Part shown: positions 1 to 64,000 of the stretch, in pieces
How the letters are laid out: every line of letters begins with the position of its first letter
Numbering within the stretch: the stretch's first letter is position 1
Origin: Hamadaea tsunoensis DSM 44101
GTDB lineage: Bacteria > Actinomycetota > Actinomycetes > Mycobacteriales > Micromonosporaceae
Length of the DNA stretch: 64,000 nucleotides
Reading direction: 5' to 3'
NCBI RefSeq assembly: GCF_000428945.1
Contig: NZ_AUAX01000002.1
Span: 434,001 to 498,000, forward strand
The notes under the pieces: generated by a model
Told to the model about the DNA's origin: nothing
What the model saw: the letters and a program-made list of their open reading frames with translations, nothing else
The model's database searches: none
Position numbers and translations under genes: made by a program

Positions 1-2
1 CC

Positions 3-1049
3 CTGACCCGGGCCGACCGGGTCGAGGCGGCCGCGAGCTGGCACGCCCGGCTCAGCGCCACCACCGACCGGGGGCCGACCTGGCAAGCGGTCCTGGCCGC
101 CGCCCGCTCCGAGATCGCGCTCGCCCGCGGTGACCTGGCCGGCGTCGTCCAGGCCGCCGAGGAGGCGCTCACCCTGCCGGTCAAGGGCTGGGGCATCGCG
201 GCCGGCCTGCCGCTCGGCGACCTCGTCGTGGCCACCTCCCGGCTCGGCCGCTGGGAACAGGCCGCCACCCATCTCGCCGTCGCCGTGCCCGACGCCCTGC
301 ACGACAGCCGCTACGCCCTGCACTACCTGTACGCGCGCGGCCACCACCAGCTCGCCACCCGCCACCATCACGCGGCCCTGTCCGACTTCCTCGCCTGCGG
401 TGAGCTGAGCCGCCGGTGGGGGCTGGAACCGGCCGCGCTCGTCGCCTGGCGGGCCGGTGCCGCCGAAGCCTGGCTGCGCCTGGGCAACCGGGATCAGGCC
501 CGCCTGCTGCTGCGCGACCAGCTCGCCCGGCCCGGTGCCGCCGGCGGGCGTACGCGGGCCGTCTCGCTGCGCCTGCTGGCCGCCTGCGACACCGGGGTAC
601 GCCGTCCGCAGCTGCTGGCCGAGGCGCTCGAACTGCTCGAATCCTGCGGCGACCGGTTCGAGCAGGCGCGTACGCTCACCGACCTGGCCAAGGCCCATCA
701 CGGGCTCGGGGACAACCGGCGGGCGCGTACCGTGTTCCGGCGGGCGCTGCACATGGCCCAGCTGTGCGAGGCGGAACCGCTGCGCCGCGAACTGCTCGCG
801 ATCACGAGCGAGCTGGGCGAGCTCGCGCAGCCCGACGCGGACACCGGGCTGCTGGCGACGCTGACGGGTTCGGAGCAGCGGGTGGCCGCCCTGGCCGCCA
901 TGGGCTACACCAACCGGGAGATCGCCGCCCGGCTCTACGTCACCGCCAGCACGGTCGAACAGCACCTGACCAGGGTGTACCGCAAACTCAACGTCAAGCA
1001 CCGCCGCGAGCTCCCGGTCGACCTCAGCCGCCTGGTCTCCTCCGCCTGA
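3..1049 (+). CDS. LuxR-family (LAL-like) transcriptional regulator, C-terminal part, cut by the left window edge
   Basis: The frame is open from base 3, so the start lies outside the window. About 280 residues consist of helical, Ala/Leu/Arg-rich TPR-like repeats of the kind that fill the middle of large ATP-binding LuxR (LAL/MalT) regulators. They end in a LuxR helix-turn-helix over the last 65 residues (LTGSEQRVAALAAMGYTNRE, then IAARLYVTASTVEQHL). LAL regulators often control actinomycete PKS clusters, and this one lies upstream of a type II thioesterase and about 10 kb from a PKS operon, so a pathway role is possible but unproven. The N-terminal Walker ATPase domain cannot be seen. The HTH assignment is firm; the LAL subclass is inferred from the TPR-like region. 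Confidence 0.85.
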   Translation: MTRADRVEAAASWHARLSATTDRGPTWQAVLAAARSEIALARGDLAGVVQAAEEALTLPVKGWGIAAGLPLGDLVVATSRLGRWEQAATHLAVAVPDALHDSRYALHYLYARGHHQLATRHHHAALSDFLACGELSRRWGLEPAALVAWRAGAAEAWLRLGNRDQARLLLRDQLARPGAAGGRTRAVSLRLLAACDTGVRRPQLLAEALELLESCGDRFEQARTLTDLAKAHHGLGDNRRARTVFRRALHMAQLCEAEPLRRELLAITSELGELAQPDADTGLLATLTGSEQRVAALAAMGYTNREIAARLYVTASTVEQHLTRVYRKLNVKHRRELPVDLSRLVSSA

Positions 1050-1076
1050 GCGCTTACCCCCGGCCGCTTACCCCGG

Positions 1077-1193
1077 CCCATGATCCCGCTTGGATCACGG
1101 TTGTCACCCGAATCTTGGCCCATGATTCGGGTGATTTCCCTGATCCAAACCGGATCATGGGAGCGGGGCGGGGTGCGGCGACCGGATCATGGG
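1077..1193. repeat. Cluster of short inverted repeats around GGATCATGGG
   Basis: CCCATGATCC (1077-1086) is followed by two inverted copies, GGATCATGGG, at 1152-1161 and 1184-1193. Between them lies a perfect 10-bp stem, TCACCCGAAT (1104-1113) with ATTCGGGTGA (1125-1134), around an 11-nt loop. The cluster lies just after the LuxR stop and before the next plus-strand gene. It could be a terminator of the LuxR gene or an operator of the membrane-protein gene. No T-tract follows the stem, so a classical intrinsic terminator is not clear. Confidence 0.6.
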
Positions 1194-1233
1194 AGGCGGC
1201 GGGGTGTCCGGGGGCGGGGCCTGGGCGGCTGGC

Positions 1234-2127
1234 ATGATCCACACAGTGATGGGTGCCGCGCTCCTGCTGAAGCTGTTCCTCGCTCCCGCTCTCGTCGTCG
1301 GTTCCACGCTCGCCGGGCGCCGCTGGGGACCGGCCCTGACCGGCACCCTGGTCGCCCTGCCGATCGTCGCCGGTCCGATCCTGCTGATCAGCTACCTCGA
1401 TCACGGCCCGGGCTTCGCCGCCGACGCCGCCTCGGCCTCGCTGCGGGGCATCGCCGTCCTCGGCGGCTTCGCCCTGCTGTACGCGGTGGTCTGCGTACGC
1501 CTGCCCTGGCCGCTGACGCTCGCGGTGACCTGGACCGCCTGCCTCGCCGCCGGTTACCTGTCCGCGCTCGTCCACGTCGGACCGGTCGTCGGCCTGGTCC
1601 TCGCCCTGGCCACCAACACCGCCTGCTGGTACGCCCTCGGCCGGCTGCGCACCGGTCACCCGCCCAAGGTACGCCCGGCGTGGTGGGACCTGCCGAGCCG
1701 GGCGCTGGCGACCGGCGTACTCGTGGTGGCCCTGACGACGGCCGCGGCGGCTCTGGGACCGGAGCTGACCGGCGTGCTGGCGCCGTTCCCGATCGCGACG
1801 AGCGTCGTGGCGACGTTCGCGCTCGTCCAGGCCGGACCGGCGGCGGCGATCACCACCCTGCACGGGGTGCTGCGCGGGCTGCCGGGATTCGCGGTCTTCT
1901 GCTTCGTGGTCGCGCTGACCGCCGGGCACGTCGGCGTGTGGGCCTACGCGCTCGCGTCGACGGCGGCGCTCGTGACCGCCTACGCGCTGCGGCCCGCCCT
2001 CCCCCAGCCCGCTGCCTTCCCCAAGCCCACTGCCCTCCCCAAGCCCACTGCCCTCCCCGAGCCGGACCTCGCCCCCGAGCCGGGCACCGCACCGGCACAC
2101 CCGGCATCGGAGCTCATCGGGAAGTAG
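1234..2127 (+). CDS. Polytopic membrane protein with an internal duplication
   Basis: About 297 residues with 8-10 hydrophobic segments. The two halves share a similar motif: GPALTGTLVALPIVAGPIL near residue 40 and GPELTGVLAPFPIATSVV near residue 190. This suggests an inverted or tandem duplication, as in small transporters. I recognise no named family with certainty. The C-terminal tail is a Pro-rich repeat, PKPTAL, encoded by an 18-bp tandem duplication. The start could also be ATG 1249, where the first hydrophobic segment begins; neither start has a strong RBS. It lies convergent to the type II thioesterase gene, whose stop codon overlaps its own 3' end. Confidence 0.7.
   Translation: MIHTVMGAALLLKLFLAPALVVGSTLAGRRWGPALTGTLVALPIVAGPILLISYLDHGPGFAADAASASLRGIAVLGGFALLYAVVCVRLPWPLTLAVTWTACLAAGYLSALVHVGPVVGLVLALATNTACWYALGRLRTGHPPKVRPAWWDLPSRALATGVLVVALTTAAAALGPELTGVLAPFPIATSVVATFALVQAGPAAAITTLHGVLRGLPGFAVFCFVVALTAGHVGVWAYALASTAALVTAYALRPALPQPAAFPKPTALPKPTALPEPDLAPEPGTAPAHPASELIGK
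2019..2054 (+). repeat. 18-bp tandem duplication in the 3' end of the membrane-protein gene
   Basis: CCCCAAGCCCACTGCCCT occurs twice in tandem (2019-2036 and 2037-2054), in frame. It gives the repeated PKPTAL in the cytoplasmic or linker tail of the membrane protein. A degenerate third start follows (CCCCGAGCCGG). It is probably a replication-slippage product. Confidence 0.8.
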
Positions 2128-2884
2128 CGGTCTCCACGAGGGTTTCGGCGATGCCCACCGCGTGGTCGACCAGGAAGAAGTGGCCGCCAGGGTAGACCCG
2201 CAGGTCGACGGGGTGCCGGGCGTGCCGCTGCCAGTCGGCCGCCTCGTCCGCGCTCACCATCGGGTCCGTGTCGCCGGTCAGCACCGTCACCGGGCACTCC
2301 AGCGGCGGCGTCGCGTCCGCGTGCCGGTAGGTCTCGATCGCCTGGTAGTCGCCGCGTACCGCGGGCAGGATCAGCTCCAGCACCTCCGGGTCCGCGAGCA
2401 GCGCGCTGTGCGTACCGCTCAGGCGGCGCAGCTCCGCGACCACTCCGGCGTCGTCCCGCCGGTGCACCGTCTCGTCCCGGTACCGCGACGGCGCGCGCCG
2501 CCCCGACACCACCAGCGCCGCGGGACTCTTCACCACTGCCATCTCGTACGCGACCACGGCGCCCATGCTGTGTCCGAAGTAGACGACGGGCCGGTCGCCG
2601 AACCCGGCCAGCGCGTCGAGCACCCCGGCCGCGATCTCGCGTACGTCGGTGACGACCGGTTCGCGCCGGCGCTCCTGGCGGCCCGGGTACTGCACGCCCA
2701 GCACGCGTACGCGCGGCGCGACGAGCCGGGCCAGCGGATGGAAGAAGCTCGCCGAACCGCCCGCGTGCGGCAGGCAGACGAGGTCGGCGACGGCGTCGGG
2801 CGCGCCCGGGAACACGTGCATCCACGGTGAATTCGGCTGCGGTGAATTCGGCTGCGGCGAGGTCGGCTGAGATGTCATCGACAC
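2114..2884 (-). CDS. Type II thioesterase (editing thioesterase of PKS/NRPS)
   Basis: A 256-residue alpha/beta hydrolase of the discrete TEII family. It shows the oxyanion-region motif LPHAGGSASFF near residue 38, the nucleophile elbow GHSMG near residue 105, the acidic residue in TGDTDPMV and the histidine in YPGGHFFLVDH. TEIIs hydrolyse stalled or misprimed acyl groups from carrier-protein phosphopantetheine arms and are almost always encoded with PKS/NRPS clusters. The PKS operon is about 9 kb away and has no thioesterase of its own, so this enzyme may serve as an editor or even in release (inference). The GTG start has GGAGAG nine bases upstream. The first 20 residues contain a slippage repeat (QPTSPQPNSPQPNSP) encoded by a 15-bp repeat at 2826-2869. 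Confidence 0.9.
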   Translation of the reverse strand: MSMTSQPTSPQPNSPQPNSPWMHVFPGAPDAVADLVCLPHAGGSASFFHPLARLVAPRVRVLGVQYPGRQERRREPVVTDVREIAAGVLDALAGFGDRPVVYFGHSMGAVVAYEMAVVKSPAALVVSGRRAPSRYRDETVHRRDDAGVVAELRRLSGTHSALLADPEVLELILPAVRGDYQAIETYRHADATPPLECPVTVLTGDTDPMVSADEAADWQRHARHPVDLRVYPGGHFFLVDHAVGIAETLVETATSR

Positions 2885-2998
2885 CAGTATGTTCTCTCCA
2901 GCGGCGGTTCCCCACCCGGATAGGGGTCGGTCTGGGGTGCCGCTGGGGTGTCGGCAAGGGCCCTTCCCTTGTCACCATGGTCTTCGAGAAGGAATCGG

Positions 2999-3844
2999 GT
3001 GGTCGGCTTGGCTCCGGGAACTGTCTGGGCGGTCAGCGATCTGCATGTCGCGTACGACGCCAACAAGGCGATCGTCGAGGCGATGCGGCCGGCGGCCGAC
3101 GACGACTGGCTCCTCGTCGCCGGGGACGTCGGGGAGAACTTCGCCGACATCGAGTGGACCCTGAAGACCCTCGCCGAGCGGTACGCGACGGTCGTCTGGT
3201 CGCCGGGCAACCACGAACTCTGGACGCCCAAGGACGATCCGGTGCAGTCCCGCGGGGTCGCACGGTACGAGGCGCTGGTCGAGATGTGCCGGGGGTACGG
3301 CGTGCACACGCCCGAGGATCCGTTCCCGGTCTGGAACGGCGACGGCGGTCCGATCACGGTCGCCCCGCTGTTCCTGCTCTACGACTACTCGTTCCGACCC
3401 GAGGGGGCCACGACGACCGAGGAGGGCCTCGCGCTCGCGTACGCCGCCGGGATCGTCTGCACCGACGAGTTCTTCCTGCACCCCGACCCGTACGCCACCA
3501 GAGCCGAATGGTGCGCGGCGCGCGTCGCGTACTCGGAGAAGAGGTTGTCGGCGGTGACCACGCCGACGATCTTGATGAACCACTGGCCGCTGGTACGCGA
3601 ACCCACCAGGATCCTGCGCCACCAGGTGTTCGCGCAGTGGTGCGGCACGGAGCTGACGGCGGACTGGCACACGCGGTTCGGCGCGCACACCGTGGTCTAC
3701 GGCCACCTGCACATCCCCCGGACGACCGCCTACGACGGCGTCCCCTTCGAAGAGGTCTCGCTCGGCTACCCCCGGGAATGGACGGCGCACGGCGGTTTCC
3801 GCGGGCCGCGCCGCATCCTGCCCCGCGCCGGCGGCCGTCCCTAG
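2999..3844 (+). CDS. Metallophosphoesterase (calcineurin-like)
   Basis: About 281 residues with the ordered metal-binding motifs of the calcineurin-like phosphoesterase superfamily: SDLH (near residue 12), GDVGEN, GNHEL, NHWPL and GHLH near the C-terminus. The start is taken as GTG 2999 because GAGAAGGA lies five bases upstream; an upstream start would add a low-quality leader. Similar genes occur beside phosphopantetheinyl transferases and in secondary-metabolite loci, but the substrate cannot be read from the sequence. It is divergent from the thioesterase gene (114 bp between starts), and the dehydrogenase gene follows 10 bp downstream, so the two plus-strand genes are probably co-transcribed. 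Confidence 0.85.
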   Translation: MVGLAPGTVWAVSDLHVAYDANKAIVEAMRPAADDDWLLVAGDVGENFADIEWTLKTLAERYATVVWSPGNHELWTPKDDPVQSRGVARYEALVEMCRGYGVHTPEDPFPVWNGDGGPITVAPLFLLYDYSFRPEGATTTEEGLALAYAAGIVCTDEFFLHPDPYATRAEWCAARVAYSEKRLSAVTTPTILMNHWPLVREPTRILRHQVFAQWCGTELTADWHTRFGAHTVVYGHLHIPRTTAYDGVPFEEVSLGYPREWTAHGGFRGPRRILPRAGGRP

Positions 3845-3854
3845 AGGAGGCAAG

Positions 3855-4697
3855 ATGTCCACGCGGTTCCTGCTCGGCCTCGTCGGCGCCGACGTCGGCG
3901 GCTCCCACAGCCCCGCCCTGTACGAGCGAGAGGCCCAGGAGCTGGGAATACGCGTGTACTACACGACCGTCGAAGCCGGTGACGCCGCTCCGTGGCCCGG
4001 TGACTTCGGGCGGCTGCTGCGTACGGCGCGGTCGCTCGGGTTCACCGGCCTCAACGTGACCCACCCGTGCAAGCAGGCGTTCCTCGACCACCTCGACGAC
4101 CTCTCCCCCGACGCGGCGGCCCTCGGCGCGGTCAACACGGTGGTCCTCACGGGCGGCCGGGCCGTCGGCCACAACACCGACCTGCACGGCTTCGCGACCA
4201 GCTTCCGGGCCGGCCTGGCCGGCGTACCGCTGTCCCGGGTCCTGCTCGTCGGCGCGGGCGGGGCCGGCGCCGCGGCCGCGTACGCGCTCCAGTCGCTGGG
4301 CGCGTCCGAGATCCTCCTGCACGACACCGACGAGGTACGCGCGAAGGAACTCGCCGACCGCCTCCCGAGCGTCCAGCTCGTCCACGACGTCGAGGCCGCC
4401 CTGTCCACAGCGGACGGCCTGGTCAACGCCACGCCTGTCGGCATGGGGATCCACCCCGGCGTACCGGTGCCGGTGTCCGCCCTGCGCGCGCCGACATGGG
4501 TGGTGGACGTGATCTACCGGCCCGCGGAGACGGCGCTGCTGCGCGCGGCCCGGGAACTCGGCTGCCGGACCCTGAACGGCGGCGGCATGCTGGTGCACCA
4601 GGCGGCGAAGGGGTTCGAGCTGTTCACGGGGCGGGCGCCGGACGTGGGCCGCATGCTCGCACACTTCGCCGTCCTGAACGGTCACCTCACCCGGTAG
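3855..4697 (+). CDS. Quinate/shikimate dehydrogenase-like enzyme (RifI/QsuD-like)
   Basis: 280 residues with the complete shikimate dehydrogenase fold. The substrate motif is SHSPALYE and the catalytic lysine motif NVTHPCK. The aspartate lies in GHNTDLHGF, the Rossmann loop in GAGGAGAAA and the C-terminal glutamine in GGGMLVHQAAKG. The NVTHPCK form fits the quinate/shikimate (QSDH) branch, which includes rifamycin RifI, better than housekeeping AroE. Such enzymes interconvert quinate or shikimate with their 3-dehydro forms, or aminated analogues in AHBA routes. Given the nearby PKS with an ansamycin-type starter loader, a role in starter supply is plausible but not shown. AGGAGG lies just upstream of the ATG. 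Its 3' end overlaps the convergent oxidoreductase gene by 11 bp. Confidence 0.85.
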   Translation: MSTRFLLGLVGADVGGSHSPALYEREAQELGIRVYYTTVEAGDAAPWPGDFGRLLRTARSLGFTGLNVTHPCKQAFLDHLDDLSPDAAALGAVNTVVLTGGRAVGHNTDLHGFATSFRAGLAGVPLSRVLLVGAGGAGAAAAYALQSLGASEILLHDTDEVRAKELADRLPSVQLVHDVEAALSTADGLVNATPVGMGIHPGVPVPVSALRAPTWVVDVIYRPAETALLRAARELGCRTLNGGGMLVHQAAKGFELFTGRAPDVGRMLAHFAVLNGHLTR

Positions 4698-5559
4698 ACC
4701 GCGGCTGCCGCTCGGTGATGGCCGCCCAGTCGTCGGTCGCGTGCCCGTCGGCGATCGACTGGTCGAACACCTCCCGAAGCAGTCGGCCGATCGGCAGCGG
4801 AACCTGGTGGTCGGCCGCGACGTCGAGCGCGAGGTGCAGGTCCTTGCGGCCGAGGACGGTCGTGAATCCGGCCGGCTGGTAGCGGCGGCGGGCGATCGCC
4901 GATCCGTAGCCGGTGTAGACCGGACCCGGGAACAAGGTCGAACAGAGCAGTTCGATCAGAGCTCCGGTGTCGATCGCGCAGGCTTCCGCGAGGCTGACGG
5001 CTTCGCCGAGTGACTGGATCGCGCATGCGATCAGGTAGTTGCCGAGAATCTTCACGACGTTCGCCTGTTCGGGACGCTCCCCCATCCGCCACGTACGCGC
5101 GCCGATCACGTCGAGGTACGGCTGGACCCGGTCGATCAATGTCGGCTCACCCGCCGCGAGGATGTTGAGCGCCCCCGCCTCGGCGACCGGGACGCGGCCG
5201 AAGACCGGCGCCGCAAGGTACCCGATGCCGTGCTCCGCGTGCGCCGCGGCGGCCCGGACCGCCAGGTCCGCGCTCACCGTGGCGAGGTTGACATGCACGC
5301 TCGCGCGCGGGATGCGAGCCAAGACGCCGGAGTCGAGAAACGTCTCGGCCACGGCCCGGTCGTCGCTGAGCATGGAGAAGACCACCGGCGTGCTCATCGC
5401 CTCGGCCACCGACGACGCGCGGCGCGCTCCCGCCGCCACGAGCTCGTCGCCCGCCGCGCTGGTGCGGTTCCAGACGACGACCTTGTGACCTGCCGCGAGG
5501 AGGTTGCCGGCGATGGGGCGACCCATCGCTCCCAGGCCGATGACCGCGATCTCACTCAT
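4687..5559 (-). CDS. NAD(P)-dependent oxidoreductase of the 6PGDH/3-hydroxyisobutyrate dehydrogenase superfamily
   Basis: 290 residues. The N-terminal Rossmann motif is GLGAMGRPIAGNLLAAGH, residues 6-23, followed by WNRTSAAG, which favours NADPH-type binding. The putative catalytic lysine lies in the helix NVVKILGN near residue 170, and the C-terminal half is all helical as in beta-hydroxyacid dehydrogenases and imine reductases. The substrate is unknown. It is divergent from the CGNR regulator gene, and its promoter region carries two operator-like palindromes, so it is the likely target of that regulator. GAGAGGG precedes the ATG. The overlap of its 3' end with the convergent dehydrogenase gene is unusual. 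Confidence 0.85.
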   Translation of the reverse strand: MSEIAVIGLGAMGRPIAGNLLAAGHKVVVWNRTSAAGDELVAAGARRASSVAEAMSTPVVFSMLSDDRAVAETFLDSGVLARIPRASVHVNLATVSADLAVRAAAAHAEHGIGYLAAPVFGRVPVAEAGALNILAAGEPTLIDRVQPYLDVIGARTWRMGERPEQANVVKILGNYLIACAIQSLGEAVSLAEACAIDTGALIELLCSTLFPGPVYTGYGSAIARRRYQPAGFTTVLGRKDLHLALDVAADHQVPLPIGRLLREVFDQSIADGHATDDWAAITERQPRSTG

Positions 5560-5576
5560 GGGGAGCCCTCTCGAAA

Positions 5577-5595
5577 GAACCGTCTCAGACGGTTC
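5577..5595. promoter_or_regulatory. 19-bp perfect palindrome O1 (candidate CGNR regulator operator)
   Basis: GAACCGTCT-C-AGACGGTTC is a perfect 9+1+9 palindrome 18 bp upstream of the oxidoreductase start. A variant copy (O2) lies 46 bp away. The pair shares the consensus GAACCNNCTNAGNNGGTTC. The position fits repression of the minus-strand gene. Confidence 0.75.
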
Positions 5596-5622
5596 ATGAT
5601 CGCACGGGCCGCCGCGATTTGC

Positions 5623-5641
5623 GAACCGGCTAAGATGGTTC
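5623..5641. promoter_or_regulatory. Second operator copy O2, covering the TAAGAT -10 of the CGNR gene
   Basis: GAACCGGCTAAGATGGTTC matches the palindromic consensus of O1, with two symmetric changes and one central base different. Its centre is TAAGAT (5631-5636), a good -10 hexamer for the plus-strand CGNR gene, so binding here would give autorepression. The ATG at 5635 lies inside it, which argues for the downstream GTG start. Confidence 0.7.
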
Positions 5642-5661
5642 GCGAGGAGGTGTCCCCTGTC

Positions 5662-6228
5662 GTGGAGGTTCCCGCCGACGAAGCGGCTCATCGTGCATTC
5701 CGCCTGGACAACGAGGTGTTGGCGTTCCGGTTCACCGCCACCGTCAGCGACCGGTCCGGCGGTACGCCCCGCGAACGGCTCACCGACCCCGCACGCCTGT
5801 CGCTCTGGCTGCGCAGCGCGGGACTCGACGTCCCCGGCTCTTCCCGGCAGGACCTGAACGACGCCGTCGAGTTACGCGAGGCGATCTACCGCGCCGGAAG
5901 GGCGATCGCCACAGCACGAGATCCCGACCTGCAGGATGTGCGGGTCCTCAACGCGGCCGCGACCGCCGGACAGGCGAAAGCAGTACTCGAAGGCGACAGC
6001 CTGCACTGGATGCTGAGCCGGACGGCAGCGGTCCGCGACGCGCTCGGCGTCCTTGCCACCGATGCCGTTCGCGTCTACGGAACCTCCGATCGCAGCCGGG
6101 TCAAGTGCTGCGAAGGCAAGGACTGCATGGGGCTCTTCCTGGACACCAGCCGCGGAACCAACCGCCGCTGGTGCTCGATGAACACGTGCGGAAACAGGGC
6201 CAAGAAGTCACGGCTCACCGTGCGTTGA
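5662..6228 (+). CDS. CGNR zinc-finger / ABATE-domain transcriptional regulator
   Basis: About 188 residues. The N-terminal part is the helical ABATE region (LDNEVLAFRFTATVSD, then LTDPARLSLWL). The last 45 residues form the CGNR zinc finger, with cysteines in KCCEGKDC and RRWCSMNTCGNR and a basic tail KKSRLTVR. Members are thought to be DNA-binding regulators of neighbouring, often divergent, enzymes. The start GTG 5662 is chosen because GAGGAGG lies at 5644-5650; upstream ATG 5635 falls in the promoter palindrome. The intergenic region has two matched palindromes that I infer are its operators, regulating itself and the divergent oxidoreductase. Confidence 0.85.
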   Translation: MEVPADEAAHRAFRLDNEVLAFRFTATVSDRSGGTPRERLTDPARLSLWLRSAGLDVPGSSRQDLNDAVELREAIYRAGRAIATARDPDLQDVRVLNAAATAGQAKAVLEGDSLHWMLSRTAAVRDALGVLATDAVRVYGTSDRSRVKCCEGKDCMGLFLDTSRGTNRRWCSMNTCGNRAKKSRLTVR

Positions 6229-6409
6229 CCACCCGCGGGTCATCCACTGATTCGTAGGTTGTACGGCCCCGTAACGCCCTGGTTGTAGGCGTATTTGCGC
6301 TGCTGGTTCGACGTCTTCCAGCGACCGTCCTCATAGCATGGACAGCGCGGCAGGCTGCTGCGCCCGCGTGGGGAGGGGCGCGCGCCTCCGCTCTTCTGGG
6401 GGAGGTGTC

Positions 6410-6811
6410 ATGGGCGGCTGGGTGACCGGCGATCCACTGGGTGCCCGACTGGAGCTTCTGGTCCGGGCGGCGAATCATGACCTGCCGATCGTGTCCGCGG
6501 CGTTCGCCCGCGTCGCGGGCAAGCTGCAGACCACGGAGTCCGACGTCAGCGGCGCGTTCTGGCGGCCGGCCGAGTTCGAGGGCGGCGGCGCCGACAAGCA
6601 TGTGGCGGCGGTGGCCAAGTTCGCCGGCATCGTCATCGACTGCGTGAAGAGCGCCGAGCACAGCATCGAACTGACGGCCGACGCCCTGCGTATCGCGGCG
6701 CAGGAGTATTCGCGTACCGATCAGCAGGCGGGCCGGGCGCTCACCGACCTGATGAAGGGCGACCGGGCCGAGGACGGCAGCGAGATCCCCGACCTCAAGC
6801 TGCCGCTGTGA
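6410..6811 (+). CDS. WXG100/ESX-like small helical protein
   Basis: 133 residues, almost all helical, with a central SGAFWRPAEFEG turn that resembles the WXG hairpin of type VII secretion substrates. GGGGGAGG lies just before the ATG. It heads a three-gene cluster with a larger WXG-like protein 40 bp downstream and a third small protein. In actinomycetes this arrangement is typical of ESX substrates or toxin-complex components encoded away from the secretion machinery. No secretion ATPase is present here, so secretion is inferred only from the family resemblance. Confidence 0.6.
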   Translation: MGGWVTGDPLGARLELLVRAANHDLPIVSAAFARVAGKLQTTESDVSGAFWRPAEFEGGGADKHVAAVAKFAGIVIDCVKSAEHSIELTADALRIAAQEYSRTDQQAGRALTDLMKGDRAEDGSEIPDLKLPL

Positions 6812-6851
6812 CCAGCCAACCCTCCGCGATTTAGATCATGAGGTCAGCATC

Positions 6852-7787
6852 ATGAGCTACGACAGCGATCTGCGTGCCAAGGCCGTCCGGATCTGGCAGA
6901 AGTGCCAGCAGTACCAGCAGGTCCTGGAGAAGGGCGGCAACCAGATCACGCCCGAGCAGCATCAGGAGATGGCCAACTGGGCGCAGATCCCGTACCTGTT
7001 CGAGCCGTTCGCGCAGCTGCCCGATCCGGACGCGGGCGTGCTCGTGAACATGCTGAACGACCTGCACTCGGCGCTGGCGGAACTCTCCGACGGGCAGATC
7101 CTGCCGTCGTCGTCCGGCAAGCCGGACGCGCACGGCGAGAGCATCTCGCCGGTCGGCGACATGAGCCACATGAACATCAGCACCGACCTCGTCGGCTGGA
7201 CGGGCAACGCCGCCCGCAACTTCGAGTCGGGCTTCATCCAGCCGTTCCCGTACAAGGTGCAGAGCCAGTTCGTCGCGGTCTACGTCCTCGTCAGCGCGGT
7301 CAAGGGGTATCAGGCGGTCTGGCGGGCCGCCCGCGCGGACACGATGAAGATCGCCGACAAGACACTTGAGGCGCTCGAGCACCACTGCCACTTCGGCGGT
7401 GGGGGCGCGGCCATGGCGCTGACCGTGATCGGCGCGGTGGCCGCCGTCGGTACCGCTCTCGTCGAGGGGCCCGTCGCCCCGGCGGTCCTGCTGCTGGAGG
7501 TGGTCTCGGCCGGGGCGGGCGTCGGCGCGGCCGGCGCGGGTGGCGGGGGCGACAGCCAGAAGCTCGACGTGTCCGGCGCGGACGCGTTCACCGTCGTGCC
7601 GAAGCTGCGGGCCGCCCTGGAGACGCTCAAGAAGGCCATCGTGCAGAAGCAGGACGACGTCTACAAGGTGCTCTCCGGCGACCTGTCCCAGCTGGAGGCC
7701 GGCACCGACAAGCTGATCCCGAACAAGCCGGAGCTGGCCACCGGTACGCGGGGCAACATCAAGGACCTGATGGGCCATGCTTCATGA
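6852..7787 (+). CDS. WXG-like protein with a central hydrophobic Ala/Gly segment
   Basis: 311 residues. The N-terminal 200 residues are helical and contain VGWTGNAARNFESG near residue 117, which matches the W-x-G hairpin of ESX-type proteins. Residues about 185-235 form an Ala/Gly/Val-rich hydrophobic stretch, seen in pore-forming or membrane-associated ESX partners. The C-terminus returns to coiled-coil-like helices. It lies between two smaller partners and probably belongs to the same transcript. I cannot assign an activity: no catalytic motif or classical toxin domain is visible. Confidence 0.65.
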   Translation: MSYDSDLRAKAVRIWQKCQQYQQVLEKGGNQITPEQHQEMANWAQIPYLFEPFAQLPDPDAGVLVNMLNDLHSALAELSDGQILPSSSGKPDAHGESISPVGDMSHMNISTDLVGWTGNAARNFESGFIQPFPYKVQSQFVAVYVLVSAVKGYQAVWRAARADTMKIADKTLEALEHHCHFGGGGAAMALTVIGAVAAVGTALVEGPVAPAVLLLEVVSAGAGVGAAGAGGGGDSQKLDVSGADAFTVVPKLRAALETLKKAIVQKQDDVYKVLSGDLSQLEAGTDKLIPNKPELATGTRGNIKDLMGHAS

Positions 7788-7797
7788 GGGGGAGCAC

Positions 7798-8313
7798 ATG
7801 GAAGCGACGCTGAGCGACCGGCTCGACCGGATGGTCGTCACGGCGTCCACCTCGGACGGCGCGCTGTCGGCCGAGCTGTACGACCGCGACCAGGTACGCA
7901 TCACCTTCGAGCAGGGCAGCTACCGCTGGCTGGACGAGCGGACCCTGGAACGACACCTGGTCTCGCTGGCCCGGGTGCTGTGGTCGCGCCGGATGCGCGA
8001 GTTCTGGATGATCATGGGCGAGGTCAGCGACTACGCCTATACGGCCGAGCCCCTTCCGGTGACGCCGGCGCAGCAGGAGTTCGTGGAGCGGCGCGAGAAC
8101 ATCGTCGCGCGCGGCGCGTCCGCCGACGGCCGCGTCCAGCTGTCCGTCCGGGGCATGCACGAATGGAAGGCCGTCGTCCGGGACGGCACGCTGACCGAGA
8201 TCGGCCCGGACGACTTCGTGGCGGGCGTGCGTACGGCGGCCGAGCAGCTGATCGCCGACCAGCTCGCGCAGATCACCGCCGTCAAGAACGACCTGGCCGA
8301 CCGGCTGGACTGA
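7798..8313 (+). CDS. Small ESX-associated protein, YbaB/EspG-like in context
   Basis: 171 residues. The start ATG 7798 is preferred because GAGGGGGAG precedes it and it lies 10 bp after the stop of the WXG-like gene; a start at 7777 would overlap that gene. The protein has an N-terminal helix (SDRLDRMVVTAS), a beta-rich middle and a C-terminal helix (AAEQLIADQLAQITAVKNDL). This helix-sheet-helix layout resembles YbaB-like proteins encoded in many actinobacterial ESX-linked clusters. The match is by layout only, so I call it a hypothetical member of the cluster. Confidence 0.6.
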   Translation: MEATLSDRLDRMVVTASTSDGALSAELYDRDQVRITFEQGSYRWLDERTLERHLVSLARVLWSRRMREFWMIMGEVSDYAYTAEPLPVTPAQQEFVERRENIVARGASADGRVQLSVRGMHEWKAVVRDGTLTEIGPDDFVAGVRTAAEQLIADQLAQITAVKNDLADRLD

Positions 8314-8431
8314 GTCGTACAGGTCTTCGAGCAGGCCGCCGCCGCCCGCGTCCTCCGTGCGGGTGACGGCGGCCCGAGAACGGGCCGGACCGGTTGTCGA
8401 AATCGAATTCGATAAATACTATCCCGAGATT

Positions 8432-8445
8432 GGAAAGCGCTTTCC
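8432..8445. promoter_or_regulatory. Perfect 14-bp LacI-family operator upstream of the pectate lyase gene
   Basis: GGAAAGCGCTTTCC is a perfect palindrome with the central CG of LacI/GalR-family operators. It lies 103 bp upstream of the pectate lyase ATG, in an AT-richer patch (AATTCGATAAATACTATCCC) that may hold the promoter. It probably mediates carbohydrate-responsive repression; the regulator gene is not in this window. Confidence 0.7.
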
Positions 8446-8547
8446 GCTTTCCGGAACCGTGCAAGGCCCCGACCGCCTGCGCCCGGTAACGGCCGCCGCC
8501 CGGCGGTCCCGGCGGTGGGGTCTCGTCCCAACGGGAGGTATCCGTCC

Positions 8548-9585
8548 ATGTCCACTCTCACTCCACGGGCACATCGTCAGGGGGGCCGCCTGCGGGCGGC
8601 CGGCTGGCGCGTACCGCTGGCCCTCGCGGCCGTCGCGGCACTGACCACCATCGGCGCGTCGACCTTCGCCCCGGCCGCGTACGCCTCGACCTGGAACCAG
8701 GAAGGCTGGTCGACTATGGCCGGCGGCACCAACGGCGGGGGCACCGGCCCGGTCGTCACGGTGACCTCGCTGTCCGCCCTGACCAGCGCGGCGGCGTCGA
8801 GCACGCAGCAGACGATCAACGTCAACGGCCGGTTCACCTGCTCGGCCGAGATCAAGGTCGCCTCGAACAAGACGATCTACGGCGTCGGCGCGAGCTCCGG
8901 GCTGACCGGCTGCGGGCTGGGCCTCAAGGGCGTCAACAACGTGATCATCCGCAACATGAACATCGCCAAGGTCCCGGCCAGCGTGGGCAACGGCGACGCG
9001 ATCCACATCGAGAAGTCGACCCACCTGTGGATCGACCACAACGACCTGTCGAGCGACACGAGCCACGGCACGGACTACTACGACGGGCTCATCGACATCA
9101 CGCACGCCGGCGACTACATCACGGTGTCGTGGAACAAGGAGCACGACCACATCAAGTGCGACCTGCTCGGGCACAGCGACGACAACGCGTCCGAGGACAC
9201 CGGGCACCTGCGCGTGACCTACCACGACAACTGGTTCGCCAACTGCGACCAGCGCGGGCCGCGCGTACGCTTCGGCAACCCGGTGCACGTCTACAACAAC
9301 TACTACTCGAACAGCGGCACCTACGGCGTCGCGTCGACCTGCAACGCGGGCGTGTTCGTGCAGAACAACTACTTCGAGAACACGCCGAACTCGGTGGTGA
9401 CCGCGACCGGCAGTTCGCCCTCGGGCAACGTGAAGGCGTCGGGCAACTACCTCGTGAACTCGGGTACGCCCGCGACCCGGAACTCGGGCAGCGTGGCGGC
9501 GATCCCCTACTCGTACACGCTGGACTCGGGCAGCGCCGTCAAGTCGATCGTGACGAGCCAGGCCGGCACCGGCAAGGTCGTCTGA
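8548..9585 (+). CDS. Secreted pectate lyase, polysaccharide lyase family 1
   Basis: 345 residues. A twin-basic N-region and hydrophobic core end in the signal cleavage region AAYAS near residue 44. The mature protein is a parallel beta-helix with PL1 hallmarks: WIDHNDLSSD, YYDGLIDITHAGDYITVSWN, and RGPRVRFG carrying the catalytic arginine. PL1 enzymes cleave polygalacturonate by calcium-dependent beta-elimination outside the cell. No carbohydrate-binding module is attached. The start is chosen at ATG 8548 with GGGAGG eight bases upstream. The gene stands alone, with a LacI-type palindrome upstream and a strong hairpin downstream. Confidence 0.93.
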   Translation: MSTLTPRAHRQGGRLRAAGWRVPLALAAVAALTTIGASTFAPAAYASTWNQEGWSTMAGGTNGGGTGPVVTVTSLSALTSAAASSTQQTINVNGRFTCSAEIKVASNKTIYGVGASSGLTGCGLGLKGVNNVIIRNMNIAKVPASVGNGDAIHIEKSTHLWIDHNDLSSDTSHGTDYYDGLIDITHAGDYITVSWNKEHDHIKCDLLGHSDDNASEDTGHLRVTYHDNWFANCDQRGPRVRFGNPVHVYNNYYSNSGTYGVASTCNAGVFVQNNYFENTPNSVVTATGSSPSGNVKASGNYLVNSGTPATRNSGSVAAIPYSYTLDSGSAVKSIVTSQAGTGKVV

Positions 9586-9629
9586 GCCGCGTTCCGATTC
9601 GCACTCTGATCCAGGTTCCGATCCATCAG

Positions 9630-9666
9630 GCACGGGCGTCCGTCCACACCGGACGGGCGCCCGTGC
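9630..9666. terminator. Bidirectional hairpin between convergent pectate lyase and lipoprotein genes
   Basis: GCACGGGCG (9630-9638) pairs with CGCCCGTGC (9658-9666), and inner CCGTCC pairs with GGACGG, leaving one mismatch and a 5-nt loop. It lies between two convergent genes. There is no long T-tract on either side, as is common in high-GC actinomycetes. Confidence 0.65.
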
Positions 9667-9693
9667 GCCACCGGGGGCCCGGTCGGGCGGACG

Positions 9694-10548
9694 TCAGATG
9701 CCGGGCTCTTCGTAGGTCGGGAGCCCGTATGCCAGGGCGACGGGGTTCCACGCGTTGACGAACCGCTGCTTCGTCCTCGTGGCCGTCTTCGACGCGGCCA
9801 TTCCCTGCTGGTAGTTGGAGTCGTGGCCGCAGCCCGACGCCTGGACGTGCTCGCCCCAGCGGACGAAGGCCAGGTCCGCCTCCCGGGACGAGTTCAGTGC
9901 GCTGATCAGGGTGCCGCGCAGCGAAGGGCCGCTGGGAAGGGCCGACACGTCGAGTCCGTTCAGCGCCGCGACCTGACCCGCCCGGCCGCTCGCGACCGTC
10001 CGCAGGGACTGGGTCGCCCCGTACGCGTCGTGGCACGCGCCCAGGTCGTCCAGCGCGGCGAACAGCGCCTGGCGGCTGCGCCCGGACCAGCGGATGATGC
10101 CGTCGACCGTGGCCGCCTGATCGCGCGCGCCGGTGGCGACCGGGGCCGTGCGGGCGCTGCCCGTGGTGTGCAGTTCGATGGTCGCGGTGCTGCCCGGGGC
10201 GACCGTGATGGCCAGCCCGTTGCCGTCGCTGACGATGTACACGGTGCCTTCGACGTGCTCGATGCCGATCCCGGAGGACCCGCTGACGGCGAAGTTCGTG
10301 CCGACGCCGTACCCGGCGGCGTTGGTGTTGCTCACGATGATCGTGGGCTGGCCGGCCGCCTCGTCCGGCGAGAGGATCTTCTTGAGGTAGTCCGCCCCGA
10401 GGGACACGATGACCTCCTCGCCGATCTTCAGCAGTATGGTGCCCGCCTCCCGCGCGGCGGCCGCACAGCCCGATGCGAGGAGCGCCACGGACATCAGCGT
10501 GGCGAGCAGAGCGGTCAGGGAATTCTGCGAAAGGAGCCGGGGTGTCAT
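9694..10548 (-). CDS. Putative lipoprotein of unknown function
   Basis: About 284 residues. The N-terminus is a lipoprotein signal with hydrophobic core LLATLMSVALLASGC, so Cys near residue 27 would be lipidated. Then comes a helix (KIGEEVIVSLGADYLKKIL), a beta-rich domain with Gly/Thr/Val repeats, and a C-terminal Trp/Cys-containing region (NAWNPVALAYGLPTYEEPG). I do not recognise the family. ATG 10548 is chosen because the signal peptide begins directly there; GTG 10554 is an alternative. It has its own upstream region of 287 bp to the marR gene, in which I see no other feature beyond a small GC hairpin at 10811-10824. Confidence 0.7.
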   Translation of the reverse strand: MTPRLLSQNSLTALLATLMSVALLASGCAAAAREAGTILLKIGEEVIVSLGADYLKKILSPDEAAGQPTIIVSNTNAAGYGVGTNFAVSGSSGIGIEHVEGTVYIVSDGNGLAITVAPGSTATIELHTTGSARTAPVATGARDQAATVDGIIRWSGRSRQALFAALDDLGACHDAYGATQSLRTVASGRAGQVAALNGLDVSALPSGPSLRGTLISALNSSREADLAFVRWGEHVQASGCGHDSNYQQGMAASKTATRTKQRFVNAWNPVALAYGLPTYEEPGI

Positions 10549-10835
10549 GGTCACCGCACCGTTCACGCCGCGATCGGCAGCGACTCGGGGAATGCTGTCC
10601 GGCCGAGCGTAGGAACGCCCTCGCACCCCGACAAGCAGCGCCGGCGCGGTTCAGACCGATGTCCGCGGCTCTCACCGGACCGTCGGATCGCGGCCGGGTT
10701 CATCCGAAACGCGGCCCGCGGCGCGCCTGACCGCGCGCTCCGCCCGGCGTCCCGGCGGACCTGCCGGCCATGACGGCCGACTTCCGGACACCCTCTTGCC
10801 TCAGGCGGCCCGCCCGGTCGGGCGAGACCTCTCGC

Positions 10836-11318
10836 CTACTTGGCGCGCCGCCGGGGCGGCTGATCGCACGAGACGAACGTCTTCAGCCGCCCGTGCACGA
10901 GCTGGCTCAGGCCGCCGACCAACCCGTCGCGTACCGCGGGGTCGATCGTCGAGAGGATCTCGGCCTGCGTACGCTCGATGACGACGTCGGCCTTCCCGAG
11001 CACCTTCCGGCCCTTCGGCGTGACGTTGATGATCCAGGCCCGGCGATCCACACTGGACGGGCGGCGCTCGACCAGGCCCTCCTTCTCCAGCTTGTCGATG
11101 ACGACGACCATGGTCGTCTTGTCCAGGCCGCACAGGTCGGCCAGCTCGCGCTGGGTCAGGTCGCTGTCCTTGGCCCGCTCCAGCAGCCAGCGGTCACGCG
11201 GCGTGATGCCGAGATCGGCGAGACCGGCCGTCTCCTCCGTCAGCAGCGCATGATGCGCCCAGGACAGCAGGAACATGAGGTCGACCGGCCGGACCGACGC
11301 GTCGGGGCCTGCGTTCAT
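10836..11318 (-). CDS. MarR-family transcriptional regulator at the end of the PKS operon
   Basis: 160 residues with a MarR winged helix: LTQRELADLCGLDKTTMVVV as helix-turn-helix (near residue 57) and RRPSSVDRRAWIINVTPKGR as the wing. It lies 103 bp downstream of the FAD monooxygenase gene on the same strand, but the gap is AT-richer than its surroundings and could hold its own promoter. MarR proteins usually respond to phenolic or drug-like ligands, so sensing the polyketide or controlling the cluster is a reasonable guess. A perfect 12-bp palindrome covers its start codon and may be an autoregulatory site. Confidence 0.88.
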   Translation of the reverse strand: MNAGPDASVRPVDLMFLLSWAHHALLTEETAGLADLGITPRDRWLLERAKDSDLTQRELADLCGLDKTTMVVVIDKLEKEGLVERRPSSVDRRAWIINVTPKGRKVLGKADVVIERTQAEILSTIDPAVRDGLVGGLSQLVHGRLKTFVSCDQPPRRRAK

Positions 11319-11323
11319 GAACG
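11312..11323. promoter_or_regulatory. Palindrome CGTTCATGAACG over the marR start codon
   Basis: A perfect 12-bp palindrome contains the ATG of marR (CAT at 11316-11318 on this strand). TACGAT, a good -10, lies at 11325-11330 on the minus strand, with TTGAAA further upstream at about 11343-11348 but with only a 14-bp spacer. If this promoter is used the mRNA would be nearly leaderless and the palindrome would cover its transcription start. Confidence 0.5.
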
Positions 11324-11421
11324 TATCGTAAATGGCTTAGGTGTTTTCAAGATAGTTTCGTGTTAAACCAAGTCCTCCATCGAAAGGAAAACAGCCGAGT
11401 ACACCAGTGCTGACCGGCCGA

Positions 11422-13005
11422 TCAGCCGGTCGCGACGGGCAGTTCGGCCAGCACGCCGGACAGCAGTTCGGCCACCAGCGCCCGCACGGCCGCGGGGTCG
11501 GCCGCGCCGCCGTAGACGTAGAAGTCCGGCCGCACGAGCACCGCGCGTACGCCATGTTCGGCGAAGAACGCGGTGTAGACCCCGTCGGTGTCCGCGACCT
11601 CGCCGTCGCCGGCCGGGCTGTCGGCGGGCAGGACGGTGACGACCTGGCCGCCGACCGGATCGAGGGCCGACCGGTCCACCGGCGCGTCCGGCGTCGTCAG
11701 CAGCACGAATCCCCGCCCCGCGATCTCGTCGAACGTCCCCGTACGCGAGCCCCGGCCGACGTTGCCCTGCGGCATGAGCAGTCCCGCCGGTGCGATCGGC
11801 GTACCGGCGGGGGCATGCAGCAGGCCGGTCTGCAGCGGATGCACGGGCGAACGCTGCTGGGCGGCCGCCGCCACCGGACGCTGCCGCGCCGCGATCATCA
11901 CCGTGTCCCGGTCGGCCGCCGCCCGCGGGTCGGTCTGGCAGATCACCTTGCCGAGGTTGACCGACATGCTCAGCGCGTGGCGTACGTGCTGGCGGCGCTC
12001 GGTCACGTAGCCGTCCAGCAGCGCCTCCCCGGCGACGCCCCGCAGCAGGAGGTCGAGCCGCCAGGCCAGGCTCGCCGCGTCCCGCAGCCCCGAACACATG
12101 CCCTGACCGGCGAAGGGCGGCATCACGTGCGCCGCGTCCCCGGCCAGCAGCAGGCGGCCGGAACGCCACTCGTTCGCGTACCGGGCGGTGAAGCTGTAGA
12201 CGTGGAAGCGTTCCAGCGTCGCGTGGTCCGGGTCCACATCGAACAGTGCGAGCAGCTGCCACGCCGCCTCGGCGCTGTAGAGGTCCTCGACGCTCTCCCC
12301 GTCGACGCGCATGAACTCCCACCGGCGGTGGCCGGGGCCGGCGGACACGGCGGTGCGCGGCCGGGCCGGGTCGCAGACCTGGAGGTTGTTGGGGCGGAAC
12401 GGCACCGGCTCGGCCAGGGCGACGTCGCAGATCAACCAGTCGTGCGAGAAGCCCAGGTCCGTGAGGGACGTGCCGATCCGCTCACGCACGAAGCTGTTCG
12501 CGCCGTCGCACCCGACCACCCAGCGCGCCGTCCAGGTGCGACGCTCGCCGTCGACCGCCGCCGCGACGACTGTGACGCCGTCCACCCGCCCGGCCAGGTC
12601 GGAGTGGTCGGTCAGCTCCACCACCTCGAAGCCGCGCATCACCTCCACCGTCGGCAGCGCGGCGCCGCGCTCGATGAGCGCCGCCTCCAGCGCGGGCTGA
12701 TACATCGACGTCGAGTCCGGCCACAGGCACCGGCCGACCTCGTTCACGTCGATCTCCAGCAGCTTGTCCCCCGCCGCGTTCACGAAGGTGTAGTCGTGCG
12801 ACGGCTCACCGATCTCACCGATGATGCCCGCGACGCCCGCCGACGCGAGGATCCGCGCGCCCTCCGTGTCGAACGCCACCGCGCGCGGCATCGGGTAGGG
12901 CCGGGGCCAGCGCTCGACGACGCGTACCCGCCAGCCCTGCTGGCCCAGCAGGACGGCCAGCGTCTGCCCCACCGGCCCGTAGCCCACGATCAGCACGTCG
13001 TCCAT
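11422..13005 (-). CDS. FAD-dependent aromatic monooxygenase (MhpA/Rif-Orf19-like)
   Basis: 527 residues of the class A flavoprotein hydroxylases. It has the GxGxxG motif in GYGPVGQTLAVLLGQQG (residues 8-24), the DG motif near GCDGANSFVR, and the GD motif RLLLAGDAAHVMPPFAGQG near residue 290, followed by a thioredoxin-like C-terminal domain. Relatives hydroxylate phenolic rings; the rifamycin homologue acts on the benzenic ring of a tetraketide-stage intermediate. It begins two bases after the PKS3 stop, so it is translationally coupled to the PKS operon and is the best tailoring-enzyme candidate. Regiochemistry cannot be predicted from sequence alone. Confidence 0.9.
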   Translation of the reverse strand: MDDVLIVGYGPVGQTLAVLLGQQGWRVRVVERWPRPYPMPRAVAFDTEGARILASAGVAGIIGEIGEPSHDYTFVNAAGDKLLEIDVNEVGRCLWPDSTSMYQPALEAALIERGAALPTVEVMRGFEVVELTDHSDLAGRVDGVTVVAAAVDGERRTWTARWVVGCDGANSFVRERIGTSLTDLGFSHDWLICDVALAEPVPFRPNNLQVCDPARPRTAVSAGPGHRRWEFMRVDGESVEDLYSAEAAWQLLALFDVDPDHATLERFHVYSFTARYANEWRSGRLLLAGDAAHVMPPFAGQGMCSGLRDAASLAWRLDLLLRGVAGEALLDGYVTERRQHVRHALSMSVNLGKVICQTDPRAAADRDTVMIAARQRPVAAAAQQRSPVHPLQTGLLHAPAGTPIAPAGLLMPQGNVGRGSRTGTFDEIAGRGFVLLTTPDAPVDRSALDPVGGQVVTVLPADSPAGDGEVADTDGVYTAFFAEHGVRAVLVRPDFYVYGGAADPAAVRALVAELLSGVLAELPVATG

Positions 13006-13007
13006 GG

Positions 13008-16000
13008 TCAGGCCCCTTCCGGCGTACGCAGCTGGCCGTCGAGGTAGTCCGCGACGAGCCCGGGCGTCGGGTGGTCGAACAGCAGCATCGGCGTCAGCAC
13101 GAGACCGGTCGCGGCCATCAGCCGGTTACGCAGCTCGACGGCGGTCAGCGAGTTGAAGCCGACCTCGAAGAACGGGCTGTCCGCCGCCAGCGGCGCGACG
13201 ATCGGCACCTCCAGCGGGGTCTTGCCCGCCTCGGCGACCACGAGGTCCACCAGGTACGCCCGCCGCTCCGGTCCGGCCAGCGCGGACAGCTCGGCGACGA
13301 GGGCGAGCCGGACGGCGTCGTTGCCCTGCGGCGGTTCCGGTACGCCGTCCGGCGCCGCGGCCGGGGACGGGATCTCCGGCGGGGTCTGCTCGGTCACGGT
13401 GGCCTCCCTGCTGAGCCAGTAGCGCTGGCGTTGGAACGGATAGGTGGGCAGGTCGATGGTGTCGCCGCGGGGCACGGTGAGGGCCGGCCCGATGACGGCC
13501 AGCCGGGCGATCGCGGTCAGGGCGTCGGGCAGCAGCGGGATCGCGGTCACGCCTTCGGCGACGGTCTGCTGCGCCAGCGCGGTCAGTACGCCGCCCGGAC
13601 CGGCCTCGACGAACGTGGTGACGCCGTCGGCGTACATGCGCTGGACGGCGGCCGCGAAGCGGACCGGTTCGCGTACCTGGCGGATCCAGTAGCGCGGATC
13701 GGTCACCGGGCCGGCCGCGTCGTCCTGACCGGTGGTCGCGATCGGGATCCGCGGCGGGTGGAACGCGGCGGCCTCGACGACGGCGGCGTACTCGGCGAGC
13801 ATCGGTTCCATCAGCGGGGAGTGGAACGCGTGGCTCACGGTGAGGGCCTTGGTCTTCCAGCCCCGCTCCTCGGCCGCCCGCGCGATGCCGGCCAGGGCCG
13901 TGCTGTCCCCGGACACGACCACCGAACTCGGGGCGTTGACGGCCGCCAGGCTCACCCGGTCCTCGTGGCCGGCGAGCAGCGGCGCGATGTCCACTTCGGA
14001 CGCGCGTACCGCCAGCATGCCGCCGCCCTCGGGCAACGCCTGCATGAGGCGGCCGCGGGCGGCGACGACGCGTACGGCGTCGTCGAGCGACCAGACTCCG
14101 GCCACGTACGCGGCGGTCAGCTCGCCGATCGAGTGGCCGGCCAGGACGTCGGGTTCGATCCCCCAGCTCGCCAGGAACCGGAAGGCCGCCGCCTCGACGG
14201 CGAACAGCGCGGCCTGTGTGTAGACGGTCCGGTCCAGCCAGCCGGCCGCGTCCGACCCGGGCTCGGCGAAGACCACGTCGGCCACCCGGTGGGGGACGTG
14301 CCCGGCCTCCACGAGGTGCTCGTCCAGCCCCCGCGTGACCTCGTCGAACGCCTCCCGGTACGCGGAGAACGCCGCGTACAGGTCGCGGCCCATTCCGATC
14401 CGCTGGGCGCCCTGCCCCGTGAACAGGACGCCGAGCCGCCCGGCGGACACCCGGCCGGAGATCGCCGGGCCGTCGGTGTTCTCCAGTGCCGCAACGGGTT
14501 CGTCGACGGAGGCACCGCCGACCGGCACCGCGACCCGGTGTTCCAGCAGCGCGCGGGAGGTCGCCAGCGACCAGCCGACGTCCACCGGACGCGCCGCGCC
14601 CGACCGCAGCCGCGCGGCGAGCCCGGCGGCCTGTTCCCGCACCGCCGCCGCGGACCGCCCGGACAGCACCCACACCGTCGGACCCTCGCCGTCGGGCGCG
14701 GCCGGGGTCTCTTGAGTGGGCGCCTCCTCGACGATGACGTGGGCGTTCGTGCCGCTCACCCCGAACGCCGACACCGCTCCCCGGCGCGGCCGGCCCTCGA
14801 CGGCCGGCCAGTTCCGGGCGGAGCGCAGCAGCGCCACCGAGCCCGCTTCCCAGTCCACCTTGGACGACGGCTCGTCGATGTGCAGCGTCCGCGGCATGAC
14901 CTCGTTGCGCAGCGCCAGGACCACCTTCATGACACCCGCGACGCCCGCGGCCGCCTGCGCGTGGCCGATGTTCGACTTCAGCGTCCCCAGCCAGAGCGGA
15001 TCGTCCGGCGACCGGTCGCGGCCGTAGGTCGCCAGCAGCGCCTGGGCCTCGATCGGGTCGCCGAGCGTCGTGCCGGTGCCGTGCCCCTCGACGAGGTCCA
15101 CGTCGGCCGGGGCCAGCCCGGCCGAGGCGAGCGCCCGGCGGATGACCCGCTGCTGGGCCGGGCCGTTCGGCGCGGTGAGCCCGTTCGAGGCGCCGTCGGA
15201 GTTCACCGCGGAACCGCGGAGCACGGCCAGCACCGGATGCCCGTTGCGCCGCGCGTCGGAGAGCCGTTCCAGCAGCAGGACACCCGCTCCCTCGGACCAG
15301 ATGGTCCCGTCGGCGCCGTCCGCGTACGCCTTGATGCGGCCGTCCCGGGCCAGGGCCCGCTGCCGCGAGAAGTCGATGAACGAGTTCGGGGTCGCCATGA
15401 CGGTCACCCCGCCCGCCAGGGCCAGGGCGCACTCCCCCTGCCGCAGCGCCTGCATGGCGAGGTGGATGGTGACCAGCGACGACGAGCACGCGGTGTCGAC
15501 GGTCAGCACCGGACCGGTGAGCCCGAGCGCGTACGCGACCCGGCCGGACAGGACCGCCCCGGAGTTGCCCATGCTCAGGTACGCGTCCACGCCGTCCGGC
15601 AGCCGCGTGACGCCGGTCGCGTAGTCGTGGTACATCTGCCCGGCGAACACGCCGACTTCCTTGCCCCGCAGAGAAACGGGGTCGATCCGGGCCCGTTCGG
15701 CCGCCTCCCAGCAGATCTCCAGCAGCAGCCGCTGCTGCGGATCCATCGCCAGCGCCTCGCGGTCGGAGATGGCGAAGAAGCCGGCGTCGAACAGGGCCGC
15801 GTCGTGCAGGAAGCCGCCGTGGCGTACGTAGGTCTTGTTGAGCGCGTCGGGTTCGGTGGAGTGGATGGCGTCGACGTCCCAGCCCCGGTCGGCCGGGAAC
15901 TCGCTGATGCCGTCGACCCCGTCGGCGACGAGCCGCCACAGGTCGTCCGGCGTCCGCACCCCGCCGGGCAGCCGGCAGGCCATCGAGACGATCGCGATCG

Positions 16001-16154
16001 GCTCGGCGGCACTCGGCTCAGCCGCACCGGGCTCAGCGGCACCGGTTTCGGCGGCACCGGTTTCGGCGGCATCGGATCGGGCCCGGCGCAGCTGCTCGTT
16101 CTCCAGGAGCGCCGCGCGCAGCGCCTCCACCAGCCGCTCATCGGTGGCGGTCAT
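13008..16154 (-). CDS. Type I PKS, module 4: KS-AT-ACP, no reduction and no thioesterase
   Basis: 1,048 residues. An N-terminal docking helix (about 1-30) and an Ala/Glu/Pro-rich linker precede the KS from about residue 50. Its active site is intact: TACSSSL near 222, EGHGTGT and NIGHAQ. The AT has GHSIGE near 675 and HAFH, which predicts malonyl-CoA. A short linker leads directly to an ACP with GFNSL near residue 1000, so the usual Asp before the phosphopantetheine Ser is Asn. There is no KR, DH, ER or TE, and the protein ends soon after the ACP without a docking domain. It is therefore the likely last extender, leaving a beta-ketoacyl-ACP. Its ATG overlaps the PKS2 stop (ATGA). Confidence 0.95.
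16000..16070 (-). repeat. 15-bp in-frame tandem repeat in the PKS3 N-terminal linker
   Basis: About five units encode AAE(T/P)(G/S) between the docking helix and the KS. The units differ by silent and conservative changes, which suggests an older slippage expansion under coding constraint. It lengthens the flexible linker after the docking element. Confidence 0.8.
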
Positions 16155-19100
16155 GCGTCTTCTCCTTCCGGGGTGCCGGCGCCCAGCGCCAGGGCGATCA
16201 GGTCGTCCGCGGACATCCCCGCGATCGCGGACCGGGGTTGCTCTCCGGCCCGCCCGGCCGCCGAAGGCGACGGCCCCGAACCGGTCGGCCCCGAGGCCGG
16301 AGACGGCTCCGGCAGCTCCAGAGTGGACAGCAGGTGGTCGGCGAGCTCCCCCGGCGTCGGATGGTCGAAGACCAGGGTGGCCGGCAGGCGTACGCCGGTC
16401 TGGGTGGAGAGCCGGTTGCGCAGCTCGACCGCGGACAGCGAGTCGAACCCGGCGTCCTTGAACGCCTGGTCCGGCTCGACCCGGCGGCCGCCCGCGTGGC
16501 CGAGGACCGCGGCGGCGAGGGCGCCCACCAGGTCCACGACGTGGCGGCGGCGTTGCCGGGGCGGCAGCGGGCCGAGGGTCTGCGCGAGCGAAGCCGGCGT
16601 CGCGGCGGCATTCGCGGCCGGTGCGCGCCGAGCCCCGCGGGCGAGGGTACGCAGCAGCGGCGGCACACCCTCGCCGGCCAGGGCCGACAGCTCGAACTTG
16701 GCCGGCACCAGCACCGCCGCGTCCGTACGCACGGCCGCGTCGAACAGCGCCAGCCCCTCGTCCGGCGTCAGCGGCAGCAGCCCCGACCGGGCCATCCGTT
16801 TGCGGTCCACATCGGACAGCGCGTCGGTCAGCGTACTGTCGGCGGCCCAGACGCCCCACGCCAGCGAGACGGCCGGCAGCCCGGCGGCCCGGCGGCGTAC
16901 GGCGGTCGCGTCGAGCTCCGCGTTGGCGCTCGCGTACGCGGCCTGACCGGCGCTGCCCACGATCCCGGCCAGCGAGGAGTAGAGGACGAACAGGTCGAGT
17001 TCCCGGTCGCGGGTCAGCTCGTCCAGGTGGCGGGCGGCGTCGGACTTCGGCCGGGCGACCGCCGCGAGCCGCTGCGCGGTCAGCGCGTCGAACACCCCGT
17101 CGTCGGTCACGCCCGCCGTGTGGATCACCGCCCGCAGCGGCCGGTCGAGCCCGTCGAGGAGGCGGACCACGGCGTCGCGGTCGCCCACGTCGCAGGCCGC
17201 GTAGCTCGTCTGCGCCAGCCCCTCCAGCTCAGGATCGGGCTTCGGGTTGCGGCTGACCAGGGTCAGGTGCCGGACGCCGTACTTCTCGACCAGGTGTCGC
17301 GCCACGAGACGGCCGAGGCTGCCGCTGCCGCCGGTGATCAGGACCGTGCCGTCCGGGTCGATCTTCACGTCGCCGGTCGGGGTGGCGCGGACCAGGCGGG
17401 GGGTCAGCAGCGTGTGGTCGCGGATGCGTACCTCGGGCTCGCCGGTGGCCAGGGCGCGATCCACGAGGGGGTCGCCCGCCGCCGCGTCCACCAGCGTGAT
17501 GCGCCCCGGATTCTCCGTCTGCGCCGACCGCGCCAACCCCAGCACTGCGGCGTCCGTGCTGATCACTGCTACTGGTTCGCCGCCGGCCAGCGCCTTTTTC
17601 AGTCCGCTCAAGGCCTTCGCCGGGTCGCTCTCCACGATCTTCGTGTACGCGGAGTCAGCCGCTCCGATCTCACCGGTGAGTGGCACCCATTCGATCGCGT
17701 ACAGCGATTCGGTTCCGAGGTCGCCGAGGGGTCGGACGGTGAGGTCGGCGAGACTGGCGACGGGTGCGCCGAAGGTGTCCGACACGGCGATGCTGGTACC
17801 GGTCCCGTGGACGTGCACCCGGGCCTCGGTGACGCCGCGCTGGTGGACCTCCAGCCCGCTCCAGGCGAACGGGATCTGGACGCTGTTGCTCTGCCCGGCG
17901 GGTGTGCGCAGGCTGGCTGCCTGAAGCACGGCGTCGAGCAGGGTCGGGTGGATGACCGATCGCTGGGCGTCGTCCGGGGGTTCCGAGGCGAGGGCCACTT
18001 CGGCGTACAGGTCGTCGGCGAGGCGCCACGCTCGGCGTAGTCCTTGGAAGGTCGGGCCGTAGGCGACCCCGCCGCGGTCGTAGAAGCCGTCGAGGTCGAC
18101 CGGTTGCGCCCCGGCGGGCGGCCACTGCGCCGGACCGGCCGACGGCGTGGCGTCGCCCTGTACCAGCCGGCCGATCGCGTGGACGTTCCACCCTGCCTCG
18201 GTTCGCGCGTGGATCGTGACGCTGCGACGCCCCTCCTCCTCGGCGCCGACCGCCACCTGTACGCGTACGCCGGCCGGGGGCAGGACCAGCGGCCGTTCGA
18301 CGACGAGTTCCTCGACGGCGGGGGTGCCCGCCTGGGCTCCGGTCCACAGGGCCAGTTCGGCCAGCGCGGCACCCGGCACGACGACCGTACCGGCGATCGT
18401 GTGGTCCGCCAGCCACGGCCGCGTACGCGTGTCCCAGTGCACGGTCGCGACCAGCCCGCCGTCGGCCAGTTCGACCACGTCGGGATCGTCCTCGGCGGCG
18501 TCGTCGGCGCGCAGCCAGAACCGTTCGCGCTGGAACGCGTACACGGGCAGGTCGACGAGGTCGCCCCGGGGTACGCGTACGTCCACACCGGACACGGCCA
18601 GCCGGGCGATCGCGGCCAGCGCGCCGGGCAGCATCGGGACCGCGTACACCGGGGTCGTGTCGGCCTCGGCGATCTGCTGGACGAGCGCGCTCAGCACGCC
18701 GCCCGGACCGGCCTCCAGGAACGTCCGAATGCCTTTGAATCGCATCTGCCGGACGGCGTCCGCGAAACGGACCGGCTGCCGGACGTGCTGAACCCAGTAC
18801 CCGGGATCCCGCACATCCCCGCCGGCGGCAGGTCCGCTGGCGACGATCGGGATCCGGGGCTCCGAGAAGGCCGCCGAGCGGACGATCCGCTCGAACTCGG
18901 CCAGCATCGGCTCCATCAGCGGCGAGTGGAACGCGTGGCTCACGGTGAGCGGCCGCGTCCGCCAGCCCTGTTCCCCGGCCCGCTTCCCGATCTCCGCCAG
19001 CGCGCCCAGGTCACCCGAGACGACCACGGAGTCCGGCGCGTTGACCGCCGCCAGCCCGGCGACGTCCTCGTACCCGGCGAGGAGGGGCAGGACGTCGCTT

Positions 19101-21229
19101 TCGGCGGCGCGTACGGCGAGCATGCCGCCGCCTTCCGGCAACGCCTGCATGAGCCGCCCGCGGGCCGCCACGATCCGGGCGGCGTCGTCCAGCGACCAGA
19201 CCCCGGCGGCGTACGCGGCGGTCAGCTCGCCGATGGAGTGCCCGGCCAGCAGGTCCGGCTTCACCCCGAACGACTCGACGAGCCGGAACAGGGCCGCCTC
19301 GACCGCGAACAGCGCCGCCTGCGTGTAGACCGTGCGGTCCAGCCACGCGGCCGCCTCGGTGCCCGGCTCGGCGAAGACGACGTCGGCCACCCGGTACGGC
19401 ACGTGTCCCGCCTCGACGAGGTGCTCGTCCAGCGCCCGCGTGAGCGTGTCGAACGCCTCCCGGTACACGGGGAAGTCGTCGTACAGGTCCCGGCCCATGC
19501 CGACGCGCTGCGAACCCTGGCCGGTGAACACCACACCCAGCCGCCCGCCGACGACTCTTCCGGCGACGGCCTGCGCGTGTTCCCGCCCGGCGGCGAGCGC
19601 GTCCAGCGCCTCGACCGCCCCGGTGGGCGTACCCGCGAGGACGGCGGCGCGATGATCGAAGCGCGCGCGGGACGCGGACAGCGACCACCCGAGGTCGACG
19701 GGGTCGAGGGGGGTCGTGCGGAGGTGGCGTGCGAGGGCCGCGGCCTGACCGCGGACGGCGGCCGGCGACTTCCCGCCGAGCAGCCACAGCGTGGGGCCCG
19801 CCCCGACCTCGGCCGGCTGCTCTTCGACGGGCACCGTCTCGAAGACGGGCGCTTCCTCGACGATGACGTGGGCGTTCGTGCCGCTGACGCCGAACGACGA
19901 GACCCCCGCGCGGCGCGGCCGGCCCTCGGCCCGCGGCCAGGGGCGCGGCGCCGTCAGCAGTGAGACCGCGCCCGACTCCCACTCCACTTTGGAGGACGGG
20001 GTCTCGGCGTGCAGCGTCCGTGGCATGGTCTCGTGGCGCAGCGACAGGACCAGCTTGATGATCCCGGCCACGCCCGCCGCCGCCTGGGCGTGGCCGATGT
20101 TCGACTTGAGCGAGCCGAGCCACACCGGTTCGCTGTCGGAACGGTCGCGGCCGTAGGTGGCCAGCAGCGCCTGGGCCTCGATCGGGTCGCCGAGCGTCGT
20201 ACCGGTCCCGTGCCCCTCCACAAGGTCCACATCGGACACCGACAGCCCCGCGGACTTCAACGCGCTCAGGATGACGCGCTGCTGCGCCGGCCCGTTCGGC
20301 GCGGTGAGGCCGTTCGACGCGCCGTCCTGGTTGACCGCCGACCCGCGCAGCACCGCCAGCACCGGATGCCCCAGCCGTCGCGCGTCCGAGAGCTTCTCCA
20401 GCAGCACCAGGCCCGCCCCTTCGGACCAGCCCGTGCCGTCGGCCCCGTCGGCGTACGCCTTGCAGCGGCCGTCCGGCGCCAGTCCCCGCTGCCGGGAGAA
20501 CTCGACGAAGATCGAGGGCAGGGCCATCACCGTCACGCCACCGGCAAGAGCTAGGGAGCACTCCCCCGCCCGCAGCGAGCGCATCGCGAGGTGGACCGCC
20601 ACGAGCGACGACGAGCACGCCGTCTCGACGGTGACGGCCGGCCCCTCCAACCCCAGCGCGTACGCGACGCGGCCGGTGGTGGCACTGCCGGAATCGCCGA
20701 TGCCCAGATTCCCTTCGACCTCCCGCGGTACGCGTCCCCGCGGCGCGTAGTCGTGGTACATGACGCCGGCGAACACCCCGGTGTCGGAGCCGCGCAGCGA
20801 GGCCGGGTCGAGGCGGGCGCGTTCGGCCGTCTCCCAGGCCAGTTCGAGCAGCAGCCGCTGCTGGGGATTCATCGCGAGGGCCTCGCGCGGCGCGATGCCG
20901 AACAGGTCGGCGTCGAACTGGGCCGCGTCGTGCAGGAATCCGCCGTGGCGTACGTAGGTCTTGCCGGCGGCGTCCGGATCGGGATCGTAGAGGCCCTCGG
21001 TGTCCCAGCCCCGGTCCGACGGGAACTCCGTGATCGCGTCGCGGCCCTCGTCGAGCAGCCGCCACAGGTCGTCCGGCGTACTCACCCCGCCCGGCAGCCG
21101 GCAGGCCATCGAGACGATCGCGATCGGCTCGGCCGCCGCCGCCTCCAGCTGCTCCAGCCGGTCGTTGGCCTGGCGCAGTTCGACGAGTACGCGCTTGAGA
21201 TAGTCGCGCATCCGGTCGTCGTCGGCCAT
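16151..21229 (-). CDS. Type I PKS, module 3: KS-AT-DH-KR-ACP
   Basis: 1,692 residues starting at an ATG with AGGAGGAG upstream, 49 bp after the PKS1 stop. An N-terminal coiled-coil docking segment (about 1-30) precedes the KS, with TACSSSL near residue 206, EGHGTGT and NIGHAQ. The AT has GHSIGE near 667 and HAFH, predicting malonyl. The DH has an intact [10 protein letters not shown] near 942 plus YGPTFQGL and LLDAVLQA. The KR has GGSGSLG near 1295, the second Asp of the B-type motif in GVTDDGV, and the catalytic Tyr near 1431. The ACP has GFDSL near 1597. The C-terminal tail ([12 protein letters not shown]) looks like a short docking element. The module should install a double bond. Confidence 0.95.
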
Positions 21230-21279
21230 GCTCTCCTCCTGGGTCTTGGCTGCTTCGCTCTGGGATCCGGACTGCGTGC

Positions 21280-24200
21280 TCAGGCGCGGCCGAGTTCGCT
21301 CTCGACGAGGGCGAAGAGGTCGTCGTCCGTCGCGTCGGTGATGTCGCTGAGGTCGTCGGCGGCGTCCTTCTCCGCCGCCCGGCCGGACAGCGTCTTGAGC
21401 AGGGCCGCGGCTCGCGTACGCACGGCCTCGTCGGCGATCGGGCCGCCCGCCGGGTCGGCCAGCAGGCGTTCGAGGCGGTCCAGGTCGGCGAGGACCCCCG
21501 TGGCCGGGCGGGCGGCCGGCGCGCCGATCTGGCCGTCGAGCAGCCGGGCGATCGCCGCCGGGGTCGGGTGGTCGAACACGAGCGTGGCGGGCAGGCGTAC
21601 GCCGGTCGCGGCGGTCAGCCGGTTGCGCAGCTCGACGGCGGCCAGCGAGTCGAACCCGGCGTCCTTGAACGCCTGCGCCGGTCCCATCCGGGTGCCGTCG
21701 TCGTGGCCGAGCACCGCCGCCACCTCGCCGGTCACCAGCTCCAGCAGGTACGCCGTGCGCTCCGGCGCCGCCAGCGCGGCCAGTCGCCCGGCGAGCCCGT
21801 CCGGCGCGGCGGCCGCCGACGCGACCGAGCGGCGGGTGCGGCGTACACCCAGCAGGGGGTGCTCCGCGCGGAGGTCGAGGCGCGCCGCGACGAACCGGGC
21901 GTCGGGCAGCGCGAGCGCGGTGTCCAGGGCAGTGAGTGCGGCCTCGACCGGCAGCGCGCCGACGGGAGTGCGGCCGCCGCGGACCCGGCGGGTCATGGCA
22001 CTGTCCACATCCCACACTCCCCACGCGACGGAGGTGGCCGGCAGCCCCTGGGCCCGGCGGTGCTCCGCGAGCCCGTCCAGGTACGCGTTCGCCGCCGAGT
22101 AGTTCGCCTGCCCGGGATTGCCGAGGACACCGGCGATCGACGAGAACAGGACGAACGCGCCGACCTCGCCGGCGAGTTCGTGCAGATGCCACGCGGCGTC
22201 CGCCTTGGGCCGCAGTACGGTGTCGAGCCGGTCGGCGTCCTGGGCGGCGAGGACGCCGTCGTCCAGCGTCCCGGCGATGTGGAAGACGGCGGCCAGATGC
22301 TCGGACCGCAGGACATCGGCGAGCGCCTCGCGGTCGGCGCAGTCGGCGGCGGCCGCTCGGACCTCGGCACCCGCGGCGGTCAGGTCGGCGATCAGCTCGG
22401 CACTCGGCGCGCCCCGGCTGACGAGCAGCAGCTTCCGTACGCCGCGCGCCGCGACCAGATGCCGGGCGACGAGGCCGCCCAGCGTGCCGGAGGCGCCGGT
22501 GACGAGAACCGTCCCCGCGGGATCGAACGAGATCCCCGCGTCGTCGGTGCCATCGGTTTCTCCGGTGCCATCGGTCGCGCCGGTGCCGCCGGTCCAGCGG
22601 CCGAGGCGCGGGACGAATGCCGAACCGTTGCGCAGCGCCAGTTGCGGCTCCCCGGTGGCGACCGCCCGGCCCGCTGTGCCGGACTCGACACCGTCCTGAC
22701 TATCCGTGTCGATGAGCAGGATGCGGCCCGGGTTCTCCGCCTGGGCGGTGCGTACGAGGCCCCAGACCGCCGCGCCCGCCGGGTCGACGTCCTCGCCGGG
22801 CACGACCGCCACCGCCTGCCGCGTGACGATCGCGATCTTCCTGTCGTGGTCTCCCGCGAGGAACTCCTGCAGCGCCGCGAGGACACCGCCGGTCAGCTCG
22901 CGTACCCGCTGCGGCGTTCCCGCTCCGGGGGCACCGGTCGCGTGGACGACGATGTCGTCGGCGGCGTCGATAGCGGCGTCGGCCGGCAGCGGTACCGCCG
23001 TCCAGCCCACCTGGAAGAGGGCGTCGGTCGCGGTCACCCGGCCCACCGGACGGAACGACAACTCCGCCACCGTGGCGACCACCGCTCCGGCCTGGTCGAA
23101 CAGGTCGAGCCGGACCGCCCGCTCGCCCACCGGCCGGACGCGTACGCGTACCTCGGTCGCGCCGGTCGCGTGGATCGTGACGCCGCTCCAGCCGAACGGG
23201 ACCAGCGGGCCTTCGGCGGACGACGACGCAGCCGGCGGCACCGCGCCGAAGCTGGTCGCGTGCAGGGCCGCGTCCAGGAGCGCCGGGTGCAGGAGATACT
23301 CGGGGCCCGAACCCGTCACGGGCAGCCGGACGTCGGCGTACGTGTCGCCGTCGAGACGCCAGACGGCGCGCAGCCCCTGGAACGCCGGACCGTAGCCGTA
23401 TCCGTTCGAGCGGTGGTTCTCGTAGAAGCCGGTCAGATCGACCGCCTCGGCTCCGGCCGGCGGCCACGCGCCCGACAGCTCAGCCGGCAGGTCAGCCGAG
23501 TCCGAGCCGGACAGGGTGCCGGCGGCGTGCCGGGTCCACGTGTCGGCGCCGGTCGGCCGGGCGTACACGGCGACCTCGGTGCCGGTCACGGTGACCTGGA
23601 GCTGGACCGGCTCCCACGGACCCGATCCGGCCGGCAGCGCCAGCGGCGCCTCGACCACCAGATCGTCCACTCCCGACAGTCCGGCCTCGTCGGCGGCGCG
23701 GGCCGCCAGTTCGAGGAAGGCCGTGCCCGGCAGCAGGACCGTGCCGTTGATGACGTGGTCGGCGAGCCAGGGCTGGCCGTTCGGCGACAGCCGGCCGCTG
23801 AGGACCAGGCCCTCGCCGTTCGCGCCGTCGAGCGCCGCGCCGAGGATCGGGTGGGCCATCGGCCGCAGGCCCAGCCACGCGGCGTCGGCCGTCGGCCGCT
23901 CGGGCTCCGGCCAGTAGCGGGCGTGCTGGAACGCGTACGGGGGCAGGTGGGTCAGACGGCCGCCGGGCATCGGGCCCGTCCAGTCCACGGCGACGCCGCG
24001 TACGTGCAGGCGGGCCAGGGCGGTCAGCAGGGTCACCGGCTCCGGCTGCCCGCGCCGCAGCAGGGCCACCGCCGCCGGGGCGTCATCCGCGAACGCCTCC
24101 TGCGCCAGGGCGGTCAGGACGGCGTCCGGCCCGATCTCCACCATCGTCGTGACACCCCGGTCGAGCAGTACGCGTACGCCGTCGTGGAACCGGACCGCAC

Positions 24201-27200
24201 CGCGGACGTGCCGCACCCAGTACGCCGGATCGGTGAGCTCGCCCTCGGCGGCGAGGCGGCCGGTGACGTTGGAGACGACGGGGATGCTCGGTTCCGCATA
24301 GGACAGTCGCGAGGCGACGGCCGCGAACTCGTCGAGCATCGGTTCCATCAGCGGCGAGTGGAAGGCGTGGCTGACCGACAGGCGGCGGGTCTTCCAGCCG
24401 CGCTCCTCGGCGGCCGCGGCGATCCGGTCGAGGGCGTCGACCGCGCCGGAGACGACCACGGCCGAGGGGCCGTTGACCGCGGCGATGTCCACGGCTTCGC
24501 TGCCCACCACTGCCGCGCTGTCGGCGGGAAGGAGTTGCTGGACGTCCGCTTCGGTCGCGCGTACGGCGAGCATGCCGCCGCCGTCGGGAAGCGCCTGCAT
24601 CAGCCGGCCCCGGGCGGCGACGATCCGGGCCGCGTCGGCGAGATTCCAGACCCCCGCCACGTACGCGGCCGTCAGCTCGCCGATCGAGTGCCCGGCCAGC
24701 ACGTCGGGCCGCACGCCCCAGGAGGCGGCGAGCCGGAACAGGGCCGCCTCGACGGCGAACAGCGCGGCCTGGGTGTAGACCGTCCGGTCGAGCCAGGACG
24801 CCGGTTCCGAGCCCGGCTCGGCGAAGATCACGTCGGCCAGCCGGTGCGGGACGTGGCCCGCCGCGACCAGGTGCTCGTCCAGCGCGGCCGTCACCTCGTC
24901 GAACGCCGCCGCGAACACCGGGTACGCCTCGTACAGCCCGGCTCCCATCCCGACGCGTTGCGCCCCTTGCCCGGTGAAGAGCACGGCGACCTGTCCGTCC
25001 ACAGGGGACCCCGTGACGACCGCACCGCCGGCGGCACTGCCGGCCGCGAACCCCCGCAGAGTGTCGGCGAGGGTCTCGGGCGTGCCCACGACGACCAGCC
25101 GCTCGTCCAGCCGGGCCCGCCGCTCCGCCAGCGTGTACGCGACGTCGACCGGTTCCGGCCGCGCCGCCGCGACATGGTCGGCCAGCCGCGCGGCCTGGAC
25201 CTGAAGCGCGGCGGCCGACCGCGCGGACACCGGCCACGCGACAACGGGAACGGCACCGGCGGGAGGGGCACTCACGGGAAGCGCTTCCGCGGGCTGCGTA
25301 CCGGGCGCCTCCTCGATGATGATGTGGGCGTTCGTCCCGCTCACCCCGAACGACGACACTCCCGCCCGGCGCGGCCGGTCCGACGCCGGCCACGGCTGCG
25401 CCTCCTGGAGCAGCGACACCGCCCCGGACGACCAGTCCACGTGCGGCGTGGGCTCGCCGGCGTACAGGGTGGCGGGCAGGACGCCGTGGCGCAGCGCCAG
25501 GATCATCTTGATCATTCCGGCGACGCCGGCCGCGCCCTGCGTGTGGCCGATGTTCGACTTGACCGAGCCGAGCCACAGCGGCGACTGCTCCGGCCGGTCC
25601 TGGCCGTAGGTGGCCAGCAGCGCCTGCGCCTCGATCGGGTCGCCGAGCGCCGTGCCGGTGCCGTGCGCCTCGACGGCGTCGACCTCGGCCGGGTGGAGAC
25701 CCGCCGCAGCCAGCGCCTGGCGGATGACACGCTGCTGCGACGGGCCGTTCGGGGCGGTCAGGCCGTTCGACGCGCCGTCCTGGTTGACCGCGGAACCCCG
25801 GACGACGGCGAGCACCGGCAGGCCGCGCCGCTCGGCCTCGGACAGCCGGGTCAGCAGCAGGACGCCGACCCCCTCGGCCCAGGCCGTGCCGTCGGCCCCG
25901 GCCGCGAACGCCTTGCACAGGCCGTCGGGGGCGAGCCCGCGCTGCCGGGCGAACTCGATGAAGTTGTCGGGCGTGGCCATCACGGTCACACCGCCCGCGA
26001 GCGCCATCGTGCACTCGCCCCGGCGCAGCGCCTGGGCGGCCAGGTGTACCGCCACCAGCGACGACGAGCACGCCGTGTCGACCGTGACGGCCGGACCTTC
26101 CAGACCCAGCGCGTACGCGACGCGGCCGGAGGCGACGCTGCCGGAGATCCCGGTCAGCCGGTAGCCCTCCAGTTCCGCCGAGCCGCCGCCGGCCGACCGC
26201 AGCCGCAGCGCGTAGTCGTGGTTGATCACTCCCGAGTAGACGCCGACGTTCTGCCCGGCCAGCGTCTGCGGGTTGACCCCGGCCCGCTCGAAGACCTCCC
26301 ACGACACCTCCAGCAGCAGCCGCTGCTGCGGATCCATGGCCAGCGCCTCGCGGGGCGAGATGCCGAAGAACCCGGCGTCGAAGGCGGCCGCGTCGAGGAA
26401 CGCGCCCCGGCGGGCGTACGTGGTGCCGGGGGTGTCCGGGTCGGGGTCGAAGAGGGTGTCGAGGTTCCAGCCGCGGTCGGCCGGGAAGTCGGTCATCGCG
26501 TCGCGTCCCTCGGCGAGCAGCCGCCAGAGGTCCTCAGGGTCGTCGATGCCGTGCGGGAAGGCGACGCCGCCGGGGAACCGGCACGCCAGCGACACGATCG
26601 CGATCGGCTCCTCGGACTCGCCCGTCTGAGCCGCCGCATCCGCCGGGGAGTCCGGCGCGGACGCCGCGCCCCCGCCCATCGCGGTCAGCAGGTACTGCGC
26701 CAGGACGGCCGGCGTCGGGTAGTCGAACACCAGCGTGGCGGGCAGCTTGAGACCCGTCTTCGCCAACAGCCGGTTGCGCAGTTCCACCGCCGTCAGCGAG
26801 TCGAAGCCCGCCTCCTTGAACGCCCGGTCCGCGGTCACCGCGTCGGTACGCGAATGCCCGAGCACCGTGGCGGCCTCCGCGCGTACCAGATCGAGCAGAG
26901 CGGGCAGCGACGCCGCCGGCTGCGAGCCGAGCGGCTGTGCTCCGCCCGGCTGGGCCGACGCGGACCGGCGGGTGGTGCGCACGAGGCCGCGCAGCAGATG
27001 CGGCACCTCGGCGCGCCCGCGCAGGTCGAGGTCGGCGGCGGTGAGCGCGGCGTCGGGGCCGGTGAACGCGCGGTCGAACCGGGCCAGGCCATCCTCCGTG
27101 GACATCGCCTTGACCCCGTCGCGGCGCGTACGCTCGACGGCCGCCGCGTCCATCCCGGCGGTCATGCCGCTCTTCTGCGCCCACAGACCCCACGCGACGG

Positions 27201-30200
27201 AGGTCGCGGGCAGCCCCTGCGCGTGCCGGATCGTCGCGAGCCCGTCCAGGTACGCGTTGGCCGCCGCGTAGTTGCCCTGTCCCGGATTGCCCAGCACCCC
27301 GGCCGCCGAGGAGAACAGCAGGAAGGCGGCGAGGTCGTGGCCTTCGGTCAGCTCGTGCAGATGCCGCGCGGCGTCGGCCTTGGGCGCCAGCACCTTCGCG
27401 AGCCGCCGCGGGTTGAGCGCGGGAATGGTCGCGTCGTCGACGACGCCGGCGGTGTGCACGACGGCCGTCAGCGGATGCCGGGCGGGAACGGCCGCGATCA
27501 CCGCCGCGAGCGCGTCCCGGTCCCCCGCGTCGACCGCCGCGAACGTCACGGTCCCCGGCTTCTGATGTGTGCCCTCCTGCAGGAGCCCGATCAGCTCGGA
27601 GCGCAGTTCGTCCGCGCCCGGCGCCTGCTCGCCCTGCCGGCTGAGCAGCAGCAGGTGGCGTACGCCGTGCCGCTCGATCAGCCGCCGGGCCACGAGCGCC
27701 CCGAGGGTACCCGTGCCACCGGTGACCAGGACCGTCCCGTCGGGGTCCAACGTCCGCGGAACGGTCAGCACGACCTTGCCGGTGTGCCGCGCCATGCTCA
27801 AGTGGCGCAACGCCTCCGGCGCGCGGCGTACGTCCCAGGTGGACACCTCGGGCGGCTCGATCCCGATCCGGCGCAGCTCCGCCAGCAGCTCGCCGAGCCG
27901 CTCCGGTCCCGCGTCGCGCACGTCGTACGCCCGGTACGCGATCCCGCGCGGCGCCGACTCCGCCGGCCGGATGTCGGTCTTGCCGAGTTCGAGGAACGTC
28001 CCGCCGTCGCGGAGCACGTCGAAGGAGGCGTCGGTCAGCTCGCCCGCGAGCGAGTTCACGACGACGTCCATGCCGCCGCCCGAGGAGCCGCTGTCGGAGG
28101 AGCCGCTACCGGAGGAGGGGCCGCCGAACTTGTCCCGGAATCCCGCGTCCCGCGAGCTGGCGATGTGGTCGTCGTCGAGCCCGAGCTCGCGCAGCTTCGG
28201 CCACTTGGCCGGGCTGGCGGTCGCGTACACCTCGGCGCCGAAGTGGCGGGCCAGGCGGATCAGGGCACTGCCGACACCGCCCGTGCCCGCGTGGACGAGG
28301 ATCTTCTGCCCGGGTGCGATCCCGGCCAGGTCGACCAGCCCGTACAACGCCGTCAGGTACGCGATCGGCACGCCGGCGGCCTGCGCGTACGTCCAGCCGG
28401 CCGGGATCGGCGCGACGAGCCGGGCGTCGGTGACGGCCACCGGGCCGAAGGCCCCGAAGTCGCCGATCATCCCGTAGACGCGGTCGCCCTTCTTCAGCCC
28501 CTTCACGCCCTTGCCGGTCGCGAGCACGACCCCGGCCGCCTCGCCGCCCAGACCGGTCTGCCCCGGCACCATGCCCAGGCTCACCAGCACGTCGCGGAAG
28601 TTCACGCCGGCCGCGCGTACGGCGATGGCGACCTGGCCGGGAGCAGGCGGCGTGTCGGCCACCGGCACCAGCCGCAGATCGCTCAGGCTGGTCGCCCCCT
28701 CGGGCTGATCGAGCATCCACCGCGGCTGCGCCGGCGGCACGAGCTCGGCGGGTGTGCGGGCCAGGCGCGGCGCGTACGCCACCCCGTTGCGCAGGGCCAG
28801 CTGCGGCTCGTCGGTCGCGGCGACCCGCGCCGCCAGCGCCGCGGCCACCGGGCCGTCCGCGTCCAGCAGCGTCACCGCGCCGGGATTCTCCGACTGCGCC
28901 GACCGGACCAGGCCCCACGCCGCGGCCGCCGCCGGGTCGCGTACCTCGGCGCCGCTGTGCACGGCCACCGCGCCCCGCGTCACCACGACCAGCGGCTCGT
29001 CGCTCTCCCGCTGCAGTTCCGCCAGCACGCCGGGCAGATCTTCCAGCACGTGTACGCGTACCGGCTGCTCGCCGCCGCCAGTTCCCGGGTCCGCGAGGTC
29101 CGCCGGTGTCCACTCCAGACGGTAGAGCCCGTCGGTCCCGGCCGCCTGCGCCCTGTCACCGGCGGCCGCCCTGAGCTTCAGGGACGCCACCGAGAAGACG
29201 GGACCGCCCGCCGGGTCGGTCGCGTGCACGGAGATCTCACTGCCGAGGTCGCCGCCGGTGCCGCCGATCGACTCCGCCCGGACCCGCAGCGTGGTCGCGC
29301 CGGTCGCGTACAGGCTGATTCCGGTGAAGGCGAACGGCATCCGGGGCTGTTCGTCCTGGGGCGCGCCCGCCTTGGTCGCGTGCAGCGCCGCGTCGAGGAG
29401 CGCCGGATGCACCAGGTACGCCCCGGCCGAGTTCCCCTCGGGCAGCCCGATCTCGGCGAACAGCTCGGACCCCCGCCGCCACGCCGCCCGCAGCCCCTGG
29501 AAGGCGGGCCCGTACGCGTACCCGGCGGCGGCCTGGCTCTCGTAGAAGTCGGTGACGTCGACCGGCTCGGCGTCCGCCGGTGGCCACGAGGCGCCGGTCT
29601 CAACTGGGGCGGCCGCCGGCTCGGTCTGCTCCTTGGTCAGGTTGCCGCTCGCGTGCCGGACCCATGCGCCGCCATCGGCCTGCGCGTGGATCGCGAACGT
29701 GCCCTCCGCCGTCGCGGTCACCCTGATCCGGCGTGGCTCGCTCAGCACCAGCGGCGCCTCCACGATCAGCTCGCCCACGTTCGGTACGCCGACCGCCTCG
29801 CCCGCCCGCAACGCCAGCTCGACGAGGGCCGCGCCCGGCACGACGACGTCCCCGCCGATCCCGTGGTCCGCCAGCCAGCGATACGCGTAACGCGACAGCA
29901 CCCCCGTGAGCACGACCCCGCCGTCCGGCAGCTCCACCGGTACGCCCACCAGCGGCTCGTCCGACGGCAGCAGCCAGAACCGGCGGCGCTGGAACGCGTA
30001 CACGGGCAGGTCGACAGGGTTGCCGGCGGGCAGGGTGACGTCCACTCCGGACACCGCGAGCCGCGCGATCGCGGCCAGCGCGTCGGGCAGCATCGGAATC
30101 GCGTTCGCGTCCTCGGCCGTCTGCGGTACGAGGGCCGTCAGCACACCGCCCGGCCCGGCCTCGAGGAACGTCCGCACGCCCTTGTCCCGCATGTGCCGGA

Positions 30201-33200
30201 CGGCGTCCGCGAACCGGACGGGCTGCCGCACGTGCTCGACCCAGTACGCCGGGTCGGTGATCTCGCCGGCCGCCGCGACCGGGATCAGCGGCGCGTGGAA
30301 CGCGACGGAACGGACGGCGAGCTCGAACTCCGCGAGCATCGGCTCCATCAGCGGCGAGTGGAACGCATGGCTCACGGCGAGATCGCGTGTCTTCCATCCG
30401 CGGGCCTCGGCGAGCTTGCCGATCTCCGCCAGCGCTTCCAGTTCACCCGAGACGACCACCGAGTTCGGTGCGTTGACCGCCGCGATCCCCGCCCGGTCGG
30501 CGAATCCGGTGATGAGCGGCAGGACCTCGGCCTCGGACGCGCGTACGGCCAGCATGCCGCCGCCGGCCGGCAGCGCCTGCATCAGCCGCCCGCGCGCCGC
30601 CACGATCCGGGCGGCGTCGTCGAGCGACCAGACCCCGGCGACGTGGGCGGCGGTCAGCTCGCCGATCGAGTGCCCCGCCAGCAGGTCCGGCTTCACTCCG
30701 AACGACTCGGCGAGCCGGTACAGCGCGGTCTCGACGGCGAACAGCGCCGCCTGCGTATACACGGTCCGGTCGAGCCACTCCGCCGCCGCCGAACCCGGCT
30801 CGGCGAACACGACGTCGGCGACCCGGTGCGGGACGTGCCCCGCGAACACGAGATGCTCGTCCAGCGCTGCGGCCACGGCGTCGAACGCCGCCCGGTAGAC
30901 CGGAAACTCGGCTCGCAGTTCGCGGCCCATGCCGAGCCGCTGCGAGCCCTGCCCGGTGAACACGACGCCCAGCCGCCCCGGTACGACCTTTCCGACGACG
31001 GCCTGCGGGTGCTCCCGCCCGGCGGCGAGCGCTGCCAGAGCCTCGTCCGCCCCGTAACGCGTATTACTGAAAATGAGCGCGGCACGATGCTCCAGCGAGG
31101 CGCGGGTCCCGGCCAGCGACGAGCCGATGTCCACGACGCCGGCGGGCGGCAGATCGCGCGCGAGCGCGGCGGCCTGGCCCTGGACGGCGGCGGCCGAACG
31201 GCCGGACAGCAGCCACAGCGTGGGCTGGTCCGCCGCCGCCGCGGCGGGCGGCGCGGACAGCGCGGCCGGCGCTTCTTCCAGGATGAGGTGGGCGTTCGTC
31301 CCGCTGACGCCGAAGGAGGAGATCCCCGCGCGGCGGGGCCGCTCGGGCGACGACGGCCAGTCGCGGGCCGACGTCAGCAGCGAGACCGCGCCGGACGTCC
31401 AGTCCACATGCGACGAGGGTTCCGTGACGTGCAGGGTCTTCGGCATCTCCCGGTGGCGCAGCGACAGGATCAGCTTGATGACCCCGGCGACCCCGGCGGC
31501 GGCCTGCGCGTGCCCGATGTTGGACTTCAGCGAGCCCAGCCACAGCGGCGAGTCCGGGGACCGCCCCTGCCCGTAGGTGGCCAGCAGCGCCGACGCCTCG
31601 ATCGGGTCGCCCAGGGTGGTGCCGGTGCCGTGCCCCTCGACCAGGTCCACATCGGACGTCGTCAGGCCGGCCGACGCCAGGGCGCGGCGGATCACCCGCT
31701 GCTGCGCAGGCCCGCTCGGCGCCGTCAGGCCGTTGGACGCGCCGTCCTGGTTGATGGCCGAGCCCCGGACGACCGCGAGCACGGGGTGGCCGTTGCGGCG
31801 CGCGTCGGACAGCCGTTCCAGCAGGAGCAGGCCGGCCCCCTCGGACCAGCCGGTCCCGTCGGCCGCGTCCGAGTACGCCTTGCACCGGCCGTCCGGCGCG
31901 AGCCCGCGCTGCCGGGAGAACTCGATGAACGAGGTCGGCTGCGACATCACGGCGACCCCGCCGGCCAGCGCGAGCGAGCATTCGCCCTGCCGCAGCGACT
32001 GAGCCGCCAGGTGGATCGCGACCAGCGACGAGGAGCACGCGGTGTCGACGGTGACGGCCGGCCCTTCGAGCCCGAACGCGTACGCGACCCGGCCCGAGAC
32101 CACGCTGCCGGACGAGCCGATGCCGATGTAGCCTTCGGTCCCCTCCGGTACGCGACCGACACCGGACCCGTAGTCGTGGTACATCACCCCGGCGAACACG
32201 CCCGTGTCGGAACCCTGCAGCGACGTCGGGTCGAGCCCGGCCCGCTCCAGCGTCTCCCAGCCCAGTTCGAGCAGCAGCCGCTGCTGGGGGTCCATGGCCA
32301 GCGCCTCGCGGGGCGAGATGCCGAACAGCTCGTTGTCGAACAGGCCGGCGTCGTGCAGGAAGCCGCCGTGGCGTACATAGGAGGTGCCGTGGGCGGCCGG
32401 ATCGGGATCGTACAGCTCGTCGAGACGCCAGCCCCGGTCGTCGGGGAACTCGCTGACCGCGTCGCGCCCCTCGGCCAGCAGCCGCCACAGTTCGTCCGGT
32501 GTGGACACGTCGCCCGGCAGCCGGCAGGCCATCGCCACGATCGCGATCGGCTCGTCCACCGCCACCCGCGCGGCGTTGTCCGACGCGCGTACCGGGGCGG
32601 CCGCCGGTGCCCCGGTCAGCAGCGCGTGCAGGTGGTCGGCGAGCGCGTTCGGCGTCGGATGGTCGAACGCCACCGTCGCCGGCAGGACCAGCCCGGTCGC
32701 CGCCGCCAGCCGCGTACGCAGGGCGACGGCGTTCTGCGAGGTGAACCCGAGGTCCTTCAGCGCCCGCGCCGGGTCGAGGTCGGCCAGCCCGCTGACCGCG
32801 GCAGCGTGCTCCAGGACCAGGTCGAGCAGGTCGGCCCGGGACACGTCCGGCGCGACGGCCTCGACCCCGGCGGGCACGGTGTCGACCAGCCCCCGCAGCA
32901 GCGGCGGAACGCCGGCGCCGAACGCGGTGACATCGAGCCGGCCGGCGTACAGGACGGGTTCCCCGAGCGCGAGCGCGGCGTCGAACATCGCCATCCGGTC
33001 CCGGTCGCCCAGCGTACCGAGCCCGTCGGCGGCACCGAGCCAGAGCGCGGCCCGGCCACGCCCGCGACGGTCGAGGACGACGGCCTGCGAGCTTGGGTCC
33101 GCGGCGAGCACCACGAACGCCGCGACGTCCGGGAACAGCTCGTCGAGTTCGGCCGCCCGCCCGGCCGTGTCCACGACGGCATCCACGGCTTGCCCGTGCA

Positions 33201-35337
33201 GGTCGGCGAAGGACACCAGGCGGGCGCCCAACTCCTCCGCCAGGGCCGCTGCCGCCGGGTCCTCGGCGCCGCAGGCGCTGGCGAGGAGAACCTCACCGCT
33301 GCGCGCCAGATGCCGGGCGACCGTCGCACCGTCCACTGTGTCCGCCCCGGCGACCAGGGTCAGGCCCCAGGCCGGAACCGCCACATCGATCAGCGCCGCC
33401 ACCCGCTCCAGCCGGGGCACGAGCGCGATCCCACCGCGTACCGCGATCTGCGGCTCGCCGGCCGGCAGATCGGCCGGGACCTCCGCCGGAGCGACGCCGT
33501 CCACCAGCACGACGCCGTCGACCGTACGGGCGGCAGCCCACGCCGCCGCGACACCGGCATCGACGACCTCGGACTCCTCGACAGCGATCCCGCCGACGGC
33601 GGTGACCACCGTCAGACCCCCGTCCTCGGTCACGCCGTCGAACTCGTCCAGCGCGACGACCCGGTCAACCGGCCCGAGCACCCCGAAACGCGTATCACCG
33701 GATGGTGAAACAGGGACCCACGACAAGCGGAAGAGGGCGTCGTAGAAGAACGAGCCGGAGGCCCGCAGGCGAGCGGGAAGATCGAGCAGCACGTGCCTGG
33801 TGATCTTCCCCGAGGCCGTGCGCGGAATCCGGTCGATCTCGTACAGCTCTTCGGGAACCTTGAAAGGAGCGAGCCGTTCGCGACAGGCGGCGAGCAGTGC
33901 CTCGGCGTCGAAGCCGCCTGAGCCGGTGTCCTCGGCGGCCGGCACCAGGAACGCGACCACCACCTCGCCGAGGATGTCGTGCGGCTTGCCGACGACCGCG
34001 ACGTCCGCCACCCCGGGAACCGACCGCAGCACCTCCTCCACCTCGCCGGGGTGGATGTTCTCCCCGCCGCGGATGATCAGCTCCTTGATCCGCCCGGTGA
34101 TGCGGAAGTAGCCCGCCTCGTCGCGCCGCGCGAGATCACCGGTGTGGTACCAGCCGCCGGCCAGCGCGACCACCGTCGCCTCGGGCTGGTTGTGATACCC
34201 GGCCATGACGCTCGGGCCGCGCACCCACACCTCGCCCTCGGCGCCGTCGGCGACGTCCTGCCCCGTCTCGGGATCCACGACGCGTACGCCGAGACCCGGC
34301 ACGGGCAGCCCGCAGCTGCCCTCGACCCGGGCGCCGGTCGGCCAGTTGATCGTGATCGACCCGCACGTCTCCGTGCTCCCGTACGCGTCGAGCAGCGGCG
34401 CCCCGAACGCCTCCTCGAACGACCGCCGCAGGGCCGCCGTGGTGATCGCCCCGCCGACCAGGCACATCCGCAGCGCGGGCGCGGCGAACTCGGTCTCCCG
34501 CGCGGCCTGGACGAGATAGTGGTACATCGTCGGCACGCCGGCGAGGAACGTGGCATCCTCCTCGCGGACCGCGGCGAGAATGTCCTCGGCCGAGAAGCCG
34601 TCGACGATCCGCGCGGTCGCGCCCACGGCGGTGACACCCAGGACGCAGACGATGTGCGCCAGACTGTGGAACAGCGGCAGCGGCCAGACCACCCGGTCGT
34701 CGGCGGACAGCCCGGGAATGGGTACATAGCAGGCGGCCACCGACCACAGGCAGTTGCGCTGCGTGGACAGCACGCCTTTGGGCTTGCCGGTGGTCCCCGA
34801 GGTGTAGAGCATCCAGGCGACATCGTCGAGCCCGAGATCATCGCGCGCGGGCACGGGCGGCTCGGTCGTGGCCAGCCGCTCGAAGTCGAGAGTCCCGTCT
34901 CCTGTCTTCGCGCCCGCCTCCCGCGGCGCCCCACCGACGATCACCAGAGTCAGGTGCGGGCGCTCCGCCGCCAGCGCCCGGAACAACTCCAGATGCGCCT
35001 CGTCCGTCAGCACGAACCGCGCATCGCTGTCGTCCAGCATGTACGCGATCTCGCCCGCGGTCAGCCGCGGATTGATCGGCACCCCGACGCCGCCGGCCCG
35101 GACGATCGCGTGGTAGCTCTCGACCATCTCGACCCGGTTGCCCAGACAGATCGCGGCCCGGTCGCCCGGCTGCAACCGGTGCCCGGCGAGATGCCCCGCC
35201 AGCCGCCGCGTACGCGCCTCCAACTGCGCGTACGTCACAGCCCGGTACGCGTCCCGATAGGCGACCTTGTCGCCGCGTACCCGGGCGTGCTCGACGAGCA
35301 GCTCCGGCAGGGGACGGATCAAATCGGTACGCAGCAC
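21280..35337 (-). CDS. Type I PKS: adenylating loading module, module 1 (KS-AT-DH-ER-KR-ACP), module 2 (KS-AT-DH-KR-ACP)
   Basis: 4,685 residues. Residues about 1-520 are an AMP-forming carboxylate ligase ([11 protein letters not shown] near 175) whose first residues, LRTDLIRPL, resemble the AHBA-loading domains of ansamycin PKSs. Then come a degenerate KR-like spacer (about 540-830) and an ACP with GFTSQNAV near 866. Module 1: KS 927-1355 (Cys near 1101), malonyl AT (GHSIGE near 1558, HAFH), DH ([10 protein letters not shown] near 1824), ER (AGVNFRDVL near 2250, HAGTGGVG), KR (Tyr near 2692) and ACP (GFDSL near 2845). Module 2: KS from 2909, malonyl AT near 3549, DH near 3860, KR near 4275, ACP near 4561. 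A C-terminal docking domain follows. GTG 35337 is chosen for GAAAGGG seven bases upstream. Confidence 0.95.
28079..28128 (-). other. Ser/Gly low-complexity insertion inside the module 1 ER domain
   Basis: Between FRDKFGG and [10 protein letters not shown] the ER carries about 15 extra residues, [14 protein letters not shown] and neighbours. Typical ER domains have only a short GGRG-like turn here. The DNA is an imperfect repeat of GGAGGAGCCGCT on the plus strand, so it probably arose by slippage. The insertion lies in a surface loop of the nucleotide-binding subdomain, so activity may be retained. Confidence 0.8.
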
Positions 35338-35390
35338 GGCCACACCCTTTCGTCGGTGTCGTGCTGCCCAGTCTTGCGAGGATCGGCGGT

Positions 35391-35434
35391 CGTCGAACCC
35401 CTGGTGATCCCCTGATGATCCCCAGAGGATCCCC
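35391..35434 (-). promoter_or_regulatory. Four 11-bp direct repeats upstream of the PKS operon (SARP-like operator)
   Basis: On the minus strand the units are GGGGATCCTCT, GGGGATCATCA, GGGGATCACCA and GGGGTTCGACG, immediately adjacent. They lie 54-97 bp upstream of the PKS1 start. Heptamers repeated every 11 bp near the -35 region are the known recognition pattern of SARP (OmpR-like) activators of antibiotic clusters. No SARP gene is in the window. The promoter hexamers are not clear (TTCGAC, 16 bp, AAGACT is possible). Confidence 0.65.
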
Positions 35435-35671
35435 CTACGACGTCTTCGAGACTCGACGAACGCTGCCGGACGACGCGTATCGGCGAGGTTCCGGTCGGGC
35501 ATGGGGCGCTGGGCGGCGTACCGCACCTGAACTGCCCGATCGCCGAGAAGACGAGTGACAGAGAGATCTATTCAACCGATGATCGTCAATGCATCCCGTT
35601 CATGCGGCGTGTGCCGGCGGCGCCGTTCTACGGAGCCCGCGAGAAGGACGCCCTCAGCGGCGAGCCGAGGA
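35435..35671. other. Intergenic stretch without a recognisable gene
   Basis: Together with 35338-35434 this forms the 334-bp gap between the PKS operon start and the DUF4279-like gene. Apart from the SARP-like repeats, I see no convincing gene, hairpin or repeat. It can contain the rest of the PKS regulatory region and the 3' end of the neighbouring transcript. Confidence 0.5.
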
Positions 35672-36190
35672 TCAGGATGCGAATTGGTGACAACTGAGCC
35701 ACAGCCCCAGGTCGGAAAGCCGTCGCAGCGTCTCGGCGCTGAGCTGCAGTTCCGGGAATGCCAGTACAAGGTGGTTGGCCGCGTCTCGATCCGAGGTCAA
35801 CTCGATGAAGACGTTGATGCCTGCCACCAGACCCAGCGACTCACAGGCGTGCCGCAACCTGTCGGCATACGGCTCGATGATGTCGAGGAGTTCGCCGAGA
35901 ACGGCGTCGGTGCCGAACTCGGCGCGCGATGATATATCGACAGCCCACGCGCTTTGCGAACCTACACCGGAGCCCGCACGCTGCGTCCGGCTTGGAGTGA
36001 TGCCGGTGATACGCGTTACCTCCGCGGGGTCGAACCTCGATGCCAGGTCATCATCGGGCCGCGCCGCGACGAGCAGATAGGCGCTCTGAACACACCGTGG
36101 CTGCACCACGGAACCGGTGCTGGTGCGTACCCGCCGATCCACCGCGCCTCCCCTACGGCTCCGCCAGAAGCTGTCGACGTCGTTGATCAA
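35672..36190 (-). CDS. DUF4279-like protein
   Basis: Up to 172 residues. The core from about residue 37, AYLLVAARPDDDLASRFDP, followed by AEVTRITGITPSRT and a C-terminal LRRLSDLGLWLSC, matches the layout of DUF4279 proteins, small alpha/beta proteins of unknown role often found as immunity-like or standalone accessory genes. The start is uncertain: TTG 36190 gives the longest form, and GTG 36109 would begin just before the conserved core. It is not obviously part of an operon, and no function can be given. Confidence 0.65.
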   Translation of the reverse strand: MINDVDSFWRSRRGGAVDRRVRTSTGSVVQPRCVQSAYLLVAARPDDDLASRFDPAEVTRITGITPSRTQRAGSGVGSQSAWAVDISSRAEFGTDAVLGELLDIIEPYADRLRHACESLGLVAGINVFIELTSDRDAANHLVLAFPELQLSAETLRRLSDLGLWLSCHQFAS

Positions 36191-36251
36191 TCACGCTCGT
36201 CCCGTTCGAGGATCGCACATCGTGTCATGGGGGCGAATTCCTCTCATATAT

Positions 36252-36270
36252 GTCGACGGAAACCGTCGAC
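36252..36270. other. Perfect 8-bp hairpin GTCGACGG-AAA-CCGTCGAC
   Basis: GTCGACGG (36252-36259) and CCGTCGAC (36263-36270) form a perfect stem with a 3-nt AAA loop, preceded by the AT-rich CTCTCATATAT. It lies in a 249-bp gene-free stretch between two minus-strand genes. It may terminate the ABM-like gene or act as an operator of the DUF4279-like gene. No T-tract is adjacent. Confidence 0.5.
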
Positions 36271-36439
36271 CTCGGCTCAGTCGTAACGTGCCACGAATGG
36301 ACGTGACGGCCGATCGGCGAGGATCTTCCGCATGGTCACGGGCCAGGTGGTCTACCCTCATCCAGGCCGTCGTGTCCACATGCGACAGATCGGCCCATCT
36401 GCCACCCACCCGGCCAGCGTCGCCGATTACGTGGCCCTC

Positions 36440-36787
36440 TCAGCTGCCGGGGGCCGCGGTGAAGTCGTACGCGCGCTCCACCCGGGCGATTTCGACGCGG
36501 TAGCGCGCCAGCCACCGATGCCGGCCGAGCTCCTGGGCCTCCAGGTGTTCGGGGTGCTGCTTCCAAGCACGGATCGCCTCATCATCGGCGTAGTAGATGA
36601 CCACGAGGTCGCTGCCGTCCGGTAGGACGGCGGACTCCCGGCCGAGGTATCCGGGCTGAGCCTCCGCGAGCTCCACCATGCGCTGATTCATGGCGGCATA
36701 GCCGTCGGGGTCGATCCCGCTCGGAGTGATCGTGAAGATGGCGACGTGGTAGGGCGGTTCGGGCCGCACGCCGTAAGGAGTGGTCAC
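36440..36787 (-). CDS. ABM-superfamily (antibiotic biosynthesis monooxygenase-like) protein
   Basis: About 115 residues in the dimeric ferredoxin-like fold. It begins YHVAIFTITP and continues with GYAAMNQRMVELAEAQPGYL and DLVVIYYADDEAIRAWKQHP, the usual pattern of ABM-domain proteins that act as cofactor-free oxygenases, heme-degrading enzymes or unknown stress proteins. GTG 36787 is chosen because the upstream extension does not look coding. TACCAT lies a few bases upstream, so the message may be leaderless. It has no clear operon partner. Confidence 0.75.
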   Translation of the reverse strand: MTTPYGVRPEPPYHVAIFTITPSGIDPDGYAAMNQRMVELAEAQPGYLGRESAVLPDGSDLVVIYYADDEAIRAWKQHPEHLEAQELGRHRWLARYRVEIARVERAYDFTAAPGS

Positions 36788-36910
36788 ACCGTATGGTACT
36801 TGCCGATGATCGGCTGGCGTCACAAGAGTCGGCCGACGGTGGTCACATACCGGTGTGTCGTCGGCGACGCAGGAGCCGAACACTTCAGCGGGCAGTCGTT
36901 GCGCGATGTT

Positions 36911-37118
36911 GCTTATGGCAGGCCACCGGTGAGGAAGGGGATCAGGAGGGCGATCACCGCTGCGGGGTTCTCTATCTGCGGGTAATGGCCGATGGCTGGT
37001 TCGCCGTCAAGCAGGGCCACGACGGCGCCTGGGATCCGTTCGGATGCGCGGCAGGACAGGGGCGCCGCCGACGGGGTCCGCCGGTCCCCAGACGAAGAGC
37101 ATCGGCCCCGGGTAGGTT
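36911..37118 (-). pseudogene. C-terminal remnant of an alpha/beta hydrolase with a frameshift
   Basis: Read on the minus strand, the segment encodes MLFVWGPADPVGGAPVLPRI, the acid-residue region of haloalkane-dehalogenase-like hydrolases. After a shift of frame near 37040 it continues as AVVALLDGEPAIGHYPQIEN, which carries the catalytic His, then PAAVIALLIPFL and a TAA stop. The N-terminal two thirds with the nucleophile are absent; upstream DNA is the promoter of the next gene. The reading is a decayed gene fragment. Confidence 0.75.
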
Positions 37119-37131
37119 CGTGTCGTTTGCC

Positions 37132-37157
37132 TTGACACCAGCGTCAACGTCTACCGT
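37132..37157 (+). promoter_or_regulatory. Promoter of the LLM oxidoreductase gene with a TTGAC/GTCAA inverted repeat
   Basis: TTGACACCAGCGTCAA (37132-37147) is an inverted repeat of TTGAC around six bases, the look of a MerR-family operator. TACCGT (37152-37157) is a good -10, only six bases before the GTG start, which implies a leaderless transcript. The spacer between TTGACA and TACCGT is 14 bp, so TTGACA may be operator rather than -35. Confidence 0.5.
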
Positions 37158-37163
37158 CACCCC

Positions 37164-38021
37164 GTGAAGTACGCGATCAGCTACAGCCCGCCGCATCACG
37201 GCGTCGACCCCGACGTCCTCGTCGCGTACGCGCGAACGGCGGAGGAGTTCGGGTTCGAGGGGATCTACCTGCCCGAGCATGTCGTCCTGTACCCGGGCGC
37301 GACGATCGGCGGCTGGGAAATCCCGCCGGACCTGCCCTACCTCGACCCTCTCGACGCGCTGGCCTTCGTGGCCGCGGCCACCGACCGGCTGCTACTGGGC
37401 ACAGGCGTGCTGCTCCTGCCCTACCACCATCCCGTCGTGCTGGCCAAGCGGCTGGCCACACTGGACGTGCTGGCTCGGGGCCGGATGCGGCTGCTGACCG
37501 TCGGCCTCGGCGCACTGCCCGGCGAGGCCGCCGCGACCGGGGTCGACTTCGCCAGCCGCGGCCGCCGGGCCGACGAGGCGATCGACGTCCTGCGGCTGCT
37601 GTGGGCGGGCGGCACGGACGGCGCCGAGTTCCACGGCGAGTTCTTCGACTTCACCGGGCTCGTCAGCTTCCCGAAGCCGTACCGGGCGGCGACTCTGCCG
37701 ATCCACGTCGGTGGATCCAGCCGGGCCGCCGCAAGGCGAGCCGGAAGCCGTGGTGACGGCTACTTCCCCGGCGGCCTCCTCCCGCCCGACGAGCGGGCCG
37801 CCCAACTGCGGATCGCCCGCGAGGCCGCCGCCTCGGCCGGACGTGACCCGGCAGAGCTGGAGTACACGCGTACCGCGTCGATGGACCTGACCGCGGGGGG
37901 ATCTGCGGCGCTCGCGGCCCAGGGCGTCACCAGGGTGGTCGTCGGCTGCACGGCGACGGATCCGGCCGAACAACGCGAAGAGATGTACGCATTCGCCGAA
38001 CGGCATGGTCTGTTGCCCTGA
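37164..38021 (+). CDS. LLM-class (F420-dependent type) oxidoreductase
   Basis: 285 residues of the bacterial luciferase-like TIM barrel. Diagnostic parts are EFGFEGIYLPEHV near residue 30, DPLDALAFVAAATDRLLLGT near 65, GRMRLLTVGLG and the C-terminal PIHVGGSSRAAARRA. In actinomycetes such enzymes usually use coenzyme F420 and reduce or oxidise small organic substrates; the substrate is unknown here. The start GTG has a -10 element six bases before it, suggesting leaderless expression. A pair of 16-bp direct repeats follows the gene. Confidence 0.88.
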   Translation: MKYAISYSPPHHGVDPDVLVAYARTAEEFGFEGIYLPEHVVLYPGATIGGWEIPPDLPYLDPLDALAFVAAATDRLLLGTGVLLLPYHHPVVLAKRLATLDVLARGRMRLLTVGLGALPGEAAATGVDFASRGRRADEAIDVLRLLWAGGTDGAEFHGEFFDFTGLVSFPKPYRAATLPIHVGGSSRAAARRAGSRGDGYFPGGLLPPDERAAQLRIAREAAASAGRDPAELEYTRTASMDLTAGGSAALAAQGVTRVVVGCTATDPAEQREEMYAFAERHGLLP

Positions 38022-38045
38022 CCGGGCTGGCGCGATGTGAGCCGT

Positions 38046-38078
38046 TTACATCCACGAGGGCGTTACATCCACGAGGGC
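38046..38078 (+). repeat. Tandem direct repeat TTACATCCACGAGGGC
   Basis: Two perfect 16-bp copies (38046-38061, 38063-38078) separated by one base, in the 72-bp gap between the convergent LLM and MarR genes. The position, after both stops, argues against a promoter operator. Confidence 0.85.
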
Positions 38079-38093
38079 AGGATTGATCCGTTC

Positions 38094-38591
38094 TCAGGCC
38101 TGGTCGCCGAGGGCGAGCAGGACGTTGCGGAGGGCGTCGACCGCCGTCCGCCGCACCTCCACCGGTACACGTTCCAACGCCGCAGCCTGCGCCTCGGTCG
38201 CCGCCCGGACGGCCTGCTCGGCGAGGGCGACTCCGGTCGAGGTGAGGCGTACCCAGGCGCTGCGGGCGTCTTCCTGATGCGCCTCGCGATCGACTAGGCC
38301 GGCTTCGGTGAGGCGGCGCAGCACGTTACTCGTCCCGCCGGAGGAGAGCAGTAGCCGAGCGGTCAACTCCGACGGGCGCAGACGGTAGGGCGGGCCGCTC
38401 GAACGGAGCACGGCGAGGATGTCGTACTCGGCTTTGGTCAGGCCGAACGGGGCCAGCGCCGTAGCGGCGCAGTCGCCCAGGATCGCGGCGAGGCGGCCGG
38501 CGCGCTTGGCCAGCGCCAACTCTTCGCCCACGACGCCGGGCAGCTCACGGTCCCAGGCGGCGGCGATCACATCGGTCGAATCCCTGCTCAC
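38094..38591 (-). CDS. MarR-family transcriptional regulator
   Basis: 165 residues. The winged helix spans LRPSELTARLLLSSGGTSNV, LRRLTEAGLVDRE and the wing DARSAWVRLTSTG. It is divergent from the amidohydrolase gene with 111 bp between the starts. That gap contains a triple 11-bp repeat and a 30-bp imperfect palindrome, so this regulator probably controls the amidohydrolase gene and itself (inference). The effector is unknown. Confidence 0.88.
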   Translation of the reverse strand: MSRDSTDVIAAAWDRELPGVVGEELALAKRAGRLAAILGDCAATALAPFGLTKAEYDILAVLRSSGPPYRLRPSELTARLLLSSGGTSNVLRRLTEAGLVDREAHQEDARSAWVRLTSTGVALAEQAVRAATEAQAAALERVPVEVRRTAVDALRNVLLALGDQA

Positions 38592-38621
38592 GCCCCCGAT
38601 GGTAAATCAGGCAGGGACCGT

Positions 38622-38654
38622 GTCACATCTGGGTCGCATCCGGGTCACATCCGG
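38622..38654 (+). promoter_or_regulatory. Three 11-bp direct repeats upstream of the amidohydrolase gene
   Basis: GTCACATCTGG, GTCGCATCCGG and GTCACATCCGG are adjacent and helically phased. TGATAC, a possible -10, follows 10 bp later at 38665-38670. The phasing resembles OmpR/SARP-type operators; an alternative is a simple slippage repeat. Confidence 0.6.
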
Positions 38655-38667
38655 GCAGCCTTCGTGA

Positions 38668-38697
38668 TACCTTTTCAGAAAGCTTTTAAGAAAGGTA
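38668..38697. promoter_or_regulatory. 30-bp imperfect palindrome (candidate MarR operator)
   Basis: The sequence begins TACCTTT, ends AAAGGTA and has AAAGCTTT at its exact centre; 22 of 30 positions are symmetric. It ends five bases before the amidohydrolase ATG and includes the AAGAAAGG Shine-Dalgarno. MarR dimers bind AT-rich imperfect palindromes of this kind. Confidence 0.6.
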
Positions 38698-38702
38698 TAC
38701 AC

Positions 38703-39872
38703 ATGCTGCTCATCACGAACTCCCACGTCGTTCCGGGCGACGGCAGCCCCGAACGACCCGGCGTCGACCTCCTCATCGAACAGGGCGTCATCACGGCGAT
38801 CGGACCGGATCTTCGACACGAAGCCGCCGAGGTCATCGACGCCACCGGACTCATCGCCCTGCCTGGCCTGGTGGACACGCACCGGCACGTCTGGCAGGCG
38901 CCGCTGCGTGGGATCGGCGCCGATATGACGCTCCCCGCCTATCTGTCCACGGTGCTGGGGCGGATCCTGCCCGCCTACACGGCGGCGGACGCGGGACTCG
39001 CGACACTGCTGGGTGCGGCCGAGGCGCTCGATGCGGGAATCACCAGCGTCCTCGACTACAGCAACGCCGCGTTGACCGCCGAACACCGCGCCGCGATCGC
39101 CGAGGCGTACGCGTCCGCGGGCCAACGAGCGATCGTCGCGACCGAGACCGAGGACGCAGATCAGGCCCGGGCGATCCTCGGACCCGACTACGGCCCCTAC
39201 GAGGTGGCCGCGGAGCAGATACGGCAGGCCCAGGCGGACGGGGTGCTCGTGACGATGCACGTCCAGGGCGGCCGGGAGAAATCACCTCTGGTCCGGCTGC
39301 ACGAGGCCGGACTGCTGGGGCCCCGCGTACACCTGGTGCATGGCAATGAAATGAGCGACGAGGAGGCGAAGGTGATCGCGGCGAGCGGGGCCGGGGTGAC
39401 CGTGACACCGCTGGTGGAAGGGCTGATGGGGCACGGCGTATCGGCTTATGGGCGGCTGGTCGCGGCGGGCGCGCGGCCGGCACTGGGTACGGACGTGGTG
39501 GTGAACGCGGCGCCGGACCTGTTCGAGGTCATGCGGGACACGCTGCGGGCGGAGCGGCTGCGCACCCGGACGATGGTGCCCGCCGCCAGCATGATCACGG
39601 CCGCGACCCAGGACGGCTCGCGGGTACTGGGGCTTGGTGACCGCATCGGCAGCCTCGTGGTGGGAAAGCGGGCCGACGTCATCCTTGCCGGTGGGCTGGC
39701 CCACGTCGCGGGCGACCGCGCAGGAGCAGCGGTCACCACGCTGCGTGCGTCCGATGTGGACACCGTGATCGTGGACGGCCGGGTGGTCAAGCGATCCGGC
39801 CGGCTCGTCGGGCTCGACCTGGCCGAGTTGCGGGCACGCGGAACGGAGCTGGCTCGACGCGTCACCCGCTGA
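38703..39872 (+). CDS. Amidohydrolase-family metal-dependent deaminase/chlorohydrolase
   Basis: 389 residues with the TIM-barrel amidohydrolase layout: an N-terminal beta sandwich, DTHRHVWQ metal ligands near residue 60, His in VTMHVQG, His in VHLVHGNE near 220, the catalytic Asp in ALGTDVVVNAAPD and the C-terminal sandwich VGKRADVILAGG. It fits the guanine deaminase/atrazine-hydrolase (AtzA/TrzN-like) subgroup, which deaminates or dehalogenates heterocycles. ATG 38703 has AAGAAAGG upstream. It is divergent from a MarR regulator and probably controlled by it. Confidence 0.88.
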   Translation: MLLITNSHVVPGDGSPERPGVDLLIEQGVITAIGPDLRHEAAEVIDATGLIALPGLVDTHRHVWQAPLRGIGADMTLPAYLSTVLGRILPAYTAADAGLATLLGAAEALDAGITSVLDYSNAALTAEHRAAIAEAYASAGQRAIVATETEDADQARAILGPDYGPYEVAAEQIRQAQADGVLVTMHVQGGREKSPLVRLHEAGLLGPRVHLVHGNEMSDEEAKVIAASGAGVTVTPLVEGLMGHGVSAYGRLVAAGARPALGTDVVVNAAPDLFEVMRDTLRAERLRTRTMVPAASMITAATQDGSRVLGLGDRIGSLVVGKRADVILAGGLAHVAGDRAGAAVTTLRASDVDTVIVDGRVVKRSGRLVGLDLAELRARGTELARRVTR

Positions 39873-39916
39873 CCCGGGGCCGGCCGCACTGACAAGATCT
39901 CGATCCAGCCCGGCAG

Positions 39917-40159
39917 TCAGTTGCCTGACCTCAGCGCAGGACTGCCTGCCGGGTCCCCCGCGGATCGCCGGATCGTGTCGAGTAGGCGGTGCAGTCGCAG
40001 GCCGGCCGCGAAGTCAGAGGCGTGCCGGGTCTGGTCGGGATCGTAGAGGGTCTCGAAGTCGGCTGGTGGCAGGTCCGCGGCGACGCTATGTGGCCGGCGG
40101 TGGTTGTACCGGTCGACGTCCTCGAGGATGGCCAGTTCGACCTGGTCGCGGGCCGCCAT
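39917..40159 (-). pseudogene. Relic of an IS3-type transposase, C-terminal end only
   Basis: The minus strand encodes VDRYNHRRPHSVAADLPPAD followed by FETLY, the C-terminal signature of IS3-family integrase-type transposases (YN-RRPHS, then a P-x-x-F/Y-E motif). The catalytic DDE core is missing, and what follows is not recognisable. No terminal inverted repeats were seen. The 463-bp gap between the amidohydrolase and MFS genes holds this relic and nothing else I can support. Confidence 0.7.
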
Positions 40160-40335
40160 GGGCCTTGGCCGAAGGGGACGGGCGGCCGCTGTGGGCGGCG
40201 TAGAGGCTCGCGGGCGACGGCCCCACCGGCGTTCGCGAATGCACACGATAATTCCGCTTGTCGGGAACATTCACGAAGCGACGGAGATCGATCTGATGGC
40301 CAGTGTCGCACACCGCGCCGGCGAGACGAGGCATG

Positions 40336-41724
40336 TTACTGGCCGTGGGAGCGGGCCAGGCGGGCTGCTGCCGCGGTGGCCAGCACGAGGACGGCGGTGG
40401 CGAGCAAGCTGATCCGCAGCCCTGGCAGGAACCCAGCCTGGCCGACGATCGCGCCGAACACCGCCACCCCCAGCGCGCCGCCCAACTGCCGGGCGGTGTT
40501 GAGCACACCGCTGGCGGTCCCGGCCTGTGGCGCAGGCACGGAGTCGATGAGCAGCGCGATGATCGGCGGGACGGTGAACGAGCCACCGACTCCGACCGGG
40601 ATCATCATTGCGGCAACCAGCGCCGTAGGCGTGTCCACGGGCGCCGCGGCGAGCGCGGTGAGCCCGGCGGCGAGGGTCACCAGACCGCCGACGATGGTCG
40701 GCAGACGACCGAACCGGACCGCCGTCCGCACAGCGACCGGGTTCAAGATCGCCACGAGGGCGGTCATCGGCAGGAACAGCAGCCCGGTCTGCCACGGCGA
40801 CTGGCCTCGTTCGGTCTGGAAATACAAGCTTTGCAGGAACACCACCCCGTAGAAGCCGACCATGCCGACGAAACCGGCGGTCAACGCGAACCCGACCCGC
40901 CGCGACCGCAGCAGCGACAGCGGCACTATCGGGTGCCGACCGCGTACCTGCGCGGTGAGGAACACCGCCGCACCGGCGATCGCCAGACCGAAAGCGGCCA
41001 GAATGATCGGGCTGCCGTAGCCACTCGCGCCGCCCTCGATGACCGCGAACGTGAGCGCCGCCAGGGCGACGATGGCGCTGAACTGTCCGGTCCAGTCGAA
41101 CGGCACGGCCCGGCGATCCGAACGCCGCACCCGAGCCAGTACAGCAAACGCGGCCGCGCCGGCCGGCACATTGAGGAAGAAGATCAGCCTCCAGCCGACC
41201 TGGGTCAATGCGCCACCGAGTAGGGGGCCGGCCGCCGCGGCGACCGCGCCACCCATCGCCCACAACGCGATCGCCTTCGCCCGATCGGTGCTGTCGAGGT
41301 AGGCAGAGCGGATGAGCGCCAGGGAGGTCGGAGTGACCAGCGCGGCACCCACACCTTGCAGCATCCGGGCCGCCACCAGCACGCCCAACGACGGCGCCAG
41401 CCCACACAAGCCGGATGCGACAACGAACACACCCATTCCGATGCCGTACGTCCGCCGGGCACCGATCCGGTCGGCCAGGGTGCCGGCGAACAGCAGCAGC
41501 GCAGTGAACATCAGCGTGTACCCGGTGACCACCCACTGCAGCCCGGAAAGATTCGCACTCAGATCAGTGCGGATGTCCGGCAGCGCGACGTTGACCACCT
41601 GCGCGTCCAACGCGACGACGAAGAACCCCAGCATCGCCGCCCACAGCGCGAATCGAGGGTTCATCGGCGTAGGCGCGGCCGCGCGTCGGTCGCGGATCGG
41701 CGCAGACAGTGAAGCGACGGACAT
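40336..41724 (-). CDS. MFS drug exporter, DHA2 (EmrB/QacA) type
   Basis: 462 residues with about 14 transmembrane helices. Family motifs include ALDAQVVNVALPDI in the first helix, the antiporter motif A LFAGTLADRIGARR in loop 2-3 and motif C-like GAAVAAAAGPLLGGALTQ forms near helix 5. DHA2 pumps exchange protons for hydrophobic drugs. It is divergent from an XRE-family regulator with 132 bp between starts, the usual arrangement for an inducible pump. The substrate is unknown, and export of the local polyketide is only a guess since the PKS operon lies 5 kb away. Confidence 0.92.
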   Translation of the reverse strand: MSVASLSAPIRDRRAAAPTPMNPRFALWAAMLGFFVVALDAQVVNVALPDIRTDLSANLSGLQWVVTGYTLMFTALLLFAGTLADRIGARRTYGIGMGVFVVASGLCGLAPSLGVLVAARMLQGVGAALVTPTSLALIRSAYLDSTDRAKAIALWAMGGAVAAAAGPLLGGALTQVGWRLIFFLNVPAGAAAFAVLARVRRSDRRAVPFDWTGQFSAIVALAALTFAVIEGGASGYGSPIILAAFGLAIAGAAVFLTAQVRGRHPIVPLSLLRSRRVGFALTAGFVGMVGFYGVVFLQSLYFQTERGQSPWQTGLLFLPMTALVAILNPVAVRTAVRFGRLPTIVGGLVTLAAGLTALAAAPVDTPTALVAAMMIPVGVGGSFTVPPIIALLIDSVPAPQAGTASGVLNTARQLGGALGVAVFGAIVGQAGFLPGLRISLLATAVLVLATAAAARLARSHGQ

Positions 41725-41843
41725 GGTAAGGCTCCTTCACAGGTGCGGCGGTTACCGATCCACCACACCCGATCGCAACCGGGCTGGGGAGTTTCGCTTC
41801 TTAGGGGTAACCGCAGTACCTCCCAACCCGCCCACCGGAGGCC

Positions 41844-41849
41844 TACCGT
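41844..41849 (+). promoter_or_regulatory. -10 element of the leaderless XRE regulator gene
   Basis: TACCGT ends seven bases before the GTG start. Further upstream GGGGTA (about 41802) and TACCTC form an inverted repeat around ACCGCAG, a possible operator for the MFS/XRE divergent promoter. Confidence 0.45.
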
Positions 41850-41856
41850 CGAAGAC

Positions 41857-42777
41857 GTGGACAACCGCGCCGAAGTCAAAGACTTCCTCACCAGCCGCCG
41901 CAACCGGCTGACCCCCGAACTGGCCGGGCTCTCCGTCTACGGCAGTAACCGGCGCGTCCAAGGTCTACGCCGCACCGAAGTCGCCGCCCTCGCCGGTGTC
42001 AGCGTCGAGTACTACACCCGCATGGAACGCGGCAACCTCGCCGGCGTCTCCGGCGCCGTCCTCGACGCCGTCGCGCGCGCCCTGCATCTTGACGAAGCCG
42101 AACGCGGGCACCTGTTCGATCTCGCCCGCACCGCCGCCGGCGGCACCACACGGCGTACGCCACGGCCCACTGTGCGGCCCAGCATCGGACGCATCCTCGA
42201 CGGCATGACCGGCGTACCGGCCTACGTCCGCAACGCCCGTATGGACGTCCTCGCCGCCAACTCGCTCTGCATGGCCCTGTACGGCGGCATCCTCACACCG
42301 CAGACATTGCCGCTGAACCTCGCCCGCTTCATGTTCCTCGACCAGCACGCCCACGAGTTCTTCCTCGACTGGGACGCCGTCGCCGACGACTTCGTCGCGA
42401 CCCTGCGTACCGAGTCCGGCCGCAGCCCACTGGACCGCAAGCTGTCCGACCTCGTCGGCGAACTGGCCACCCGCAGCGACGAGTTCCGCGTCCGCTGGGC
42501 ACGCCACAACGTGCGCCTGCACCGCACGACCGTCAAACGACTCCGCAACCCGGTCATCGGCGACATCGAACTCACCTGCGACGCTCTCGACCTGACCGGC
42601 GACAACCTTGCCATGATCACCTACACTGCCGAAGCCGGCAGCCCCGCCCAGGAACAACTCGAATTCCTCGCCAGTTGGAGCACCGACCACACGGCGCTAC
42701 CACCAGCCAGAAGCCTTGGTTCCGAGATCGACGGCGAACCGTTCGACGCCGTTGCGGCTGATCGCGTCCTGCCGTGA
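41857..42777 (+). CDS. XRE-family helix-turn-helix regulator with an MmyB-like ligand domain
   Basis: About 306 residues. The N-terminal HTH is GLRRTEVAALAGVSVEYYTR followed by MERG, near residue 35. The remaining 200 residues match the MmyB-like ligand-binding domain of actinobacterial regulators: VPAYVRNARMDVLAANSLCM, FFLDWDAVADDFVATLRTE and VIGDIELTCDALDL. Such proteins usually repress a divergent gene, here the MFS exporter. GTG 41857 is chosen because a -10 hexamer lies directly upstream and the longer forms add an unlikely leader. The type of ligand (fatty acid-like in MmyB) is family knowledge, not shown here. Confidence 0.88.
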   Translation: MDNRAEVKDFLTSRRNRLTPELAGLSVYGSNRRVQGLRRTEVAALAGVSVEYYTRMERGNLAGVSGAVLDAVARALHLDEAERGHLFDLARTAAGGTTRRTPRPTVRPSIGRILDGMTGVPAYVRNARMDVLAANSLCMALYGGILTPQTLPLNLARFMFLDQHAHEFFLDWDAVADDFVATLRTESGRSPLDRKLSDLVGELATRSDEFRVRWARHNVRLHRTTVKRLRNPVIGDIELTCDALDLTGDNLAMITYTAEAGSPAQEQLEFLASWSTDHTALPPARSLGSEIDGEPFDAVAADRVLP

Positions 42778-42969
42778 AGCACCGCATCACGGCAGGATGC
42801 GCACCCGCAGCGGACGGTCGCCTCTCGCCCCATCCTCGCAGTTCAGGTGTCAACCTAGGGCCTGGGCATTCCCCCGTCCGCGAGTTCCGCGACGCAACAG
42901 CGCCGACACGGCTGCTCACACTCCTTGCAAATCCGGCGAAAGCCAACTGAATGCACCAGACTTGGCAGC

Positions 42970-43860
42970 ATGGTGGCAAACGTGGTGGTGACCGGTGCGT
43001 CGGGTTTCATCGGCAGCCACCTGACCCGGGAACTGGTCGCAGCGGGTCATCACGTGCGCGCGATGACCCGCCGTCCACAGGCGTACGCGGGTGCCGGCGA
43101 CCCGGTGGCCGGTGACGTGCTCGACCGGGAAAGCCTCACGGCGGCGCTCGCGGGCGCGGACGCCGCCTACTACCTCGTGCACTCGCTGGACTCCGACGAC
43201 TTCGAGGCCAAGGACACCGAAGGCGCCCGGAATTTCACAGCCGCCGCTGCCGAGCAGGGATTGCGGCGCATCGTGTACCTGGGCGGCCTCGGCGACGACG
43301 AGGAAGCGCTGTCCGCACATCTGCGGTCGCGGCGGCAGGTGGAGCGGATCCTCCACGAAGGCACCGTGCCGGTGACATCCCTACGCGCAGCCGTGGTGAT
43401 CGGCCACGGTGGCATCTCCTGGGAGATCACACGCCAGCTGGTCGACCACCTTCCCGCCGTGGTGACGCCCCGCTGGGTACTGACCCGTACCCAGCCCATC
43501 GCGCTGCCGGACGTGATCCGGTATCTCGTCGGCGTCCTGGACGTCCCCGAAGCCGCGGGGCAGTCCTACGAGATCGGCGGACCGGAGGTGATGCGCTACA
43601 TCGACATGCTGCAACGCGCCGCACGGGTACGCGGCCGGCCGCTGCCCAACGTCACCGTTCCGCTGCTGACACCGCAACTGTCGGCGATGTGGCTGGCGCT
43701 GGTCACCGACGTGGACATGACGACCGCTCGCAACCTGGTCGACTCGATGACCAACGAGGTGGTGGTGAACGATGACCGGATCAGGACGTTGCTGCCCGGC
43801 GACTTGATGGGCTACGAGGAGGCGGTCCGCATGGCCTATGCGGAGATGGACGACCGATGA
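42970..43860 (+). CDS. NmrA/atypical SDR NAD(P)-binding protein
   Basis: 296 residues. The N-terminal Rossmann motif VVVTGASGFIGSHLTRELVA is followed by AMTRRP, an NADPH-favouring pattern, and YLVHSLDSDDFEAKDTEGAR near residue 75, as in the YesF/NmrA-like atypical SDRs. The usual YxxxK catalytic pair is not evident, so it may be a reductase of an unknown substrate or a redox sensor. The start ATG 42970 is preferred over the longer form since the Rossmann fold begins there. It overlaps the CPBP protease gene by four bases. The 192 bp upstream show nothing notable. Confidence 0.85.
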   Translation: MVANVVVTGASGFIGSHLTRELVAAGHHVRAMTRRPQAYAGAGDPVAGDVLDRESLTAALAGADAAYYLVHSLDSDDFEAKDTEGARNFTAAAAEQGLRRIVYLGGLGDDEEALSAHLRSRRQVERILHEGTVPVTSLRAAVVIGHGGISWEITRQLVDHLPAVVTPRWVLTRTQPIALPDVIRYLVGVLDVPEAAGQSYEIGGPEVMRYIDMLQRAARVRGRPLPNVTVPLLTPQLSAMWLALVTDVDMTTARNLVDSMTNEVVVNDDRIRTLLPGDLMGYEEAVRMAYAEMDDR

Positions 43861-44573
43861 CCTACAAGCCGCGTACGCGCTTGGGCCGCCTGCTGGCCCC
43901 GTCGCTGATCGACGTCGTCCCCCGCGATCATTCCGAGACCGCCGCCCGCCTCCTGCGCCGCCGCTGCATAGTCGGGGTCACACTGATCGCCGGTGCGATC
44001 CTGCTCGGCCTGTCGCTGTCGAAGGATCCCGGCGATCGCAGCTTCTACACGTACAGCCTCGCCGTGGCGGCGACCTGGCTGATCGGCGGGCTCGCCTCCG
44101 GCCCCCTCCACTTCGGACACATCATCTTCCGCGACACGATGCGCCGACCGATTCTCACCCCGTTCCTGACCGGGCTGGCGGCCGCGGCCGTGTTCATCGG
44201 CGGCGCCTTCCTGGTACGCGAGATCCCGCCGCTGCGTGACTACGTCAACAGCGTCCTGTCGCACGCGTCACGGACGTCGTTGCTCTGGATCACCGTCGTC
44301 ACCGCGGTCAACGGCGTGGCCGAAGAGGTGTTCTTCCGTGGAGCCGTGTACGCCGCCGTCGGCGGTCCTCATGCCGTCATCATCACCACCGCCGTCTACG
44401 CCCTCGTCACCGTCGCCACCGGCAATCCCATGCTGGTGTTCGCGGCCGTGACACTCGGGCTCGTGCTGGGGCTGCAACGGCGGTCGTCAGGCGGGGTCCT
44501 CGCGCCGATCATCACCCATGTCACCTGGTCGCTGCTCATGTTGTACCTGCTGCCGGTCGTGCTGCCGGACTGA
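43857..44573 (+). CDS. CPBP-family intramembrane metalloprotease
   Basis: 238 residues with six to seven membrane segments. The CPBP/CAAX-protease motif EEVFFRG lies near residue 160 and the second metal-binding His in APIITHVTWS near residue 220. These are type II CAAX-prenyl-endopeptidase-like enzymes acting in the membrane; bacterial members process or protect against peptides, but the substrate here is unknown. Its ATG overlaps the stop of the upstream SDR gene, so the two are co-translated. It is convergent to the MerR regulator gene. Confidence 0.88.
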   Translation: MTYKPRTRLGRLLAPSLIDVVPRDHSETAARLLRRRCIVGVTLIAGAILLGLSLSKDPGDRSFYTYSLAVAATWLIGGLASGPLHFGHIIFRDTMRRPILTPFLTGLAAAAVFIGGAFLVREIPPLRDYVNSVLSHASRTSLLWITVVTAVNGVAEEVFFRGAVYAAVGGPHAVIITTAVYALVTVATGNPMLVFAAVTLGLVLGLQRRSSGGVLAPIITHVTWSLLMLYLLPVVLPD

Positions 44574-44651
44574 CCCGCCACCCCGCATACGGTCCCCCGC
44601 GCTCGCCAAGCCCGGCCGGCCATCCGTCAGCGGCTATGCGGACGCAGATCT

Positions 44652-45542
44652 TCAGGTGGTTGTGCGGGTCAGAAGGGCTACCGCCGACGCCAGCGAGTTC
44701 GGAGTGACTGCACCGTCGGGTATCTGGTCGCCATTCCAGCCGGGCCCCGCCGCCACGACGGTCTTGATGGCCGGTCGAGCGGCCAGAACCACCGACAGTT
44801 GGGCCGGATCAGCCGTTGCTGTTGTTTGCGACCACAGCACGACAGCGTCCGGACCGGTGCGGGCGATGGCGTCCAGCAACGCCTGCGAGGGGACGCGAGG
44901 CCCCAGTTGGCGCGTGGCCACGCCGCGCTCGGCAAGGGCGGCGCCCAGCGCTTCGAGGGCGAGGCTGTGCTGTTCTTCGTCGGCGCAGGCGAGCAGGACC
45001 CGGCTCGGCTCGCCCGGCAGCGGGATCGACGCCAGCATCCGGGAGACTTCCGCCGACAGAAGATGCTCGACCTCGATGAGCGCCTTTGTGGCCGCCTGCT
45101 TCAGCCCGACCTGGACCAGCGCCGGTGCGATCAGCGTGGTCCATGTGGCGACGACACCGTCGGACGCCAGCGCCGCGTGCAGGATGATGCGGATCTCAGC
45201 GCCGTCCAGTCGCAAGGCTGCGCGGGTCAAGCCCCGCACGGCTGGACCGTTGTCGCCGACGGCGACGGCATGGCCGCCGCCGTCGCGGCGCACGGGTTCG
45301 TCACGGTCGGCGTCGGGGCCGGCCATGACCCAGGTTGCGGCCTGTGCGGCCGGTACGCCGCGGGCGGTCAGGCGCTGCATTTCCAGCAGCCGGTCGAGGT
45401 CGTCGGTGCTGTAGCGGCGGTGTTGGCCGGCCTGATGGCCGCGCGGGCCCAGTCCGTAGCGGCGGTCCCACGTCCGTAGCGTGGTGACGGCTACGCCGAC
45501 GAGGCGGGCGGCCTCGCTTGCGGACAGGTCCTGTGCGGTCAC
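44652..45542 (-). CDS. MerR-type regulator with a B12-binding-like domain (LitR/CarH-like light sensor)
   Basis: About 296 residues. The N-terminal MerR winged helix is SASEAARLVGVAVTTLRTWD then RRYGLGP, residues 6-34. The C-terminal half has a helical bundle with the EH pair in IEVEHLLSAEV and a Rossmann-like domain with ADEEQHSLALEAL, where the His is positioned like the lower cobalamin ligand. In CarH/LitR, adenosylcobalamin binding gives light-dependent derepression of carotenoid genes (established for the family). It is last in the crtE-crtI-idi transcript, 10 bp after idi. The double repeats at three promoters in this window are its probable operators (inference). Confidence 0.85.
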   Translation of the reverse strand: MTAQDLSASEAARLVGVAVTTLRTWDRRYGLGPRGHQAGQHRRYSTDDLDRLLEMQRLTARGVPAAQAATWVMAGPDADRDEPVRRDGGGHAVAVGDNGPAVRGLTRAALRLDGAEIRIILHAALASDGVVATWTTLIAPALVQVGLKQAATKALIEVEHLLSAEVSRMLASIPLPGEPSRVLLACADEEQHSLALEALGAALAERGVATRQLGPRVPSQALLDAIARTGPDAVVLWSQTTATADPAQLSVVLAARPAIKTVVAAGPGWNGDQIPDGAVTPNSLASAVALLTRTTT

Positions 45543-45552
45543 GGCGTGCAGC

Positions 45553-46086
45553 TTATCCGCCCATGGCGGGCGCGGCGGTACGCACAACGCCAGGCAGCCA
45601 TGGTGCCAGAGGCCCGGGGATGCTGTTGCCGGTCAGGTGCGCCGGATCGGCCCAGCGCACCTGCGCGACCTCGCGCGTGTCGGGAGCCAGGGTCATTGCG
45701 CCGCCGACCCGGCCGATCAGGACGTGGTCGTATTCGTGCTCGACCCGCCCGGTCGTCGCGTCCGCCGCCCGATAGACGTAGACGCCGGCTTGGCGTAGCG
45801 CGATGCCGGTCATGCCGAGTTCCTCGGCCAGGCGCCGGCCGGCTGCCGCGAGCACGTCCTCGCCGGGAGCCGGGTGGCCGCAGCAACTGTTCGCCCAGTG
45901 CAGCGCGAACCGGGTCTTCGTACTCGACCGGCGCTGCAGGAGGATGCGCCCGTCGTCGCGGATCAGCAGGACGGAGAACGCCCGGTGCAATCGGCCGGGT
46001 GCGGCGTGGGCGACGGCGACGGTGGCCGACCCGGTCGCCCGGCCGTCGGCGTCGACGAGTTCGACGAGGTGCTCTTCGCGGCTCAT
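45553..46086 (-). CDS. idi: Isopentenyl-diphosphate isomerase, type I
   Basis: 177 residues of the Nudix-type IPP isomerase. It has the active-site Cys region WANSCCGHPAPGED near residue 68, the Nudix-like helix AAGRRLAEELGM and the Glu-rich VEHEYDHVLIGRV near 115. It interconverts IPP and DMAPP to supply GGPP synthase. Its ATG overlaps the crtI stop by three bases, so it is translated in the same message. Confidence 0.93.
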   Translation of the reverse strand: MSREEHLVELVDADGRATGSATVAVAHAAPGRLHRAFSVLLIRDDGRILLQRRSSTKTRFALHWANSCCGHPAPGEDVLAAAGRRLAEELGMTGIALRQAGVYVYRAADATTGRVEHEYDHVLIGRVGGAMTLAPDTREVAQVRWADPAHLTGNSIPGPLAPWLPGVVRTAAPAMGG

Positions 46087-47573
46087 CGCTGGATCCCGGT
46101 GATGCGGGCGGCGGCGAGCTTGCCGGAGATCAGTACCATCGGCACGCCGACGCCCGGCGTGGTTCCGGAGCCGGTGAAGACCACGTTGTCCAGGCCCGGG
46201 TGCAGGTTGGGTGATCGGAACGGACCGGTCTGGACCAGCGTGTGCGCCGCGGCGAACGGGGTCCCGGCGGCCAGTCCGTCGGCCGCCCAGCTCGCCGGGG
46301 TGACGACGTGGCGCTCCTGCACCGCGTCGCCGAAGCCGAGGTAGCCGCGTTGTTCGAGCACCTCGATCAGCTGGTCGGCGTACCGTTCGGCGAAGCCGGA
46401 CTGCCAGTCGATGCCGCCGCGGGCCAGGTTGGGCACGGGGGCCAGGACGTAGTAGGTGTGCCGGCCGGGCGGGGCGACGCTGATGTCGGTCGACGTGGGG
46501 TTGGTGACCAGCAGCGACGGGTCGCTCATCAGTTCGCCGCGGGTGATGACCTCGTCGAAGGTGCGCCGCCACGCCTGTCCGAAGTGGATGTTGTGGTGGG
46601 CGATGTGCGGGTAGGCCTGCCGCGAGCCGATGTGCAGCACGACGCAGGACGGCGAGTACTGCTGGGTTCGCGTCGACGTGGTGCCGGGCAGCAGCTGCCA
46701 GGCGGCTTCGGTGTCGGGGTTGAGGACGACCACGTCGGCGGGCAGCCGCTGTCCGTCGTCGGTGTGGACCGCGACCGCCCGGCCAGCGCTGACCTCGACC
46801 CGCGTCGCGGTCGTCGCATAGTGGATGTCCACGCCGTGTTTCTGGGCCGCGCCGGCCAGGGCCGAGGGCAGCGCGTGCATGCCGCCCACCGGGTGGTAGA
46901 CGCCGGCCACGCAGTCCAGGTATGCGATCACGGCGTAGATGGCCATGGCCTTGTGCGGGGCTAGGCCTGCGTACATGGCTTGGAAGGAGAAGATGCGGCG
47001 GGTGCGATCGTCGTGCAGGAAGTTGCCGACGCGGCGATGCAGCCGGCCGAACGCGCCGGCGGCAAGCAGCCGCAGCAGGTTGGCGGTGACGAGGTCGCGA
47101 GGCCCGTCGAAGTTGCGTTCGATGAAGTCGGTCCGTTCCAGTTCCCACAGCCGGCGCGCGTACGCCACGAAGCGCCGGTAGCCGTCGGCTTCGCGCGGGC
47201 CGCACACGGCCGCGATCTCGGCGGCCATACGTTCGGGATCGGCGATGACGTCGAGTTTGGAGCCGTCGGCGTACCAGGCCCGGTAGGCCGGGTCGAGCGG
47301 CCGCAGGGTCAGCCAGTCCTGCGTTTGTTCGCCGACGGCGGCGAGCGCTTCGCTGATGAGTTCCGGCATGGTCAGCACGGTGGGGCCGGTGTCGAACTGG
47401 TAGCCGCCGCTGTCCAGCCGCCCGGCACGGCCGCCGGGCGTCTGTTCCCGTTCGACGATGGTCACATGCCGGCCGGTCCCGGCGAGGTGCAGCGCGCAGG
47501 CAAGCCCGCCGAGGCCGGCGCCGACGATGACGACGCGGTCGGTGGGACCGGTCACCGTACGCGGGCTTCTCAT
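46083..47573 (-). CDS. crtI: Phytoene desaturase (phytoene dehydrogenase)
   Basis: 496 residues. The N-terminal FAD-binding motif VVIVGAGLGGLACALHLAG is at residues 12-30. The C-terminal carotenoid-dehydrogenase signature LHPGLDNVVFTGSGTTPGVG is followed by VPMVLISG. CrtI converts phytoene through successive desaturations to lycopene. It overlaps crtE (ATGA) and idi, forming a tight operon. Length and motifs are those of a complete enzyme. Confidence 0.95.
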   Translation of the reverse strand: MRSPRTVTGPTDRVVIVGAGLGGLACALHLAGTGRHVTIVEREQTPGGRAGRLDSGGYQFDTGPTVLTMPELISEALAAVGEQTQDWLTLRPLDPAYRAWYADGSKLDVIADPERMAAEIAAVCGPREADGYRRFVAYARRLWELERTDFIERNFDGPRDLVTANLLRLLAAGAFGRLHRRVGNFLHDDRTRRIFSFQAMYAGLAPHKAMAIYAVIAYLDCVAGVYHPVGGMHALPSALAGAAQKHGVDIHYATTATRVEVSAGRAVAVHTDDGQRLPADVVVLNPDTEAAWQLLPGTTSTRTQQYSPSCVVLHIGSRQAYPHIAHHNIHFGQAWRRTFDEVITRGELMSDPSLLVTNPTSTDISVAPPGRHTYYVLAPVPNLARGGIDWQSGFAERYADQLIEVLEQRGYLGFGDAVQERHVVTPASWAADGLAAGTPFAAAHTLVQTGPFRSPNLHPGLDNVVFTGSGTTPGVGVPMVLISGKLAAARITGIQR

Positions 47574-48697
47574 GCCGACCGCCGGGTGACGGACTGGGCG
47601 AGGTCGAGCAGCGCCGCACGGGTGGCGTCGTCCAGCGGAGCGAGGGCGAGGGCCTGCTGGGCCGTCTCGATCCGATCGGCGATCATCGACTCGATCTGGT
47701 CCGCGGCGCCCGTGTCGCGCACGATGTCGGCGAGCCGGGCCGCTGCGGTCGCGCTGTCCACCGTTTCGTGCGTCGCGCAGCGGCGCCGCAGGTGGTCGAT
47801 CTCGGCCAGCTGCCGTGCGGTCGCACGGGAGCGGGCCAGGTGCAGCAGTGCCGTCGGCTTGCCCTGGATGAGGTCGTCGCCGACGGGCTTGCCGGTGACC
47901 TCGGGGATGCCGAAGGCCCCCAGGAGGTCGTCGCACAGCTGGAACGCTTCACCGATGGCGGTGCCGTACTGGGTGAAAGCGCTGAGCAGCGTTCCGGGAA
48001 CCGGGCCGGCGAGCGCGGCGCCGAAATGCAATGGCCGCACGACGGTGTAGCCGGCGGTCTTGAGCCGCGCGGTCCGCAAGGCTCGGTCGACGTTCCAGGT
48101 GCGCGAGTGTTCCCCCAGGATGTCCAGGTACTGCCCGGCGACGGCTTCGGACCGCATTTCGTCGTAGACCCGGCGGGCCGCGATGAGGGTGGCCGGTGCG
48201 ATGGCGGCCCGGGCCATGAGCTGGTCGGCCCAGATCAGGCAGAGGTCGCCGGCGAGGATGGCGGCCGATTGACCGAAGTGCTCGGCGTCACCGCGCAGAC
48301 GTTCCCGGCGATGGGTGGCAGCCAGTGCCCGGTGCGCCGTCGGCTGCCCGCGGCGGGTGTCGGAACGGTCCATGACGTCGTCGTGCACGAGCGCGAACGC
48401 GTGCAGCAGTTCCAGGGCCGCCAACGCGGGCAGGACGGTGTTCAGTGCCTGCTGATTGTGCCGAGCCCGCCAGCCCCAGTAGGCGAAGGCCGGGCGCAGG
48501 CGCTTCCCGCCGGCCAGGACGGCGTTGGCGACCGCGTCCGCCAGCGGCTGCAGAGCGGGATCCAGCGCGGTGAAGGCGGTGCGGGCGCCGGCGAGGAACA
48601 AGGTGAGCTCCGCCTCGACTTCGGCGGTGACAAGCAGGGTTTCGGCGGGCGCGGCGGTCGGCCGCGTCATGGTCGCGAGGAGGGGTTCGTCAGCCAC
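47570..48697 (-). CDS. crtE: Geranylgeranyl diphosphate synthase (polyprenyl synthase)
   Basis: About 375 residues. The first Asp-rich motif is VHDDVMDRSDTRRGQ near residue 110 and the second CDDLLGAFG near 253, flanked by GKRLRP and GQYLDIL. It condenses IPP with allylic diphosphates, presumably to GGPP for carotenoid synthesis. GTG 48697 is preferred: TAGCGT lies seven bases upstream and may give a near-leaderless transcript; ATG 48670 is the alternative. It is divergent from crtB across the double-repeat operator. Confidence 0.93.
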   Translation of the reverse strand: MADEPLLATMTRPTAAPAETLLVTAEVEAELTLFLAGARTAFTALDPALQPLADAVANAVLAGGKRLRPAFAYWGWRARHNQQALNTVLPALAALELLHAFALVHDDVMDRSDTRRGQPTAHRALAATHRRERLRGDAEHFGQSAAILAGDLCLIWADQLMARAAIAPATLIAARRVYDEMRSEAVAGQYLDILGEHSRTWNVDRALRTARLKTAGYTVVRPLHFGAALAGPVPGTLLSAFTQYGTAIGEAFQLCDDLLGAFGIPEVTGKPVGDDLIQGKPTALLHLARSRATARQLAEIDHLRRRCATHETVDSATAAARLADIVRDTGAADQIESMIADRIETAQQALALAPLDDATRAALLDLAQSVTRRSA

Positions 48698-48716
48698 ATC
48701 CGCAACGCTAACACAG

Positions 48717-48745
48717 TTGCGTCGTTTGCTGCGTCGTTTTACGAT
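48717..48745 (+). promoter_or_regulatory. crtB promoter with a double 10-bp direct repeat (candidate LitR operator, site A)
   Basis: TTGCGT (48717-48722) and TACGAT (48740-48745) are -35 and -10 with a 17-bp spacer. TGCGTCGTTT occurs at 48718-48727 and 48730-48739, a 12-bp period, covering the -35 and spacer. The same element recurs at 56800-56821 and, on the other strand, 59434-59455. It also lies just upstream of crtE on the other strand, so one site can control both operons. Confidence 0.8.
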
Positions 48746-48802
48746 GGGGCCGCTCGCGACGAAGTCGTCCGACGGGGGCGACGCAACGGGGAGGGACGAC
48801 CG

Positions 48803-49714
48803 GTGGACCCGCGATTGGCTGCCTCGTACGAACAGTGCCGGCTCCTGCACCGCCACTACGGCCGCACGTATTACCTGGCGACCCGCCTGCTCAGCGCAGA
48901 ACAGCGGCCGCACGTGCACGCGCTGTACGGCTTCACCCGGTACGCCGACGAGATCGTCGACCGTATGGACGGCACCGATCCCGGCGAGCGCGCCCGGCAG
49001 TTGCGCGGCTGGGCCGACGCATTCGTGGCCGGCCTCAACGGCGCACCGGTCGACGACCCGATCCTGCCGGCGGTCCTGCACACCATCAACGTGTGCGGCC
49101 TCGACCGCGACGACTTCGCCGCGTTCCTGCACAGCATGGCGATGGACCTCGAGGTGCGCTCCTACGACACCTATGACGACCTGTTGTCCTACATGGAAGG
49201 TTCGGCAGCCGTCATCGGCACGATGATGCTGCCCATCCTGCGGCCCGTCGACCCCACGGCCGCCCGCGAGCCCGCCCGCCAGCTCGGTCTCGCCTTCCAG
49301 CTGACCAACTTCATCCGCGACGTCGCCGAGGACCTCGGGCGCGGGCGCGTCTACCTGCCGCGCGAGGACCTCGACCGGTTCGGCGTCACCGTGGCCGACC
49401 TGCGCACAGCCCTCGACCGGGGGTACAGCCCCCCACAGGTACGCGCGCTCGTCCGGTTCGAAATCGAGCGCGCCCGTGACCATTACGCTCTGGCCGCTCC
49501 CGGCATCCCGATGCTCGCCCCCGCGTCGCAGGCGTGCATCCGCACCGCCTACCACCTCTACTCGGCGATCCTCGACGAGGTCGAACGGCAGAACCTCGAC
49601 GTGTTCACCCGCCGTGCGGTTGTTCCGCGCCGCGTCCGGCTCCGGGTCGCGGCCCGCAGCTTGATCACCCCGGCGGGTCGGCCCGTCTCCGCCGCTGCGT
49701 CCGTGGCCGTGTGA
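48803..49714 (+). CDS. crtB: Phytoene synthase
   Basis: 303 residues of the squalene/phytoene synthase family. The first Asp-rich motif is YADEIVD near residue 48 and the second LTNFIRDVAEDLGRGRVYLP near 172. It joins two GGPP molecules head to head to give phytoene. GTG 48803 has GGGGAGGG upstream. It heads the plus-strand operon, and the next ATG overlaps its TGA. Confidence 0.95.
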   Translation: MDPRLAASYEQCRLLHRHYGRTYYLATRLLSAEQRPHVHALYGFTRYADEIVDRMDGTDPGERARQLRGWADAFVAGLNGAPVDDPILPAVLHTINVCGLDRDDFAAFLHSMAMDLEVRSYDTYDDLLSYMEGSAAVIGTMMLPILRPVDPTAAREPARQLGLAFQLTNFIRDVAEDLGRGRVYLPREDLDRFGVTVADLRTALDRGYSPPQVRALVRFEIERARDHYALAAPGIPMLAPASQACIRTAYHLYSAILDEVERQNLDVFTRRAVVPRRVRLRVAARSLITPAGRPVSAAASVAV

Positions 49715-50016
49715 TGGATCGCTGGAACTACCTCGCGGTCCTCGCCGCCTGCGTCGTGATCACCCTGCCGCTGGAGGTCGTCCTCGGTGCGCGCGTCTAC
49801 CGCCGCCCGCGCCGGCTGGCCTGGGCGCTGCTGCCGGTCCTCGCGGTTTTCACCGGGTGGGACCTCGTCGCGGCCTGGCGCGGGCACTGGTGGTGGTCCG
49901 CTCAACAGACCACAGGTGTACGCCTCGCGGGTCTGCCGGTCGAGGAGTGGCTGTTCTTCCTTATCGTGCCCATCTGTGCCCTGCTGACCTATGAAGTGCT
50001 CGACCGTGGCCGCTGA
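49714..50016 (+). CDS. crtYc: Lycopene cyclase subunit, N-terminal type
   Basis: 100 residues with three hydrophobic segments and the heterodimeric-cyclase motif LPVEEWLFFLIVP near residue 75. The family forms beta- or epsilon-rings on lycopene when paired with a CrtYd-type partner, as in Brevibacterium and mycobacteria. The partner is encoded immediately downstream in an overlapping frame. Its start overlaps the crtB stop by one base. Confidence 0.88.
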   Translation: MDRWNYLAVLAACVVITLPLEVVLGARVYRRPRRLAWALLPVLAVFTGWDLVAAWRGHWWWSAQQTTGVRLAGLPVEEWLFFLIVPICALLTYEVLDRGR

Positions 50017-50323
50017 ATACACCGCCGCCGCCGTCGCGGCCCCGATCCTGGTCGCCACGCTGGAGCTGGCGGTCCTGCGTACCGGTCTGCTGAGCGAGGG
50101 CCGGTACTGGGTCACGCTCGCGATCGCGCTGGCGTTCCAGCTGCCCGTCGACGGATGGCTCACCCGCGCCGGACACCCCATCGTCCTGTACAGCCCGCAG
50201 GCGACCTGCGGCGTGCGTTTCCCCTGGAACATCCCCGTCGAGGATTACGGTTTCGGCATGGCCCTGATCACGCTGAGCCTGCTGCTGTGGCGGCGCCAAG
50301 CGGACCGGCGTACCGATGGCTGA
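49991..50323 (+). CDS. crtYd: Lycopene cyclase subunit, C-terminal type
   Basis: 110 residues, three hydrophobic segments, with the matching motif NIPVEDYGFGMALI near residue 80. It is the second half of the split cyclase, so cyclic ends are expected on the carotenoid. ATG 49991 overlaps crtYc by 26 bp; GTG 50006 is an alternative start. It overlaps the acyltransferase gene by eight bases. Confidence 0.85.
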   Translation: MKCSTVAAEYTAAAVAAPILVATLELAVLRTGLLSEGRYWVTLAIALAFQLPVDGWLTRAGHPIVLYSPQATCGVRFPWNIPVEDYGFGMALITLSLLLWRRQADRRTDG

Positions 50324-50969
50324 CCCGGTGGGCGCGGTCATGCGGGCCGGCGTCGACCGCCTCGTCCGCGGCGGCCTGCGCGGCATCTGGCTACGAGAAA
50401 CACTGCCCGCCGGCCCGTTCGTCTGGGCGGCCAACCATCACAGCTGGTGGGACCCGTTCGTCGCCTTCGCGGTGCTCGCCCGGCTGCGCCGACCCGCCTG
50501 CCTGCTGATGCGCGCCGACAATCTCACCCGGTACGCGTTCGCCCGCCGGCTCGGCGTGTTCGCCGCTTCCGAACCGCGTACCGGTCTGCGTCATCTGGAC
50601 GAGGGCCGGGTGCTGATCCTGTTCCCGGAGGCCGAACTGCGTACGCCCGGCGCCACCGGACCACTGGCTGCCGGTGCGGCCTGGTACGCCCTGCGTACCG
50701 GGGTGCCGCTGCAAGCCGTCGCCGTCCGGGTCGCGATGCGTGGCCATCAAGCGCCGGAAGCCTACGCATCCACCGCGACGGTCGACCTCGGCGACACCGG
50801 CCACCTCACCGAAGCGACCCGGCGGCTGCGAAGCACCCTCGACGCCCGGCTCGCCGAACTCGACGCCGAGCTGAACGAGACCGACGCCCGGTGTGCCCCG
50901 GCCGGTTTCCGGCTCGTTGTGCGCGGCAAGCGCAGCTGGGACGAGCGGCTGACGGGGGAGAAACGATGA
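50316..50969 (+). CDS. Acyltransferase of the PlsC (lysophosphatidate acyltransferase-like) family
   Basis: 217 residues. The HX4D catalytic motif appears as NHHSWWDPF near residue 42, and a second conserved block is LFPEAEL near residue 105 (FPEG-like, with E in place of G). In this operon, beside a glycosyltransferase, it probably acylates a glycosylated carotenoid (inference). It lies inside the tight carotenoid operon, with the next ATG overlapping its stop. Confidence 0.85.
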   Translation: MADPVGAVMRAGVDRLVRGGLRGIWLRETLPAGPFVWAANHHSWWDPFVAFAVLARLRRPACLLMRADNLTRYAFARRLGVFAASEPRTGLRHLDEGRVLILFPEAELRTPGATGPLAAGAAWYALRTGVPLQAVAVRVAMRGHQAPEAYASTATVDLGDTGHLTEATRRLRSTLDARLAELDAELNETDARCAPAGFRLVVRGKRSWDERLTGEKR

Positions 50970-52045
50970 CGATGACGCGGGCGCTCGGTGCGGCGGTCGC
51001 CGGGTATCACACGCTGAAGACCGCCGGACTGCTGATCAACACAGTCACGTTCCCGACCCTACGTCCGGGCCGGACCGTGCCCGGGCGTCCGCGTACGGCG
51101 TTCCTGGTGCCGGCCCGCGACGAGGAACACCGGCTGCCGAACCTGCTGGCCGGACTTCTGTCGCAGCCGGCCGACGAGATCCTCGTCCTGGACGACGGCT
51201 CCACCGACGCCACCGCCGACGTCGTCGCCCGGCACGACGATCCCCGCCTGCGGCTGCTGACGGGCCGACCGCGGCCCGAGACATGGATCGGCAAGAACTG
51301 GGCGTGCCATCAGCTCGCCCAGGCGACCACAGCCGACCTGCTCGTCTTCGTCGATGCCGACGTGGTCATCCGGCCCGGTGCGCTGGACGCCTTGTGGCAG
51401 CAGATGGTCCATCAGCGCGCCGACGTCTTCTCGGTATTCCCCCGCCAGATCACCGGCACCCTCGGCGAACGGCTGCTCGTGCCGCTCATCGACGAAACCT
51501 TGCTCGGCTTCCTGCCCCATCCCCTGTTGTCGGCGCCCGTCCCGGCGGCCGCCACCGCCAACGGACAACTGCTGGCCTTCCGACGCGACGCGTACGCGAA
51601 AGTCGGCGGCCACGCCGCCGTGCACGACCGCATCGTGGAGGACATCGCCCTGGGCCGGCGTACGCGGCAGCGCGGACTGCGCCTGGGCCTGGCCCTCGGC
51701 GGCGACCTCGTGCAGACCAGGATGTACACCAGCTATCCGGAGACCGTCGCCGGGCTCGGCAAGAGCGTGCGGGCAGCCCATGGCGACAGCGACGCACTGC
51801 TCGCCGCGAGCGCGGCGTTCCACCTGGTCGCGTACACGATGCCGTGGCTGATGTGGAACCGCGGAGCCGCATGGCGCGCCGCGGCCGTGCTGGGGCTGGC
51901 AGAACGCGTTCTGACCAGTGCCAAGACCGGACGGCGTGGATACGTCGAAGCCGCCGCCGTGCCGATCGTGCCGCTCGCGGCCCTGCCCGTGTACGCCGTC
52001 GCAGCCCGCCGTGCGGCACGCTGGAAAGGGCGTACCTACCGGTGA
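50966..52045 (+). CDS. Family 2 glycosyltransferase (carotenoid glycosyltransferase-like)
   Basis: 359 residues. The GT-A fold shows VPARDEEHRLPNLLAGLL near residue 48, the acceptor region LDDGSTDATADVV and the DxD-like FVDADVVIRPGA near 130, with several hydrophobic segments at the C-terminus for membrane association. CruC-type enzymes of this family attach a hexose to carotenoids in actinobacteria. Its position between the acyltransferase and a P450 supports a carotenoid glycoside. The exact sugar and position are unknown. Confidence 0.85.
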   Translation: MTMTRALGAAVAGYHTLKTAGLLINTVTFPTLRPGRTVPGRPRTAFLVPARDEEHRLPNLLAGLLSQPADEILVLDDGSTDATADVVARHDDPRLRLLTGRPRPETWIGKNWACHQLAQATTADLLVFVDADVVIRPGALDALWQQMVHQRADVFSVFPRQITGTLGERLLVPLIDETLLGFLPHPLLSAPVPAAATANGQLLAFRRDAYAKVGGHAAVHDRIVEDIALGRRTRQRGLRLGLALGGDLVQTRMYTSYPETVAGLGKSVRAAHGDSDALLAASAAFHLVAYTMPWLMWNRGAAWRAAAVLGLAERVLTSAKTGRRGYVEAAAVPIVPLAALPVYAVAARRAARWKGRTYR

Positions 52046-53133
52046 TCCGCGATCTGTGGCGCTGGACCAGCGACCCGATCACGCTGCTGACCGAACGCGC
52101 CGCCACCGCGCCCGTCTTCGAGCTGCGGCTGTGGCGAAAAGCCGTGGTCGGCTACCGTCCGGAGTGGAACCGGGCCGTGCTCGGCGACCTCGCCATGTTC
52201 CGCGCCGGCGGCAGCCTGAGCGGCCTGACGCCGTACCTCAACGCCGGTGTGGTCCGGGCCGACGGCGCCGACCACGCCGACCGGCGGGCCCGCCTCAACC
52301 CGGCGTTCCACAACCGCGGCCTGCGGCCATTGCTGGACCGCCTCGACGAAGCGGCCGCGCAGCACCGCCCCGACGGCCGGTTCGAGGCGCTGGACTGGGC
52401 GGCGACCCTCATACGGCGGCAACTCAACGCGGCCCTCTTCGGCGGCGCGATACCGGACACGCTGCTACGCCGCTTCCTGCGGCCGTTGCACGCGCCGCTT
52501 CCCCAGCCGCTGCGCCCACGGCCTCGGTTGTTCGCCGCGATCGACCGAGCCATCGCCGCGGTGCTCGCCGAACCCCCGGCCGGCACGCTGGCTGCCGCGC
52601 TCGCCGGACAGCCCGCCGCCGGCGAGGAACTGCGCGTCGCACTGGCCGCCGGCTACGACACGACCGCACACACGCTGGCCTGGCTCGCATGGCACTTGGC
52701 CGGCGCCCCGGAATGGCGTTCCCCGGAATCACTGCCGGCTGTTCTCGACGAGGTGTTGCGCCTCTACCCGGCGGGCTGGATCGGCAGCCGGGTCGCGGCC
52801 GCCGACGTCGAGGTCTGCGGTCGTCCCGTCCCAGCCGGCACCCTGGTGCTGTATTCGCCGTTGCTCACCCACCGCGATCCCGAGCTGTGGACCGATCCGG
52901 GCGCGTTTCGCCCCGACCGGTTCGCCGAGGGCAGGCCCGCCTGGGGCTTCCTGCCGTTCAGCGCGGGCCGGCGTACCTGCCTGGGTGTCCACCTTGCCCG
53001 CGCGATGCTGACCGCCGCGGCCCGGCCGCTGCTGGACGGCAAGCTGGAACAGCGCAACGGTGATCCCACGCCGCGAGCCGGGCTGACCCTCCGTCCTACC
53101 GGACCGCTGCTGCTCCATTACCAAGCCAGGTAA
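52042..53133 (+). CDS. Cytochrome P450, probable carotenoid hydroxylase
   Basis: 363 residues, short for a P450. The I-helix oxygen-binding motif AAGYDTTAHTLAW is near residue 213, ExxR in DEVLRLYP near 238, and the heme loop FSAGRRTCLGVHLAR near 310 holds the Cys ligand. It is the last gene of the carotenoid operon, so ring or chain-end hydroxylation to create the glycosylation site is the natural hypothesis. No redox partner gene is nearby. GTG 52042 overlaps the glycosyltransferase stop. Confidence 0.88.
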   Translation: MIRDLWRWTSDPITLLTERAATAPVFELRLWRKAVVGYRPEWNRAVLGDLAMFRAGGSLSGLTPYLNAGVVRADGADHADRRARLNPAFHNRGLRPLLDRLDEAAAQHRPDGRFEALDWAATLIRRQLNAALFGGAIPDTLLRRFLRPLHAPLPQPLRPRPRLFAAIDRAIAAVLAEPPAGTLAAALAGQPAAGEELRVALAAGYDTTAHTLAWLAWHLAGAPEWRSPESLPAVLDEVLRLYPAGWIGSRVAAADVEVCGRPVPAGTLVLYSPLLTHRDPELWTDPGAFRPDRFAEGRPAWGFLPFSAGRRTCLGVHLARAMLTAAARPLLDGKLEQRNGDPTPRAGLTLRPTGPLLLHYQAR

Positions 53134-53266
53134 CTACGCCACCACTGACGTCAGAACACATCCGCGCCGGTCGACCGAAACACCAGGTCCGCCGGGACTG
53201 GCGGTGAGCCGGCCAGGCGGTGGCCGCTGCAGCGCGCGGCGGCCGTCCACCCAGCCAGGCCAACTG

Positions 53267-53863
53267 TCACACCTCGACCACGCTACGGGCGGTACCGAAC
53301 CGGAGGCCGGCGGTGAAGAGCGTCGTACCCAGCGTGGCGTTCAGAGCGCCCGCGGCGGCCGCGGTGAGGTTCAGCCCCACCCCGGTGATCTTCACCGTGC
53401 TGCCGTCGACGGTGATCGAGGCCTTGCTCAGGTCGAGGTCGAAGACGGCGACCCGGGCCGTCCCCCGGTTGACGCGACCGGTCAGCTGCCCGGTGCTCAG
53501 GTCGATGATGAAGTCGCCCACCTCCAGCGCCTTGAAGGTGCGCAGATTGATGAACTTGATGCCACCGCGATGCAGTACCTGCCCGCCGAGCGGGTCGAGG
53601 CTGACGGCTCCGCCGGTGACGGGGAAACCGGCGGTGACCGCCAGTCCATTTCGGATGGACAGGCCCTCACGGCCGGGGCTGGTGACGATCGGCAGGATGC
53701 CGTTGCGCAGCAGGGTTGCGGCGATGCCGGGCGCCGTGGTGACGGTCGTGCGGCCGCCGCGAACCGTTGCCGGTGCAGCGCTGGCCGGACCGCCGGCGAT
53801 ACCGATGGCCAGCACACCGGCCATGCCGACCACGGCCAGTCGCCGCAATGTCTTACTCAACAC
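53267..53863 (-). CDS. Secreted protein of unknown family
   Basis: 198 residues. The N-terminus is a signal peptide (KTLRRLAVVGMAGVLAIGIA then GGPASAAPA) and the mature part is a single beta-rich domain with repeated GG/LD/TV strands. No domain name can be given. GTG 53863 is chosen with GAGGGAG just upstream. It is the last gene of the DUF4397-sortase-sigma-anti-sigma operon and, by analogy with SigK operons, is a possible exported target of that sigma factor. Confidence 0.7.
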   Translation of the reverse strand: MLSKTLRRLAVVGMAGVLAIGIAGGPASAAPATVRGGRTTVTTAPGIAATLLRNGILPIVTSPGREGLSIRNGLAVTAGFPVTGGAVSLDPLGGQVLHRGGIKFINLRTFKALEVGDFIIDLSTGQLTGRVNRGTARVAVFDLDLSKASITVDGSTVKITGVGLNLTAAAAGALNATLGTTLFTAGLRFGTARSVVEV

Positions 53864-53930
53864 GGTGTCTCCCTCTCGAACTGGAGTAGTCACCGTCAGT
53901 TCGTCGGCAAGCTCACCGATGGATGCACGA

Positions 53931-54629
53931 TCAGCGGCCGAATCTCCCTTGCAGCATGCTTTGACCGTGTTCTTGCTGGCCCAGACGCTGCGCGGAGATG
54001 TCGACGATCGGGAATTCGCCGATGTCGGCAGCGGCGGGGATGGTGACCACGACCGTTTGCCGACCGGATCCGGCATCGCCCAGGCCGATCATGCGCTGGT
54101 GGCCGTCGTAGAGCCAGACCTCGTAATAGCCCGTCGCGGCGGGCAGTCCTTGGAGGGTGATGCGCAGCTGTCGACTCTCAAGGAGTTCCGCTCGGCCTGT
54201 TCCCCCGGCGGCGGCCGGATTGTTGACGGCGAGGACGGCGGTGGCGACGACTCGAGGCGGCTGCGGCCCTCGGGTGAACACCAGGGTGAGGGTCATCGCG
54301 CAGACCGCGGCGATCGCGGCGGCCACGGCGATCCGCCACCTCCCCCACGCCGTCGCGGCCGGGCGGCGGCGGCTCGCGGCGGTGGCCCGGCGGCCCGGTG
54401 AGGGCTCCGGCGGTGCGAATGCCTCGTCGGCGATCCGGTTCCACACGCGGTCAGGCGCGGGGGGAAGCTCACGCAGGCCGACCGTCGAGCGGGCGATACC
54501 CGCGACTCGTCGTAACGCGTCGACCTCGCGGCTGCATTCCTGGCAGGCGGTCAGGTGGGCGGTGGGATCGTCGGCGGGGTCGCCTTCCAGCGCCATCAAG
54601 ACCAGTTGGTCAGGGTCCAAATGGGGCAC
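53931..54629 (-). CDS. Anti-sigma factor (RskA-like)
   Basis: 232 residues. The N-terminal zinc-binding-like motif HLTACQECSREVDAL is typical of anti-sigma ZAS domains. One transmembrane helix follows (RIAVAAAIAAVCAMTLTLVF near residue 95), and the extracellular C-terminal domain has the RskA pattern GYYEVWLYDGHQRMIGLGDA. It should hold its partner sigma factor inactive at the membrane. Its start overlaps the sigma factor gene by 20 bp, supporting co-translation. Confidence 0.9.
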   Translation of the reverse strand: MPHLDPDQLVLMALEGDPADDPTAHLTACQECSREVDALRRVAGIARSTVGLRELPPAPDRVWNRIADEAFAPPEPSPGRRATAASRRRPAATAWGRWRIAVAAAIAAVCAMTLTLVFTRGPQPPRVVATAVLAVNNPAAAGGTGRAELLESRQLRITLQGLPAATGYYEVWLYDGHQRMIGLGDAGSGRQTVVVTIPAAADIGEFPIVDISAQRLGQQEHGQSMLQGRFGR

Positions 54630-55185
54630 CGTCCACCTCCCATCGCGTGCGTAGCCTGGCCATCCCCCGGCGGAGATGGCTTTTCACTGTACCGAGCGGC
54701 AAACCGGTGGCCGCCACGATCTGTTCATGGGTGAGGTCGTCGAAGAACGCGAGTTGCAGGACCCGCTGCTGCTCCAGTGGCAGGTTCGCCAGTTCGTCGG
54801 CGATCACGATGCGGGCAACCACGTGATCTGCGGCTTCGTCGGCGACCTCGCTGGTGGCCTTACGCGCCTCGTCGGTTGCCCGGTCGGCACGCGTTCTGCT
54901 GCGGACGTGGTCGACGGCGCGGCGCCGGGCGATCGTCATCAACCAGCCGAGCAGAGATCCCCGATCGGGATCGAAGCTCGGCCGCGACTGCCAGGCGGCG
55001 ACGAAGGTGGCTTGGACGATGTCCTCGGCCTCGGCCGGGCCGACGGTGGCGGCGGCGAGGTGTAGAACGGCACCACTGTAGCGGTCGTACAGCTCGCGTA
55101 AGGCGGTCTCGTCGCCTTTGGCGAACCGTACGGGCAGGTCGTCGTCGTCACCGTGATCGGCTTCGGACAGCGGCGCTGGCCGCAC
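54610..55185 (-). CDS. ECF-type RNA polymerase sigma factor (SigK-like)
   Basis: 191 residues. Region 2 is ELYDRYSGAVLHLAAATVG with DIVQATFVAAW, and region 4 is the helix-turn-helix THEQIVAATGLPLGTVKSHL then RRGMARLRTRW. With the adjoining RskA-like anti-sigma factor this is a SigK/RskA-type pair, known in mycobacteria to respond to envelope redox stress. It lies 15 bp downstream of the sortase gene in the same operon. Confidence 0.92.
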   Translation of the reverse strand: MRPAPLSEADHGDDDDLPVRFAKGDETALRELYDRYSGAVLHLAAATVGPAEAEDIVQATFVAAWQSRPSFDPDRGSLLGWLMTIARRRAVDHVRSRTRADRATDEARKATSEVADEAADHVVARIVIADELANLPLEQQRVLQLAFFDDLTHEQIVAATGLPLGTVKSHLRRGMARLRTRWEVDGAPFGP

Positions 55186-55200
55186 GCGGGCTACCTCTTC

Positions 55201-55881
55201 TCAGCGGGGGATCGCAGTGATCACTATATTGTCGCGGTAGTGCCGCGTGGCGGCGTCGAACGGTCCCCCGCAGGTGATCAGGGTGAGCCGGGTTGCGCCG
55301 TCGCGGGCGAAGTACTTGGCGAGGGGAATCCTCGTTTTGGCGTACTCCTCGCGGGCGATGACGGCGAATTCGTGTTGTTGTCCGTCTTGCCCGGTGACCA
55401 TGACGATGTCACCCGCGGTGAGCTCACGCAAGCGGAAGAACGCACCGGTTCCCTGCTGTGCGCTGTCGACGTGGCCGGCGATGACGATCGACCCGGTCGT
55501 CGCTTCCAAGCCCGGACCGTATCGGTACCAGCCGACCCGGCTGACGCTGGGCGGAACGTCGAAGTCGCCGCTGCGAGCGTCGAGTCCGACCGGGTCGACC
55601 GCCACATCGACAGCGATGGCCGCAATCGACAGGCGCACCGGCGGTAGCTGCGGGGCTGCGGAGGGCAGGGATCCGGCGTGGACAGGCACGGCGGGTCCGC
55701 TCGCTGGAGGGCTCGCTTCCAGGGAGGCGACTGTCGACGCACCGACGGTGGCCGGCGGCTGGGATCGACACGCCACGACGGTCGCCCCCACGAACAACGC
55801 GCAGCCGGCTGCCAGTACAGCCAGCCAGGCGCGTGCCCCGGACGCGAACATCCGGGGCACGCTGGTACCCGAGCCGGTCAC
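55201..55881 (-). CDS. Class F sortase
   Basis: 226 residues. One N-terminal membrane anchor (WLAVLAAGCALFVGATVVA) and a Ser/Pro-rich linker precede the catalytic domain, with the His in VIAGHVDSAQQGTGAF and the active-site Cys in TLITCGGPFDAATRHYRDN. Sortases transfer surface proteins to the wall or to each other. Its start overlaps the stop of the DUF4397 gene, whose product is a likely substrate, though a clear LPXTG was not found there. Class F is assigned by length and the TLITC motif. Confidence 0.9.
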   Translation of the reverse strand: MTGSGTSVPRMFASGARAWLAVLAAGCALFVGATVVACRSQPPATVGASTVASLEASPPASGPAVPVHAGSLPSAAPQLPPVRLSIAAIAVDVAVDPVGLDARSGDFDVPPSVSRVGWYRYGPGLEATTGSIVIAGHVDSAQQGTGAFFRLRELTAGDIVMVTGQDGQQHEFAVIAREEYAKTRIPLAKYFARDGATRLTLITCGGPFDAATRHYRDNIVITAIPR

Positions 55882-56708
55882 GCGGTGGCCCTTCGGCCAC
55901 GCAGCCGTACGACAGCCCCGATGATCAGCAGGAGGCCGACGCCGCCGAGGATGTAGGTGGCCGCGCTGACGCCGGTGGCCGCCGCGCCGCCATCGCCGCT
56001 GGGTACCCGTCCGGGGACCTGGTGCATTCCGGTGAGGACCTGCGCGACCAGGGCGAGGTTCTTGGCCTCCGCCGAACCGGTCGCGTAGACGATGGTGACT
56101 GTGCCCTCCTTGAGCATGAGATCCTTCGGACCGAGGACCACTGTGGTCGTTCCAGCGAGGACGACGTCGGCCGATACAGTGCCGGCCGCGACGTCCGCTT
56201 TTGCCTCGTTGGGGTTGGTCAGCCCGGTGAACACCGGCTTGCCGCCGGCCCGCACATCGACCGCCGGAGCGGCAGCGGTGTGCCGCACGATCAGGCGGGC
56301 CTTACCCGCGGCGACCATCGACGTGTCGTTGACGAACGGCGTGATCTTCGGGGTGCCCGAGGCGTCCAGGTGCGCCACGATGCTGATGCTCTTTCCGCCC
56401 GGGATGGCCGCACCGTCGGCCTTCAGGATCGCGCCGGCGATGGGCTCCCCGGGCTTGGTCAGCGCCAGGTCATAGGAGCCCGCCGGGAGGGTCAGCGGCC
56501 CGGCGACGTCGCCGGGCTTGAAGTTCGACAGCGTCTTCTTGCCGTTGACGTAGACGTCGACGGGGGTGGCCGGGATGCCGTGCACCACGTAGACCTGCGA
56601 GGTGACGGCCGCGGCATGGGCGCTGCTCGCGGCGGTCGGGCCGAACCCGGCCACCGCGATCGCGGTGACAGCGACCGCCAGCATTCGGCGGCCGAACGCG
56701 TTGCTCAT
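55878..56708 (-). CDS. DUF4397 domain surface protein with a C-terminal membrane anchor
   Basis: 276 residues. A signal peptide (MLAVAVTAIAVAGFGPTAAS) is followed by two DUF4397 units, VYVVHGIPATPVDVYVNGKK at the start and ARLIVRHTAAAPAVDVRAGG near residue 140. A C-terminal hydrophobic helix YILGGVGLLLIIGAVV ends in RLRGRR. That tail looks like a cell-wall sorting tail, but LPXTG is replaced by VPSGDGGAAATG or similar. It heads the five-gene operon with the sortase. Confidence 0.87.
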   Translation of the reverse strand: MSNAFGRRMLAVAVTAIAVAGFGPTAASSAHAAAVTSQVYVVHGIPATPVDVYVNGKKTLSNFKPGDVAGPLTLPAGSYDLALTKPGEPIAGAILKADGAAIPGGKSISIVAHLDASGTPKITPFVNDTSMVAAGKARLIVRHTAAAPAVDVRAGGKPVFTGLTNPNEAKADVAAGTVSADVVLAGTTTVVLGPKDLMLKEGTVTIVYATGSAEAKNLALVAQVLTGMHQVPGRVPSGDGGAAATGVSAATYILGGVGLLLIIGAVVRLRGRRATA

Positions 56709-56798
56709 GAAGTTCCTCCTTGGAAGTGCTCCCCCAGGGGAGCCGTCACCTGTAGATCGGCGCCGGGGGCGTCCTTGGATGCACTCCCGGGAAGAAAT

Positions 56799-56821
56799 TT
56801 GCGTCGAATTTTGCGTCGTTT
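56799..56821 (+). promoter_or_regulatory. Double repeat, candidate LitR operator site B
   Basis: TGCGTCGAAT (56800-56809) and TGCGTCGTTT (56812-56821) are 12 bp apart, the same arrangement as in the crtB promoter. It lies 60 bp upstream of the DUF4383 gene and 91 bp upstream of the divergent DUF4397 operon. TTGCGT at 56799-56804 matches site A's -35, but the -10 here is poor; TTGACC (56821-56826) may be the -35 instead. Confidence 0.65.
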
Positions 56822-56880
56822 TGACCCCGTGGGCTCGCTCACCACGGCATGATCAGAAGCAAGCTCGGAGGAGGAGTGTC

Positions 56881-57408
56881 ATGGCAACGCACCTGCCGAT
56901 GAACCACCGGCTCAGGCCCTTCTACCGCGTCCTGAGCGGCGCTACCGGCGTGTATCTGCTCGGGTTCGGACTGACCGGTGTGGCTCGCAGCTGGGGTGAT
57001 CCGTTCTTCGATCAGGGCGACACGAAGGCCTGGGGCCTACGCACCAACATGGCGTTTTCCCTGCTGTCAGTCCTGGTCGGGTTGATCATCCTGGCCGGGA
57101 TGCTGATCGGCCGCAACGTCGACCGCAACATCAACCTCGTGGGGGCCGCGGTCTTCATGCTGGCCGGGTTGTTCATGTTGCCGCTGTCCCGGTCGAGTCT
57201 GGACTTCCTGAACTACGACGTCTCGGCATCGGTGGTGTCCTTCATCATTGGATCGATCCTGCTGACGGCCGGCTTGTACGGACGCGTCGGACCGCCCGCG
57301 GCGCAAGCGGCCGAGGACGGGTTCCGGTTGGGCAAGGACGGAGATCCCGTGTTGCACCAGTGGACGAAGCTGCCGCCGAAGAAAGGCAAGACGTCGAAAT
57401 TCGCCTGA
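56881..57408 (+). CDS. DUF4383 membrane protein
   Basis: 175 residues with four transmembrane helices, including FYRVLSGATGVYLLGFGLTG, AFSLLSVLVGLIILAGMLI, NLVGAAVFMLAGLFMLPLS and VVSFIIGSILLTAGLYGRVG. DUF4383 proteins are of unknown function. GGAGGAGTGTC precedes the ATG. It is followed 52 bp later by an FAD oxidoreductase and carries a candidate LitR operator upstream, so it is likely part of the light/carotenoid response. The Lys-rich C-terminal tail (PPKKGKTSKFA) is cytoplasmic by the positive-inside rule. Confidence 0.85.
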   Translation: MATHLPMNHRLRPFYRVLSGATGVYLLGFGLTGVARSWGDPFFDQGDTKAWGLRTNMAFSLLSVLVGLIILAGMLIGRNVDRNINLVGAAVFMLAGLFMLPLSRSSLDFLNYDVSASVVSFIIGSILLTAGLYGRVGPPAAQAAEDGFRLGKDGDPVLHQWTKLPPKKGKTSKFA

Positions 57409-57460
57409 CCCGAACGACATCACGGCGCAGCAACCACCGCCGGAGATCGGAGGCAACCTG

Positions 57461-58669
57461 ATGAGCGTGGACGTCGCGATCGTGGGGGCGGGCCTCGCCG
57501 GTCTGGTCGCCGCGCGACAGCTGCACCAGCACGGCGTGGACGTGGCAGTCTTCGAAGGATCCGACGACGTGGGCGGCCGGGTACGCACCGATGACATCGA
57601 CGGTTTCCGGCTGGATCGGGGCTTCCAGGTCGTACTACCCGCCTATCCGGCCCTGCGGGCGTACGCCGACCTGGCGGCACTACGGCTGCGGCCGTTCACC
57701 CGCGGGGTGGGCATCCTGCGCGATGGGCACTTGCACCGCGTGGCCCTCGGACCGGACGCGTTGACGTTCCTCAGCTTGCGCGACTCGTACCACCTCGGGA
57801 AGCTGACCGCCGCGGATGTCGTGCGCGGCGCCCGTCACATTCGCCGCAGTCCCGACCGCAGTGCAGCCAATGAGCTGAGAGCCGCCGGCGTCGGCGCCAA
57901 CGCGGTCGAACAGCTCCTGCGCCCGTTCTTCGCCGGAGTGCTCGGCGAGGACGAGCTGAAGACCTCCGGCCGGGTCGTTCGCCTGCTGTGGCGCTGTTTC
58001 GTCCGCGGCGGCGCGGCCGTGCCGGCCGACGGTATGGCCGCCCTCCCCCACCAGATCGCCGCACCGCTGCCGCCCGACACCATTCGCCTGGCGCAGGCCG
58101 TTACCCGGCTACGGCCGGGTCGGGTCGAGCTCGCAGACGGTACGACGGTCGCCGCCCGCGCGATCGTCGTGGCCACGAACGCCGTCGACGCCCGCCGCCT
58201 ACTGCCCAACATCCGTACACCACAATGGAATTCTCTGACCACCTTCTACTACGCCGCAGAGGAAGCACCGAGCACGGAGCCCCTGCTTCGCCTGGACGCC
58301 GACCAGCCCGGCCTCGTGCGCAACACGGTCGTCGTCTCCGCGGCCGCTCCCCAGTACGCGCCAGCCGGCCAGTCGCTGGTTGCCGCTTCGATCCTGGGCG
58401 CGCGCGACGACGCCGCCACCGCCGACGCGGTCCGCGACCGTCTCGCGGTCATCTATGCGACGAGTACGCGCCGCTGGCAGTTGATCGCCGCCTACCCGAT
58501 CGCCGAGGCCCTACCGGCTATGCAAGCACCCCATCGGCTACGGCGAAGCGTGCGTCTGACCGACGGGATGTACATCTGCGGAGATCATCGGGATACCAGC
58601 TCGCTGCAGGGAGCGATGGTATCTGGCCGGCGCGCGGCGCAGGCCGTCATCGCCGACCTCGGCGCCTGA
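57461..58669 (+). CDS. FAD-dependent amine oxidase / phytoene-desaturase-like oxidoreductase
   Basis: 402 residues. The N-terminal GAGLAGLVAARQLHQHG motif and GGRVRTDDIDGFRLDRGFQV are diagnostic of the flavin amine oxidase/CrtI-related fold. The C-terminal FAD contact is MYICGDHRDTSSLQGAMVSG. Relatives include amine oxidases and carotenoid-like dehydrogenases; the substrate is unknown. It probably shares the transcript of the DUF4383 gene (GGAGG before the ATG). It could act on a carotenoid or isoprenoid intermediate (inference). Confidence 0.85.
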   Translation: MSVDVAIVGAGLAGLVAARQLHQHGVDVAVFEGSDDVGGRVRTDDIDGFRLDRGFQVVLPAYPALRAYADLAALRLRPFTRGVGILRDGHLHRVALGPDALTFLSLRDSYHLGKLTAADVVRGARHIRRSPDRSAANELRAAGVGANAVEQLLRPFFAGVLGEDELKTSGRVVRLLWRCFVRGGAAVPADGMAALPHQIAAPLPPDTIRLAQAVTRLRPGRVELADGTTVAARAIVVATNAVDARRLLPNIRTPQWNSLTTFYYAAEEAPSTEPLLRLDADQPGLVRNTVVVSAAAPQYAPAGQSLVAASILGARDDAATADAVRDRLAVIYATSTRRWQLIAAYPIAEALPAMQAPHRLRRSVRLTDGMYICGDHRDTSSLQGAMVSGRRAAQAVIADLGA

Positions 58670-58724
58670 CCCGCGACGGCTTCAGACGGGACGCCAGGGC
58701 GAGCGTGTGTCCGGGCGCCCGAGG

Positions 58725-59420
58725 TCACCACTCGAGTGGTTGACCGTCGCGGAAGAAGCCGCCCGACGGGCCGCCCGACGGCAGGGTCGCCGCCCAGACC
58801 ACGCCCTGAGCGCTCACTCGCGCGGGCCGCGCTCCCATCTTCTCCGCGCCCGGCCAGGTCGCAGTCAGGCCGGGACAAACGGCGTTGATGAGAATGCCAC
58901 TGCCCGCCAACTCGGCGGCGAGGCTTGTGGTCAGCGCGTTGACCGCGGCCTTGCTGATGCCATAGGCGGGGGCAAGACCCGACCGTGCGGCCATGCCGAA
59001 ACGGGGATCCTGGTGTGAGCCTGCGCCACTGCTGACGTTGACGATCCGGCCGGCCGCGCTACGCCGGAGCAACGGCATCAACAACTGGGTCAGGTGCCAA
59101 ACACCCACGACGTTGACTTCCATGACGGTCCGAGCTTGGGCGATATCTGCGGTGGTCACCTTCTGATCCCAGTCGGCATAAGCCGCAGCGTTGTTGACGA
59201 GCACATCCAGTACTTGCAAGTTTGCGGCAAACGATCGGACACTGCCAGGTTCCGCGAGATCGAGGGGCTGCGACGAGCAGGTGACGCCACGGGGTAACGG
59301 CGGCACCCGACCGGGAGCTCGGGACGTAACGATCACCCGATAGCCGCGCTCTGCGAGAAGAGCTGCGACTTCCCGGCCCAAGCCCTGGCCACCGCCGGTG
59401 ACCAGTGCGTGAAGCGCCAT
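58725..59420 (-). CDS. Short-chain dehydrogenase/reductase (SDR)
   Basis: 231 residues of the classical SDR family. It shows TGGGQGLGREVAALLAERG (residues 9-27), NNAAAYADWD, NVSSGAGSHQDP with the Ser of the active site, and YGISKAAVNALTTSLAAELA with the YxxxK pair. The substrate is unknown. Its promoter holds a perfect match to the LitR-type double repeat with -35 and -10 spacing of 17 bp, and the -10 lies just before the start, so it is likely light-inducible and leaderless. Confidence 0.9.
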   Translation of the reverse strand: MALHALVTGGGQGLGREVAALLAERGYRVIVTSRAPGRVPPLPRGVTCSSQPLDLAEPGSVRSFAANLQVLDVLVNNAAAYADWDQKVTTADIAQARTVMEVNVVGVWHLTQLLMPLLRRSAAGRIVNVSSGAGSHQDPRFGMAARSGLAPAYGISKAAVNALTTSLAAELAGSGILINAVCPGLTATWPGAEKMGARPARVSAQGVVWAATLPSGGPSGGFFRDGQPLEW

Positions 59421-59427
59421 GACACAC

Positions 59428-59456
59428 ACCTTAATTCGATGCAGAAAACGATGCAA
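59428..59456 (-). promoter_or_regulatory. SDR promoter with a double repeat, candidate LitR operator site C
   Basis: On the minus strand TTGCAT (59456-59451), 17 bp, TAAGGT (59433-59428) form a promoter. TGCATCGTTT and TGCATCGAAT overlap the -35 and spacer with a 12-bp period, as at sites A and B. The expected transcription start is at or within two bases of the ATG at 59420, so the message is probably leaderless. Confidence 0.75.
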
Positions 59457-59691
59457 CTTTCGAAGGGTAGCCGGGCTCGATGTTCCTGTCACGCCAGGCG
59501 GTTGCCGATGCCCAGGACACCGCCACGACGTCCTCACACCACGCCCCGCGACAAGAGCCCCCGCTTAAAGCCCCCCACCGTCCACGCCGCGGCCGACGAG
59601 GGTATGTCTGATCCCTGGCTCTTCCAAGACGGTAGGGCCACACCGCGGCTGCGGCCGGCCCGCTTGACTTCCCCGCGCCACCGCCGCATTG

Positions 59692-59705
59692 TGGGAGCGC
59701 TTCCA
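59692..59705. promoter_or_regulatory. CebR-like box upstream of the SGNH esterase gene
   Basis: TGGGAGCGCTTCCA differs at one base from the known actinobacterial CebR operator TGGGAGCGCTCCCA, which controls cello-oligosaccharide-induced cellulase genes. It lies 43 bp upstream of the esterase ATG. The regulator is not in the window. Confidence 0.75.
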
Positions 59706-59748
59706 TCGAAGTGCGTCTCATCCTGATCCATCCATCGGAGGCACGCCC

Positions 59749-61656
59749 ATGTCTCGACTCATCACAGCCCTCTCCACCGCGTTATTGGCGATCACCTTCG
59801 CGGTCACCGCCGCCGCACCAGCCCACGCCGCCACCCCGATCCGCATCATGCCGCTCGGCGACTCGATCACCGGCGGTCCCGGATGCTGGCGGGCCCTGTT
59901 GTGGGATCGCCTGCAACGCAACGGCTTCACGAACATCGACTTCGTCGGCACGCAACCCGGCGGCGGCTGCGGCCTGGCCACCTGGGACGGCGACAACGAA
60001 GGCCACGGCGGCTTCTCCGCCACCGGCATCGCCAACCAGAATCAGCTCCCGGGCTGGCTGGCCGCCACGCATCCAGACATCGTCCTCATGCACCTGGGCA
60101 CCAACGACATCTGGGGCAACACGCCCACCGCGAGCATCCTGGCCGCGTACAGCACGCTCGTCGACCAGATGCGCGCCAGCAATCCGGCGATGAAGGTCCT
60201 TGTCGCACAGATCATTCCGATGACACCGAGCGGCTGCACCTGGTGCCCGTCGGGCGTCACCGCGCTCGACTCCGCGATTCCGGCCTGGGCCGCGGGCAAG
60301 TCCACCGCGCAGTCGCCGATCACTGTCGTCGACCAGTACACGGGGTTCGACTCCGTTGCCGACACCAGCGATGGCGTACACCCGGTCGATTCGGGGTTCC
60401 AGAAGATGGCCGACCGCTGGTATCCGGCACTCACTCCGCTGCTCGCGGGCAACCCGCCCGCCGATACCACCGCGCCGACCGTACCCAGTGGACTGGGCGT
60501 ACAGGTGAGTTGCAGCCTCGTGTCGACGCTGACTTGGACCGCGTCCACGGACAATGTGGGCGTCACCGGCTATGACGTGTTCCGGGCCCCCGGCTCGGGC
60601 GGCACCGGCACCTTCGTCCCCATCGGCACCACGGCCACGACGACGTTCACCGACACTCTGAACAACGTCTACCAGTACGAGGTCCGAGCACGCGACGCCG
60701 CCGGAAACACCTCGGCGTTCACCGCGCCCGTCACCGCGTACCCGCCGCCCTGCCCGCCGCCGGACACGCAGCCGCCCACGACACCCGGCACGCCGACCGC
60801 GACCATCACCTGCGGGTCGGCCGCGCTCACCTGGACACCCTCGACGGACAACATCGCCGTTGCGGGCTACGAAATCTGGCGGGCGCCCGGGGCCAGTGGC
60901 GGCACCTTCACCCAGGTCGGCACCACCACCACGACGTCGTTCGCATTGCCCGGCGCGGGTATGTTCCGCATCGAGATCCGTGCGCGCGACGCGGCGGGCA
61001 ACACCTCGCCGTTCACTCCGCCGATCACCATCACGACCCCTGCCTGCCCGACCGACGTCCAACCCCCCAGCACACCCGGCACGCCGACGGCATCGGCGAC
61101 CGCGACCTCGGCCACGCTCGCCTGGCCCGCGTCGACCGACAACGTGGGCGTCACCGGATACGACATCTACCGGGCGCTCGGCAGCGGTACCTTCACGTCG
61201 ATCGGCACCTCGGTCACGACCACGTTCACCGACACCGGGCTGAGCCCGGCCACGACGTACCGCTACCAGGTCCGGGCGCGCGACGCGGCCGGGAACACGT
61301 CAGGGTTCTCCGCGGCCGTCACGGTCCAGACATCCGGCGCTGGCGGCTGTTCGGCCACCCTGACCGCGCAAAGTGTCTGGGCCACCGGCTACGTGATGCA
61401 GCCCAACACCGTCACGAACTCCGGCACGACCACGATCAACGGCTGGACCGTGACGTTCACCCTGCCCGCCGGACACACCATCACCGGCTCGTGGAACGCC
61501 ATCGTCACCGTCAGCGGCCAGACAGTGACGGCGCGGGGCATCCCCGGCCAGAACACCACGCTCGCCCCAGGAGCCACAACGACGTGGGGTTTCCAGGCCA
61601 CGCGGGCCGCCAGCGACACCGTCACGCCGTCCGGCGCGGCTTGCACCAGCCCATAG
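59749..61656 (+). CDS. Secreted SGNH/GDSL esterase with three FnIII domains and a CBM2
   Basis: 635 residues. Signal peptide (ALSTALLAITFAVTAAAPAHA), then an SGNH hydrolase with GDSITGGPGCW (Ser nucleophile near residue 36), HLGTNDIWGN and DGVHPVDSG with the Asp-His pair near residue 210, as in CE3-like acetylxylan esterases. Then three fibronectin type III domains (about 245-330, 340-430, 440-530), with the repeated STDN(V/I)GVTGYD motif in two of them. A C-terminal CBM2 follows (GCSATLTAQSVWATGYVMQP). The ATG has CGGAGG upstream. It is predicted to deacetylate plant polysaccharide while bound to cellulose or xylan. Confidence 0.93.
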   Translation: MSRLITALSTALLAITFAVTAAAPAHAATPIRIMPLGDSITGGPGCWRALLWDRLQRNGFTNIDFVGTQPGGGCGLATWDGDNEGHGGFSATGIANQNQLPGWLAATHPDIVLMHLGTNDIWGNTPTASILAAYSTLVDQMRASNPAMKVLVAQIIPMTPSGCTWCPSGVTALDSAIPAWAAGKSTAQSPITVVDQYTGFDSVADTSDGVHPVDSGFQKMADRWYPALTPLLAGNPPADTTAPTVPSGLGVQVSCSLVSTLTWTASTDNVGVTGYDVFRAPGSGGTGTFVPIGTTATTTFTDTLNNVYQYEVRARDAAGNTSAFTAPVTAYPPPCPPPDTQPPTTPGTPTATITCGSAALTWTPSTDNIAVAGYEIWRAPGASGGTFTQVGTTTTTSFALPGAGMFRIEIRARDAAGNTSPFTPPITITTPACPTDVQPPSTPGTPTASATATSATLAWPASTDNVGVTGYDIYRALGSGTFTSIGTSVTTTFTDTGLSPATTYRYQVRARDAAGNTSGFSAAVTVQTSGAGGCSATLTAQSVWATGYVMQPNTVTNSGTTTINGWTVTFTLPAGHTITGSWNAIVTVSGQTVTARGIPGQNTTLAPGATTTWGFQATRAASDTVTPSGAACTSP

Positions 61657-61837
61657 AAGCGCTTTGTCATGTTCGGCTGACGGGTCGCCATCGTTGCGGC
61701 GGCGGCCCGTCACCGACGCATCCCAGCACGCCGCTCCAATGCGTCTTTCCCAACGCCAGAAAGCGCGCCATCGCAGTCGAGATTCACCGTGCGCAGACTC
61801 ACCGTGCCTATCCGATCGGCATGGCAGGCGCGTACGA

Positions 61838-61879
61838 CAAAAACACCGGCCTCCCCGCCCACGAAGGGAGGGGAGGCCG
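61838..61879 (-). terminator. Intrinsic terminator of the CsbD-like gene
   Basis: CGGCCTCCCC (61847-61856) pairs perfectly with GGGGAGGCCG (61870-61879) around a 13-nt loop. On the minus strand it is followed by GTGTTTTTGTCG, a short T-tract, 11 bp after the CsbD stop. The 234 bp between the esterase and this gene otherwise show only GAAGCGCTTT near 61658. Confidence 0.8.
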
Positions 61880-61890
61880 CGGATGACGTG

Positions 61891-62094
61891 TTATCGACGG
61901 TCGGGGTCGACCGCGTCGAGCGCCTCGCGACCGGCGTCCTTGACGTGCTCACCGGTCTGCTTGGCGTGTGCCTTGGCCTGGTCGGCCTTGCCCTCGGTCC
62001 GCATCGAGTCGTTGTCCGTGGCCTTGCCGGCCGCTTCCTTGACCTTGCCCTTGGCCTCTTCAGCCATGTTGCGGAGCTTGTCGGTGTTCGACAT
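61891..62094 (-). CDS. CsbD-family stress-response protein
   Basis: 67 residues, Lys/Glu/Ala-rich and entirely helical: MAEEAKGKVKEAAGKATDND, then an AKAHAKQTGEHVKDAGREAL tail. CsbD-like proteins are small, hydrophilic, general-stress proteins of unknown mechanism. ATG 62094 has GAGGAGG nine bases upstream. It has its own terminator. Confidence 0.88.
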   Translation of the reverse strand: MSNTDKLRNMAEEAKGKVKEAAGKATDNDSMRTEGKADQAKAHAKQTGEHVKDAGREALDAVDPDRR

Positions 62095-62212
62095 GCAGCG
62101 CCTCCTCTGCTCCGGCCCGCGGAAACCCGCTTGCCTGGTCAAGGTGTACCCACCCGCTGACCGTCTAACCCGCGAAGTGGCAGTCAGCACCCTCCGAGGC
62201 AGGAGCGGGCGC

Positions 62213-62314
62213 ATGGAACCGGACGAACGGCACCTCCACAGCTCATCTTTCCGCGTGGCGGCGACCGCGTACGCCGAGCGTCGCCCGGATTACGCGCAGA
62301 CGGCGATCCGATAG
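62213..62314 (+). pseudogene. N-terminal remnant of a SAM-dependent methyltransferase
   Basis: A 33-residue open frame reads SSSFRVAATAYAERRPDYAQ before a TAG stop, which resembles the common methyltransferase start (HSFGAAAxAYxExRPxYA). The Rossmann fold that should follow is missing; the next DNA belongs to another frame. AGGAG precedes the ATG. Reading: a truncated gene fragment rather than a functional small protein. Confidence 0.55.
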
Positions 62315-62345
62315 GCGCTCGCCCTTACCTCTTGATCGTCCCTGC

Positions 62346-62901
62346 TTGGGGACTTACCCGGACATCTCCATCGATCTCCTGGACGAGATCGCGCCACCGG
62401 TCGAGCGACACCAGCGAACCGCCATCATCGGCTGGTTGCGGGACCGGCAGGCTGACACGGGCCTCCTTTGTCGATACGCACGATCGCGCTCGATCGCTCA
62501 CCGGCGCACCACCGCCAGCATCCCGACGCTGCCAGCCGACATCATCGGGCTACTCGCCGGGGGTGACGACTTCGCAGTGAGGTTGCCGCTCCCCGAACAG
62601 CACCCCGACGACGTTCCGCCGGCACTGCTCATCGAGATGATCCGGACCTGGGATGGCTACTCCGGTTCCGTCATGGCCCGCAACCCGCGGCTGCCCGCCG
62701 AAACGATTCGACGAGCTCAGCCGGTCCGACGACGTCCGGCACCGGTGGCGGGCGTTGCGCTCCGGCCGGCTCACGCCCGAGCAACGTCGGCGGCTGGCCA
62801 ACGACCCCGACGAGCAGCTCGCACGCTACGTCAATCGGCCGATACCCGACCCGCATCGGCTGGCTGAGTTGATTACCTACCCGCCACGGCGACGATCATG
62901 A
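62346..62901 (+). pseudogene. Frameshifted hypothetical gene
   Basis: One frame reads from about 62346 to about 62705 (RTAIIGWLRDRQADTGL, LPADIIGLLAGGDDFAVRLP, ALLIEMIRTWDGY, ARNPRLPAETI). The sense continues in the next frame (FDELSRSDDVRHRWRAL, LTPEQRRRLANDPDEQLARY). The two parts read as one protein with a leucine-rich-variant flavour only if a frameshift near 62705 is allowed. A sequencing error would restore a single gene of about 185 codons. The start is uncertain (TTG 62346). Confidence 0.55.
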
Positions 62902-63024
62902 GGATCATCTCCGTGGCGGTGCCCTCCCCCATTGCGTACAAACGCACTCGACCCGCGTCCCGCCCGACACATCCGCAATCGGGCATCCGGTGTCCCCTCG
63001 CGGCGGCGGCCTGAGAGAACCCGG

Positions 63025-64000
63025 CTACGCGACGTCGGGCCGGGTCATCAGCGGCGACCGTAGGTGCCGCTCCAGGATCGGCCCGGTCAGCGGCATCGTC
63101 GCCCAGGTCGCCGTGGCCTTTCCGACGCCCGGGTCGATCTCCAGCCGGACCCGGTGCGGAGTGGTGATGTTGTAGAGGTCGGCGACGAACAGGCCGTCCC
63201 GCCACGCTCCCATCGCGACAACCGGACGACCGAGCGGTGAGCTCTCCCGCCACGTGCCGTGGCCGGCGGCCACCTTGATGGAGTCGCCGAGCCGCAGCAG
63301 CCAGCCGTCCTCCACCGGTTCGACGGCTACCGTGCTTCCTTCCGCCAAGGCAGATTCCGGAGTGGAGGCGTCGATCGTGGCCACAGCGGACCGGGATGGA
63401 TCGGCCGTGCCGTGGATCTTCGGCAGGGACAGGTTCCGCAGCCGTTCGGCGAGGAGTTCGTCGTCCTCGCTGGTCGCTGGGTCGTCCATGCCCGGCAGCA
63501 GGCAGTCCCACAGCGCGCCGGGCGTCTCGGTCTCGGGCGATTCCGCGCCGGTGAGGACGACGACCAGATCGTGTTCCGGGATGACGAGGCACTGCTGGCC
63601 GAACGCGCCGGCGCCACGGTAGCCGTGGCGGGTCATCCAGAACTGGTATCCGTATCCGCAGAGGATGTCCGGGTTCGCCGACCAGCCGTCCACCTGCGCG
63701 GTGTCGACGTGCCGGCGGGTCGCGACCTCCACCCACTCGCGCGGGATGAGCTGCCGGTCGCCGTGGACGCCGCCGCGTAGCAGCAGTTCGCCGAAGGCCG
63801 CGACGGCCTCGGTCGTCAGGTGCAGTCCGTGGAATCCGAAGGCGGCGCCGGTCGCCACCCGGTCCCACTCGGCATGATCGACGCCCAGTGGCCGGAAGAG
63901 CCGTTCGTCGAGATATCCGGGCAGGTCGCGACCGGTGACCCGCTCGACCATCCGGGCCAGCACGTAGGTGGTCGCGTTGTCGTAGGTGTGCCGGGTCCCC
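63025..64000 (-). CDS. Serine hydrolase of the beta-lactamase/penicillin-binding family, cut by the right edge
   Basis: About 325 residues are visible to the edge; the gene continues beyond it. YDNATTYVLARMVERVTG at the edge fits the second (YxN) motif of class C-like serine hydrolases, and HGYRGAGAFGQQCLVIPEHD fits the third (HxG-like) region. The SxxK nucleophile motif must lie outside the window. Such enzymes are esterases, D-aminopeptidases or beta-lactamase homologues, and sequence alone does not separate these. The C-terminal 110 residues are a beta-rich extra domain. Confidence 0.85.
   Translation of the reverse strand, partial: GTRHTYDNATTYVLARMVERVTGRDLPGYLDERLFRPLGVDHAEWDRVATGAAFGFHGLHLTTEAVAAFGELLLRGGVHGDRQLIPREWVEVATRRHVDTAQVDGWSANPDILCGYGYQFWMTRHGYRGAGAFGQQCLVIPEHDLVVVLTGAESPETETPGALWDCLLPGMDDPATSEDDELLAERLRNLSLPKIHGTADPSRSAVATIDASTPESALAEGSTVAVEPVEDGWLLRLGDSIKVAAGHGTWRESSPLGRPVVAMGAWRDGLFVADLYNITTPHRVRLEIDPGVGKATATWATMPLTGPILERHLRSPLMTRPDVA

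Follow-up and report, generated by a model that had tools for sequence, protein, structure and literature searches.

Described ansamycin pathways

Ansamycins are the compound class that includes rifamycin. Pentaketide ansamycins are already described as a class, and the available part of the tropansamycin publication (PMC13000494) places the tpm pathway of Streptomyces sp. LR53 among them. It sets out an AHBA starter, an inactive KR0, the three PKS proteins TpmA-C, which together carry four extension modules, the amide synthase TpmD, the Nam7-like hydroxylase TpmE, and LAL and SARP regulators, with the AHBA genes inside the cluster. Beside the tpm lactams, the truncated N-acetyl ketone tropansamycin D is reported. 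The same source names six other pentaketide scaffolds (Q1047/cebulactam, catellatolactam, aminoansamycin, microansamycin, juanlimycin and tetrapetalone) and cites Liu et al. 2022 for catellatolactams A-C, which are ansamacrolactams from Catellatospora. For the rif and cxm clusters, the accessible text of PMC4551226 gives an AHBA loader, the lack of a terminal TE, a NAT-family amide synthase, an orf19-type monooxygenase and AHBA genes of the rifG-N type.

The locus described here lies in Hamadaea tsunoensis DSM 44101, in a stretch of 64,000 nucleotides (the window; positions 434,001 to 498,000 of contig C2, NZ_AUAX01000002.1), and positions refer to the window unless a contig is named. With high confidence, we read it as the PKS part of a pentaketide ansamycin pathway, with AHBA as starter, four malonyl extensions, NAT-family release to a lactam and ring hydroxylation. 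It shares the features listed above with tpm, except that the AHBA genes are not in the cluster, and those listed for rif and cxm. The extenders differ from tpm, C2-C2-C2-C2 instead of C3-C2-C3-C3, and module 1 has DH, ER and KR, whereas DH1 of tpm is inactive and the C7 hydroxyl is kept (PMC13000494). Chaxamycin takes ten extender units, of which seven are methylmalonyl, and has a naphthalene ring (PMC4551226), compared with four malonyl modules in the window.

Organization of the PKS genes

The PKS is encoded by three minus-strand ORFs, and Pfam matches, motif scan and start codons returned the module order and number of the initial annotation. PKS1 (21280..35337, 4685 aa) comprises a loader A domain, a degenerate KR0 region and an ACP, followed by module 1 (KS-AT-DH-ER-KR-ACP) and module 2 (KS-AT-DH-KR-ACP). 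PKS2 (16151..21229, 1692 aa) carries an N-terminal docking helix and module 3 (KS-AT-DH-KR-ACP). The start of PKS3 (13008..16154, 1048 aa) overlaps the stop of PKS2, and its docking helix precedes module 4 (KS-AT-ACP).

In the motif scan, GHSIG and the malonyl-type HAFH were found in all four ATs, as had been claimed, which leaves no room for the extender set of the tropansamycin scaffold. Also present were TACSSS, E(G/A)HGTGT and KSNIGH in four of four KSs, HxxxGxxxxP in each of the three DHs, Rossmann and Tyr motifs in the three module KRs, and GFxS in five of five ACPs. Exactly four KS-AT extension modules stand downstream of the AHBA loader, as in a pentaketide pathway. All four KS matches on contig C2 fall within this stretch, and therefore C2 holds no additional modular PKS module. 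The PKS on contig C34 was considered for the same pathway and set aside: the part of it examined consists of NRPS and of PKS modules in most of which no AT was detected, and no AHBA-type loader was found on C34.

Directly beyond PKS3 lies the coupled FAD monooxygenase (11422..13005, minus strand), previously taken to be Rif-Orf19-like. It matches PF01494, and it reaches 621.6 bits with NF004829 (cut-off 390), which holds it to the Rif-Orf19/Nam7/TpmE kind of putative aromatic-ring hydroxylase. Its relatives are found near the same PKS type in related genomes.

Loading region

The loading A domain (33727..35337, minus strand) is 70-79% identical to four loaders from clusters with AHBA synthase, which points to an AHBA-type loader and agrees with the ansamycin-type loading proposed before; its best PDB relatives are acyl/aryl-CoA ligases. 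The earlier description as ligase plus ACP was right about the A domain and the ACP (32617..32841, minus strand, motif GFTS) but had overlooked the approximately 295 aa between them (32842..33726, minus strand). Relatives carry a degenerate KR0 here, and 68 of their 75 loaders give a KR match at this position. In the window loader, the KR match of this region was below detection with a local KR model, and the catalytic Y...N pair is absent. Compared with the C. vulcania linker, the region aligned in two stretches of 27-29 aa only, at weak E-values.

In a tree of 110 loader sequences, the five genomes with the same module set (see below) group with the window at modest support (0.987 with genome G328, 0.755 at the C. 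vulcania node, and a next node without value). The closest loader (78%) is that of G328, yet the cluster of this relative has two methylmalonyl-type modules with YASH ATs, in PKS2 and PKS3; thus, the extender set is not predicted by loader similarity.

Supply of the proposed AHBA starter

AHBA synthase genes had been suggested as something to look for outside the window, and one was found on contig C7. Its product matches PDB 1b9i and 1b9h at 622.6 and 620.9 bits, with the next best at 192.7. Beside it are genes for a DHQ dehydratase (J) and for Gfo/Idh and HAD proteins (RifL/RifM-like), and a RifN-like ROK kinase gene (57%) is located at C7:38973-39866. An aminodehydroquinate-synthase-like gene (DHQS-like, G) at C2:501883-503007, 32 kb past the PKS, is 66-72% identical to those of six ansamycin-type clusters. 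The synthase and J, L, M and N are thus on C7, unlinked to the PKS, and G is on C2. A RifH-type query returned a single class II DAHP synthase in the genome (C49, 64%), and therefore a dedicated RifH is not established. With a RifI-type query only weak matches were obtained, the best at 3873-4616 (37%); the shikimate dehydrogenase of the window (3855-4697) was dropped as RifI at just 37% identity to the cluster-type enzyme.

A non-AHBA aryl starter, such as the 3-hydroxybenzoate of cuevaenes, would lead to an acid or lactone; the unlinked AHBA genes speak for it, and the amine that RifF-type amide synthases are expected to require speaks against it. The A domain sequence taken alone is compatible with 3-hydroxybenzoate, and in the available text of PMC6784220 loaders of the rifamycin and geldanamycin type accept related benzoates, and the geldanamycin amide synthase is able to form a lactone too. 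Nevertheless, the genome has a genuine AHBA synthase, and a genome-wide search at E <= 1e-100, which took in the C16 PKS contig, gave a single AHBA-type loader; moreover, the relatives with the same module set keep AHBA synthase near the PKS. Such a starter is extremely improbable here, and with both an AHBA synthase and an amide synthase in the genome, the idea of a cuevaene-type PKS was dropped.

With AHBA as the preferred starter, the dispersal of the genes could still be the mark of a decaying relic, a pathway being lost whose product is no longer made. The genes extend across approximately 94 kb of C2 plus C7 with unrelated genes interspersed, and neither the loader (E <= 1e-100) nor AHBA synthase (E <= 1e-90) turned up in three further Hamadaea genomes, including one that is 87% complete. 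However, the frames of PKS, monooxygenase, amide synthase and AHBA synthase are open and the motifs checked are intact, and we consider decay very unlikely. AHBA genes detached from the PKS are unusual among the six genomes with this module set and are relevant to software that sets cluster boundaries.

Chain release

PKS3 ends in an ACP without a terminal TE domain, as the initial annotation had noted. For the pathway as a whole, the absence of a TE did not hold, as a discrete thioesterase, putatively of the type II, editing kind, is encoded at 2114..2884 (minus strand; PF00975, 166.7 bits), with relatives of 47-58% near ansamycin-type genes. Likewise, the presumed lack of an amide synthase was overturned by a NAT-family gene at C2:431366-432166 (PF00797, 143.9 bits), whose product has the residues of the triad, Cys73-His111-Asp126. 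It lies 1.8 kb left of the window and approximately 15 kb from PKS3, so that reading confined to the window missed the release enzyme by less than 2 kb. A RifF-type amide synthase together with the lack of a terminal TE domain is what ansamycin clusters have. Further pathway genes outside the window were to count against the initial annotation, and this applies to the release enzyme; no additional PKS gene of this pathway was found.

A stand-alone PKS without a release enzyme had been proposed, with the beta-keto chain either hydrolysed and decarboxylated to a methyl ketone or cyclising spontaneously. The missing release domain of PKS3 fits this, as does tropansamycin D in tpm (PMC13000494, as far as its available text goes). 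With an amide synthase and AHBA genes in the genome, such a release is highly improbable. The relative of the NAT gene directly follows the last PKS in Kitasatospora mediocidica (45%) and Catellatospora vulcania (69-71%, between PKS3 and the monooxygenase); in Streptomyces sp. TSRI0107 and S. dysideae the amide synthase adjoins a LAL gene away from the PKS, as in H. tsunoensis. The release step is not truly missing, because the genes for ring closure and starter synthesis are present in this genome, close to the window or at other sites.

Relatives with the same module set

The identical all-HAFH module set was found in C. vulcania, Streptomyces sp. TSRI0107, K. mediocidica, Streptomyces sp. 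APSN-46.1 and S. dysideae, in the last of these in broken frames. Each of the five has an amide synthase, a monooxygenase, DHQS, AHBA synthase, and RifL- and RifM-like genes, and the earlier statement that no comparable pathway was known has to be withdrawn. AHBA synthase shares a contig with PKS genes in five of five, unlike in H. tsunoensis. C. vulcania NEAU-JM1 (G099; L017, L035, L074, L086) resembles the window in its AHBA synthase (82%), MFS (78%), HxlR (78-79%), loader (75-76%) and monooxygenase (60-62%); it differs in that AHBA synthase, RifL-/RifM-like genes, DHQ dehydratase and DHQ synthase adjoin PKS1. Among the 44 named loci with module 1 complete in the sequence compared, 11 have an HAFH-DH-ER-KR module 1, and in seven of these PKS1 stops after it, a count of module 1 alone. 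The simple gene caller masked some genes under longer wrong-frame ORFs, which tblastn reveals; examples are the amide synthase of C. vulcania and the monooxygenase of K. mediocidica. Plasmid searches gave only matches below 60% identity.

Predicted product

The domains and motifs can be read directly from the DNA, as can the presence of genes for the amide synthase, the monooxygenase and AHBA synthesis and the way these cluster in relatives; the identity of the starter, the placing of the double bonds, the ring size, the hydroxylation and any ether closure are predicted for this pathway. The loader would activate 3-amino-5-hydroxybenzoate (AHBA), supplied by J, K, L, M and N enzymes mostly from C7 and G from C2. 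Four malonyl extensions (AHBA-C2-C2-C2-C2) would give Ar-CH2-CH2-CH=CH-CH=CH-CO-CH2-CO-S-ACP, which the NAT-family amide synthase would take over and cyclise onto the aniline nitrogen, probably to a 13-membered methyl-free ansa lactam (computed C15H15NO3, predicted [M+H]+ 258.1125). After lactam formation, the monooxygenase would hydroxylate the aromatic ring at C1 (computed C15H15NO4, predicted [M+H]+ 274.1074), and an ether may subsequently form by addition of the C1 hydroxyl to the dienone. The apparent oddity of a PKS without product release thereby becomes a small-ansamycin pathway with a predicted formula that is open to testing.

Whether this product is new is a separate question from the mechanism. 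There is an even chance that it is already known as a catellatolactam, an aminoansamycin or another all-malonyl pentaketide ansamycin; C. vulcania has the same module set, and catellatolactams A-C come from its genus (available text of PMC13000494), a comparison by class and genus only. We tentatively suggest an eighth pentaketide ansamycin scaffold, possible although not the likelier outcome: an all-malonate, methyl-free 13-membered ansa lactam, saturated at C7-C8 and containing a conjugated dienone, so far undescribed although six or more genomes from several genera of actinomycetes encode it, with the starter supplied here from a separate chromosomal site. At least six clusters with the all-malonyl set offer a compact system for short-chain closure by amide synthases.

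Two plus-strand genes near the discrete thioesterase also have relatives in such settings. A calcineurin-like phosphoesterase (2948..3844, PF00149) has relatives of 58-66% in four genomes, near ansamycin clusters, and a LuxR-type (LAL-like) regulator, whose gene begins outside the window beside the amide synthase and reaches into it with its C-terminal part (3..1049, PF00196), has relatives of 52-65% in ansamycin clusters.

PKS architecture and loading module

The window (C2:434001-498000) lies in a genome of 9.48 Mb on 68 contigs, and its PKS is encoded by three minus-strand ORFs, with a monooxygenase as the fourth minus-strand ORF. The module list of the initial annotation proved correct, as a motif scan confirmed the domain order: a loader A domain (33727-35337) and ACP (32617-32841), followed by module 1 (KS-AT-DH-ER-KR-ACP, within 26677-32556), modules 2 and 3 (both KS-AT-DH-KR-ACP, within 21526-26613 and 16319-21133), and module 4 (KS-AT-ACP, within 13029-16007), all on the minus strand. 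HAFH is the mark of malonyl ATs, and xDD that of B-type KRs. HAFH was found in all four ATs, and every catalytic motif searched for was present.

The loader had been described as a ligase-ACP. Both domains are there, but a stretch of ~295 aa between them was overlooked. At this position, 68 of 75 loaders from named genomes give a KR match, while the stretch in the window has no Y...N pair and falls below detection by the local KR model. The tropansamycin (tpm) paper calls the KR-like stretch KR0 and states that it is inactive (PMC13000494).

Probable release enzyme and neighboring genes

Beyond the left edge of the window, a NAT-family gene (C2:431366-432166, 266 aa; PF00797, 143.9 bits) was found, one of two PF00797 genes in the genome. 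Its residues Cys73-His111-Asp126 resemble the triad Cys72-His110-Asp125 given for geldanamycin amide synthase in PMC6784220. The gene neighbors a LuxR/LAL-like regulator that starts left of the window and ends at 1049; HxlR-family regulator and MFS genes also lie on this side. A discrete PF00975 thioesterase is located at 2114-2884. The surroundings thus contain both enzyme types that the initial annotation had reported missing, and the methyl-ketone release it proposed is not needed.

The genes between the thioesterase side and the monooxygenase encode a shikimate dehydrogenase, a HIBADH-like dehydrogenase, a pectate lyase, and a MarR regulator, together with four ORFs without Pfam match (6338-8313 and 9694-10626, within the scattered cluster), and none of them has an evident link. 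The three of these ORFs scanned against NCBIfam, all but 6338-6811, gave no match there either. A calcineurin-like phosphoesterase (2948-3844, plus strand) has relatives near ansamycin-type genes in four genomes (C. vulcania, 61%; APSN-46.1, 62%; G145, 66%; G062, 58%); AHBA pathways already include a phosphatase of their own, a HAD enzyme. At 44652-49555, a MerR regulator with a B12-binding domain adjoins amine-oxidase-family and polyprenyl synthetase genes, presumably a light-regulated carotenoid island.

AHBA genes, mostly on a second contig

The initial annotation had suggested looking outside the window for AHBA genes, and an AHBA synthase match was found at approximately C7:49446-50597. 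A DegT-family search gave 14 places in the genome, five of them strong and none on C2. The C7 protein matched PDB entries 1b9i (622.6 bits) and 1b9h (620.9 bits), both 3-amino-5-hydroxybenzoic acid synthase, whereas no other entry exceeded 192.7. Its gene is adjoined by one for a type II DHQ dehydratase, and the Gfo/Idh oxidoreductase and HAD phosphatase beside it share 55-65% and 65-74% identity, respectively, with counterparts beside AHBA synthase in eight clusters. A ROK kinase ~9 kb away is 57% identical to that of the APSN-46.1 cluster. The DHQ-synthase-like gene lies on C2 (501883-503007); its product shares 66-72% identity with those of six ansamycin-type clusters and scores below the AroB cut-off (284.8 vs 305). 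A RifH-type query gave a single match, on C49, which may be a housekeeping enzyme. Seven genes, rifGHJKLMN, are reported to be both necessary and sufficient for AHBA. The nearest contig end is no closer than 38 kb to the genes on C7 (383,907 bases) and 62 kb to those on C2 (565,073 bases), so the separation is not accounted for by a simple break between contigs.

Related clusters

At E <= 1e-100, the monooxygenase was matched in 12 of 150 family genomes and the loader in 76 of 354 genomes, own genome included. Neither the loader at this threshold nor AHBA synthase (E <= 1e-90) was found in three other genomes of the genus. From 140 loci in named genomes, the scan retained 80; a script found the loader motif in 75 of these, and module 1 was complete in the sequence examined for 44, reading HAFH-DH-ER-KR in 11. 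PKS1 continues into a second module in four of the 11 (L085, L086, L090, L091), all with the all-malonyl four-module set. The S. dysideae locus L100 clusters with them in the loader tree and carries the same set with broken frames, so that five named genomes share it with H. tsunoensis. The broken PKS frames of S. dysideae RV15 (L181-L182) reflect either assembly error or real decay.

All five encode the amide synthase (44-69%), the monooxygenase (58-62%), DHQ synthase, AHBA synthase, and RifL- and RifM-like proteins, and in each the AHBA synthase contig also carries PKS genes of the set. C. vulcania NEAU-JM1 has the identical module set, all ATs with HAFH, in the order PKS2-PKS3-amide synthase-monooxygenase; its PKS1, cut at a contig end, lies on a second contig beside AHBA synthase, DHQ dehydratase, and DHQ synthase genes. 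In Streptomyces sp. TSRI0107 and S. dysideae, as in H. tsunoensis, the amide synthase gene adjoins a LAL gene away from the PKS, so this layout is not necessarily the result of a recent break. H. tsunoensis stands apart in having its AHBA genes on C7.

Two genes at C2:408.7-411.9 kb, one for an FAD oxidase of the berberine-bridge type and the other for an FAD-dependent oxidoreductase, are 49-72% identical to genes near the relatives' clusters. Both may belong to the pathway, in which case its C2 part would span ~94 kb. In another genome (G328:C3, L071-L073), a window-like PKS1 (HAFH-HAFH; module 1 DH-ER-KR) accompanies PKS2 and PKS3 on the opposite strand with YASH (methylmalonyl-type) ATs, as if entire subunits had been exchanged in nature.

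Predicted product

With the numbering of PMC13000494, the collinear chain would be C7H2-C8H2-C9H=C10H-C11H=C12H-C13(=O)-C14H2-C15(=O)-S-ACP; amide closure would give C15H15NO3, and a single subsequent hydroxylation C15H15NO4. In the tpm proposal, the amide synthase closes the ring, TpmE then installs the C1-OH, and this hydroxyl is able to add to C9 (PMC13000494). By analogy, the same order, including the possible C9 addition, likely applies here.

The locus is most probably a further cluster of an already described class, the pentaketide ansamycins. Six pentaketide scaffolds published earlier are arranged by extender unit in PMC13000494, which adds a seventh, C3-C2-C3-C3; here the six were considered by name. 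An all-malonyl set was not found in the available parts of PMC13000494, PMC13302746, PMC9962454, PMC10383492, and PMC11213898. Because the catellatolactams come from the genus Catellatospora (PMC13000494), they are the best candidate for the kind of compound made.

Elsewhere in the genome, an NRPS-PKS stretch (C34:25000-64999, L033-L034) has modules such as KS-DH-KR-ACP and KS-KR-ACP, mostly without an AT by local models, and is possibly trans-AT.
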